Shown here: positions 1 through 30,553 of the stretch, one piece after another
Position numbering within the stretch: the first letter of the stretch is position 1
Layout of the letters: each line of letters opens with the position of its first letter
Source: a virus
IMG/VR virus record: IMGVR_UViG_3300034139_000028
Coordinates: 1 to 30,553 of that record
DNA: 30,553 nucleotides
Strand: one strand, 5' to 3'
Notes under the pieces: generated by a model
Seen by the model: the letters and a program-made list of their open reading frames with translations, nothing else
Database searches by the model: none
What the model was told of the DNA's origin: nothing
Position numbers and translations under genes: made by a program

Positions 1-600
1 TTAGCGAAGGGCGTTCGCCGCGTCGCGCTCCGCTTGCTCGGCCTCTTGGATGACCGAGTTAAGATCGGTCGTGTTGAAAACGTCGGTGCCCATGACGTTC
101 AGATCGGCGACGTTGTTCGCGTCGGAGGAAGTGCCCGAGCCACCCGTAGAAATGTTCGCAAAGACGACGATGATGCCGATGACGACGAAGAGCGCCACGA
201 GGAACATCACTATGCCAGCGACCTCGTTCGAGGACGCTGCCTCGGCGGCGTTCGGCTCAGGCGGCGTCTCGGGTTCGGTCGGTGAGGAGCGCGGCTCCGT
301 GACGCCGCCCCCGCCGACGCCAGTAGCTGCACCGGCTTCGGCTGCGTGAGGTTCCCCGAGCCGCTCCGCGATGGTGCCGCATCCGACGAGCACGATGCCC
401 GCGAGGAAGGCGAAGAACGATCCGTGCACGACAAGTGACTGAATGTGCAGCTTGTGGATGTTCGCGATTTCCTGAGACGGTATCGAGGGCGTGTAAGCCG
501 TCCCCGGCACGTAGGCGGTCGTAACGCTCACATCGATCATCAGCCCGCCCATCAGCGCTAGCGCCGCAATGGCGACGAGCGCCCATCCCGCTTCTTTCAT
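1..600 (-). CDS. Membrane protein with three predicted TM segments, unknown
   Basis: The protein has 199 residues and a complete stop at the window edge. It has a hydrophobic N-terminus (about residues 5-25), a second hydrophobic stretch (about 57-78, with a GIVLVGCGTIAERL segment) and a third (about 127-150). An Ala/Gly/Pro/Glu-rich linker lies between the second and third, and the tail is Asn/Asp-rich. The ATG at 600 is preceded by AGGAG with 6 nt spacing, so this start is well supported. The gene is last in a leftward group of small genes (2497 to 1) and lies 8 nt after the secreted-protein gene. I recognise no family. Its position beyond the tail genes would suit a lysis or host-envelope accessory role, which is inference only. 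Confidence 0.7.
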   Translation of the reverse strand: MKEAGWALVAIAALALMGGLMIDVSVTTAYVPGTAYTPSIPSQEIANIHKLHIQSLVVHGSFFAFLAGIVLVGCGTIAERLGEPHAAEAGAATGVGGGGVTEPRSSPTEPETPPEPNAAEAASSNEVAGIVMFLVALFVVIGIIVVFANISTGGSGTSSDANNVADLNVMGTDVFNTTDLNSVIQEAEQAERDAANALR

Positions 601-608
601 CGTCGCTC

Positions 609-1343
609 CTACCGGGAAGTTGAGGGAGTCGGCGCAGGCGGCACCGGCTGAGGCTGGGGCACGACGCGTCGAACGACCGGCGGCTGAACCGGCTGCGGCA
701 CCACACGACGGCGAACCGGGGCAGTTGCGGGCACCGTCACGACTGGTCGCCGAGCGTCGGTGCTAGGCGTAGCCGATGCCGCCGGTGGCGTAGGACGAGC
801 AAAGGGGTCGGGCGGGATATGCGATAGCCTCTCCTCGTCGGCACGCTCCCGCGCGACCCGCACACGGAGCGCGGCGACGCATCGTCGAAGTATTCCAAGC
901 CCGACGCCCGTGCCGTCGAGTGCGAGGTCGTCGATGAGTGTGTGCGTCTCGCCGTCCTTCCGGTAGAACTCGATCCCGCCGCTTGCCCCTATGAGGCGAA
1001 CGATTTCGGAGGTGAGGACGCCATTGAACCCCCGGTAGGCTCCGTTCCGGTAGCCCGTCGCCGGGCCGTCGAACACTCGATCTCCGAGGCGAATGACGAG
1101 TGTGAACTCGGCATCCCGCTCGATACTCCAGCCCATGTTCGCAACGTGGAGAACGACGAGACCGTCGGCGTCTTCGGAAATCGCCATCATGGTCGCGCCA
1201 TCGCCCTCGAAGTCGCGACCCATCACACATTCGCTCGCGCGTTCGAAGACGGTCCAACCTCGGCTCTCGCCCCACGTTCGCTGAGCCGACGCGGGCGTCA
1301 CTGCCGCGATAAGCCCGAGCGCTGCCGCTATGACTGCCTTCAT
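609..1343 (-). CDS. Secreted protein with proline-rich C-terminus, unknown
   Basis: The protein has 244 residues. It starts with a clear Sec signal peptide (MKAVIAAALGLIAAVTPASA, cleavage after ASA at about residue 20). A globular region follows (about 25-160) with alternating beta-type sequence and cysteines near residues 39 and 155. The C-terminal 70 residues are rich in Pro, Val, Arg and Thr (VVPQPVQPPVVRRVVPQPQP), typical of a disordered periplasmic stalk. The start overlaps the stop of the upstream gene (ATGA at 1340-1343), implying translational coupling. It is probably exported to the periplasm. No enzyme motif is visible and I do not recognise the family. Confidence 0.7.
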   Translation of the reverse strand: MKAVIAAALGLIAAVTPASAQRTWGESRGWTVFERASECVMGRDFEGDGATMMAISEDADGLVVLHVANMGWSIERDAEFTLVIRLGDRVFDGPATGYRNGAYRGFNGVLTSEIVRLIGASGGIEFYRKDGETHTLIDDLALDGTGVGLGILRRCVAALRVRVARERADEERLSHIPPDPFARPTPPAASATPSTDARRPVVTVPATAPVRRRVVPQPVQPPVVRRVVPQPQPVPPAPTPSTSR

Positions 1344-1573
1344 GCTGCATCCCCGTTATCGCGTAGCCTGTAGTGCATGCGATCTACCCACACATCTTTA
1401 GCGACGAGACCATCCTCGACAAGCTCCCCAAGGCGGAGCCGAAGCGGGAAAGATGCAAGCCCGGTGCCCGCGATAAGCTCTCTCTCGTCGAACATCGGGT
1501 CGCCGGTGGTGTCTGCCGCCGTTAGTAGACGGAGCGTCGCTAGAACGTGTTCGTATTGCTGCCACTGGTTCAC
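1340..1573 (-). CDS. Small winged-helix-like protein
   Basis: The protein has 77 residues. Its pattern is that of a winged helix-turn-helix: an N-terminal helix, a LIAGTGLASFPLRLRLGELV helix-turn-helix, then VEDGLVAKDVWVDRMHYRL, where the DGLV and hydrophobic beta-wing positions are typical. It starts with GTG at 1573 and overlaps the stop of the upstream gene by GTGA. Its layout mirrors the upstream 136-residue gene (helix-turn-helix, then an EKGWVERLWFG wing), so the two may be ancient paralogues. A DNA-binding regulatory role is inferred from fold pattern only; no target is known. Confidence 0.65.
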   Translation of the reverse strand: MNQWQQYEHVLATLRLLTAADTTGDPMFDERELIAGTGLASFPLRLRLGELVEDGLVAKDVWVDRMHYRLRDNGDAA

Positions 1574-1980
1574 GCGACACCCTCACTTTCGATCCCACCG
1601 GGTTCGTAATCGCTGACGTAGAACAAGCCTGCCGCCACATCGTAGACGCGTTGCCACAGAAGCTCGTTTGCCTCTTCCTCGGTAATGCCCCGCTTTCCGG
1701 CAAGGAAGACGATGCGACGGAGCATCTTTCGCACCACTTCCTCAAACTCGTCGGAGAGCCCGAACCGAGGGTGCGGCATGCTGCCAAACCAAAGCCGTTC
1801 GACCCACCCCTTCTCTACAAGCTCGGCTAGCCGTTTGTAGACGGTTCGCCGCGACATGTTCCCGTTGAACGCCGCGACGATTTCATCAGCCGTAAGGACA
1901 TACGCTTCGTTCTTCGTGAGAAGCGCGAGGGTGGCTCCACGCTGCCCAAAGGTATCGAGTTTCCCGTTCCACGCCTTCAC
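1570..1980 (-). CDS. Winged-helix DNA-binding protein
   Basis: The protein has 136 residues. Residues about 30-75 form a winged helix-turn-helix: LTADEIVAAFNGNMSRRTVY supplies the recognition helix and LVEKGWVERLWFG the wing. A C-terminal helical region (about 80-120) could mediate dimerisation. The gene begins at a GTG (1980) that overlaps the previous stop (GTGA), with a strong AAGGAGA 6 nt upstream inside the preceding gene. It is a member of the 2497-to-1 coupled group. A likely role is phage transcription regulation; the promoter it controls cannot be told from the sequence. Confidence 0.7.
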   Translation of the reverse strand: MKAWNGKLDTFGQRGATLALLTKNEAYVLTADEIVAAFNGNMSRRTVYKRLAELVEKGWVERLWFGSMPHPRFGLSDEFEEVVRKMLRRIVFLAGKRGITEEEANELLWQRVYDVAAGLFYVSDYEPGGIESEGVA

Positions 1981-2162
1981 GTTGCTCTCCTTTCATCTAC
2001 GGGCCACCGGCCCACCTTGTTTGAGTTTTCGGCCCACCACCGCTCGACCTCGGCGTCGTTCCACTCGCCGTTGAGCGGGCGAGGGAAGCCTCGGGTCTTG
2101 ATCCATCGGAAGACGGTAGGTCGGCTCTTGCCGACGTGCGCGAGCACCGCGTCGAGCTTCAT
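1977..2162 (-). CDS. AlpA/MerR-like helix-turn-helix protein
   Basis: The protein has 61 residues and matches the short AlpA-type HTH pattern: LDAVLAHVGKSRPTVFRWIK (helix-turn-helix), then GFPRPL, then a NDAEVERWWAEN helix. Such proteins are usually transcription activators or excisionase-like factors of phages and islands. The ATG at 2162 overlaps the upstream stop by ATGA. A second protein of the same type is encoded at 29218-29382, so the window has two AlpA-like factors. Confidence 0.75.
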   Translation of the reverse strand: MKLDAVLAHVGKSRPTVFRWIKTRGFPRPLNGEWNDAEVERWWAENSNKVGRWPVDERRAT

Positions 2163-2497
2163 GGCAGACGCCCGAGCAAGACCCTCGTGAGGTAGACCTC
2201 AGGGTCCGAGCCAAAGCCTTGAAGGAAGTCAGCGAGGTCGTCGGCGTTCGTGAACACGACGGTCGTGTCGCCGCTCGCTCGAACGCGGCAGACGATCTCA
2301 TCGTGCGCCTCGCTCACGAAGTCGAAGAAAGCGTGAGAGCCGTCGAGGAACGCTTCGTCCGGAATGAGCCGGTCGTGCCAGTAGGCGTCGGCAATCCGAG
2401 CGTAGAGCCCGCCGTCATCGAGATCGAGCGCGGAGGCGACTCGGGTCTCACCGTAGGCTTCGACTGTGGTCGGATAGACGGGTGTGGTGATGCGCAA
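2159..2497 (-). CDS. Hypothetical protein, first gene of left-end group
   Basis: The protein has 112 residues, is acidic and mixed alpha/beta, and I do not recognise it. The likely start is a TTG at 2495-2497 because GGGGAG lies about 8 nt upstream and the reading frame begins well there. This is the only leading phage gene on the minus strand without an exact or near-exact TAAATA box. Instead a GGGAGCCCG/CGGGCTCCC hairpin (2519-2546) lies about 20 nt upstream. Five genes follow in a tightly coupled group ending at position 1. Confidence 0.6.
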   Translation of the reverse strand: MRITTPVYPTTVEAYGETRVASALDLDDGGLYARIADAYWHDRLIPDEAFLDGSHAFFDFVSEAHDEIVCRVRASGDTTVVFTNADDLADFLQGFGSDPEVYLTRVLLGRLP

Positions 2498-2518
2498 CGT
2501 CGGACTCCCCGGTTGAAC

Positions 2519-2546
2519 GGGAGCCCGAGACGCAACACGGGCTCCC
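2519..2546 (-). terminator. 9-bp inverted repeat upstream of the left-end gene group
   Basis: GGGAGCCCG (2519-2527) and CGGGCTCCC (2538-2546) are perfect inverse complements with a 10-nt loop. No T-tract follows on the minus strand, so it is not a typical intrinsic terminator. It lies in the leader of the 2497 gene and could instead stabilise or control that mRNA. The rest of the 2498-2697 intergenic region holds a short AGTCTC-AC-GAGACT palindrome (2642-2655) and nothing else I can name. Confidence 0.4.
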
Positions 2547-2697
2547 TAGACTGAAGAGGATGGGCCGCGCCGTGCGGTTCATCCTCGCCGTCTGGGAACC
2601 CGTCTCCCCCGAGGGGGCCGTGATTCGATGACAAGGCCGGAAGTCTCACGAGACTCCGAATCCGTCAACGGAAATCGACTATAGTGGTTGACTAAAC

Positions 2698-3105
2698 CTA
2701 GGCCGGGCGAGTGATGACTAGAGCGAGGAGCCCCACCGCGACGGCAGTGAGGAAGATGCTCACGATACCGTAGACGACTGCCTTCACCGGGCTAAAGTCG
2801 GCGAGATCGACCTTCTTCGCGAGCTTCTCTTCGAGATGCTTGATCCGGGTCTCGACGACATCGGTATCGGGCTTCTTGTCGATCTCGGCCTTGAGCGCCG
2901 TCTCGGCGGTCTCACGGTTGTTCCGCTCGTGCCGGAACTTCTGGTCGAGCGCCTCACGGTGCTCCTCGTGCCGCTCTTCGATGTTCGTGAGCTTGCTCGT
3001 GAGGAGCGTCTGAATCCCATCGAGCCTGAGGTTCGTGGCATCGTGGTTAGATTGGATGGTCGCGCGTAGGAGCGCGATTTGTGTGCTATCGTCGGTGCCG
3101 GACAT
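2698..3105 (-). CDS. Coiled-coil, single C-terminal TM protein; holin/XhlA-like candidate
   Basis: The protein has 135 residues. Residues about 10-100 are a long charged helix (RHEEHREALDQKFRHERNNR and neighbours) with heptad character. Residues about 105-130 form one membrane span (VVYGIVSIFLTAVAVGLLAL) ending in a short tail. This topology resembles XhlA-type haemolysin/holin accessory proteins, usually placed after the tail genes as here. The ATG at 3105 is preferred over an upstream in-frame start because it has AGGCGAG about 8 nt upstream and lies downstream of a TAAATA box (3141-3146). The family assignment is inference from topology; an i-spanin is the main alternative. Confidence 0.6.
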   Translation of the reverse strand: MSGTDDSTQIALLRATIQSNHDATNLRLDGIQTLLTSKLTNIEERHEEHREALDQKFRHERNNRETAETALKAEIDKKPDTDVVETRIKHLEEKLAKKVDLADFSPVKAVVYGIVSIFLTAVAVGLLALVITRPA

Positions 3106-3140
3106 CTTCTCGCCTTCGGGCGGAGGTTTCCGCTCTCCAC

Positions 3141-3146
3141 TATTTA
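3141..3146 (-). promoter_or_regulatory. TAAATA box, long-leader type
   Basis: This is an exact minus-strand TAAATA within CGGGTAAATA. It lies 35 nt upstream of the ATG at 3105, with an SD-like AGGCGAG in between. The leader contains a small GCGGA/TCCGC hairpin. This is the only box far from its start without the hairpin-to-start geometry, and it argues that the box is a promoter element at least here. Confidence 0.6.
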
Positions 3147-3170
3147 CCCGATGGGCACCCCTGCCCCGGC

Positions 3171-3668
3171 TCAAGGCCACGGAGCACCATCGACATCGAC
3201 GGCCTCGATCTCGGCAAGCGTGGCAGCCGCTTCGAGTTGATCCTTCAAAGCGCGAGCAATCGCATGGGCGGTCGAGACGTGCTGCTTAACCGCGAGCGCA
3301 GCGGTCACCATGTCCTCGCCATTGAGCACGACGACCGAATTATCTGCCATCGTCCAGCTTTCGGAAAAGGGCTGCCCGAGCGTCGTCGCCATGAACGCTA
3401 TCGAGAAGGCACCGGTCACCTTCCGCTGACTGTCCGGGTCACTATCCATCCGACCGAACGGCGTATCGGCCCCCGCTTCCTCGACGGCTACCTTCTTCGC
3501 GTTGATGAGGTGCCGCTTGTTCGCTCGCGCGACTTCGAGATCGTGCGCATCCCAGTAGCCCTCGGGGAGCGCGACCGCGCCGTCGGGCAAGGCGTCGCCC
3601 TCGACCGGAATCCATAGCGTGTCGGGTGCCCCGTCGATGCCGGGGATAAGGTAAGACGGCCTCAGCAT
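3171..3668 (-). CDS. DUF4376-type phage tail accessory protein
   Basis: The protein has 165 residues. The C-terminal two thirds have the features of DUF4376: DSDPDSQRKVTGAF, FSESWTMADNSVVVLNGEDM, then a helix with HVSTAHAIARALKDQLEAAA and a terminal EAVDVDGAPWP. Such domains occur at the end of phage tail-fibre regions. The ATG overlaps the upstream stop (TGATG at 3666-3670). It is the last gene of the 4659-to-3171 tail accessory group. Confidence 0.75.
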   Translation of the reverse strand: MLRPSYLIPGIDGAPDTLWIPVEGDALPDGAVALPEGYWDAHDLEVARANKRHLINAKKVAVEEAGADTPFGRMDSDPDSQRKVTGAFSIAFMATTLGQPFSESWTMADNSVVVLNGEDMVTAALAVKQHVSTAHAIARALKDQLEAAATLAEIEAVDVDGAPWP

Positions 3669-4027
3669 CACGGAGCCCACTGCACCGTGAGGGTGCCGCT
3701 CTTGACGTAGAACACGTCGCCCATCGTCGCCCCGCCCGCTCGCCAAGCGAGAAGCTGAAATTCGTAAGTCTGCCCGGCGACCGAGCCGCTCCAAGTGGTC
3801 GAATAGTTGATCGAGCCGTCGTAGCTGGTGCCGTTGCTCAACACCTGTGCAACACCGCCCGGAATGGTCGCGGTGAGGTCCGTCCAAGCGCCGCTCGTCG
3901 TGATGTTGCGGTATTGGATTTTGAAGCTGATGGCCGCGTCGCCGACCTTATCCGCCGCGCTTGTGTGCACCTGATAGGTGAGCGGGAATGTGAGCGAGAG
4001 ATACTTCGGCGAGGTCGGCCCGGTCAC
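3668..4027 (-). CDS. Beta-rich tail accessory protein
   Basis: The protein has 119 residues, with many Ser/Thr/Gly/Tyr residues and alternating beta-strand pattern (KYLSLTFPLTYQVHT, ISFKIQYRN, TYEFQLLAWRA). This is like a small virion surface or fibre-associated domain. I place the start at the GTG at 4027 because it overlaps the upstream stop by GTGA, the junction used repeatedly in this genome. A more distal GTG at 4096 would overlap the upstream gene by 73 nt and has no ribosome site. Function is unknown beyond likely virion association. Confidence 0.6.
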   Translation of the reverse strand: MTGPTSPKYLSLTFPLTYQVHTSAADKVGDAAISFKIQYRNITTSGAWTDLTATIPGGVAQVLSNGTSYDGSINYSTTWSGSVAGQTYEFQLLAWRAGGATMGDVFYVKSGTLTVQWAP

Positions 4028-4659
4028 CTGTAGACCGGTGCAATAGTGGTCGGTGAGCCCGACGAGATCGAAGTGATGAGCGAGAACGTCGAGCACTGCG
4101 TCGACGTGATCGTCGTGCCCGACGCGGGCGGAGGCGGAGCCGGGTCAAGTTGGGCGATGGTGATGAGGGTGCTCGTGAGGGTGACGCCGCCGTAGGTGCT
4201 CGCCACGGCGAGCCATCCGGTCGAGGTGAAGGCCGTCACCGACACGGTGCCGTCTGCGCCCACTGTCGCCGTGCAGTTGGCAGCGGTGACGCTCCACGTC
4301 GCGGACGAGCTTACGTCGGTGGTGCCCTTGAAGCGGGTCACCTTGATCGTGCGGGTGACCTCCCCCGACTTCACCGCGCCCGTGTAGGTGCAATAGAAGA
4401 GGGCCGAGGACGCCGCCTCTTGCCGATGGGTCGAGACCGCCGTCACGTCTGCACCGCTCTCAATGCTATCGAGCTTCGTCTCGCGGTAGGTGTGCGTCGC
4501 CGAACCGTTCGCGAGCGTCACCGTGATCGAGAGCGACTTCGGAGGCCCCGCACTCTTCGAGGCGAGAGTGCCGGTCACTACGTTGCGCCCGAACTGGTCG
4601 GTGAGCGTGTAGAAGGTTCCGACGACGCCGGTGTCGTAGATCGTTTTAAAGTCGGGCAC
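4024..4659 (-). CDS. Beta-sandwich tail protein with Ig-like domain
   Basis: The protein has 211 residues. The first ~95 residues are beta-rich (a phage tail-tip-like domain). Residues about 110-175 look like a bacterial Ig-like (BIG2) domain: ATWSVTAANCTATVGADGTV then STGWLAVASTYGGVTLTSTL. A PAPPPPA linker and a Ser/Thr-rich tail follow. The preferred start is the GTG at 4659, five nt after a TAAATA box; an upstream in-frame GTG would put the box inside the gene. The Ig-like pattern resembles the duplicated domains in the adjacent tail-tip protein, so both probably decorate the tail tip. Confidence 0.6.
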   Translation of the reverse strand: MPDFKTIYDTGVVGTFYTLTDQFGRNVVTGTLASKSAGPPKSLSITVTLANGSATHTYRETKLDSIESGADVTAVSTHRQEAASSALFYCTYTGAVKSGEVTRTIKVTRFKGTTDVSSSATWSVTAANCTATVGADGTVSVTAFTSTGWLAVASTYGGVTLTSTLITIAQLDPAPPPPASGTTITSTQCSTFSLITSISSGSPTTIAPVYR

Positions 4660-4664
4660 GCGGT

Positions 4665-4670
4665 TATTTA
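4665..4670 (-). promoter_or_regulatory. TAAATA box, direct type (5 nt to GTG)
   Basis: GGGGTAAATA lies five nt before the GTG at 4659. The TAA of the box is also the stop codon of the large tail-tip gene (4668-4670), so termination and the next start signal are fused. Confidence 0.65.
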
Positions 4671-7600
4671 CCCCCACGTTCCCGAGTAGGTGCCGGTCGC
4701 GTTCGTGACCGTCTTGCCGTTCTTCCGCACCGCGTAGCCGCCCGCGACGCCGCTCGTCGAAGCCGCTCCCGCGCCGCCGCCGGTGCCACCCGCATTGCCG
4801 TAGGAGGTGCCCGCACCGCCCGCACCGCCGCCCGAGGTCGTGCCGCTCGCGCCATTGCCCGCGCTGCCGTAATCGCCGGTCGCACCACCGCCACCGCTGC
4901 CGTTCGGATAGCCGCCGCCGCCGCCGCCGCCCGCACCGTAGAGGGGTTCACCCGCGTTCCAGTTCGAGGACGCGGAGCCACCATTGCCACCACCACCACC
5001 GCCACGGATTGCACCCGCGTTCGTGATGGTGAGATTCTCCGAACAATAGATGGCGTCGCCACCGTTCGAGCCGGGGCCACCCGCGCCCGAGTAACCGCCG
5101 AAACCGCCGTAGCCGCCGCCGCCCGCCACGGTGACACCTGAGGCCACGTTGACCGTGAGGGCGATGGCATAGGTCGAGGACGGCCAAACGCCCGTGTCGA
5201 TGCCGCGACCGCCGCCCGAGAGCCCGGTCACATTGCCGTTGATGTTGAACGTGATCGTCGCATCAGATGCGCCGGTGTAGCCCGCCACGTCGGCAAGCGT
5301 GCGGAGGTTCACCGTGCCGGTTGTCGCCGAGACATTGAGCGTCGCGGTGAAGGCACTCGCCGGGGTCGCCGGTGCGCCGGTTGCACCCGGTGCGGCGAGA
5401 ACATCCCAGTAGGCGTTAGCCTGTGCGGTGCCGGTCGGGCTGTTACCTACGGTGGTCGTGATGGCAGTGTAGGAGCCGCCGCCAAACGTGACCCAATCGC
5501 CCTGATAGTAGGTCGTCGAGGTAGTGTAGGCTCCACGGTTCGTGAGGCCGGTTATGCGGCCCGGCACGGTCCAGTCCGAGACGAGCGCACCGTCGTAGCG
5601 CTTTAGCGCCCACGACTGCCAAAGCGCGTCGGTGCCACCCGGAACGGCGTCCGACCACCCGCTCGGGTCCGTGCCCGTCGGGGTCGCCGGTTGAGCCGAC
5701 GAGCGGATGAACTTCGTGTCGCGATAGTTGCCCTGAATCGCGAGGCTGATGAACTGAGTGTTCGAGGCATGGCCGGGCGGGAAGCTCGCGTTCGACGTGT
5801 GCGCGGTCGCGCAATGCCACGAGCCGTTTGCATACTGAACCACGTCACCGACCACATAGGCCGTCGAGGCGAGCCATGCGCCGCGAACGGCATTGCGCGT
5901 CGCTCCCATCTCGTTCCAGCCGAGACGGATGCCGGTGATGTCCTGACCAACGCCGCCAATGTGGTAGCCCTGATATATGACTTGAAAATAGGCACAGTTC
6001 GCGTCGAGCGTGAAGCTGCCCTTGCAGTCATGCCAAACGCCACCCGCGAGGGTGTTGTCGAAGTGCAGAATTGACCCGGTGCCAATCTCGGTCGAGCCGT
6101 CGTGCCTCCACTGACGGATAGTGATGTAGACGGTGCCGCCCGTGGTGCCGGGCCGGATGTAGTGTGCCCAGTAGAGCTTCGCGCCGGGGCGACCCTGCAT
6201 TTTGTCATTGTTCGTGCCGCCGTTCGGCACGAAGCGGGAGCTTCCCGAAGCCACAACGTCGTTGAAGCGCCAGTAGAACGGAGCGGGGTCGCCGGTGACC
6301 GCCGCGTAGCGGTTGAGGTTCCCGCCGTAGCCGGTCACGTAATAGCCATCGACGAGACCACCGGTCGTGTCGGTGAGGTTGTGATTCTTGACGAGATTGT
6401 CGCCCGTCGTGGCGTAGAGGTCCGGACGCGACGGCCCCGCGAGATTGCCGAAATTAAGATCGTAGTTCGGGCGGAACTGGATGTTTGTGACGGTCATGGT
6501 GCCGCCTTGCGTTCCACCCGTGAGGGCGAAGATGGGCGAGCCCGTCACCGACACCGCATAGTCGGAGCCGATTTGCGTGGCGTCTTTCCAGAAAGTGACC
6601 GCCTTGCCGTCGAAGACGAATTGGTAGGTCGCGGCGGTGTCGAGCGCGACATAGCCGACGGTCGCGTTTGCGAACGCTGAAATCTGAGCGCCCGTGAAAA
6701 CGAAGCCGTAGCTTTGCCCGTTGATTTGAACGGCGACGTAGCCGTTCGTGCCCGCAGACGGGAGCTTGAACGAAGCCGCGAACGGCCCCCGCACGACTTC
6801 CTTCACGGAGAAGGTCGAGCCGCTCGCATTGAACGTCACGCTGTTGCCGGTGACTGATGCCGTGCCGGTCGTCGTGAAGGTGACGTTCGCAGAAGCGTTC
6901 GCCGCCGCCGTGCTCTTTTCGAGACGCACGACGGTCACGGTGTCGCTCGCGCCCGAGGTAGCACCGGTCGCGGTCACGACGACTTGGCGGTTCGTGCCGA
7001 AATTGGCGGAGGAAAGCGTTCGGCTATCGCCGGTGCCGGTGAGCGTCACACTCGGCGAAGTGGTGAAGTTCACCGTCTCTGAGGTGTTTTGCTTCGTCGC
7101 TGTGAACGTGATGCTCGATGGGCTCGACACATCGAGAACCCCATCCGTGTAGGTGAAGGCTTCGTGGCTCGGCGCAAGCGCGATGACTGCACCGCCCGGC
7201 CCGGTAGCGCCGGTAGCACCGGCTGCTCCGTTCGACCCGGCTGCGCCCGCCTTCGACTTCGCAATCCCATATTCTTTATCGATGGTGACGCTGCCGTAGA
7301 CGGCACGGAGGGTCGCGGTGCCGGTGTCTGCCGACATCGCCGTGACCGAGTAGACACCGTTGGAATTGATCGAGATCGACACGCCCGCCGACGCGGCGAC
7401 GGAGTAGGTAACCGAACCGCTTGTCGTCTTGTCAGTCGTGCCGTCGAACACCCGGAAAGTGCCACCTGCGCCGGTGAAGCTCGACACCGTGCCTGCCGCG
7501 TCTGCCGCTACAGAGTGAGCCTCGTTTGAGAGGAGGCCGACGACCGCGTTCTGCCCGGCTGCACCCGTTGCACCCGTTGCGCCCGCTGCGCCGGTCGCGC

Positions 7601-10193
7601 CGACCGCGCCGTCCTGCACCTTCACGATTGAGATGCGGTCCCCGACGGTGGTGGTCGTGTTGAGACGCGCCTCGAAAATGAGGCCCGTTGTCGCGGCTGC
7701 CGCGAGGTTGGCTTGAAAGCCGGTGTGATTGATTGTGAGCGTGTCGTTGTCCGGCGCGGACATGTAGGATGCACCGCCCATGTTCGAGACGGTCGCGGCA
7801 GCGGTCATCCAGTCGCTGTAGACCGTTCCGTTTGCTCTCAAGACGCGCCACTGAGTCGTCTCCGCGCCCGCGTTCTGGCGAGCGGCTGAGATCGTCGTCG
7901 TCTGTGTCTGAATCGTCCCCGCACTGTTATAGCTGAACGTCTGATGTGACGCCGATACGGCGACCATCTTTGCGCTTGCACCGCTCGTGCCGCTCGTGCC
8001 CGCTGCACCGGCACGAGCCTTCGCAATCGAGTAAACGAGATCGATGGTCGTCCCCGCGTAAACGGCACGAAGCGTTGCCGTGCCCGAGTCTGCCGACATC
8101 GCCGTGACCGAGTAGACACCGTTGGAATTGATCGAGACGGTGACGCCGGTCGAGGACGGCACCGAGTAGGTGACGGAGCCGCCGGTCGTTACCTCGGTGG
8201 TGCCGTTGTAGACGCGGAAGGTGCCCCCTGCCCCGGCGAACGAAGAGACCGTTCCCGAGCTATCGGCGGCGACCGTGTGTGCCTCGTTCGTGAGGATGCC
8301 TTGCGTGGCGTTCGGCCCGCCCGTGATGTGCGAATAGGCAACGCTGAGGACGCCCGCCGTGACCGGCCCGAGGACGCGGCGTTCGGAAAGGATGTTGCGG
8401 TTCGTCCGGTAGGAGACCGCCACCTCGTATTGCGTGCCGGGCGTGACGGCGGTGATCTCGACCTTGGTCGTCGTGCGCGGCGTCTCCGACCACTGAATCC
8501 ACTCGGTCGAGCCGAACGGACGATACTCGGTGATGACGACGGTCGCGTAAGGGTCGTCACTCGTGCCGGTCACGACGAGAGCCGGGATGGTGACGCCCGC
8601 CGAGTTCGTGATCGAGGTCGCCGAGATTGCCCACGCGGTCGCGCCCGGCGCGTCCGGGCTGGTCGGGTCGTAGGTGTTGAGCGATGCCGACGGCGGAGCC
8701 GTCTGAGACTGCCCGAGCGCGAACGCGTGCTTCGCGTCCGTCTCGCTTTTGAGGGTGAGCGAAACCGTTTGGTCGGACGGGTTGAACTCGCGGTGCAAGA
8801 CGAGGCACTTCACCGAGGACGAGGCGACCTCGGGGATGTTCACGGTCGCGCTATCGCCAACGCGAAGGTTGAGGAGCTTGGGCTTCCCGACGAGGTTGAA
8901 AGTGAGAAACTCGCGGGTGTTGCAAAGCTCGTAGGCGGCAAGCTGATGGGCTTGCGCCGCACTCTGCACGAGCGGGAACTCGACCTCTTGCGACTTCTGT
9001 TCGCCGCCGTCCTCGGCGACGTAGGTCGCCGAAGTGACGATCTCCCCCGAGATGATGTTCCAGAATTGCGAGGGCTCGCGATACTGGGGCGTGACCGTGT
9101 TGATGCGGTCGCGCCACGAGGTCGTGTTGACGACCTCGATCTCGCCGACGACATCGGCCTCTTCGACCGTGAAGACGCTCGTGAGCGGTGTGTTGACGAC
9201 ACACGAGATTTGAGCGCCGCGAGTAATCGGAACGCCGCCGCCGGTTTGAAGGATGGTGCCGAGGACGGCGAACTTGTCGTCGTTCGTCGTGACGACGCCG
9301 CCGACCTTCCAATTGTTCGCGTCGGCTACGTTCGCGCCGGTGACGAAGGCCGCGACATCGACCTCATCCCAATTCGCACCGATGCCGTAGACGCGCTTGC
9401 CGTTCGCGTAGCGCCCGAGGGTCCAGTTGAGCGCCGCGAGGTAGGGGTTCTCGCTATACGCCCACGTGGTCGGGTCGTTGACGCGGTGGGAACCGCTGCC
9501 GCCGGGGTAAGTGCTATCGAGGCGGGGGTCGTAGAGCCGCACGCCACGGATGACCCAAAGCGGCTTCGGGACGCCCTGAGGAAAGGCATCCTGATCGTGT
9601 TCGAGCCGCATTACCGCATGCGCGAGGCCCGAGAGCTTGCCGGGGTTGCCGGGCAGCGTGTCGCCGATAGCGGTGCTCGGCGTGAGCGACGCGGGCGCGT
9701 CGCCGAGCTGATACCGCATGCGGAGCTTGTTCTTGTAGAGCTTCGACTTGCCGTTGTCGGGCGAGATGCCCGTTGCAGTGGCGGCAGCCGTCGTCGGGGT
9801 GCCGCTGAAATTGACGAGGTAGTCGGACGCGTAGAAGCTCTCGATGGCGTCGATGGGGCCACCCGCCGAGAGCACGGCGACCATCGCGAGATACTTGTTC
9901 TTCGCGCCGTAGGTGTCTCGGTAGGTGAGGTAGCCGCCGCTCGCGGTGCGACCGTAGGCGACGGGCACCGGCGCTTGCGTGTCGAGCTTAAGGTTTAGCT
10001 GATTTTGCGTGCTGCCCGGCTTTGACATCTTCTTGCTGAGCATGAAGAGACCGACACCGGTGAGACCAACGCCGACGACGGTGAGCACGGTCGCGAGCGA
10101 GATGCCCGCGATTGCAACGCCGACGCCGATAGCGCCCGCGATTGTTCCGGCTGCCATGAAGGCCGCACCGATGAGGGGAAGCGCCATAGGCAT
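4668..10193 (-). CDS. Tail tip (TipJ-like) host-specificity protein with Ig repeats and polyglycine adhesin end
   Basis: The protein has 1841 residues. Residues about 5-55 are two hydrophobic segments (FMAAGTIAGAIGVGVAIAG and neighbours), followed by LDTQAPVPVAYGRTASGGYL, typical of TipJ-like central tail tip proteins. Residues about 90-520 form the conserved tip body. A fibronectin-like domain follows (about 530-630). Next come two near-identical Ig-like modules (coding about 8320-7980 and 7550-7200), each ending in a collagen-like Gly-Ala-Thr stretch. Then come more beta-rich domains including chitin-binding-like WLASTAYVVGDVVQYANG and YTTSTTYYQGDWVTFGGG motifs. The last ~150 residues are strongly glycine-rich (GGGGYGGFGGYSGAGGPG and IRGGGGGGNGGS). 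The ATG at 10193 overlaps the peptidase stop (TAATG). It probably binds the host receptor and triggers ejection. Confidence 0.88.
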   Translation of the reverse strand: MPMALPLIGAAFMAAGTIAGAIGVGVAIAGISLATVLTVVGVGLTGVGLFMLSKKMSKPGSTQNQLNLKLDTQAPVPVAYGRTASGGYLTYRDTYGAKNKYLAMVAVLSAGGPIDAIESFYASDYLVNFSGTPTTAAATATGISPDNGKSKLYKNKLRMRYQLGDAPASLTPSTAIGDTLPGNPGKLSGLAHAVMRLEHDQDAFPQGVPKPLWVIRGVRLYDPRLDSTYPGGSGSHRVNDPTTWAYSENPYLAALNWTLGRYANGKRVYGIGANWDEVDVAAFVTGANVADANNWKVGGVVTTNDDKFAVLGTILQTGGGVPITRGAQISCVVNTPLTSVFTVEEADVVGEIEVVNTTSWRDRINTVTPQYREPSQFWNIISGEIVTSATYVAEDGGEQKSQEVEFPLVQSAAQAHQLAAYELCNTREFLTFNLVGKPKLLNLRVGDSATVNIPEVASSSVKCLVLHREFNPSDQTVSLTLKSETDAKHAFALGQSQTAPPSASLNTYDPTSPDAPGATAWAISATSITNSAGVTIPALVVTGTSDDPYATVVITEYRPFGSTEWIQWSETPRTTTKVEITAVTPGTQYEVAVSYRTNRNILSERRVLGPVTAGVLSVAYSHITGGPNATQGILTNEAHTVAADSSGTVSSFAGAGGTFRVYNGTTEVTTGGSVTYSVPSSTGVTVSINSNGVYSVTAMSADSGTATLRAVYAGTTIDLVYSIAKARAGAAGTSGTSGASAKMVAVSASHQTFSYNSAGTIQTQTTTISAARQNAGAETTQWRVLRANGTVYSDWMTAAATVSNMGGASYMSAPDNDTLTINHTGFQANLAAAATTGLIFEARLNTTTTVGDRISIVKVQDGAVGATGAAGATGATGAAGQNAVVGLLSNEAHSVAADAAGTVSSFTGAGGTFRVFDGTTDKTTSGSVTYSVAASAGVSISINSNGVYSVTAMSADTGTATLRAVYGSVTIDKEYGIAKSKAGAAGSNGAAGATGATGPGGAVIALAPSHEAFTYTDGVLDVSSPSSITFTATKQNTSETVNFTTSPSVTLTGTGDSRTLSSANFGTNRQVVVTATGATSGASDTVTVVRLEKSTAAANASANVTFTTTGTASVTGNSVTFNASGSTFSVKEVVRGPFAASFKLPSAGTNGYVAVQINGQSYGFVFTGAQISAFANATVGYVALDTAATYQFVFDGKAVTFWKDATQIGSDYAVSVTGSPIFALTGGTQGGTMTVTNIQFRPNYDLNFGNLAGPSRPDLYATTGDNLVKNHNLTDTTGGLVDGYYVTGYGGNLNRYAAVTGDPAPFYWRFNDVVASGSSRFVPNGGTNNDKMQGRPGAKLYWAHYIRPGTTGGTVYITIRQWRHDGSTEIGTGSILHFDNTLAGGVWHDCKGSFTLDANCAYFQVIYQGYHIGGVGQDITGIRLGWNEMGATRNAVRGAWLASTAYVVGDVVQYANGSWHCATAHTSNASFPPGHASNTQFISLAIQGNYRDTKFIRSSAQPATPTGTDPSGWSDAVPGGTDALWQSWALKRYDGALVSDWTVPGRITGLTNRGAYTTSTTYYQGDWVTFGGGSYTAITTTVGNSPTGTAQANAYWDVLAAPGATGAPATPASAFTATLNVSATTGTVNLRTLADVAGYTGASDATITFNINGNVTGLSGGGRGIDTGVWPSSTYAIALTVNVASGVTVAGGGGYGGFGGYSGAGGPGSNGGDAIYCSENLTITNAGAIRGGGGGGNGGSASSNWNAGEPLYGAGGGGGGGYPNGSGGGGATGDYGSAGNGASGTTSGGGAGGAGTSYGNAGGTGGGAGAASTSGVAGGYAVRKNGKTVTNATGTYSGTWG
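7210..8320 (-). repeat. Two diverged tandem Ig-like coding modules in the tail tip gene
   Basis: Modules at about 7990-8320 and 7210-7550 encode parallel sequences (NEAHTVAADSSGTVSSF and NEAHSVAADAAGTVSSF, then GAGGTFRV, SINSNGVYSVTAMSAD, GTATLRAVY). A 50-nt stretch is identical between 8088-8137 and 7326-7375, so the duplication is either recent or kept homogeneous by recombination. Boundaries are approximate. Confidence 0.85.
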
Positions 10194-10612
10194 TAGGCGA
10201 CCCTCCAAGCGACGGTGCAGACGCTCACCGGCCCCCACTCGCCGCGACCGTTCGCGAAGCCGAGGATGCGGTCTTGTCCGAGGGCGACGCCGAGCGCCGT
10301 CCACTCTTTGCCGTCTTCGCCGCCGGGGTAGCCCACGATGTCGCCGGGGAGCGCGGCAGCGGGCGGGATGCGCTCGAAGCCGAGGGCATCGATTGCGTCG
10401 GTCATGTCGGCGTAGCCGAGGTGCCGCATCGCCCGGCGAGCACCTAGCTCGGTCGAGTAGTTGCGGGCCTTGGCGTTCGGGTCATCGAGCCCGAGTTCAA
10501 TGAGGAGGTGCCCGACGAGGTGGGCGCAATCCGCCTTCCCCCACTCGAAAGGAGTGAAGAGAAAACGGTCGATGGTGGATTGAGCGGCAGCGACACGCGC
10601 GAGAAGATTCAT
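10193..10612 (-). CDS. Tail-associated C40-type (NlpC/P60-like, DUF6950) peptidase
   Basis: The protein has 139 residues. FEWGKADCAHLVGHLLIELG (about residues 22-41) places a probable catalytic Cys at 29. DIVGYPGG (about 91-98) and ALGVALGQDRILGFA (about 106-120) follow the small C40/DUF6950 pattern of GTA and phage tail peptidases. These usually cleave cell-wall peptides during genome entry. I do not see the canonical catalytic His in its usual context, which is common in the DUF6950 branch. The ATG at 10612 lies five nt after a TAAATA box. It lies directly before the tip protein gene, the usual arrangement. Confidence 0.78.
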   Translation of the reverse strand: MNLLARVAAAQSTIDRFLFTPFEWGKADCAHLVGHLLIELGLDDPNAKARNYSTELGARRAMRHLGYADMTDAIDALGFERIPPAAALPGDIVGYPGGEDGKEWTALGVALGQDRILGFANGRGEWGPVSVCTVAWRVA

Positions 10613-10617
10613 GCGGA

Positions 10618-10623
10618 TATTTA
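10618..10623 (-). promoter_or_regulatory. TAAATA box, direct type (5 nt to ATG)
   Basis: CCCGATAAATA lies five nt before the ATG of the peptidase gene. There is no separate Shine-Dalgarno sequence. Confidence 0.65.
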
Positions 10624-10632
10624 TCGGGCGGC

Positions 10633-11328
10633 CTAGAAGAGCCGCTTGAGGAGGGCATTCGCGGTGCTCGCCGCGCTGCCGCCGCTGCTACCTCCCGAGG
10701 AGCCGCCACCGACGCCGCCACCGGTCGGAGTGACCGCCGGGCGCGGCGGGCCTTCCGCCCCCCAGAAGGGGTCGTGTGTTGCCGCGATATTGAAGTCGAG
10801 GCCGGTCTCGCCGGGCCAAATGGCTTTGTGCCACGTGCCGGTAAGGCGGGCTCCCTCTTCGGCGGCGAAGAGTCGGTCGAATGCCGAAATCGTGTCGATC
10901 TCACAGACGCGCATGTTCTCGTCGGTGCGGGTCGTCACCGTGTCGAGGCGACCGAGCCACAGAAGCTCGGGCGAGCCGATGACGGTGCCGGTCGTGTCGT
11001 TCACGACGCCCCACCACACGTAGACGAGGGCGTTTTGGTTTTCGGGGTCGCTGAGGGCACCGACTGCCGTCGCGGTCGGCGGCATCAGGGAGACGCGGAG
11101 ACGCGGTGCCGTGGTCGCGACACGCTCCTCAGCGGACGAGACACCCGCGAGCGCTCCGAACGTCGGGTCGCTTCCGTCGAAGACGGTGCTCACCCCGGCG
11201 ACCGCAAAGGTAACGAAGCCCGACCCGTCGATGAGGTTGATTGGCCCGGTCGAGAGTTCGATTCGGACTGCCGTGAAGGCTCGGAGGGAGGGTGCCGCGA
11301 GCGCGGCGTTCATCGCGAGGTTTAGCAT
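10633..11328 (-). CDS. Distal tail / tail hub-like protein (DUF2163-like position)
   Basis: The protein has 231 residues. The body is beta-rich (AVRIELSTGPINLIDGSGFV, LVYVWWGVVND, LLWLGRLDTVTTRTDENMRV) and ends with a flexible Gly/Ser linker (GGGVGGGSSGGSSGGS) and ALLKRLF. Position between the other distal protein and the C40 peptidase matches GTA gp13 / DUF2163-type tail hub components. The assignment is by order and general composition, not by a decisive motif. The start overlaps the upstream stop (TAATG at 11326-11330). Confidence 0.6.
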   Translation of the reverse strand: MLNLAMNAALAAPSLRAFTAVRIELSTGPINLIDGSGFVTFAVAGVSTVFDGSDPTFGALAGVSSAEERVATTAPRLRVSLMPPTATAVGALSDPENQNALVYVWWGVVNDTTGTVIGSPELLWLGRLDTVTTRTDENMRVCEIDTISAFDRLFAAEEGARLTGTWHKAIWPGETGLDFNIAATHDPFWGAEGPPRPAVTPTGGGVGGGSSGGSSGGSAASTANALLKRLF

Positions 11329-11894
11329 TACTGCGCCTCGACGATGACGAAGGTGAGGCCGATGTTTTCGACGAGGCCGAGGGTCCAGCCCTGTTCGTTT
11401 CCGTCGAGGAAGCCCTCAATCTTCGGAGAGAGAAGCTCGACCGTCTCGCCGCCCGCGATGGGCACCTTGAGCATCGGGTAGATCGAGAGGGTGTTCCCCG
11501 CGACGGCGGTCACCATGTGAAGGTAACGGACGCCGCCGCTTACGAGTGAGAGATACTGCCCCACGATTTTCGTGCCGCCGCCCGCGACGACGAGGGTCTT
11601 GCCCCCGCTGCCCGCCGCAACGGCGGTCGTGTCGCTGATGCCGGTGAGATCGAGCCCCGGTTGCGGGATGGCACAGACAACCTTCTCCGAGAGACCTTGG
11701 ATGAGGGACGCGCAAAACCACATCGCCTGCGCGAACTTCATGGGGCGGCACTGCACGTCGAGACGCCATCGGTCGCCGAGGCGGGAGACCCGCTGCACGG
11801 GGCCGCCGAGGTAGGGACGAAGGTCGGTAGCGGAGCTTAGGAGCTTGAGAGCGGTCGATGCTCCGAGGGGAATTGTGGGGAGGTTGATGGCCAT
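11328..11894 (-). CDS. Distal tail protein, unknown family
   Basis: The protein has 188 residues and is beta-rich, with a central repeat-like DTTAVAAGSGGKTLVVAGGGT and a GWTLGLVENIGLTFVIVEA end. It follows the tape measure gene and is coupled to the next distal tail gene, so it is probably a baseplate/distal tail component. The ATG at 11894 lies four nt after a TAAATA box. I see no enzymatic motif. Confidence 0.6.
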   Translation of the reverse strand: MAINLPTIPLGASTALKLLSSATDLRPYLGGPVQRVSRLGDRWRLDVQCRPMKFAQAMWFCASLIQGLSEKVVCAIPQPGLDLTGISDTTAVAAGSGGKTLVVAGGGTKIVGQYLSLVSGGVRYLHMVTAVAGNTLSIYPMLKVPIAGGETVELLSPKIEGFLDGNEQGWTLGLVENIGLTFVIVEAQ

Positions 11895-11898
11895 CGGA

Positions 11899-11904
11899 TA
11901 TTTA
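11899..11904 (-). promoter_or_regulatory. TAAATA box, direct type (4 nt to ATG)
   Basis: CACTCGGGTAAATA lies four nt before the ATG at 11894 and 18 nt after the tape measure stop. The flanking GCCACTCGG is shared with the tape measure box at 14912. Confidence 0.65.
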
Positions 11905-11922
11905 CCCGAGTGGCCACTCTCC

Positions 11923-14907
11923 TCAGCGGAGGAGGCTGTTTTGCTGCCCCCGCTGCATCGTCTTCATCGTCATGCGCTGCGCTTGCTGCACCGCCTGAGT
12001 GTTCGCCTCGAAAATCCATTGCTTCACAGTCTGTGAGAGCACGGCATCGCTCGCATTCACATGGGTGTTGATGAAGACGCTCACGCCTCCCGACGCCGCC
12101 CCGCGCGGCGTAGAGACCGCGTTGCGAAGTAGGTTGTTCGGGAGCACCTGTGCGCCCTTGGGCATGTAGACGAGTTCCGGTCCGGCCTCGCCGACGAGCG
12201 AGAGACCTCCGCGCCAATTATCCGTGCCCGCCGCGTTGCGACCGATACCCACGGCAGCCTTGCCGAGGCCGGGCACACCGAGGGCCATGCCGATGGCTTC
12301 GAAGATGGCGAAGCGGATTGCCATCTCGATAAGCTGCGAGATCATCGACTTCGCCATGTCGGAGAAGGCTTCCTTGAGGCTCTTCGTGCCCATCAGGGCG
12401 GCAGTGAGCCCCTTCGTGAGACTGTCGAGGCCGTCGCTCGCGATGCCTTGAAGCTGAGTGTTGAGGTCGCCAAAGCCCTCGGCTTGCTCGCTCGCCCAAT
12501 CGCCCCACGACTTCGGTCCCTCGCCCTCCTGAGTGCGGCGGAGGTCGTTTGTCTCGTTCGCACGCGTCCGTGCGCGATTGTCTTCGGCCTGCTGCCGAAG
12601 CCGTGCAATCTCCTCGGCGGTGTAGCTGTTGCGCTGCCGCTCAAGGGCGAGGCGGTCTTGCTCAAGGGCGAAGAGCGCGTCGTCGGACTGCTGCCGACGC
12701 TCAAGCGCCTCGCGCTCAAGCTGGTGCCGCTCACGGATCGTGCGAGCCGCTCGCGCTTGATCCTCGATGACATCGGCGTCGAGACGAAGTTGCTCGGCGG
12801 CATGCTGCCCCTCAAGCTGGGCAATCTCGCGCTGACGATCCGCGACTTCGGTCGCGCTCCGCTGCACCTCGGAAGCGCGCTTCACTTCGAACGTCTGGTT
12901 GACGAGCGCAGTCGCGAGGTTTGCCGACTCCTCCGTGATCTGGTTGTCTTCGCGGCGGCGGGTGATGTCGCGGAGCCGTTCGTCACGCTCCTCGACGAGG
13001 CGCGCGACGGCGGCGTCGTGCCGGTCCTGCGAGGTCCGAGCTTCGGCGCGGGTTGCCTCGGCAAGCTCGCGCTGCGCCTGAATGACTAGATCTTCAGACG
13101 CCTCGCGGCGACGCTCCGCCTCTTCGGCGGCGTTGTTGTTGCTGCGCCCGCCGCTCCGATTAGGCCGAGCGGCGGCGGCTGGCCTCGGTGCCGCCACTGG
13201 GGCCGGTCGATAGGAATCGAGGCCGTCTCGCCGCACGCGCTCAAGCTCACGCTGAGCACCCGCCTCGTTCTCGCGAGCTTGCCGAAGTGTCGTCGCCTCG
13301 GGCGTCCTCGCAACCTCAGCATGCGCTGCCCGGCTTGCACCCTCACGATCTACGGGGAGAGCATCACGGGCGAGGCCGCGCTCGGCGAACGGGCGTTCGG
13401 CGCGACGCCATGCGGACGAGCCGTCCACTCGGCGCTGATAGGCTTGCTCGGCGGCTTGTCGGTCGGACCTCGCGCGCTCAAGACCGAGGCGAGCGACTTC
13501 GACCCGCGCGGACTTGGCGGCAGCCGCGACGAGGTAGAGCCGGTTCGAGAGCTTTCCCGCCTCGCCGGTGAGGTTCGCTGCCGCGACGGCGGCGTTGTAT
13601 TCGGCCTGAGTGAGTTCGCCGGTCTCGGCGCGTGCCGCGACGCTCGCGCGCTGATTTGCGTGAAGAGCCTGATTTTGCGCCTCGATCCGGCGCTTTAGCT
13701 CCTCGGCTTCCATCGCGGCGGTCGCCGAGGTGACGCCGAGGTAGGCGACGGCTGCCGTGATACCGATGACCGCGATGCCGATGGGGCCACCGAGGAACGC
13801 CATAGCGCCACGGAGACCCATCATCGCGACCGAAGCGACACCAGAGGAGGCAGCGACACCGGACAGCCCGGCGGCGATGCCGCGAGCCGCAATAGCGCCT
13901 TGGATGAAGGCGGTGCTTTGGAGCGCGATGGCCGCTGAGGCTCGGCCAATGGCGGGGAGGAAGGTCGCTGCGTAGAGGGTGCCGAGGATCGTGACCGCGT
14001 TGATAACGGAGTCGATGTTCGTTGCGAGCGAGCGGATTGCCATGCCGAGGCGCTCGGTGATCGAGTAGCCTTGATCGGTCTGGCCGATGTATTGCGTGAG
14101 GGCGTTCTGTAGGACCGTCATCGACTGTGCGACGGTGAGCGGGGCCTGTGCGGCTTGTGCTTCGAGCGCGGCGCTGCCGCGAAGGAAGCCGTCAAAAAAT
14201 TCTCGAGAAGTGACGTTGCCCTTGAGGATGTCCTCGCGGAGCTTCGCCACGGAGCCGCCATAGGCAGTCGTGCCGCGCGCTACGGCTTCGAGGATGGGGC
14301 GAGCGCCTTCGTTGATCGAGTTATATTCTTCGGCCCGGACGATGCCCGCGCCCATCGCTTGTGAAAGCTGTAGGAGCGCGCCCTGTGCGGCAGTGGCGTC
14401 GGTGCCTGCGACGCGAAGGGCCGAGGCGACGCCGCCGGTGAAGCGGAGAAGCTGTTGCGAGTTCGCTCCCAACTCGCGCTGAGATTGGGCGAGGCGACCG
14501 TAGAGTTGACCGAGCGGTTCGAGCGCAATGCCGTTCTTCTGCGCCATTTCGAAGAGACGGCCCTGAACTTGCTCAAGCTGGATGCCCGCGAGCCCGGCGA
14601 CGCGAAGCGAGTTTGTGAACCGGGTGTAGGTGTCGGCGGCTTGGATGGCCTCGCGACCCGCGAACATCCCCGCGATCATGGTCGCGTATCGGGCGACCAT
14701 CGGCCCGATGTTGCCCATGCTACGCGTCATTGCGCCGCCGAGGTCGGCGCGCTTCCACGCCGCCTCCGACTGTCGAGCCGCGCGCTCGTGTTCGGAAGCG
14801 ACGCGCGACGTTGAGCGAGCGTTCAATCGCTGGAGTTTACGAAGTTCGTTCTCGAACTGCTGAATGTTCGCTTCGAAGCGAGTAGTTAGGGTGTCTTCTC
14901 TTGCCAC
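11923..14907 (-). CDS. Tail tape measure protein
   Basis: The protein has 994 residues. The N-terminal ~300 residues show the tape measure domain: a coiled N-terminus, then AADTYTRFTNSLRVAGL, GARPILEAVARGTTAYGGSV and REFFDGFLRG. Hydrophobic segments lie at about 285-390. A long charged helical region (about 400-850, rich in RQ, EE, ER) is the ruler. The C-terminus has GEAGPELVYMPKGAQVLPN, the conserved tape measure tail motif. It starts at the GTG at 14907, four nt after a TAAATA box. It determines tail length and probably helps DNA entry. Confidence 0.92.
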   Translation of the reverse strand: MAREDTLTTRFEANIQQFENELRKLQRLNARSTSRVASEHERAARQSEAAWKRADLGGAMTRSMGNIGPMVARYATMIAGMFAGREAIQAADTYTRFTNSLRVAGLAGIQLEQVQGRLFEMAQKNGIALEPLGQLYGRLAQSQRELGANSQQLLRFTGGVASALRVAGTDATAAQGALLQLSQAMGAGIVRAEEYNSINEGARPILEAVARGTTAYGGSVAKLREDILKGNVTSREFFDGFLRGSAALEAQAAQAPLTVAQSMTVLQNALTQYIGQTDQGYSITERLGMAIRSLATNIDSVINAVTILGTLYAATFLPAIGRASAAIALQSTAFIQGAIAARGIAAGLSGVAASSGVASVAMMGLRGAMAFLGGPIGIAVIGITAAVAYLGVTSATAAMEAEELKRRIEAQNQALHANQRASVAARAETGELTQAEYNAAVAAANLTGEAGKLSNRLYLVAAAAKSARVEVARLGLERARSDRQAAEQAYQRRVDGSSAWRRAERPFAERGLARDALPVDREGASRAAHAEVARTPEATTLRQARENEAGAQRELERVRRDGLDSYRPAPVAAPRPAAAARPNRSGGRSNNNAAEEAERRREASEDLVIQAQRELAEATRAEARTSQDRHDAAVARLVEERDERLRDITRRREDNQITEESANLATALVNQTFEVKRASEVQRSATEVADRQREIAQLEGQHAAEQLRLDADVIEDQARAARTIRERHQLEREALERRQQSDDALFALEQDRLALERQRNSYTAEEIARLRQQAEDNRARTRANETNDLRRTQEGEGPKSWGDWASEQAEGFGDLNTQLQGIASDGLDSLTKGLTAALMGTKSLKEAFSDMAKSMISQLIEMAIRFAIFEAIGMALGVPGLGKAAVGIGRNAAGTDNWRGGLSLVGEAGPELVYMPKGAQVLPNNLLRNAVSTPRGAASGGVSVFINTHVNASDAVLSQTVKQWIFEANTQAVQQAQRMTMKTMQRGQQNSLLR

Positions 14908-14911
14908 ACGG

Positions 14912-14917
14912 TATTTA
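14912..14917 (-). promoter_or_regulatory. TAAATA box, direct type (4 nt to GTG)
   Basis: GCCACTCGGGTAAATA is followed after four nt by the GTG of the tape measure gene. Only 11 nt separate it from the chaperone stop, which leaves no room for a terminator. Confidence 0.65.
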
Positions 14918-14928
14918 CCCGAGTGGCG

Positions 14929-15503
14929 TCATCCGAGCCGTTCTACTGCCGCGAAGAACTCATCCTCAGACGGTGGCGTTGCTTCACGCTCGTCTTCGGT
15001 GATATTCGCCTTCATCCATCCGTCTTGCAGGAAGCGGAACTCCCAAACGGACATCGCTTTTATTTGGTCGGGGGTGAATCCGGCAGCCCCTCCGAACTCG
15101 AAGAAACTTCCCCATCGAATAAGGTGAAGTTCGTCGTGCTCGTCGGGGCTTCGGCTTCCCCCGTTAGTGGCTCCTCTTCGACGCCGGTAAGCGCCGCGTA
15201 GAGGCACTGCGCCGCCGTGGCGGAGTAGTCGATGAGGTGACCCTCGACGATGTTGCGCTTCACGAGGTCGAAGGCTTCCTTCTGCGCCATGCCGCCGCCG
15301 ATGAGCGCGAGCCGGATCGTCTCGGTGATGTCCGAGACAAACCACTCGCCGGAAGCTAAGCGCTGGGCCGCGATGAACGGCCCAACGCCGAGCTTTTCTT
15401 GAAGAGCGATTAGCTCTCCGATGCGAAGGCAGAGATCGTAATACCCCTCCCCGACGAAGACATTTTCAATCTTCGCCGACCGCGAGCGTGGGGTGCTGAG
15501 CAT
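14929..15503 (-). CDS. Tail assembly chaperone, -1 frameshift fusion product
   Basis: The 15503 frame ends at 15060, but the -1 frame stays open to 14929. It encodes RWGSFFEFGG, GFTPDQIKAMSVWEFRFLQD and a charged tail ending VERLG, which look like the second half of GT-type tail chaperones. The -1 frame has no credible start or ribosome site before this segment. A -1 programmed frameshift, as in lambda G-GT, is the best explanation. A candidate slip site is ACG-GGG-GAA (15156-15164), where P-site tRNA-Gly can re-pair on GGG; the A-site fit is poor, so the exact site is uncertain. Confidence 0.6.
15060..15503 (-). CDS. Tail assembly chaperone (GTA gp10-like)
   Basis: The protein has 147 residues. 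The N-terminus FVGEGYYDLCLRIGELIALQ and the helix LGVGPFIAAQRL, then DITETIRLALIGGG, follow the GTA gp10 (Phage_TAC) family that chaperones the tape measure protein. The C-terminus is Ser/Pro-rich and overlaps the -1 frame extension. The ATG overlaps the major tail protein stop (TAATG at 15501-15505). Confidence 0.82.
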   Translation of the reverse strand: MLSTPRSRSAKIENVFVGEGYYDLCLRIGELIALQEKLGVGPFIAAQRLASGEWFVSDITETIRLALIGGGMAQKEAFDLVKRNIVEGHLIDYSATAAQCLYAALTGVEEEPLTGEAEAPTSTTNFTLFDGEVSSSSEGLPDSPPTK

Positions 15504-15934
15504 TAGACCGCCGCCGTGATCGTGACCGCGCCAGCCTGCTCAAGCGTGATCTGGCAAGTCGAGGACTTGAGGCGCTCGCCGGTCACCTGAAACGAGGTGA
15601 GGACGAAGGGGCCGGTGATGACCCAGTTGCCATCCGTGACCTTGATGTTCTTGATCTCGCCGCCCTGCGCCCAATCGAGCCATTCCTTCGTGTCGGGGGC
15701 GTGGAGCATGCCCGCGCCGTCGATTTTGCAGTCGGTGGAGCGAACGCGCCGCACCGTCTGCGCCGGGGCGGACTGGTCGGCGAGATCGACGAGTTCGTCG
15801 GACTCGACGTTGGTCGAGAAGCTGACACCGCGCGAAGTGTTGATGAGCGCCGGGTGAGTGAAGACCTCGGTAGCTGCGCCGTCGCCAATCTTTACGAGAA
15901 GCTGGTCGCCGAGGACCGGTGAAATGTATGCCAT
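15503..15934 (-). CDS. Major tail (tube) protein
   Basis: The protein has 143 residues, beta-rich, of the phage tail tube type: LLVKIGDGAATEVFTHPAL, GVSFSTNVESDELVDLADQS and SFQVTGERLKSSTCQITLEQ. It lies directly before the chaperone and tape measure genes, the standard order. The ATG at 15934 follows an unusual leader: a TAAATA box, then a 10-bp hairpin whose 3' arm contains CGGAG, then 7 nt. Nearly the same 37-nt leader precedes the major capsid gene. Confidence 0.88.
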   Translation of the reverse strand: MAYISPVLGDQLLVKIGDGAATEVFTHPALINTSRGVSFSTNVESDELVDLADQSAPAQTVRRVRSTDCKIDGAGMLHAPDTKEWLDWAQGGEIKNIKVTDGNWVITGPFVLTSFQVTGERLKSSTCQITLEQAGAVTITAAV

Positions 15935-15938
15935 GTGA

Positions 15939-15975
15939 AATGTCTCCGAGATTAGAGGGTCTCGAAGACTATTTA
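15939..15975 (-). promoter_or_regulatory. TAAATA box plus hairpin leader of the major tail gene
   Basis: The box is at 15970-15975. The hairpin follows immediately: GTCTTCGAGA (15960-15969), loop CCCTCTAA, TCTCGGAGAC (15942-15951). One pair is a U-G wobble. The Shine-Dalgarno GGAG lies inside the 3' arm. The block matches 19420-19456 at 36 of 37 positions, and the one difference (A for G at 15965) preserves pairing. Confidence 0.8.
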
Positions 15976-15999
15976 TCGAGGGTGGGCAGTTGCCGGGTC

Positions 16000-16383
16000 T
16001 TACGGCTTCGGCTGCACCATGTAGACGAACTCGACTACCGCATGCTCAGTCAAACCGCTGGAGTCGGTCATGTAGCGGGTGCTTTCGTAGGTCGCTTCGT
16101 GGCAGTCGAACCCGACGAGGGTGAGCGGCTTGTCGAGGGCATCTCGGATCGTGCCCACGAGGAGCTTGAGACCCGGCATGGTCTCGGCGAACCCGTGCAC
16201 GACGACGTGGCATTCGGAGAACTCCCCGGCCTCGTAGGCGGCGAAGATTTGGTCTTGCCCGATATGCACGTAGGGCAGCGGAGCCCCATCAGGCACACGA
16301 TGGTAGACGCGGCTGTTCGCGGCCCCGGCAGCGATGAGCGCGTCGTAGACGGCCTTCTGAATGGCGTAGGACGGGTCCGACAT
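16000..16383 (-). CDS. Tail completion / terminator protein (DUF3168-like)
   Basis: The protein has 127 residues. IQKAVYDALIAAGAANSRVYHRVPDGAPLPYVHIGQD is the typical start of DUF3168 tail completion proteins, followed by HVVVHGFAETMPG and a beta C-terminus. It caps the tail at the head-tail junction. The ATG overlaps the upstream gene's stop (TGATG at 16381-16385). It ends the 17369-to-16000 head completion group. Confidence 0.82.
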   Translation of the reverse strand: MSDPSYAIQKAVYDALIAAGAANSRVYHRVPDGAPLPYVHIGQDQIFAAYEAGEFSECHVVVHGFAETMPGLKLLVGTIRDALDKPLTLVGFDCHEATYESTRYMTDSSGLTEHAVVEFVYMVQPKP

Positions 16384-16793
16384 CAGTCGAGCCCCATCAG
16401 CTTACGGAGCGCCTTCTTCACCGCGTAGCGGACGCGGTTGCGGTAGCGCCGGTTCATGATGCGCACGACGGGGAAGAAGAAAGGCTGCGCCGGAACGTGC
16501 TTCCCGCCTTTCGTGAGGTGACCGAACTCCAGCGGGGCCGCGTAAGGTAGGTCGTCATTGCCGATGCTGATGCCGACCGCGAGCGACTGCCCGGCGACGA
16601 CTTCCTTCCGGATCGTGTCGCGGAGGTGCGGCGCTTTCTCGTGCATGGGCGTGTTCGTGCGGAGGCGTGCAATAAAGTCGTCGGCAGTCTTCGCTTGCGT
16701 CTTAGCAATGGCCTCACGGACTGCGGCAGGCATTGCGCCCACCTTGGCGTTATAGCGGTCGAGCCCCTCGGTGCGGGTGCGCCAATTAACCAT
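16383..16793 (-). CDS. HK97 gp10-family head-tail protein
   Basis: The protein has 136 residues. The helical N-terminus (LDRYNAKVGAMPAAVREAIAKT, DDFIARLRTNTP) and the PYAAPLEFGHLTKGGKHVPAQPFFFPV segment are typical of HK97 gp10-like proteins, where YA..LEFG and PAQPFF are conserved. The ATG at 16793 overlaps the upstream gene by eight nt and is preferred over longer in-frame starts that would lie deep in the neighbour. Confidence 0.85.
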   Translation of the reverse strand: MVNWRTRTEGLDRYNAKVGAMPAAVREAIAKTQAKTADDFIARLRTNTPMHEKAPHLRDTIRKEVVAGQSLAVGISIGNDDLPYAAPLEFGHLTKGGKHVPAQPFFFPVVRIMNRRYRNRVRYAVKKALRKLMGLD

Positions 16794-17148
16794 CGGACGG
16801 CCCTCCGCTCTCGCAAGCGAAGTGGATGAAGCGGCCCTTCTCATCGAGGCTGCCGCGCCAACGGATGTTGAAGGTCCGGCCCGAGCGGACATCGACGATG
16901 CGGTCGCTCGTCGTGATTGAGGCCGTGTCGGAGTCGCTGCGAACGACGACATCGAACGTAGCGATGCCTGAGAGCCGCTGAGAGCGCACCTCCTCGCCTC
17001 CGCGCTGCGGAGCGATGCGAGCGGGCACAGTGGCGACGACGGTGCCCCACGCGCCGGAAGAGCCGCCCATGCCGTCGCTCACGACGGTGCGACGCTCGAA
17101 GCGGACAAGCTCACGGAGCTGAGAGGGGCGCGGCGGCACGTAGGCCAT
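16786..17148 (-). CDS. Head closure / head-tail adaptor protein
   Basis: The protein has 120 residues of the small beta-barrel adaptor family (SPP1 gp16-like, Phage_H_T_join): QLRELVRFERRTVVSDGMGG, then WGTVVATVPARIAPQRG, then a GRTFNIRWRGSLDEKGRFIHFAC end. The conserved order RFERR ... ARI .. G is seen. The ATG overlaps the preceding stop (TGATG at 17146-17150). Confidence 0.85.
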   Translation of the reverse strand: MAYVPPRPSQLRELVRFERRTVVSDGMGGSSGAWGTVVATVPARIAPQRGGEEVRSQRLSGIATFDVVVRSDSDTASITTSDRIVDVRSGRTFNIRWRGSLDEKGRFIHFACESGGPSDG

Positions 17149-17369
17149 CAGTCTTCCTCATCGCTGAGATCGAGCGAGGAATCGTCGGGAATCTGAAAGA
17201 GGTCGTCTTCGGCGTAGTCGGCGAACTGGGCTCGACCGAGGAGCACGGCCTTCTCGGCACACTCGTCATCGACCTCGACGGTGAAACCGGCGCGGTAGGC
17301 GATGGTCATGTAAGGATCGTTCGATGGCGTGTAGTCGAAGTCGCTCGTGAAATGGACAATCTGCGGCAT
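17148..17369 (-). CDS. Small acidic head-region protein
   Basis: The protein has 73 residues. The pattern VHFTSDFDYTPSNDPYMTIAYRAG followed by CAEKAVLLGRAQ and an acidic tail (PDDSSLDLSDEED) is common as a short gene near head-tail connectors. Function is unknown. The ATG at 17369 lies four nt after a TAAATA box and begins a four-gene coupled group. Confidence 0.7.
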   Translation of the reverse strand: MPQIVHFTSDFDYTPSNDPYMTIAYRAGFTVEVDDECAEKAVLLGRAQFADYAEDDLFQIPDDSSLDLSDEED

Positions 17370-17373
17370 CGAC

Positions 17374-17379
17374 TATTTA
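17374..17379 (-). promoter_or_regulatory. TAAATA box, direct type (4 nt to ATG)
   Basis: CGTCGGGTAAATA lies four nt before the ATG at 17369. Only 14 nt separate it from the connector gene stop. Confidence 0.65.
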
Positions 17380-17393
17380 CCCGACGAGGGACA

Positions 17394-17978
17394 TCAGCCG
17401 ACCGCGAGGCTCCGATACCGGTCGAGGATGCACGAGACGCCGAACGGCACCGCCACTAGGCCCTGTGCGGTCGCTGCCTCGCGGTTCTCGTAGAAGTGAG
17501 CGACGAGCATCAACACGGCATGGCGGAGATCGATCGGCACGTCCTCGGCAAGGTCGCCATAGCCGCACGTGAAGGCGACTTTGACGGTGCCGGGCTGCAC
17601 GGAGGCCGGGGAGATCGGCGTCTCGCAAAAGACCCGAGCGGGGCTGGAGTCGGCGTCGAGCCGATAAGAGGCCGGGGCGAGCGTGTGCTCGTTACCCGCC
17701 GCGTCGCTGTAGGTGATCTCGTCGAGCGTCTGCACCGGGCCGAGCGGGAGAGTGAAGCTCGCCGGAAGGCTATCGAGCGACATGCGCCACTCTTGCGTGA
17801 TGAGCGCGATGCCGATGCCGTTGGGGCCGTCGATTGCGCCGGTCGCGGCGGCGATAAGGGTTTCGATGAGCTCGTCGTCGTCGGCGTGCGACACGTTGAG
17901 GTGAGCCTTCGCCTCGGCAAGCGCGACGATGGTCTCGGCGGGTGCGACGGAGCGCTTCAATCTATCCCAATAGGCCAT
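17394..17978 (-). CDS. Head-tail connector (phiE125 gp8 / gp6-like)
   Basis: The protein has 194 residues. LAEAKAHLNVSHADDDELIETLIAAATGAID at the N-terminus is the hallmark of Phage_connect_1/phiE125 gp8-like adaptors. ITQEWRMSLDSLP, LPLGPVQTLDEITYSDAAG and a C-terminal VAHFYENREA follow. It docks below the portal ring. The ATG at 17978 lies four nt after a TAAATA box. It stands alone as a transcript unit between a terminator-like hairpin and the next box. Confidence 0.87.
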   Translation of the reverse strand: MAYWDRLKRSVAPAETIVALAEAKAHLNVSHADDDELIETLIAAATGAIDGPNGIGIALITQEWRMSLDSLPASFTLPLGPVQTLDEITYSDAAGNEHTLAPASYRLDADSSPARVFCETPISPASVQPGTVKVAFTCGYGDLAEDVPIDLRHAVLMLVAHFYENREAATAQGLVAVPFGVSCILDRYRSLAVG

Positions 17979-17982
17979 CCCA

Positions 17983-17988
17983 TATTTA
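17983..17988 (-). promoter_or_regulatory. TAAATA box, direct type (4 nt to ATG)
   Basis: TTCCTAAATATGGGATG places the box four nt before the connector ATG. It directly follows the strong inverted repeat at 17993-18026. Confidence 0.65.
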
Positions 17989-17992
17989 GGAA

Positions 17993-18026
17993 GAACGGCC
18001 CCGAGACCGGGGTCTCGGAGCCGTTC
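17993..18026 (-). terminator. 16-bp stem, terminator-like, after the capsid unit
   Basis: On the minus strand GAACGGCTCCGAGACC pairs with GGTCTCGGGGCCGTTC across a CC loop, with a single U-G wobble. TTCC then follows. It sits 20 nt after the stop of the small gene behind the capsid gene and 4 nt before the connector box, so it probably ends or trims the capsid transcript. The T-run is short. Confidence 0.65.
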
Positions 18027-18045
18027 GAGAGGCAGTCTCGCGGAC

Positions 18046-18240
18046 CTACCTCGTTCGCTTGCGACGGGTTGTCGCCGTCTCGCGCTTCGGTGAAGTCTCG
18101 GCGGTCTCGATCTCCACTTCGTCACGAAGAGGGATTGCAAGACCGGCTGCACAAAGCCTGACGGCTTCCTCACCGGAGACTTCCTCGCCGGGGTTCCGCA
18201 TGGGTTCCCCGGCGAGCATTACGATCAACTTAGCCCGCAT
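18046..18240 (-). CDS. Small capsid-adjacent protein
   Basis: The protein has 64 residues. LIVMLAGEPMRNPGEEVSGEEAVRLCAAGLAIPL resembles the short proteins common between HK97-type capsid and connector genes (a Pro-Gly-Glu turn then an AAGLA helix). The C-terminus is basic (TATTRRKRTR). The start overlaps the capsid stop (TAATG at 18238-18242). Function is unknown. Confidence 0.7.
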   Translation of the reverse strand: MRAKLIVMLAGEPMRNPGEEVSGEEAVRLCAAGLAIPLRDEVEIETAETSPKRETATTRRKRTR

Positions 18241-19418
18241 TAGGAAGCGGCCTGAGTGAGCACCTTGAGGGCGCGGCTATCGACCACGACACCGCCGATG
18301 CGGGCGAAGCCGACGAAGCCGACCTGATCCGAGGTGGCGAAGCGCTCGTCGAGACGACGGAGAGCGAACCCACCGGCCCGACGGCCCTGATACTTGGCCA
18401 TATCGCCGAAGAGGACGGACTTTGCGGAAGCCGCAATCGTCGCCATGTCGTTGTTGACGGCATAAGCGTAGCCGAAGAGCGTGCCCGGCGCGCTGGCATC
18501 CATGCCCGGACGCCAGATGTAGTCGCCGTCACTGTTCTTCAGCTTACGAAGCACCTTGAGGGTGCCGTCGTTGAACATGAAGGTGCCGCGCGGGCGGTAA
18601 GCCATATCGACCGAGTGGATGAGGTCGATAAGCTCGTCGGCGGCAATTGCGGTCGCCGAAGCGGCAGTGATGCCAGCCGAAGCGCCGGTGACAATGCCCT
18701 GAGGCTGAGCCGAACCGGTGCCGACCGTGCAATGCTCGTTGATGGCGCGACCGAGGCGCTCGGCCATCGCGTCCGTCACGATGCGCGCAACGTCAACACC
18801 CGAGTCCATCAGAAGCTCGTTGCTGACCTTGAAGGTGCCGCTCGTATACTTGTAGACCGGGAGGCTCTTCTGACCGAACGTGAGGTCGGCATCAGCCGCA
18901 TCGGTGTTCTCGGCGAGGAGGGCACCCTTGTTCGAGGTGTCATCCAGCGTCGGGATGTTGATGAGGTTGCCTTCGGCAGTGATGAGCCACGAAGCGCCGC
19001 CACCCTCGTTCATCGGGCCGTAGCCCTTGAGCGCGAGGATGAGGTTGTTCGAGAGGGTCGTCGGGACGGTGAAGCCACCGGCGGCGTTCGTGCCGACCGC
19101 CTGAGCACGAAGCTCACGGTCGTCGATGTTGCCACGGAGGTAATCGACGAAAGCGTCGGACGCCTTCTCGCGGTTGCCTTCAACCGAGCGGGTGTCGCCC
19201 GGAATGAGGGTGTCGGCAGCCTCGAACGCCTTGGCGCGCTCTTCGGCCTCTTCCATGCGCTTCGCACGGGCTTCGAGGCGGTCGTGCTCAGCGATCATGG
19301 TGTCGAACTGAGAGGTGACTTCGGCTTCGTTCGAGCCGTCATCGGTAATGGTGTTGAGAAGGTCGCGGGCTTCGTGGGCTAGACGCTGCGCCTTCTGACG
19401 AATTTCGAGAATGTTCAT
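18240..19418 (-). CDS. Major capsid protein, HK97 family
   Basis: The protein has 392 residues. Residues 1-85 are a charged coiled-coil (QKAQRLAHEARDLLN and EHDRLEARAKRMEEAEERAK), the delta/scaffold domain removed by the protease. The HK97 fold follows: TNAAGGFTVPTTLSNNLI, SWLITAEGNLINIPTLDD, FKVSNELLMDSGVDVARIV, INEHCTVGTGSAQPQGIVTG, LIDLIHSVDMAYRPRGTFMF and FGDMAKYQGRRAGGFALRRL. The gene is preceded by the hairpin leader at 19420-19456. It follows the protease gene, the usual order. Confidence 0.95.
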   Translation of the reverse strand: MNILEIRQKAQRLAHEARDLLNTITDDGSNEAEVTSQFDTMIAEHDRLEARAKRMEEAEERAKAFEAADTLIPGDTRSVEGNREKASDAFVDYLRGNIDDRELRAQAVGTNAAGGFTVPTTLSNNLILALKGYGPMNEGGGASWLITAEGNLINIPTLDDTSNKGALLAENTDAADADLTFGQKSLPVYKYTSGTFKVSNELLMDSGVDVARIVTDAMAERLGRAINEHCTVGTGSAQPQGIVTGASAGITAASATAIAADELIDLIHSVDMAYRPRGTFMFNDGTLKVLRKLKNSDGDYIWRPGMDASAPGTLFGYAYAVNNDMATIAASAKSVLFGDMAKYQGRRAGGFALRRLDERFATSDQVGFVGFARIGGVVVDSRALKVLTQAAS

Positions 19419-19419
19419 G

Positions 19420-19456
19420 AATGTCTCCGAGATTAGAGGGTCTCGGAGACTATTTA
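19420..19456 (-). promoter_or_regulatory. TAAATA box plus perfect hairpin leader of the capsid gene
   Basis: The box is at 19451-19456. A perfect 10-bp stem follows at once: GTCTCCGAGA (19441-19450), loop CCCTCTAA, TCTCGGAGAC (19423-19432). Four nt later comes the ATG (19418). The SD-like GGAG is in the 3' arm. Without the hairpin the box-to-ATG distance would be the 4 nt seen at the direct boxes. Confidence 0.82.
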
Positions 19457-19490
19457 TTCAGCGAGGTCGGTCGGGCTGTTCTTAGCCCTT

Positions 19491-20120
19491 TTAGCTCAAG
19501 CGTCGGTCGATCTCGCGCGCGAGGACTTCCTTTAGGCGCTCAATACGTGCGGTAGCATTGGCAGCGGCCTCAGGAGTGGTGTCGTCGCTACGGGTCGCCT
19601 GCCAAGCTTCGAGGCTGCGAAGCGCGGCCTCGGTTTCGGGGTAGGCCGGGCTGATGACGAAGCTCACTTCGAAGAGATCGACCTCGATAAGCTCGCGCTC
19701 GACCGTGCCGTCGTCGTGCTCGGCCCATAGCTGTTCGCGGACGCTGAAACCGAAGGACATGCGGAGGTCGCCGTCTTCGAGAGCCGAAAGCTGCGCCGGG
19801 GTCATCCGGATCGTGTCGAGTTCGAAGCGGAGGCCGCGCTCGTCCTCTTCGAGCTTGAGCTTGCCCGACGCCGTGGAACCGAGCGGCATCGCGACATCGT
19901 GCGACCACAGGGCGTAGACGTTGCGGCCCTCGGAGAGGGACTTCGCAAACGCGCCGGGCCGGATGCGCTCGACGAAGCAACCGAGGTCTTCGGAGTCCGA
20001 GTTGAAGACGGCGGCATAGCCGTGGGCGATGCCCTCACGGGTTTCACCCTCGGTGGCGGCGGGCTTTGCCCGGACCTCGACGGAAGTCATCGCATAGAAG
20101 CGCTTTTCGATATTGGTCAT
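19491..20120 (-). CDS. HK97-family prohead protease (S78)
   Basis: The protein has 209 residues. The signature includes GYAAVFNSDSEDLGCFVERI then PGAFAKSL, the His in ALWSHD (about 74), the Ser in MSFGFS (about 122) and EVSFVISPAYP (about 151-161). These are the catalytic and structural residues of the U35/S78 family. It processes the capsid delta domain. The ATG overlaps the portal stop (TGATG at 20118-20122). Confidence 0.93.
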   Translation of the reverse strand: MTNIEKRFYAMTSVEVRAKPAATEGETREGIAHGYAAVFNSDSEDLGCFVERIRPGAFAKSLSEGRNVYALWSHDVAMPLGSTASGKLKLEEDERGLRFELDTIRMTPAQLSALEDGDLRMSFGFSVREQLWAEHDDGTVERELIEVDLFEVSFVISPAYPETEAALRSLEAWQATRSDDTTPEAAANATARIERLKEVLAREIDRRLS

Positions 20121-21433
20121 CAGTCGTCCTCGCCCTCGGTGGGGTCTTCGTTGGGGTTGCTTTCGTCTTCGGGGGCCGGGGTGGGCTCCGGTGTCGGGGG
20201 CGGTGCGACGACCGGGGTCTCGCCCGCCTTGTGGAGCGGGATGGTCGCGCCCTGAATGAGGAGGTCGTCGCCGCCGGGGAGCGGCTGCCTGTTGTCGAGG
20301 GCACGAGCCTCGTTCGGGGTGAGGAGCGCGGTGCTCACGGCCTTCGAGAGACCTTCCATCCGCGTTGCGAAGTCGCCGCGCATCAGCCCGTCGAGGTTGA
20401 ACTCGACGAAGTTCACGCGATTTCTGTCGGTGAAGAGCTTGGCGTTAAGCTCTTGCTCGATGAGCTTCACGAGCGGCGCAATCGTGTGTTGCGTGTAGTG
20501 GAGATTCTGTTGTTCGACGTTCGAGTAGGTGCCGCGCGTCAAGTCGTGCAGCATCGCCGGAGCAATGTTGAAGATGCGGGCGACCTCGGCAATCTGGAAC
20601 TGCCGAAGCTCGATCATCTGTTGCTTCATCGGGTCGAAGGCGACCGTTTCGAGCCGATGGCCCGCCGGTGCGATTAGGATGCTGCGCTTGTCTTCACGAA
20701 GGCGCTTGAGCGCTTCCTCGATACCCTTCGAGGCGCGCGTCGCCGCCTCGGGCGAGAGAGCACTCGGCGAGTTCAAGACGACCGGGGGCACGCCGCCACC
20801 GGCGAAGAGCTGCGCCGCATACTTCTCGACCGCGATGATGCCCCCGATGGCGTTGCGGTGTGCTTCGATGGGGCTGACGTGGGTGAAGCCATCGGCCTTC
20901 ACGGAGAGGGCGAGGTCGATGATTTGGCTCGACGCGTAGGGGAAGGTGCGCCCGGTCGTGTCGGTGTAGATGTAGCGGAGGTCCGGCACGCCGTCGGACA
21001 TGAATTGCTCGATCCGGGTGCCGTCCGGGTTGAGCCCGTAGAGGCCCATCACGCGTCCGGCCCGGTTCCGCACGATGAGCGTGAGGGAACGACCGCCGAG
21101 GAGAAGGCGCGAGACCATCCACTTCCTCAGGGAGAATGAGGTCATCGTCGCGTTCGGGCGGTCGTGAAGGATGCGATAGAGCGGGTCGGTCTCCGCCCTC
21201 ACCGACATGCCGTTATCGTAGCGGTAGAGGTGCAGCGGGAGCGAGGCGATGGTGCCCGCCTGAATGTTGACGGCTGCCGCGATGGCGGGAACGCCCATCG
21301 CGGTCTCTTCGGTGACAGTCTCTCCCGAGTAGGACGCGAAGTCGCCGAACAAATACGAAGAGGCAGCGCTCAACGGAACGGAGGGGTTCTCGATGGGGTT
21401 TGAGCGATGTTCGCCGAAGAGATTGAATAGCAT
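20120..21433 (-). CDS. Portal protein, HK97 family
   Basis: The protein has 437 residues. It shows ASYLFGDFASYSGETVTEETAM, IQAGTIASLPLHLYR, RPNATMTSFSLRKWMVSRLL, GLNPDGTR and IFNIAPAMLHDLTRGTYSNVEQQ, which are diagnostic of HK97-type portals (the NVEQQ region is well conserved). The C-terminus is Pro/Glu/Asp-rich. It forms the dodecameric DNA channel. The ATG at 21433 lies four nt after a TAAATA box. Confidence 0.94.
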   Translation of the reverse strand: MLFNLFGEHRSNPIENPSVPLSAASSYLFGDFASYSGETVTEETAMGVPAIAAAVNIQAGTIASLPLHLYRYDNGMSVRAETDPLYRILHDRPNATMTSFSLRKWMVSRLLLGGRSLTLIVRNRAGRVMGLYGLNPDGTRIEQFMSDGVPDLRYIYTDTTGRTFPYASSQIIDLALSVKADGFTHVSPIEAHRNAIGGIIAVEKYAAQLFAGGGVPPVVLNSPSALSPEAATRASKGIEEALKRLREDKRSILIAPAGHRLETVAFDPMKQQMIELRQFQIAEVARIFNIAPAMLHDLTRGTYSNVEQQNLHYTQHTIAPLVKLIEQELNAKLFTDRNRVNFVEFNLDGLMRGDFATRMEGLSKAVSTALLTPNEARALDNRQPLPGGDDLLIQGATIPLHKAGETPVVAPPPTPEPTPAPEDESNPNEDPTEGEDD

Positions 21434-21437
21434 CCCC

Positions 21438-21443
21438 TATTTA
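21438..21443 (-). promoter_or_regulatory. TAAATA box, direct type (4 nt to ATG)
   Basis: CCCTAAAGTAAATAGGGGATG places the box four nt before the portal ATG. CCC and GGG flank the box as a short stem, as at the TerS box. Confidence 0.68.
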
Positions 21444-21458
21444 CTTTAGGGCGCGTAA

Positions 21459-23039
21459 TCAGACGACGGTGAGGTCGAACTCAGGGTCTTCCCACGGGCT
21501 TTGAGGCGTGGGCGTGCTGCGATCTCGTGCTTTCAAGCCGAGCGCCATCGCGAGTGCAACTGCACCGTCGATGCGGAACCGGCTCTCTTCCTTGTTCAAC
21601 TTCCGGTTCGGGCCGTCCGACGTGACCTGTGCATTCATCACACAGAAGGTGAGGAGCGGATTGCCGTCGTGGCGAAGCTCTTCTTCGAGCACCGAGGTCT
21701 CGAAGGCATCGACCGCCGGTGCCATGTCGCGGTAGCCCTGCCCCCACGGCACGATACGGAGGCCGGACCCCTGCCCTTCGTGGGCATGAAGGCCGGTGTC
21801 GTCGAGGTGACGAAGGAACTCGTCGATACGCCAACGGTCGTAGGCGAGGCCCCGCACCTCATATTCGCTGAAAAGCTCCGCGACCTTGAGAGCCACGAAC
21901 TTCGGGTTAATCGAGCGGCCCGGCGAGAGCGAGAGCCACCCGTGCTCGTGGTAGGCATCATAGGGGGTGCGGTCGCGCCGAGCGTGCTCGATAAGCTCAG
22001 CCTCGGGTTTCCAGAAGAACGCCTTCACGCGCGAGCCGTCCTGCGCCGACACCGCGACGAGCGCGGTGAGGTCTACTCGGTCGGAAAGGTCGAGGCCGAG
22101 GTAGATGGGCTCGCCGGGCTCGAACTCCACCTCGCCCGCGCAAGCCTTCCAGTCGCCCGGCCTGATGAGCGTCGCTTTCGTTGAGACGCGCTGATTTAGG
22201 AAGAGGAGGCGGAACGAGGGCTCGCAACTGGGGAGGCGTTTCGCCTCGGCTGCCTTAACCCGCACGTCCTCGAACGAGCGGAAGTCGCCGAGCGCCGGGT
22301 TCGCCTTGGCCCACTGCGCCTCATCCATCACGTCGCACCCGGCATCGGCGGCGTAGAGGTGGCACACGGTCGTCGGGTCTTCGCCGCTGAGGGCGTCCTC
22401 GATCATCTCGGTGAGAACGTGATCGTCGCGGTGACTTTGCGTCGAGATCGTGAGGAAGAGCGGCTCGGCCCGCGCGCCCTGAGAGGTCGTGAGCGTGTCG
22501 AAAAGTTCTCGAGATTTTGCCTGTGCGAGTTCGTCGTAGATGATGAACGAGGGGTTCAAGCCGTGCTTCGTGCCCGCGTCGGCGGAGAGCGCGCGAAACT
22601 TCGAGCCCTCGGCGCGGATGCCCGAGGTCTTCACGTAGATGACCTTCGTCGAAGGGACGACCGTGAGGTGCCGCTGTAGCTCGGGCTCTGCCTCGATCAT
22701 GCGCTTCACGGCGTTGTAGACGATAGCGGCTTGCTCGCGGTCGTTCGCCGCCGAGTAAATCTCACCGTTAAGCTCGGCCTCTGGGCCGATGAGGTGCACG
22801 AGCACGAGGGCTGCCGCGAGTTCGGTCTTGCCGTTCTTCCGGGCCACCGAGAGCACGGCTCGTCGGACTGTGCGGCGGCCCTTCTTGTCTACGGGGCCGT
22901 AGACATCGCGGATGAAACGGGCCTGCCACGGGCGGAGCTTGAACGGCTTCCCGGCGTCCTCGCCGATGGTGATCGTGAGGTTCTCGATGAACTCGATGAC
23001 GACATCGGCACGCGACGGTTTCTTCTTCCGCGCTGCCAT
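21459..23039 (-). CDS. Terminase large subunit
   Basis: The protein has 526 residues. It has a Walker A-type SVARKNGKT (about 64-72), Walker B FIIYDE (about 165-170) and an Ala/Thr-rich coupling segment LTISTQSHRDD. The C-terminal nuclease acidic residues lie in YLGLDLSDRVDLTALVAV (about 313-330) and LAYDRWRIDEF (about 398-408). This matches Terl_1-type packaging ATPase/nucleases. It cuts and pumps concatemeric DNA through the portal. The ATG overlaps the TerS stop (TGATG at 23037-23041). Confidence 0.95.
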   Translation of the reverse strand: MAARKKKPSRADVVIEFIENLTITIGEDAGKPFKLRPWQARFIRDVYGPVDKKGRRTVRRAVLSVARKNGKTELAAALVLVHLIGPEAELNGEIYSAANDREQAAIVYNAVKRMIEAEPELQRHLTVVPSTKVIYVKTSGIRAEGSKFRALSADAGTKHGLNPSFIIYDELAQAKSRELFDTLTTSQGARAEPLFLTISTQSHRDDHVLTEMIEDALSGEDPTTVCHLYAADAGCDVMDEAQWAKANPALGDFRSFEDVRVKAAEAKRLPSCEPSFRLLFLNQRVSTKATLIRPGDWKACAGEVEFEPGEPIYLGLDLSDRVDLTALVAVSAQDGSRVKAFFWKPEAELIEHARRDRTPYDAYHEHGWLSLSPGRSINPKFVALKVAELFSEYEVRGLAYDRWRIDEFLRHLDDTGLHAHEGQGSGLRIVPWGQGYRDMAPAVDAFETSVLEEELRHDGNPLLTFCVMNAQVTSDGPNRKLNKEESRFRIDGAVALAMALGLKARDRSTPTPQSPWEDPEFDLTVV

Positions 23040-23485
23040 CAGTGAATGCCGAACTTGCCCCCGCTCGGGCCGGACTCGCCGACCGTGAGGGACTGCCGCG
23101 CGACGGGGTTGAGGCCGAGGCGGGCACCGAGGCTCTCGATCAATCGGGCTTGCTCCGACTGATGCTTGAAGAGCGGGTTTAGGACCGGCTGCCCGGTCGA
23201 GCCGGTGACCGTCTGAGGCTCCGACTTCAACGCGAGGGTCGCGGCTTCCCAGTTCGCGACGGCGACACAGAAGGCGGCGAGGAGCGCGCTATCGAGGGAG
23301 GTGTAGACGCCGCGCGGCATGCCCGCGAGCGTCCTATCCCACGCGGCACGAGCCCCCAGTGAGAGCACCTCAGGCGGTGTCGGCTTAGACGTGCACTTGG
23401 GCTCGTTATCGTTGAGCGGACGCTTTCCGGGGTTTCCGGCAAGGTCTTTCATTCGACTAGGGGTGGCGGGACGACCTCGCGGCAT
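23039..23485 (-). CDS. Terminase small subunit, P27 family
   Basis: The protein has 148 residues. MKDLAGNPGKRPLND near the start is the P27/P-loop-less TerS hallmark. A helix with AAWDRTLAGMPRGVYTSLDS and a C-terminal NPLFKHQSEQARLIESLGAR follow. It recognises DNA for packaging. The ATG at 23485 lies four nt after a TAAATA box. Confidence 0.93.
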   Translation of the reverse strand: MPRGRPATPSRMKDLAGNPGKRPLNDNEPKCTSKPTPPEVLSLGARAAWDRTLAGMPRGVYTSLDSALLAAFCVAVANWEAATLALKSEPQTVTGSTGQPVLNPLFKHQSEQARLIESLGARLGLNPVARQSLTVGESGPSGGKFGIH

Positions 23486-23489
23486 CCCC

Positions 23490-23495
23490 TATTTA
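23490..23495 (-). promoter_or_regulatory. TAAATA box, direct type (4 nt to ATG)
   Basis: CCCCAAAATAAATAGGGG precedes the TerS ATG by four nt. The box lies in the loop of a possible CCCC/GGGG stem and closely matches the portal start. Confidence 0.68.
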
Positions 23496-23565
23496 TTTTG
23501 GGGTGGGGTAAGACGAGGCCGGAAGCACGCTTGCCTCATAATGAAGCGGGTGCAATTCTAGCACC

Positions 23566-24423
23566 ATGAAAGACGGCGAACGGTCTTACCTCGGGAGCGC
23601 CACCATAGATGAAGCGTCACAAGCGGGGTGGCGGATACGTCGGACGTGCTTCGAGTGTAGAACATCCGATTGGATCGACCTCGACCCCGAGCGCTCACGC
23701 GGACTCGGCGCTGCACCGATAGAGGTTGCCCTAACGCGAGGCGTATTTGCATGCCCCGCATGCTCTGGGAATGACATCTTTCTTGCGACTGCCGATGCTG
23801 GGCCGAACGGTTCCACCATCTTTCTTAGACCCTTTGAGAACAGTCAACGTCGCGATGGTCGCATCCAAATAGAAGTGACCACAAAGATAACATACGTCCC
23901 CTTCCTCGTGGAAGAAGGGAAGGAGCGGAAGCCGTATATTCCGCTCCACGATCAAATTGACCTTGTGCGGACGCTTCCCGAGGTAGTCGGTCTGAAACAG
24001 GCGAGTGCGAGATATGGCGGTCGAAACCGACTTCGAGCACTGCTAACCGATGTCAATGGCAGACGTGAATTTAAGACCACCGGCTGCGCATGGATGATTA
24101 CGCGTCCTAGCCTTGAGAGCAAATGGTGCTGTGGTGGATACGTGGATTTCTCATACCAAGAATGGGAAAAAAATACGCTGGCTGACGTGACCGCACTCGG
24201 AGAGCGCTTGGCGCAGGGGCTGAAGGATGAGGTCGCTTCGAGTGATACAGTGCAGATTGAAGTTCACGTGGTGCAGTTTGAATTGCAGCCATACTATCTA
24301 CTGAGTTTTAGAACGTTTTGCCTCGACTTTCGCAGGAAGGAGGCTTTCTTGCGCTGGGAGGCGCTCACCGAAGCTTCGCGTAGGTTCTTCCTCAAACTTA
24401 GCAGTGACAGCGTTAACGCATAA
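23566..24423 (+). CDS. Zinc-ribbon protein of accessory cassette, unknown
   Basis: The protein has 285 residues. A CFEC (about residues 28-31) and CPAC (about 64-67) pair form a likely zinc ribbon. A mixed alpha/beta region follows with GGYVDFSYQEWEKN and EVHVVQFELQPYYLLSFR. I do not recognise the family. It runs opposite to the surrounding phage genes, has no TAAATA box and looks less G+C-rich than they do, suggesting later acquisition. No clear Shine-Dalgarno precedes the ATG; a CATAAT at 23537-23542 could be a -10 giving a short leader. It is inserted just upstream of TerS on the opposite strand. Confidence 0.6.
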   Translation: MKDGERSYLGSATIDEASQAGWRIRRTCFECRTSDWIDLDPERSRGLGAAPIEVALTRGVFACPACSGNDIFLATADAGPNGSTIFLRPFENSQRRDGRIQIEVTTKITYVPFLVEEGKERKPYIPLHDQIDLVRTLPEVVGLKQASARYGGRNRLRALLTDVNGRREFKTTGCAWMITRPSLESKWCCGGYVDFSYQEWEKNTLADVTALGERLAQGLKDEVASSDTVQIEVHVVQFELQPYYLLSFRTFCLDFRRKEAFLRWEALTEASRRFFLKLSSDSVNA

Positions 24424-24576
24424 ACGACCGGCTCAGGTGGCGCGTGTATCGTGTAGACATGGGAGCCGTCCTACCTAGGGATAATCCGTTAATGATCGGG
24501 TCATCCGACTCGGCTCAGTTCTTCCGTGACGGCCGATAAGAGCCGAGGCACCCGAGGCAATCAAGGGAGGATTGGC

Positions 24577-24957
24577 ATGAACGTCTCGAAGATTTCTTTG
24601 TTTGGCACGCTTGCCATATTACTTGCCACGCCTGTCATCGCAGAGCCCGGCGACCGCGCTGGAGACCACGCGGCCGACCGACGGGAACAAGCTGAACGGG
24701 ATCGCGAACGGCAGCGCGACGCGGATTACAACGACGCGGGGCGCGGAGTGCGTGAGCGCGAGCGCGCCGATGATAACCGGGAGCGGGAGCGGGTCGAAAG
24801 GCTTCGCGAGATTGACGACAGTGTTGAAGCGACCCAGCGAGAGATTGAAGACGCGCAGGCGCAAGAAGACCGCGAGCGCCCAGACCCTGAGAGTTACGGA
24901 GACTCCGGAGGTCCGAGGCTCCCTGAGAAGGAAAGGCCGGACCGAGGCCCGCACTAA
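24577..24957 (+). CDS. Secreted Arg/Glu-rich protein
   Basis: The protein has 126 residues. A signal peptide (ISLFGTLAILLATPVIAEP, cleavage near ALA/IAE at about residue 22) is followed by an unusually charged region dominated by Arg, Glu, Asp and Gln (RREQAERDRERQRDAD and similar), likely one long helix. The ATG at 24577 is chosen because GGGAGG lies six nt upstream. It has no recognised family. It could be a periplasmic lysis helper (spanin-like), but no lipobox is seen. It is part of the accessory cassette. Confidence 0.6.
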   Translation: MNVSKISLFGTLAILLATPVIAEPGDRAGDHAADRREQAERDRERQRDADYNDAGRGVRERERADDNRERERVERLREIDDSVEATQREIEDAQAQEDRERPDPESYGDSGGPRLPEKERPDRGPH

Positions 24958-25093
24958 AAACAAGCCCTATTTCTGCGGCGTCGCGTGGTTGAGGGAACGC
25001 CGGTGTGGAGGTCCGAAGGCTCTCGTCCTTGACCCACCCCCCGTCGCGTGACGCTGCCTCCCCTCGGCGGCAGAAACGCGACTCAATCTGGCC

Positions 25094-25795
25094 TCAGTCT
25101 TCTTGCGCTCGTTTAGCTTTTCGTAGCGCCCATCTTTTGAGCATCAGGGCTGCGAGGGCTAGTAAAGCTGACGCGACGAGCGAGCCACCCACTCCAATAC
25201 CGGCACCGATCCATCGTTCTCGGACAGCGTTGGCGCGATTGCGTTCCTCTTGCATGCGCAAGAGCGCATCCACTGTTCGCTGGTCCGCTTGCACCACCGG
25301 TTCCAAAGAGGCGCGACGTTGCCGCAAGTCTGCCAGTGCTTGCCGATCAACCTTCATCTGCTCGCGCTGTTGGACAACGAATTGCTCTAGCTGGTTCAAA
25401 CTACGTTGCGTAGCGTCGAGCGACGCAAGTTGCTGTTCAAATGAAGAGGCTTGCGATTCCTTAGGCTGGTCTTGTCCAACGGACATAATGAAGATGACCG
25501 TTGCACCTGCACCACCAACAAGTATTGACGCTAGCTCGGAATAAAACCGCCTGTATTGCTCATCTCCGATCAAGCGCCACCATCGCTGCACCAAGGATGC
25601 TGCTGCGTTACTGGCTATGTTGAGGGCTCCCGCTGTCTTCAGCAAGGAACATGTGTTGCAAATAATTCTTATGTTGCTCTCGTCGATTGTGCCGCCCTGC
25701 GATATCGGCACGATGTGCTCGCGGCGAGCCTGTTGGCGAGCAACTGTCCGGCCACATGCGGCGCATTGCACTTTCGCGTCTGTCGGCATGGCCAC
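25094..25795 (-). CDS. Membrane-anchored HNH-domain protein
   Basis: The protein has 233 residues. Residues 11-53 form an HNH/zinc domain: CAAC (11-14), REHIVPISQGG (His27), SNIRIICNTC (Asn41, C46, C49). A membrane span follows (about 87-106, ILVGGAGATVIFIMSV), then a coiled coil (about 115-190, rich in Gln/Arg/Glu), a second span (about 195-220) and a basic tail (KRWALRKAKRAQED). The HNH head would be cytoplasmic and the coiled coil periplasmic. The start is GTG at 25795 (GAGGG upstream) or ATG at 25789. This architecture is unusual; it suggests a membrane-linked nuclease or defence or exclusion factor, which is inference. Confidence 0.7.
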   Translation of the reverse strand: MAMPTDAKVQCAACGRTVARQQARREHIVPISQGGTIDESNIRIICNTCSLLKTAGALNIASNAAASLVQRWWRLIGDEQYRRFYSELASILVGGAGATVIFIMSVGQDQPKESQASSFEQQLASLDATQRSLNQLEQFVVQQREQMKVDRQALADLRQRRASLEPVVQADQRTVDALLRMQEERNRANAVRERWIGAGIGVGGSLVASALLALAALMLKRWALRKAKRAQED

Positions 25796-25860
25796 GGCTT
25801 ATCCCTCACCCTCTCAATTCTCCACCTTCTTAAGAAACGCGCTCCCTGACAAGGGTAAGG

Positions 25861-26205
25861 TTAGCTCAACTCCTCGGTGCGATTAGCCGGGTGGTGGGGG
25901 TCGAGCGGGTAGCCGTCGAGCCCCGCTGCACAGTCGTAGCCAACGGTCTCCCTCCTCTGCTTAGTAATGGCGTGGCAGGGCTCGCACAGGGACTGTAGCT
26001 CCCCTTCCCAGAAGAGATCGAGGTTGCCTCGGTGAGGCACGATATGGTCGGCGACGTTGGCAGACACAGGGCGTCCCTCGGCAAGGCAGAAGCGACACAG
26101 GGGCTCCGCCGTGAGCTGGGCAAGCCTCCTCTCCTTCCATGCCTTCCTGCCGTAAAGCTTCCGGTATTCCGCAGCCTCAGCGGAGCGGTAGTCTCGATGC
26201 CTCAT
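25861..26205 (-). CDS. Phage HNH endonuclease
   Basis: The protein has 114 residues. PLCRFC (about 37-40) and LCEPCH (about 74-78) bind structural zinc, and VADHIVPHRGNLDLFW (about 51-66) supplies the HNH core. It fits the small HNH nucleases located next to terminase genes and needed for packaging in HK97-type phages. Here an accessory cassette separates it from TerS by 2.4 kb. The ATG at 26205 lies six nt after a TAAGTA variant of the box (26212-26217). Confidence 0.88.
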   Translation of the reverse strand: MRHRDYRSAEAAEYRKLYGRKAWKERRLAQLTAEPLCRFCLAEGRPVSANVADHIVPHRGNLDLFWEGELQSLCEPCHAITKQRRETVGYDCAAGLDGYPLDPHHPANRTEELS

Positions 26206-26211
26206 CGCTGA

Positions 26212-26217
26212 TACTTA
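26212..26217 (-). promoter_or_regulatory. Variant TAAGTA box before the HNH gene
   Basis: GGTATAAGTA lies six nt before the ATG at 26205. It differs from TAAATA by one base and sits at a similar distance, so it is probably a degenerate copy. Confidence 0.45.
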
Positions 26218-26243
26218 TACCGAGCCCATTGTGGGAGAGGCCA

Positions 26244-27125
26244 ATGTCCGAAGAAGACGTCCTTGCCGACTTCAAAATCACCGGTGATGGAATGCGTGAT
26301 ATTATTCGGAGGCAGATAAGCGACATAGAAAAGTGCCTTGATCTTCTTTCACGACGGCGGCTCGGTGAAATCACGTTGCCGCAGGGCGACCCTGCCGTAT
26401 TCTACGTAATTGCGACAATGATCCACATGATTGGTATCAGTGGAGAGTCGGTTCTAAAACTGACAACCGAAGCCGATTTGGGGGCTAAGGACGCATACCC
26501 GATTACGAGAGCTATCATTGAAGGAACAGTGAACGTCTGCTACATTATGGCAAAGGGCAGAGAGACCGCCGAAAAGGCGATGAGGCATGCTGAAGTGAAG
26601 GCATACAGAGACCTCAAGCGGCATTGGGATGCAGGCGGTGTTAGCATCACGATAACGAGTGGAGAAGTTCTACCTCCTGATGAAATCCAAAGACTTGAGG
26701 TCCTCGCCGAAGAGTTCACAACTCGGAAAGGACGAGACATCGACTGGACTGACGACAACCTCAGGCAAAAAATCGACGCCATTGGAGATGTTTTCATCTA
26801 CCAAAGCGTTGACCCGCTTAACCATGCGGCCTTTGCCATATACCGGTCATCGTCTGAAGTTATCCACGGAAGCTACTATGGAGCTTTGTTCTTCTGGGGA
26901 CTTAAGCTCACGAATCAAGACGAGCCGTTCTCAGAGCATGACGCTGTTCAGTTGATGCATGAGCATCGAAATAACGTGTTGATGGCAGTGGCGCTTTCGT
27001 ATAGCAGCCTTCTAGCGTGCTTCGGCGACTACATCGGTGCTTTAGAATTAGAAAGAGCCGCTATGGCGGACCTCGAAAGATTAGGGTCTCTGCCAATGGT
27101 CCAAGCCCTCAAGCCGTTGACTTGA
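26244..27125 (+). CDS. DUF5677-like accessory protein
   Basis: The protein has 293 residues and is mostly helical. Features such as DAYPITRAIIEGTVNVCYIM, MRHAEVKAYRDLKRHWDAGG and YRSSSEVIHGSYYG resemble DUF5677-type proteins of unknown function. The gene looks less G+C-rich than its neighbours and is read against the phage late direction, so it is likely a transferred gene. The ATG at 26244 has GGGAGAGG six nt upstream. It is transcribed from its own signal. Some DUF5677 members occur near defence genes, but no role is shown here. Confidence 0.6.
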   Translation: MSEEDVLADFKITGDGMRDIIRRQISDIEKCLDLLSRRRLGEITLPQGDPAVFYVIATMIHMIGISGESVLKLTTEADLGAKDAYPITRAIIEGTVNVCYIMAKGRETAEKAMRHAEVKAYRDLKRHWDAGGVSITITSGEVLPPDEIQRLEVLAEEFTTRKGRDIDWTDDNLRQKIDAIGDVFIYQSVDPLNHAAFAIYRSSSEVIHGSYYGALFFWGLKLTNQDEPFSEHDAVQLMHEHRNNVLMAVALSYSSLLACFGDYIGALELERAAMADLERLGSLPMVQALKPLT

Positions 27126-27149
27126 AACCGGCACTAGCCCCCGGCACAG

Positions 27150-27362
27150 CTAAAGCGAGGGACCACCGGGCAGACCGGGGAGCCCACTCAGCTTCGGCAA
27201 GGGCCTCGCGGCGTAGTGCACGCCGAAGAACCGGATGAGCGCGTCGGCGAAGCCGTATAGCTCCCGCTCCCTCACCTTGGGGTCGGTGCACGTGGCGGGC
27301 TGCCACTTCATGATCTCGGCACAGATGAGGGCGACCACATCGTCGCGGCTCGGCTCAATCAT
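27150..27362 (-). CDS. Small phage protein, unknown
   Basis: The protein has 70 residues from the ATG at 27362, which overlaps the upstream stop (ATGATTGA). The GTG at 27371 is an alternative. Sequence elements DDVVALICAEIMKWQPATCT and ELYGFADALIRFFG suggest helices. It is the last of four coupled genes. Function is unknown. Confidence 0.6.
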   Translation of the reverse strand: MIEPSRDDVVALICAEIMKWQPATCTDPKVRERELYGFADALIRFFGVHYAARPLPKLSGLPGLPGGPSL

Positions 27363-27585
27363 CGACGGCACCTCGAAGCTTCCTCAGCCCGGCACGGGCC
27401 GAGACTGCGCCTAGGATCGAGGTCACGAAGGCTGCCCCGTAGCCGAGTGCGCCCATAGCGATCATTCCGACCCTGATGGGCAGCGGAGCACCCCAGTCCG
27501 TCACTAGGGCACCCGCTGCCACGAGGAGAAGCGTGGCGAGCCCCCAAAGGATGAGGGCGTCGCGGAGGTCTCGAATATCGGTCAT
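27355..27585 (-). CDS. Small membrane protein, two predicted spans
   Basis: The protein has 76 residues. It has two hydrophobic segments (about 10-30, LILWGLATLLLVAAGALV, and about 38-58, VGMIAMGALGYGAAFVTSI) and a basic end (RAGLRKLRGAVDD). The ATG overlaps the upstream stop (ATGA at 27582-27585). A small holin would fit, but location outside the lysis region makes that uncertain. Confidence 0.65.
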   Translation of the reverse strand: MTDIRDLRDALILWGLATLLLVAAGALVTDWGAPLPIRVGMIAMGALGYGAAFVTSILGAVSARAGLRKLRGAVDD

Positions 27586-27827
27586 ACAACCCCCGAGAGG
27601 AGCCGTATGCGCAAGCTGGGGAGCCAGACCCTTAGCGTGACGGGACGCGCCTCACGGAGGCTGTAGAGGGCCTCTAGGGCGACCGAGAGAGCGTGCTCGA
27701 ACACCTCAGGTGGGATGACGCCGAGGTCTTCGAGACCCGCTTGCTTAGCCATGTTTGAGACTCGACCCTCGGCTATGACGCGATCGATGTTGATGAGGCT
27801 GTAACGGTGGTCGGGTTGCGGTGGCAT
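27582..27827 (-). CDS. Small phage protein, unknown
   Basis: The protein has 81 residues from the ATG at 27827, which overlaps the upstream stop (TGATG at 27825-27829). It contains MAKQAGLEDLGVIPPEVFEHALSVALEALYSLRE-like helical character. Not recognised. Confidence 0.62.
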   Translation of the reverse strand: MPPQPDHRYSLINIDRVIAEGRVSNMAKQAGLEDLGVIPPEVFEHALSVALEALYSLREARPVTLRVWLPSLRIRLLSGVV

Positions 27828-28135
27828 CAGGGTTCCTTGGGCGGGGGTAAAGTTGGGGTGGCGAGCCGCGCCGCCTTGCGGCGACGATAATTTTCGCGGG
27901 TCTGGCGACGTAAGCGCTCGCGCTTCTCGGGGTCGGCGTATCGCCGCTTGTGGCGTGCGGCTCGTGCAGCCTTCACCTTTTCGGGATAGCGAGCTTCGTG
28001 GGCGGGGCGGTATTCTGCCGCCTTCTTGTCGGCGCACTTCCGACAAAGCCGGTTGACCCACTTTGGAGTGCAGAAGCTCTTATACCAATTGACCCCGACG
28101 ACGAGATCGACATTGCAGTGACGACACTTGTTCAT
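27827..28135 (-). CDS. Zinc-finger protein with basic tail
   Basis: The protein has 102 residues. KCRHC (about 3-7) and LCRKC (about 30-34) are two Cys pairs likely binding zinc. The rest is very basic (ARHKRRYADPEKRERLRRQT), suggesting nucleic-acid binding. The ATG at 28135 lies five nt after a box in the full form TATAAATA. It leads a four-gene group. Confidence 0.68.
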   Translation of the reverse strand: MNKCRHCNVDLVVGVNWYKSFCTPKWVNRLCRKCADKKAAEYRPAHEARYPEKVKAARAARHKRRYADPEKRERLRRQTRENYRRRKAARLATPTLPPPKEP

Positions 28136-28140
28136 TGCCG

Positions 28141-28146
28141 TATTTA
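28141..28146 (-). promoter_or_regulatory. TAAATA box, direct type, full TATAAATA
   Basis: The minus strand reads CGGTATAAATACGGCAATG; the box is five nt before the ATG at 28135. The eight-base TATAAATA is identical to the T4 late promoter core, an interesting match that could be coincidence. Confidence 0.66.
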
Positions 28147-28208
28147 TACCGTGAGGCAAAGTCACGCGCCGAAAACCAACGTGACTTACGCCGCGTTTTC
28201 GGCACACG

Positions 28209-28238
28209 CCGCTGCGCTCACCTGTCAGCGGTCTTTTT
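28209..28238 (+). terminator. Possible rho-independent terminator, plus strand
   Basis: CCGCTG (28209-28214) and CAGCGG (28226-28231) form a 6-bp stem with an 11-nt loop, followed by TCTTTTT. No plus-strand gene ends within 1 kb, so the match may be fortuitous or serve read-through from 27125. Confidence 0.35.
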
Positions 28239-28384
28239 ATAGAACTTTTCCACACGAGGCCCTGCCCCAAGTTATCGAATCCCACGAGGCGGAGCCGAGA
28301 CGAGGAGTTTCAAATCTACGGAGCGAATGCGACCACGAGCGGTCTCGGTCCACGTAGACGCGGCTGAAAGCCGGTATTCGTGCG

Positions 28385-28456
28385 GAGATTTCCCGAAATC
28401 TCTATTAATACCTTTTTCTAAGATTCTATCTCTCTGACGGTATTAATAGAGATTTC
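28385..28456. repeat. Perfect 18-bp AT-rich inverted repeat with third half-site
   Basis: The left arm (28395-28412) starts GAAATCTCTATTAATACC. The right arm (28439-28456) is its exact inverse complement, GGTATTAATAGAGATTTC. The loop is 26 nt. A further GAGATTTC (28385-28392) can pair with GAAATCTC (28395-28402), so two mutually exclusive structures are possible. Confidence 0.85.
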
Positions 28457-28480
28457 GCCTCCGCGACCTGTCGGAGAAAC

Positions 28481-29221
28481 CTACACGTAATCGACCGCAA
28501 GGGTCTTTTGAGAAGCCCACCCGTGAAGGACGGGACTCGTGCTGAAACGGGTCTGCAATTTGGCGTTGCCGGTGAGGGGCTTGCCTGAGGCATCCGTGGC
28601 GCGGAAGTCGGTGAGGTCCATCCTCGCCGTGGTCAAGTAGAGGTCGGTGAAGGTGACGGCACCGTTCGTGAGGCCGACGTGCACGACCTGCCCGTCGTGA
28701 TAGAGCGTGCCGGGGTTCTTACTCTTGAGCATGCCGAAGAGCCCCTTTGCCGGGTAGGCGTCGGCAAGGGCGACGAGGAACTTCGCATAGCTGGCGCTGA
28801 TGGGATTGAGGAGCTTCGTGCTTTGGAGCCGCTCGGCTTCGCTCTTGAGCCGGTCGGCTGTCACGAGGTCTGCCATGCCCCGAAATGCGAGCGCGTTGCG
28901 GCTCGCGAAGTTCACCGAGCGGGCGTCGCACGTCCACGCCTTGAAGGTCATGGCGTAGCGGATGGGCTTGCTCTTCACTTTCCGACCCTGAGGCCAGTTA
29001 TCGAAGATCGTGGTTTCGAGCGCGGTCATGTCGCTCGGTAGCGGGCACGGCGACACCTTCTCGGCTCCGCTTGTCGCGGCAAAGTCTTCGGGCGTGAAGA
29101 CTCCAGCCGCCAAGAGCCGGGCCTTGAACGCAGCCTTCATCGTGACTGGATCGAGATCGACCATCTCACCCATCCGCAGGATGGCGGCATCGATCTCTTT
29201 GAAGCCAAGCCGGTCGGTCAC
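28481..29221 (-). CDS. Phage protein of unknown function
   Basis: The protein has 246 residues from the GTG at 29221, which overlaps the upstream HTH gene's stop by GTGA. It has an N-terminal helical part (FKEIDAAILRMGEMVDLD) and a beta-rich C-terminus (VVHVGLTNGAVTFTDLYLTT). No motif is recognised. The coupling with an AlpA-like HTH gene suggests a shared early or regulatory role. Confidence 0.65.
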   Translation of the reverse strand: MTDRLGFKEIDAAILRMGEMVDLDPVTMKAAFKARLLAAGVFTPEDFAATSGAEKVSPCPLPSDMTALETTIFDNWPQGRKVKSKPIRYAMTFKAWTCDARSVNFASRNALAFRGMADLVTADRLKSEAERLQSTKLLNPISASYAKFLVALADAYPAKGLFGMLKSKNPGTLYHDGQVVHVGLTNGAVTFTDLYLTTARMDLTDFRATDASGKPLTGNAKLQTRFSTSPVLHGWASQKTLAVDYV

Positions 29222-29382
29222 CGCGCGGCGACCCATGCGGCGATGTCGGTCGCGCGCCACTGGAGGTCACCGGGCTTATCGACCGGCTTCGGAAACCCGG
29301 GCAGCTTGCGCATCACATAGAGGGTCTGTCGGCTGCATTTGAAATAATGCGTAAGGTCTTTGGTCGTGAGAAGTTCGGGCAC
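29218..29382 (-). CDS. AlpA-like helix-turn-helix protein
   Basis: The protein has 54 residues. LLTTKDLTHYFKCSRQTLYV then KLPGFPKPV and RATDIAAWV is the standard AlpA/HTH_17 pattern. The GTG at 29382 is chosen because a hairpin leader with GGAGACC ends four nt upstream; a longer in-frame start would include the leader. It is divergent from the plus-strand operon, so it may regulate that region. It is the second such protein in the window, with one at 1977-2162. Confidence 0.78.
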   Translation of the reverse strand: MPELLTTKDLTHYFKCSRQTLYVMRKLPGFPKPVDKPGDLQWRATDIAAWVAAR

Positions 29383-29386
29383 GTTA

Positions 29387-29413
29387 GGTCTCCGGTGAGT
29401 GAGACCATATTTA
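29387..29413 (-). promoter_or_regulatory. TAAATA box plus hairpin leader of the HTH gene
   Basis: The box is at 29408-29413 (GATAAATA). One nt later comes a 6-bp stem GGTCTC (29401-29406), 8-nt loop, GAGACC (29387-29392), then TAAC and the GTG. GGAG lies at the loop/3' arm junction. Confidence 0.75.
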
Positions 29414-29495
29414 TCAAACCCGTCCAAGTAGGCGCAATAAAGTCCTTTCCTGTTTCATCGCGTAAACTTAGGTCCGCAGGGGTTTGCGTGAAAGA

Positions 29496-29521
29496 TAAAT
29501 AACTCCGTAACATTTACGGAG
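29496..29521 (+). promoter_or_regulatory. TAAATA box plus hairpin leader of the plus-strand operon
   Basis: GATAAATA (29494-29501; box 29496-29501) is followed one nt later by CTCCGTAA (29503-29510), loop CAT and TTACGGAG (29514-29521), a perfect 8-bp stem. GGAGG of the ribosome site spans its 3' arm and end. The ATG is at 29527. This is the only copy on the plus strand, and it precedes a plus-strand gene. Confidence 0.8.
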
Positions 29522-29526
29522 GCATC

Positions 29527-29625
29527 ATGACTACCTACCACACCCGCACGATGCGCGACGATATTCGCGCGCATATCTGTTTTTCGCCCACTCGACGGCT
29601 TGAGGTGCTCGCATGGGCAGCATGA
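29527..29625 (+). CDS. Small leader ORF, 32 residues
   Basis: The ATG at 29527 follows GGAGG by five nt and encodes a 32-residue peptide starting MTTYHTRTMRDDIRAHICFS and ending VLAWAA. It overlaps the start of the next gene by 13 nt, so its translation probably feeds that gene. It is the first gene of the plus-strand group and could be a small regulatory peptide or only a coupling leader. Confidence 0.6.
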   Translation: MTTYHTRTMRDDIRAHICFSPTRRLEVLAWAA

Positions 29626-30230
29626 TCGATCTCACGGGGCGGGTGCACGGCAAGCTGATCGTTCTCGCACACATCGGCTTTCACGGACGCAAAGCAAAGT
29701 GGGAGGCCGAGTGCACCTGCGGCGGGCGCACGTTCATCCTCACCGAGCACATTAAGCGAGGAATGCGCCTCTCGTGCGGCGCATGTAAACCTCGTCCAAA
29801 GAGGACGCGGCAATCACGCCCGAGGTCCGACCGAGCCCGCCTTTCATCAATCCGTTCGGGCATGCTCAGGCGCTGCGCCAACACTGAGACTCGCAGCTAC
29901 TCCCGATATGGTGGTCGTGGCATCAGCATCTGCGCCGAGTGGCGAGGCGACCCCGAGGCGTTTGTCTCGTGGTCTCTGGCGAACGGCTTTCGCGCCGGGT
30001 TGAGCCTCGACCGCATCGACAACGATGGGAACTACGAACCCCAGAACTGTCGGTGGGTTACCATCTCTGAGCAACAACGAAACCGGGGCAACACCCGCCT
30101 CGACGCTGCAAAGGCCGAGCACGTGCGATGGTTGCTACACTATGGCGAAGCGGCACCCGATATCGCAGCCGTCCTCGGCGTGCCCGACCATGCCGTCTAT
30201 GCAATCCGCAACTATGGGGCGTGGCGATGA
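29613..30230 (+). CDS. HNH-type (YGGRGI family) nuclease or DNA-binding protein
   Basis: The protein has 205 residues. An N-terminal zinc-ribbon part (CTCGG about 34-38, CGAC about 55-58) is followed by the phage nuclease core: SGMLRRCANTETRSYSRYGG, RGISICAEW, LSLDRIDNDGNYEPQNCRWV and EQQRNR. This core is common in phage HNH/homing-like endonucleases. A C-terminal helix-turn-helix (LLHYGEAAPDIAAVLGVPDH) may confer site binding. It overlaps the next gene by ATGA. It may be a free-standing homing nuclease or recombination helper. Confidence 0.78.
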   Translation: MGSMIDLTGRVHGKLIVLAHIGFHGRKAKWEAECTCGGRTFILTEHIKRGMRLSCGACKPRPKRTRQSRPRSDRARLSSIRSGMLRRCANTETRSYSRYGGRGISICAEWRGDPEAFVSWSLANGFRAGLSLDRIDNDGNYEPQNCRWVTISEQQRNRGNTRLDAAKAEHVRWLLHYGEAAPDIAAVLGVPDHAVYAIRNYGAWR

Positions 30231-30553
30231 GTGAGGAACCGGTATGGCAGTCGCTCGACCGCTCTCCCATGACCCGGCAGGTGTTCGAACGCCTCATCGA
30301 GCAAAGCGAGACAATCCTCTTCTATTGGGCGGGCGACGCTACGCGCCCGTCTCCCAAGGCCGGGCCTATGGTCGCGGCGATCATGACGAGCACCCGCACG
30401 GCCTGCATTGACCGGGAAGAGGCTCGGCTACTCGGCTACCGGCGCGTCGTCTTCGCTCTCGACCATCCTGAGTTCGAGATCGAGGTCATCAAGGGCGGTC
30501 TGCGGTTTGTAAGCGAGGCCGCCGAGGTTCACTTCCGGCTCGCGTGCTGCTGA
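30227..30553 (+). CDS. Phage protein of unknown function
   Basis: The protein has 108 residues and its TGA stop falls on the last bases of the window. The ATG overlaps the upstream stop (ATGA at 30227-30230). Sequence includes RQVFERLIEQSETILFYWAG and EEARLLGYRRVVFALDHPEF, of no recognised family. It belongs to the rightward group starting at 29527, which probably continues past the window. Confidence 0.7.
   Translation: MSEEPVWQSLDRSPMTRQVFERLIEQSETILFYWAGDATRPSPKAGPMVAAIMTSTRTACIDREEARLLGYRRVVFALDHPEFEIEVIKGGLRFVSEAAEVHFRLACC

What the first reader, a model, noticed from the sequence alone, without database searches (positions are those of the whole stretch)
3141..29501. TAAATA box marks the start of every coupled phage gene group
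Seen: 14 exact TAAATA copies, found by eye on both strands, at 3141, 4665, 10618, 11899, 14912, 15970, 17374, 17983, 19451, 21438, 23490, 28141, 29408 (minus) and 29496 (plus). All lie upstream of a phage gene and point towards it, and I found none inside genes. At 60-65% G+C only a few chance copies would be expected, scattered anywhere. Nine sit 4-5 nt before ATG/GTG with no other ribosome site. Phage genes without the box nearly all overlap their upstream neighbour (ATGA, GTGA, TGATG, TAATG). Known: T4 late promoters use TATAAATA; leaderless genes in some bacteria have a -10 just before the start. Inference: a short promoter giving leaderless mRNAs, or an SD-substituting RNA signal.
Basis: partly seen in the sequence, partly recalled or inferred. 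Interest (0 to 1): 0.85.

Follow-up and report, generated by a model that had tools for sequence, protein, structure and literature searches.

The report
Phage promoter box at start codons
In a family of Novosphingobium-type phages a six-letter DNA box, TAAATA, sits just before every group of virion genes and most likely switches them on as very short late promoters whose messages begin at or near the start codon, while messages running in from upstream fold over the start site and stay silent.

Summary
All 14 TAAATA copies are where stated (1.05 expected; 13 on the virion-gene strand), each at the head of a gene group; nine lie 4-5 nt before ATG/GTG. The box is conserved in at least a dozen related contigs and prophages, two in named Novosphingobium genomes, and in a Novosphingobium-group prophage with largely unrelated virion genes. 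More distant relatives and the host genomes do not use it.

Best reading: a T4-late-like promoter (compare TATAAATA) with no -35 element, starting RNA about 5-6 nt downstream. This gives leaderless mRNA where the box abuts the start codon, and short SD leaders for capsid and tail-tube genes. A terminator ends 2-15 nt before the box after the capsid gene in 12 of 12 contigs. New here: RNA running in from upstream folds across the box and hides start codons (z = -7.6) or Shine-Dalgarno sites, and the masking strand lies mostly upstream of the inferred start. This is the logic of T4 genes e, soc and I-TevI, apparently extended to a virion regulon. An SD-substitute reading is disfavoured.

Not shown: RNA 5' ends, leaderless translation, the recognition factor. 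No sigma factor or shared regulator was found.

The parts
23490..23495 (-). TAAATA box 4 nt before ATG of terminase small subunit (group terS-terL)
21438..21443 (-). TAAATA box 4 nt before ATG of portal gene (group portal-protease)
19451..19456 (-). TAAATA box of the major capsid gene leader
19423..19450 (-). capsid leader hairpin GTCTCCGAGA-CCCTCTAA-TCTCGGAGAC directly after the box; right arm holds the SD GGAG, left arm the anti-SD
18240..19418 (-). major capsid protein gene
   Evidence: phrog_10 E 2.8e-75
17989..18023 (-). intrinsic terminator (stem-loop + TTCTTCC) after the capsid gene, ending at the next box
17983..17988 (-). TAAATA box 4 nt before ATG of head-tail adaptor gene
17374..17379 (-). 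TAAATA box 4 nt before ATG of a four-gene connector group
15970..15975 (-). TAAATA box of the major tail protein leader
15942..15969 (-). tail-protein leader hairpin GTCTTCGAGA...TCTCGGAGAC directly after the box, masks SD
14912..14917 (-). TAAATA box 4 nt before GTG of tape measure gene; stem GCCACTCGG/CCGTGTGGC (14927-14903) spans box and start codon
11899..11904 (-). TAAATA box 4 nt before ATG of distal tail gene; stem GGCCACTCGG/CCGATGGCC (11915-11889) spans box and start codon
10618..10623 (-). TAAATA box 5 nt before ATG of tail gene 10193-10612
4665..4670 (-). TAAATA box 5 nt before GTG of gene 4024-4659, overlapping the TAA stop of the tail-fibre gene; imperfect stem 4687-4674 / 4663-4650
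3141..3146 (-). TAAATA box with about 35-nt leader before gene 2698-3105
28141..28146 (-). box, here a full TATAAATA, 5 nt before ATG of gene 27827-28135
29408..29413 (-). TAAATA box, hairpin leader GGTCTC...GAGACC (29406-29387) before GTG of HTH_17 gene 29218-29382
29496..29501 (+). TAAATA box, hairpin leader CTCCGTAA...TTACGGAG (29503-29521) masking SD before ATG at 29527

Best explanation
TAAATA is the core of a phage-specific late promoter that works like the T4 late promoter: a -10-like element without a -35, with RNA starting about 5-6 nt after the box. When the box is 4-5 nt from ATG/GTG the mRNA is leaderless. For the capsid and tail-tube genes and a few others the mRNA gets a leader of about 25 nt with a normal SD. 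RNA that reads in from upstream includes extra 5' sequence that pairs across the box with the start region or SD and keeps those genes silent; starting at the box removes that strand. Genes inside a group are mostly translated by coupling. Shown by sequence: position, strand, conservation, terminators, complementarity. Inferred: promoter activity, start site, leaderless translation, silencing. Unknown: the factor that recognises the box.
For: 14 boxes against 1.05 expected, gene strand only. Same pattern in related contigs L013/L128, L019, L023/L130, L123-L127, L129, L165, L170 and in Novosphingobium silvae and N. chloroacetimidivorans prophages. A further Novosphingobium-group prophage (G039) shares only a tail-fibre segment, integrase and mobile-element genes with the others, yet has 17 box-N4/5-RTG against 0.9 expected. 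Across 13 contigs 99 of 141 boxes lie 3-7 nt before a start; in a 67-box subset 40 of 47 such spacings are 4-5 nt and no -35-like column is seen. An intrinsic terminator ends 2-15 nt before the box after the capsid gene in all 12 contigs inspected; 1 of 100 non-box starts has one. Pairing across the box at near-start boxes: z -7.6, 0 of 200 derangements as strong; random sites z 0.2, non-box starts z +1.9. SD unpaired 0.08 in read-through against 0.30 for RNA starting at the sixth base; ordinary genes 0.32. The SD's partner lies at or before the sixth base after the box in 0.79 of pairing weight, 0.30 for ordinary genes, 0.52 after exchanging left parts; in some phages it is just after the box, in others 6-33 nt before it. 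T4 late promoters lack a -35 (PMC7892883); T4 e, soc, 49 and I-TevI are masked in long transcripts and e is freed by late starts (PMC3014915). Leaderless mRNAs are normal in Caulobacter (375, PMC4117421).
Against: No mapped RNA 5' end. No sigma-70 region-2 protein in the box contigs searched, none in the two prophages, and no regulator shared by all box phages; most contigs are fragments. The full octamer TATAAATA is rare; the base before TAAATA is A in 36 of 67 and the one before that T in 6 of 67. Strong cross-box stems occur in a minority: 15% score 9 or more against 1.8% expected. G.T and A.C mismatches in stems are equally common (19 and 16), so an RNA rather than DNA origin is not proven. 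In G039 the cross-box pairing is weak (38 of 1000). In the C, S and L124 capsid leaders the computed SD partner lies partly or wholly after the sixth base.
Confidence: 0.72

Rival explanations
1. UAAAUA is a translation signal in the mRNA that replaces the Shine-Dalgarno sequence on long late transcripts.
For: It stands where an SD would stand, 4-5 nt before the start, and near-box genes have no SD (partly by construction, as the box fills that place).
Against: The capsid and tail-tube genes have a normal SD and the box lies about 20-30 nt upstream, beyond a hairpin. Terminators end just before boxes. Some boxes have no start codon after them. Long RNA carrying the box would often fold over the start. 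Host genes do not use it.
Confidence: 0.1
2. The box is a promoter, but RNA starts at or inside it (as at mitochondrial-type or phiKZ-like promoters), so leaders keep the whole hairpin, which protects the 5' end.
For: In many capsid and tail-tube leaders the hairpin begins 0-1 nt after the box, so only RNA that includes those bases forms the full stem.
Against: It would hide the SD of the most abundant virion proteins in their own mRNA (0.17 unpaired). In L123, L124, L127, L019 and L129 the masking strand is upstream of the box, so the common feature is masking of read-through RNA. No single-subunit RNA polymerase was seen among the proteins scanned.
Confidence: 0.1
3. The box is an RNA processing site: a nuclease cuts long late mRNA there.
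For: An A/U-rich site ahead of hairpins could be cut by an RNase E-like enzyme; cut RNA would also lose the masking strand (inference, no tool result).
Against: Terminators just upstream would stop the long RNA. The invariant six bases, strict distance to the start codon and absence of T just before the box are unusual for such sites.
Confidence: 0.06
4. The boxes are chance or base-composition effects.
For: Intergenic DNA is more AT-rich in general.
Against: 0 of 100 shuffles reach 14; conserved across diverged phages at the same genes; distant relatives with similar GC lack it.
Confidence: 0.01

Closest known systems
Bacteriophage T4 late promoter (TATAAATA; NATAAATA in cyanophages; gp55/gp33/gp45)
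   Same: TAAATA core, no -35, late virion genes; box-to-start-codon distance fits T4 start-site spacing
   Different: First two bases of the octamer not conserved; no gp55-like gene found; siphophages of Novosphingobium-type hosts; box mostly abuts the start codon so mRNAs would be leaderless
T4 gene e / soc / 49 / I-TevI translational masking of long early transcripts
   Same: Late promoter lies beside or inside the 5' strand of a hairpin that hides the SD or AUG; starting there removes that strand
   Different: In T4 a handful of genes; here seen at many virion genes and also at leaderless starts
-10 motif adjacent to ORFs in Deinococcus-Thermus (TANNNT, leaderless genes)
   Same: A -10-type promoter element directly before the start codon giving leaderless mRNA
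   Different: TANNNT at 6-7 bp, host RpoD, host genes; here TAAATA (last base A) at 4-5 nt, phage genes only
Start-associated sequences (SAS/ESAS) of cluster K mycobacteriophages
   Same: Short one-way repeat 3-7 bp before phage start codons, some with inverted repeats, mostly ATG
   Different: SAS is 13 bp with an SD core and sits before non-structural genes; TAAATA has no SD and sits before virion genes

Membership tests
T4-type late promoter | octamer TATAAATA | tested here: not met
   Only the 3' six bases are shared; full octamer in the window only at 28148-28141
T4-type late promoter | no conserved -35 element | tested here: met
   No informative upstream column over 67 boxes
T4-type late promoter | phage-encoded gp55 sigma | tested here: inconclusive
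   No Sigma70_r2 hit in box contigs or the two prophages, but gp55 is highly diverged and contigs are partial
T4-type late promoter | RNA starts at +1, sixth base after the box | not testable with these tools
   No RNA data; spacing to ATG of 4-5 nt is consistent
T4 e-type start-site masking | SD or AUG hidden in RNA started upstream | tested here: met
   In silico only: SD unpaired 0.08; cross-box pairing z -7.6
T4 e-type start-site masking | 5' strand of the hairpin lies upstream of the promoter's start site | tested here: met
   SD partner at or before the sixth base in 0.79 of weight, assuming the T4 spacing
Deinococcus-type leaderless -10 motif | TANNNT about 6-7 bp before the ORF | tested here: not met
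   Box ends in A, spacing 4-5 nt
Leaderless mRNA | 5' end at the start codon | not testable with these tools
   needs dRNA-seq; ATG in 56 of 58 near-box starts against 103 of 120 others
Cluster K SAS | 13-bp repeat containing AGGAG before non-structural genes | tested here: not met
   No SD in the box; virion genes

The most novel reading that the evidence does not exclude
A whole phage late regulon is gated by the transcription start point itself: each gene group can be translated only from RNA begun at its own six-base promoter. The promoter is read by a still unknown specificity factor, phage- or host-encoded, that is not a recognisable sigma factor and is used by Novosphingobium-type phages with unrelated virion genes.
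Probability: 0.4. Interest if true: 0.85.

Novelty: new variant of a known kind. Interest (0 to 1): 0.75.

Why it matters
If right, these phages express their virion genes from a dozen or so tiny promoters, mostly as leaderless mRNAs, and block read-through expression by RNA folding. That would extend a control known from a few T4 genes to a whole regulon in an unrelated temperate phage group, allow start sites to be predicted from sequence, and point to an unidentified RNA polymerase specificity factor. Leaderless translation of highly expressed genes becomes directly testable in cultivable Novosphingobium strains.

Tried and rejected
Direct DNA search of phage records: no match. Single-protein terminase and capsid searches of viral contigs: none; alignments worked. 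Search for a shared factor: Sigma70_r2, GcrA, Pfam/PHROG scans, all-against-all comparison: nothing universal; protein X (28481-29236) is in three phages only. G.T against A.C test of RNA-level selection: inconclusive. L109 and L110 have several TAAATA, but not at start codons. Portal search from the G039 prophage: one weak relative. Rfam: nothing relevant. Literature searches for this motif in sphingomonad phages: nothing found.

Full report
OBSERVATION. The pattern search returned exactly the 14 stated copies of TAAATA: 13 on the minus strand, which carries the virion genes, and one on plus. Shuffles give 1.05 on average and never more than 5. Nine are 4-5 nt before ATG or GTG. A simple gene caller of mine puts each box at the head of a gene group. 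Virion genes without a box overlap their upstream neighbour or follow within 5 nt. One box (4665-4670) contains the stop codon of the gene before it. Family scans name the genes: terS-terL, portal-protease, capsid, adaptor, connectors, tail tube, tape measure, distal tail, fibre. The record is a linear IMG/VR contig and may be a fragment.

RELATIVES. Named phages at about 40% capsid identity (Rhizobium, Labrenzia, Halomonas) do not have the pattern. A capsid alignment found closer contigs L013, L019 and L023 and prophages in Novosphingobium silvae and N. chloroacetimidivorans. A tail-tube alignment added L123-L127, L129, L165 and L170; some of these contigs overlap or are near duplicates (L125/L126, L023/L130, L013/L128). 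In all of them the box stands on the gene strand before homologous genes. Per locus there are 5-9 copies of box-N4/5-RTG on one strand where 0 to 0.2 are expected; L170, at 49% GC, uses both strands. In the two host genomes TAAATA is rarer than its mirror image. Over 60 genomes of the genus group, box-N4/5-ATG is near control level except for prophage clusters. One such cluster (G039, 524-563 kb) has largely unrelated virion genes, sharing only a fibre segment, integrase and mobile-element genes with the others, yet nearly every virion gene group again starts with the box.

WHY A PROMOTER. (a) After the capsid gene there is an intrinsic terminator whose T run ends 2-15 nt before the next box in the window, S, C, L019, L130, L124, L125, L126, L129, L165, L170 and G039 (scan; S and G039 by eye; that the G039 gene is the capsid gene is inferred from its place). 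Only the box and 4-6 further bases lie between terminator and start codon. (b) Boxes also stand where no start codon follows, for example 65-106 nt before a conserved element between an HNH gene and terS. (c) There is no -35-like column, and the base before the box is never T in 67 cases. (d) Leader genes have their own SD (20 of 21), so they do not need the box for ribosome binding.

START POINT AND LEADERLESS mRNA (inferred). In T4 the late element ends at -6 and RNA starts at the sixth base after it (my placement, consistent with the flipped adenines at -12, -9 and -8 in PMC7892883). With that spacing the 4-5 nt to ATG put the RNA start at or within a base of the start codon. Near-box starts are ATG in 56 of 58, against 103 of 120 for other genes (p 0.04). 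That near-box genes have no SD (0 of 58) is partly forced, since the box occupies that place. Caulobacter, also an alphaproteobacterium, translates 375 leaderless mRNAs with normal efficiency (PMC4117421).

MASKING OF READ-THROUGH RNA. For 99 near-start boxes (98 usable in the within-phage test) the 32 nt before and 36 nt after pair better with each other than with those of other boxes of the same phage (z -7.6, 0 of 200). Random sites and non-box starts show no such effect (z 0.2 and +1.9). The clearest stems hold the start codon, for example GGAATGTGGTCGCC-box-GGCGATCACATTTCC in L124 and TCGCCATCGGA-box-TCCGATGGCGA in C. In the window: GGCCACTCGG-box-CCGATGGCC at 11904 and GCCACTCGG-box-CCGTGTGGC at 14917. 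For leader genes the SD is almost wholly paired in long RNA (unpaired 0.08, ordinary SD genes 0.32) and partly freed if RNA starts at the sixth base (0.30). Its partner lies at or before that base in 0.79 of pairing weight: directly after the box in the window, S (tail tube), L130 and L125; 6-33 nt before it in C (tail tube), L123, L124 (tail tube), L127, L019 and L129. Different positions at the same gene in related phages suggest that the masking itself is what is kept. The control with exchanged left parts is 0.52, sd 0.05. Exceptions: in the S, C and L124 capsid leaders the computed partner lies partly or wholly after that base. A review of T4 (PMC3014915) describes the same design for e, soc, 49 and I-TevI.

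LIMITS. All structure claims are computed. Strong cross-box stems are a minority (15% at score 9 or more against 1.8%), and the G.T/A.C test does not separate RNA from DNA selection. The recognition factor is unknown: no sigma region 2 in the box contigs or in the two prophages, no GcrA in them, no gene common to all box phages. It could be a small diverged phage protein, a gene outside the contigs, or a host factor.

VERDICT. The finding is real and conserved and was not found described in the papers searched. As a mechanism it works like T4 late promoters plus T4 e-type masking, but it is not a proven member: the octamer is not met and gp55 was not found. I rate it a new variant of a known kind.

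Noticed in passing
window 28394-28412 and 28439-28457: Perfect 19-bp inverted repeat CGAAATCTCTATTAATACC / GGTATTAATAGAGATTTCG, 26 nt apart, in an intergenic stretch; role unknown.
   Followed up: no
window 25041-24954 (-); L120 1975-2115, L204 8437-8295, L117 18824-18682, L129 1706-1804, L126 1888-1991, L165 558-647: Conserved element AGGGGGTGGNTCGA...CCGCATTTCAGCAGGTTATTTTT between an HNH gene and terS, with a TAAATA box 65-106 nt upstream in six phages and no ORF behind it; probably the cos packaging site or a non-coding RNA. The match in the window is weak (E 0.31).
   Followed up: partly
L214 531569 and 532049 (contig coordinates of G039); N. silvae contig C62 192009: Boxes followed directly by near-perfect hairpins with no ORF, one of them in two repeat copies; possible short RNAs.
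   Followed up: no
window 28481-29382 (-): HTH_17 (AlpA-like) gene followed by a 251-aa protein of an unnamed family, found also in L119:14004-14840 and L211:8382-9062.
   Followed up: partly
window 26244-27125 (+): Plus-strand DUF5677 gene in a lower-GC stretch beside the virion operon, without a box; looks like an acquired accessory gene.
   Followed up: no

Follow-up and report, generated by a model that had tools for sequence, protein, structure and literature searches.

The hexamer TAAATA, present 14 times in the window (the whole analysed stretch of 30,553 nucleotides, IMG/VR record IMGVR_UViG_3300034139_000028), is probably a single-element late promoter of the T4 gp55 kind, with each copy joined to a translational lock. 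The boxes, their spacing and the complementarity of the adjacent arms are observed directly, this complementarity is conserved despite sequence change, a gp55-type sigma factor is encoded by one relative, and the same box occurs in T4-like phages bearing gp55. The phage of the window would use a sigma factor of this type. At most late genes, RNA would start at or beside the A of the start codon, yielding leaderless mRNA; at the genes for the major capsid protein (MCP) and the major tail protein (MTP) the start would be some 6 nt past the box, in the 5' arm of a hairpin, yielding a leader of about 27–30 nt with a usable GGAG. Read-through RNA from an upstream promoter would retain the 5' arm and fold, in the cell hiding the start codon of most genes and the Shine-Dalgarno (SD) sequence of MCP and MTP. 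Each gene would be translated mainly off its own late transcript and remain silent in the prophage as well as during the early phase, and its late expression would be set by promoter strength rather than by operon position.

TAAATA boxes in the window and in related phages

Nine of the 14 boxes lie 4–5 nt upstream of an ORF that begins with ATG or GTG and has 40 aa or more (Table 1). The original prediction had regarded TAAATA as a component of a single leader; the box is indeed present there, but it is found genome-wide at most late genes. Three more boxes with long leaders (last rows of Table 1) indicate that the MCP and MTP genes are not the only ones with hairpin leaders.

Table 1. Coordinates of the boxes, stems and genes in the window
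Feature	Positions	Strand	Basis or detail
TAAATA box of MCP gene; proposed gp55-type late promoter	19451..19456	-	sequence
MCP 10-bp stem	19423..19450	-	5' arm 19450-19441, loop 19440-19433, 3' arm 19432-19423, GGAG 19428-19425
Major capsid gene	18240..19418	-	phrog_10
TAAATA box of MTP gene	15970..15975	-	sequence
MTP 10-bp stem, GGAG in 3' arm, one U·G wobble	15942..15969	-	sequence
Major tail gene	15503..15934	-	phrog_13196
TAAATA 4 nt 5' of ATG 23485, terminase small subunit	23490..23495	-	family scan, sequence
TAAATA 4 nt 5' of ATG 21433, portal	21438..21443	-	PHROGs, sequence
TAAATA 4 nt 5' of ATG 17978, head-tail adaptor	17983..17988	-	9-bp stem over TAAATA buries ATG
TAAATA 4 nt 5' of ATG 17369, 73-aa gene	17374..17379	-	sequence
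TAAATA 4 nt 5' of GTG 14907, 994-aa (tape-measure-sized) gene	14912..14917	-	GTG within stem
TAAATA 4 nt 5' of ATG 11894	11899..11904	-	ATG within stem, TAAATA in loop
TAAATA 5 nt 5' of ATG 10612	10618..10623	-	sequence
TAAATA 5 nt 5' of GTG 4659	4665..4670	-	sequence
TAAATA 5 nt 5' of ATG 28135, 102-aa ORF	28141..28146	-	sequence
TAAATA, then 6-bp hairpin with GGAG in 3' arm, upstream of GTG 29382, 54-aa ORF	29408..29413	-	
TAAATA and 35-nt structured leader upstream of ATG 3105, 135-aa ORF	3141..3146	-	
TAAATA, then 8-bp hairpin with GGAG in 3' arm; next ATG opens a short ORF only	29496..29501	+	

Fifteen related phages, including a Sphingomonas prophage, were compared; identical or near-identical contigs (L002, L003, L005, L006, L031, L035 and L042) were omitted from these counts. 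The relatives were recruited through MTP protein searches and a genome search, while an MCP protein search of viral contigs identified no relative. Among 20 MTP loci, L001–L006 (51–71% identity) carry both the box and the leader in front of MTP, and the other 14 (29–36% identity) lack them there.

In the 15 phages TAAATA stands 4–5 nt before the start codon at most late genes, and it is by a wide margin the most frequent hexamer at this distance from ATG ORFs (90 of 1731, the next non-overlapping hexamer reaching 15). An ORF starts no more than 60 nt from TAAATA in 111 of 154 cases, whereas this holds for the reverse complement in 11 of 154. A 340-kb portion of a Sphingomonas host genome contains three TAAATA, none of them at the 4–5 nt start spacing. 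No −35 element was found, as neither a strong column nor a strong 5-mer occurs 12–45 nt upstream of 99 sites. Weak G/C and stop-codon biases are seen in this region. The base preceding the box is A at 36, C at 54 and G at nine of the 99 sites (the core being fixed by the search design), so the preceding A of the gp55-type consensus is kept only in part.

A putative late sigma factor and the predicted RNA start point

A 264-aa protein of one relative, G012, has matches to phrog_12791, annotated as "sigma factor for late transcription" (E 1.2e-63), and to T4 gp55 in PDB 7d7c (E 0.0011). A search of 26 records found gp55 homologs in two, G012 and the T4-like G030; none was found in the window, a 30.5-kb record that is possibly a fragment. 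A profile built from 80 gp55 sequences matched G012 only, many of the relatives' records possibly being fragments as well. Searches for sigma regions 4 and 2 retrieved nothing from the siphophage records, and family scans, applied to the genes without known function, revealed no regulator besides the G012 sigma factor. The T4 clamp search (PF02916) had no matches in 13 records, but it also missed the T4-like G030, and hence this null result is uninformative. The IC081 prophage is interrupted by insertion sequences.

In 79 other gp55-bearing contigs, TAAATA precedes ORFs in 254 of 788 cases and its reverse complement in 129 of 788. The distances from the box to the ORF in these contigs are 4–6 nt in 45 cases, 7–11 nt in five and 12–16 nt in 31, and the two preferred distances suggest an RNA start about 5–6 nt past the box. 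As the pairing arm is situated 5' of this putative start, read-through RNA is predicted to be locked and own-promoter RNA to be more open.

Recognition of TAAATA by the host sigma factor or by a non-homologous phage one, with the gp55 homolog of G012 being incidental, seems unlikely. It would agree with the failure to find gp55 in most relatives and with the siphophage records that lack a region 2 or 4 match, but TAAATA is nearly absent from host DNA and not seen at starts there, the box coincides with the gp55-type consensus core, and gp55 is present in one relative; besides, many records are possibly incomplete, and the IC081 prophage is disrupted.

Pairing of the sequences around the box

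The MCP and MTP genes do share a 37-nt leader, as originally predicted (19420–19456 and 15939–15975, minus strand). The only mismatch (19446 G, 15965 A on the plus strand) is a C to U change in the 5' arm of the RNA, facing G, and thus turns a C-G pair into a U·G wobble. Both leaders comprise TAAATA, a 10-bp stem, an 8-nt loop and GGAG within the 3' arm, and a search of the window for this stem pattern with at most three mismatches retrieved these two leaders only, with no hits in 100 dinucleotide shuffles. The gene products match the PHROGs major head protein (phrog_10, E 2.8e-75) and major tail protein (phrog_13196, E 7.7e-18). The MCP's own transcript would start at about 19445, within the 5' arm of the stem. 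Intrinsic terminators were rejected, as the sequence after both stems has no T run, and an Rfam scan of the window gave no matches at the gathering score.

TAAATA and the SD sequence are retained in 26 of the 27 MCP/MTP leaders of the 15 phages; TAAATA is absent from the MCP leader of L039. In nearly all of them the SD is predicted to be buried, although the stem sequences differ among phages, which supports the original prediction that the leader is conserved by selection and that it may gate translation. Copying of the leader is upheld in part: an MCP and an MTP leader from one phage resemble each other more (0.72) than those from different phages (0.58), and the MTP leader of the same phage is the best match for six of 11 MCP leaders, but in the other five cases the two leaders differ and yet both retain the lock.

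At the MCP and MTP genes, the predicted probability of GGAG being unpaired is 0.04 in read-through RNA and 0.31 in RNA with the predicted start; it is already 0.22 with shuffled arms, so the further release in the own transcripts is modest. The predicted release reaches a plateau for RNAs starting 4–5 nt past the box. In the read-through RNA of three leaders (MCP and MTP of L041, MCP of L044) the SD is unpaired with a probability of 0.25–0.38. By these predictions the leaders form a lock of the gene e type, in which the SD or AUG is buried in read-through RNA and open in the own late RNA.

Alternatively, polycistronic RNA could be cut at UAAAUA, and the remaining 5' hairpin could protect the abundant MCP and MTP mRNAs, an idea resembling the interpretation given in the original prediction. 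We consider this improbable. Long stems are found at both genes in nearly all phages, and the A/U-rich UAAAUA is free of pairing at many sites, but it is partly paired at several MCP/MTP leaders, most boxes lie 4–5 nt before AUG, where cleavage would leave a 5' end without a hairpin, and in gp55-bearing T4-like phages the box precedes genes with promoter-like spacing. If TAAATA is a promoter, protection of the mRNA loses its support: the predicted own RNA is not unusually structured, with a mean z of −0.54, compared with −3.25 for the whole leader.

At late genes of the relatives with the box directly before the start codon, the two flanks of the box are predicted to form a duplex in which the start codon is buried. 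The duplex between the upstream arm and the start region is stronger than with swapped arms (z −9.1, 99 sites, 0/5000), also when arms are swapped among orthologs only (z −6.3, 89 sites, 0/5000). Compared with this strong duplex signal, folding separates the sites weakly: in read-through RNA, the unpaired share of AUG is below 30% at 36 of 99 direct-start sites vs 160 of 495 with swapped upstream sequences, and the folding measure is 0.35 vs 0.42. The lock is not uniform at these sites, and matched arms show no excess among either the 10 portal sites or the eight sites of the 150-aa class. The T4-like contigs, used as a control, have no lock either at 55 direct-start sites (z 0.1) or at 88 SD leaders (0.43 vs 0.42 shuffled). 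A DNA-binding operator was rejected, since the arm sequences vary while their complementarity is kept.

An operator at the RNA level, with UAAAUA in the loop bound by a phage protein that represses or activates late-gene translation, would explain why UAAAUA is looped at many sites and why the arms vary yet remain complementary, but it is highly unlikely, as loop size and closing pair vary, the box lies upstream of the stem in most MCP/MTP leaders, no candidate binding protein was found, and T4-like phages carry the same box without the stem signal.

Comparison with known late promoters and locks

The gp55-type reading has a broader version, for and against which we see even chances: T4-type late transcription may have moved into small temperate tailed Sphingomonadales phages and been rebuilt there, nearly every virion gene having its own single-box promoter for leaderless mRNA, combined with an anti-start or anti-SD arm, which would silence read-through, set stoichiometry gene by gene and keep the prophage silent. 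If true, a trick that T4 uses at a handful of genes would be deployed genome-wide, and T4 late transcription would be connected to small temperate phages. Box, spacing and complementary arm would constitute a grammar that frees late-gene expression from operon transcription, allows for rule-based annotation of late promoters and start codons in these genomes, and offers compact self-insulating expression units. Leaderless mRNAs for most virion genes vs SD leaders for the two most abundant proteins would become a testable arrangement.

In cluster K mycobacteriophages, a short repeated element (SAS/ESAS) directly precedes the start codons of many genes. The boxes analyzed here are likewise short repeats just 5' of many start codons, but their sequence is unrelated; they are A/T motifs resembling a promoter, and their flanks covary.

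Late promoters of T4 (TATAAATA, recognized by the sigma factor gp55) and cyanophages (NATAAATA; consensus sequences from PMC2984593) also consist of a single A/T box with the TAAATA core, without a −35 element, before virion genes, and a gp55 homolog is found in one relative and in the T4-like contigs sharing the box. Unlike in T4, the genomes here are small and of the siphophage type, the box is mostly 4–5 nt from AUG (leaderless), and the sigma factor was not found in most relatives. Literature searches, judged by title and abstract, retrieved no paper describing gp55-type promoters with leaderless mRNAs or siphophages with gp55, and nothing on TAAATA phage late promoters or leaderless Sphingomonas phage mRNAs.

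A precedent is provided by T4 genes e, soc, 49 and I-TevI, where, according to PMC3014915, the late promoter lies inside the 5' strand of an inhibitory hairpin, and hence the own RNA lacks that arm. Here, too, read-through RNA is predicted to conceal the SD or AUG, and the own RNA would be without the arm. The T4 lock is confined to few genes, whereas here most late genes are involved, and both SD-burying and AUG-burying forms are present. In our best reading, the combination of promoter and lock known for few T4 genes is spread over most late genes of these phages, for the most part with leaderless mRNAs.

Leaders of the major capsid and major tail genes

The leaders of the major capsid (MCP) and major tail (MTP) genes, whose identities are backed by PHROGs, were both confirmed on the minus strand at the positions of the original prediction, and their single difference is indeed a C-to-U change that keeps pairing as U·G. 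The stem pattern occurs nowhere else in the window (30,553 bases, IMG/VR record) at up to 3 mismatches, and was found in none of 100 shuffles.

A search with MTP yielded six close relatives (51-71% identity) and 14 that are more distant (29-36%), and further relatives were obtained from an alignment; the working set comprised 15 distinct phages, the window included. One relative, the prophage of Sphingomonas sp. IC081 (L053-L055), has been disrupted by insertion sequences; its terminase large subunit is split and several transposase-like genes lie inside. The TAAATA leader at MTP was absent in all 14 distant loci. In close relatives, TAAATA and a Shine-Dalgarno (SD) sequence preceded MCP and MTP in 26 of the 27 leaders examined; the single exception, one MCP leader (L039), retained the hairpin and lacked TAAATA. 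Stem sequences vary from phage to phage, and the anti-SD arm lies directly 3' of the box in some leaders (including those of the window) and 5' of it in others; GGAG is paired almost always, whichever side the arm is on. The leaders of MCP and MTP resemble each other more closely inside one phage than across phages (0.72 vs. 0.58), and the best match of the MCP leader is the MTP leader of the same phage in 6 of 11 cases, which suggests that these sequences were repeatedly copied or converted inside genomes.

Table. Leaders and sigma gene located in the window and in other records
Feature	Location	Description
MCP leader	window, - strand, ATG at 19418	TAAATA, 10-bp stem with 8-nt loop, GGAG in 3' arm
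MTP leader	window, - strand, ATG at 15934	same as MCP leader but one C-to-U change
Leaders of GC-rich phages	L279-L280 (record G023), L283-L284 (record G026)	SD-burying hairpins, e.g. one with a stem of 10 bp at position 36428 of G023
T4 gp55-type late sigma gene	L073:5243-6037 (record G012)	5' of terminase genes

TAAATA ahead of other late genes

Most other late genes of the 15 phages have TAAATA 4-5 nt ahead of the start codon. It is the commonest hexamer at this spacing, preceding 90 of the 1731 ORFs that begin with ATG and span 50 aa or more (15 for the next non-overlapping hexamer), and 111 of its 154 copies lie within 60 nt before an ORF start (reverse complement, 11/154). Host DNA (340 kb) contains three copies, none at start-codon spacing, and the 99 sites inspected showed no -35 motif. 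The window holds 14 copies; one of them suggests ATG 17978 as the true start of the head-tail adaptor gene, whose ORF (17394-18173) is probably read too long. Elsewhere in the window, the gene of a 1878-aa tail protein contains a 300-nt direct repeat (7211-7510 and 7973-8272, 71% identity), and three HNH endonuclease genes lie within 25094-26205 and 29613-30230; in relatives, HNH genes recur close to terminase.

Predicted pairing in read-through RNA

We call a lock the arm pairing that, in RNA entering from upstream (read-through RNA), would bury the start codon of most late genes or the SD of MCP and MTP. The duplex test covered 99 direct-start sites: the native 30 nt 5' of the box paired more strongly with the opening 12 nt of the gene than swapped upstreams did (z -9.1), also when swaps were restricted to orthologous genes (z -6.3, 89 sites), and none of 5000 permutations in each of the two swap schemes equalled the matched pairing. 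For the spacer and AUG against 12 nt upstream, z was -7.9 (all swaps) and -6.3 (orthologue swaps). Clear examples are the genes at 17978, 14907 and 11894 in the window and at L038 9661, L032 11087 and L044 11022 in relatives. The strongest class is that of the large proteins, which average 930 aa (15 sites), with -12.9 matched vs. -9.3 swapped; there was no matched-arm excess in the portal class (10 sites, -5.0 vs. -5.0) or a 150-aa class (8 sites, -7.5 vs. -7.6). Predicted folding, a weaker signal than the duplex test, gave an unpaired value for the AUG of 0.35 in read-through RNA; the value was 0.42 when upstreams were swapped and 0.75 in leaderless RNA.

Across 26 MCP and MTP leaders, the unpaired value of GGAG in read-through RNA was 0.04, with 23 leaders at 0.03 or less; it was 0.22 when the arms were shuffled and 0.31 in RNA beginning at the predicted start. 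The predicted release of GGAG plateaus once RNA begins 4-5 nt or more past the box. The whole leader is more stable than shuffles (mean z -3.25, 18/26 below -2), whereas the RNA from the predicted start is not (mean z -0.54, 1/26). Judged by predicted RNA starts, the usual design at MCP and MTP across the 15 phages is an SD leader, where other late genes start leaderless. Plausibly, SD leaders permit more initiation than leaderless AUGs, which would suit the two most abundant proteins, and such strong SD sites may require stronger locks.

T4-like contigs gave no lock signal at 55 direct-start sites (z 0.1) or 88 SD leaders (0.43 vs. 0.42); the lock is therefore a property of these siphophages and no by-product of box or method. 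Comparable SD-bearing hairpin leaders after TAAATA, found by a DNA scan in G023 and G026, show that the arrangement is not confined to the window's phage family.

A candidate reader of the box and known systems

A gp55-type late sigma gene is carried by G012, a 37-kb siphophage-type prophage record. Its protein matches the T4 late sigma family (phrog_12791, E 1.2e-63; phrog_234, E 9.7e-21) and T4 gp55 (PDB 7d7c chain F, E 0.0011), and TBLASTN with it matched 545 phage records at E 1e-3, mainly cyanophages and large T4-like phages. TAAATA is absent directly before this gene. A related sigma, 47% identical over the main stretch, occurs in the 452-kb T4-like record G030, where, over 240 kb, 52 of 95 TAAATA copies lie ahead of ORFs (reverse complement, 14/95), with 11 copies vs. 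0 at spacing 4-5. Box-to-ATG distances in 79 more gp55-bearing contigs form two groups, one at 4-6 nt (45) and the other from 12 nt upward (31 of them at 12-16 nt), with five at 7-11 nt. Both groups would be explained by RNA starting 5-6 nt after the box, so that the transcript would either open at AUG or leave space for an SD. In some AT-rich contigs (L088, L089, L104, L140; some T4-like), a TAAATATCGGCATG start lies ahead of an ORF, in the form CCGATAAATATCGGCATG in the last three.

A search for gp55 in 26 records, many of which may be fragments, was positive in two only, and a profile from 80 gp55s matched only G012 among siphophage pieces including the window. Membership of the boxes of the window's phage family in the gp55 promoter class is likely rather than certain, as most records lack the sigma and the start sites are predictions.

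T4-like cyanophages are described with the late promoter sequence NATAAATA (PMC2984593). In T4, as described in PMC3014915, the SD or AUG of e, soc, 49 and I-TevI is buried in long early RNAs, and the late promoter of gene e lies within the 5' strand of the structure, hence the late RNA is free. The system predicted here resembles the gene e lock in its working; unlike T4, the window's phage would use the lock at most late genes, mostly with AUG at the predicted RNA start.
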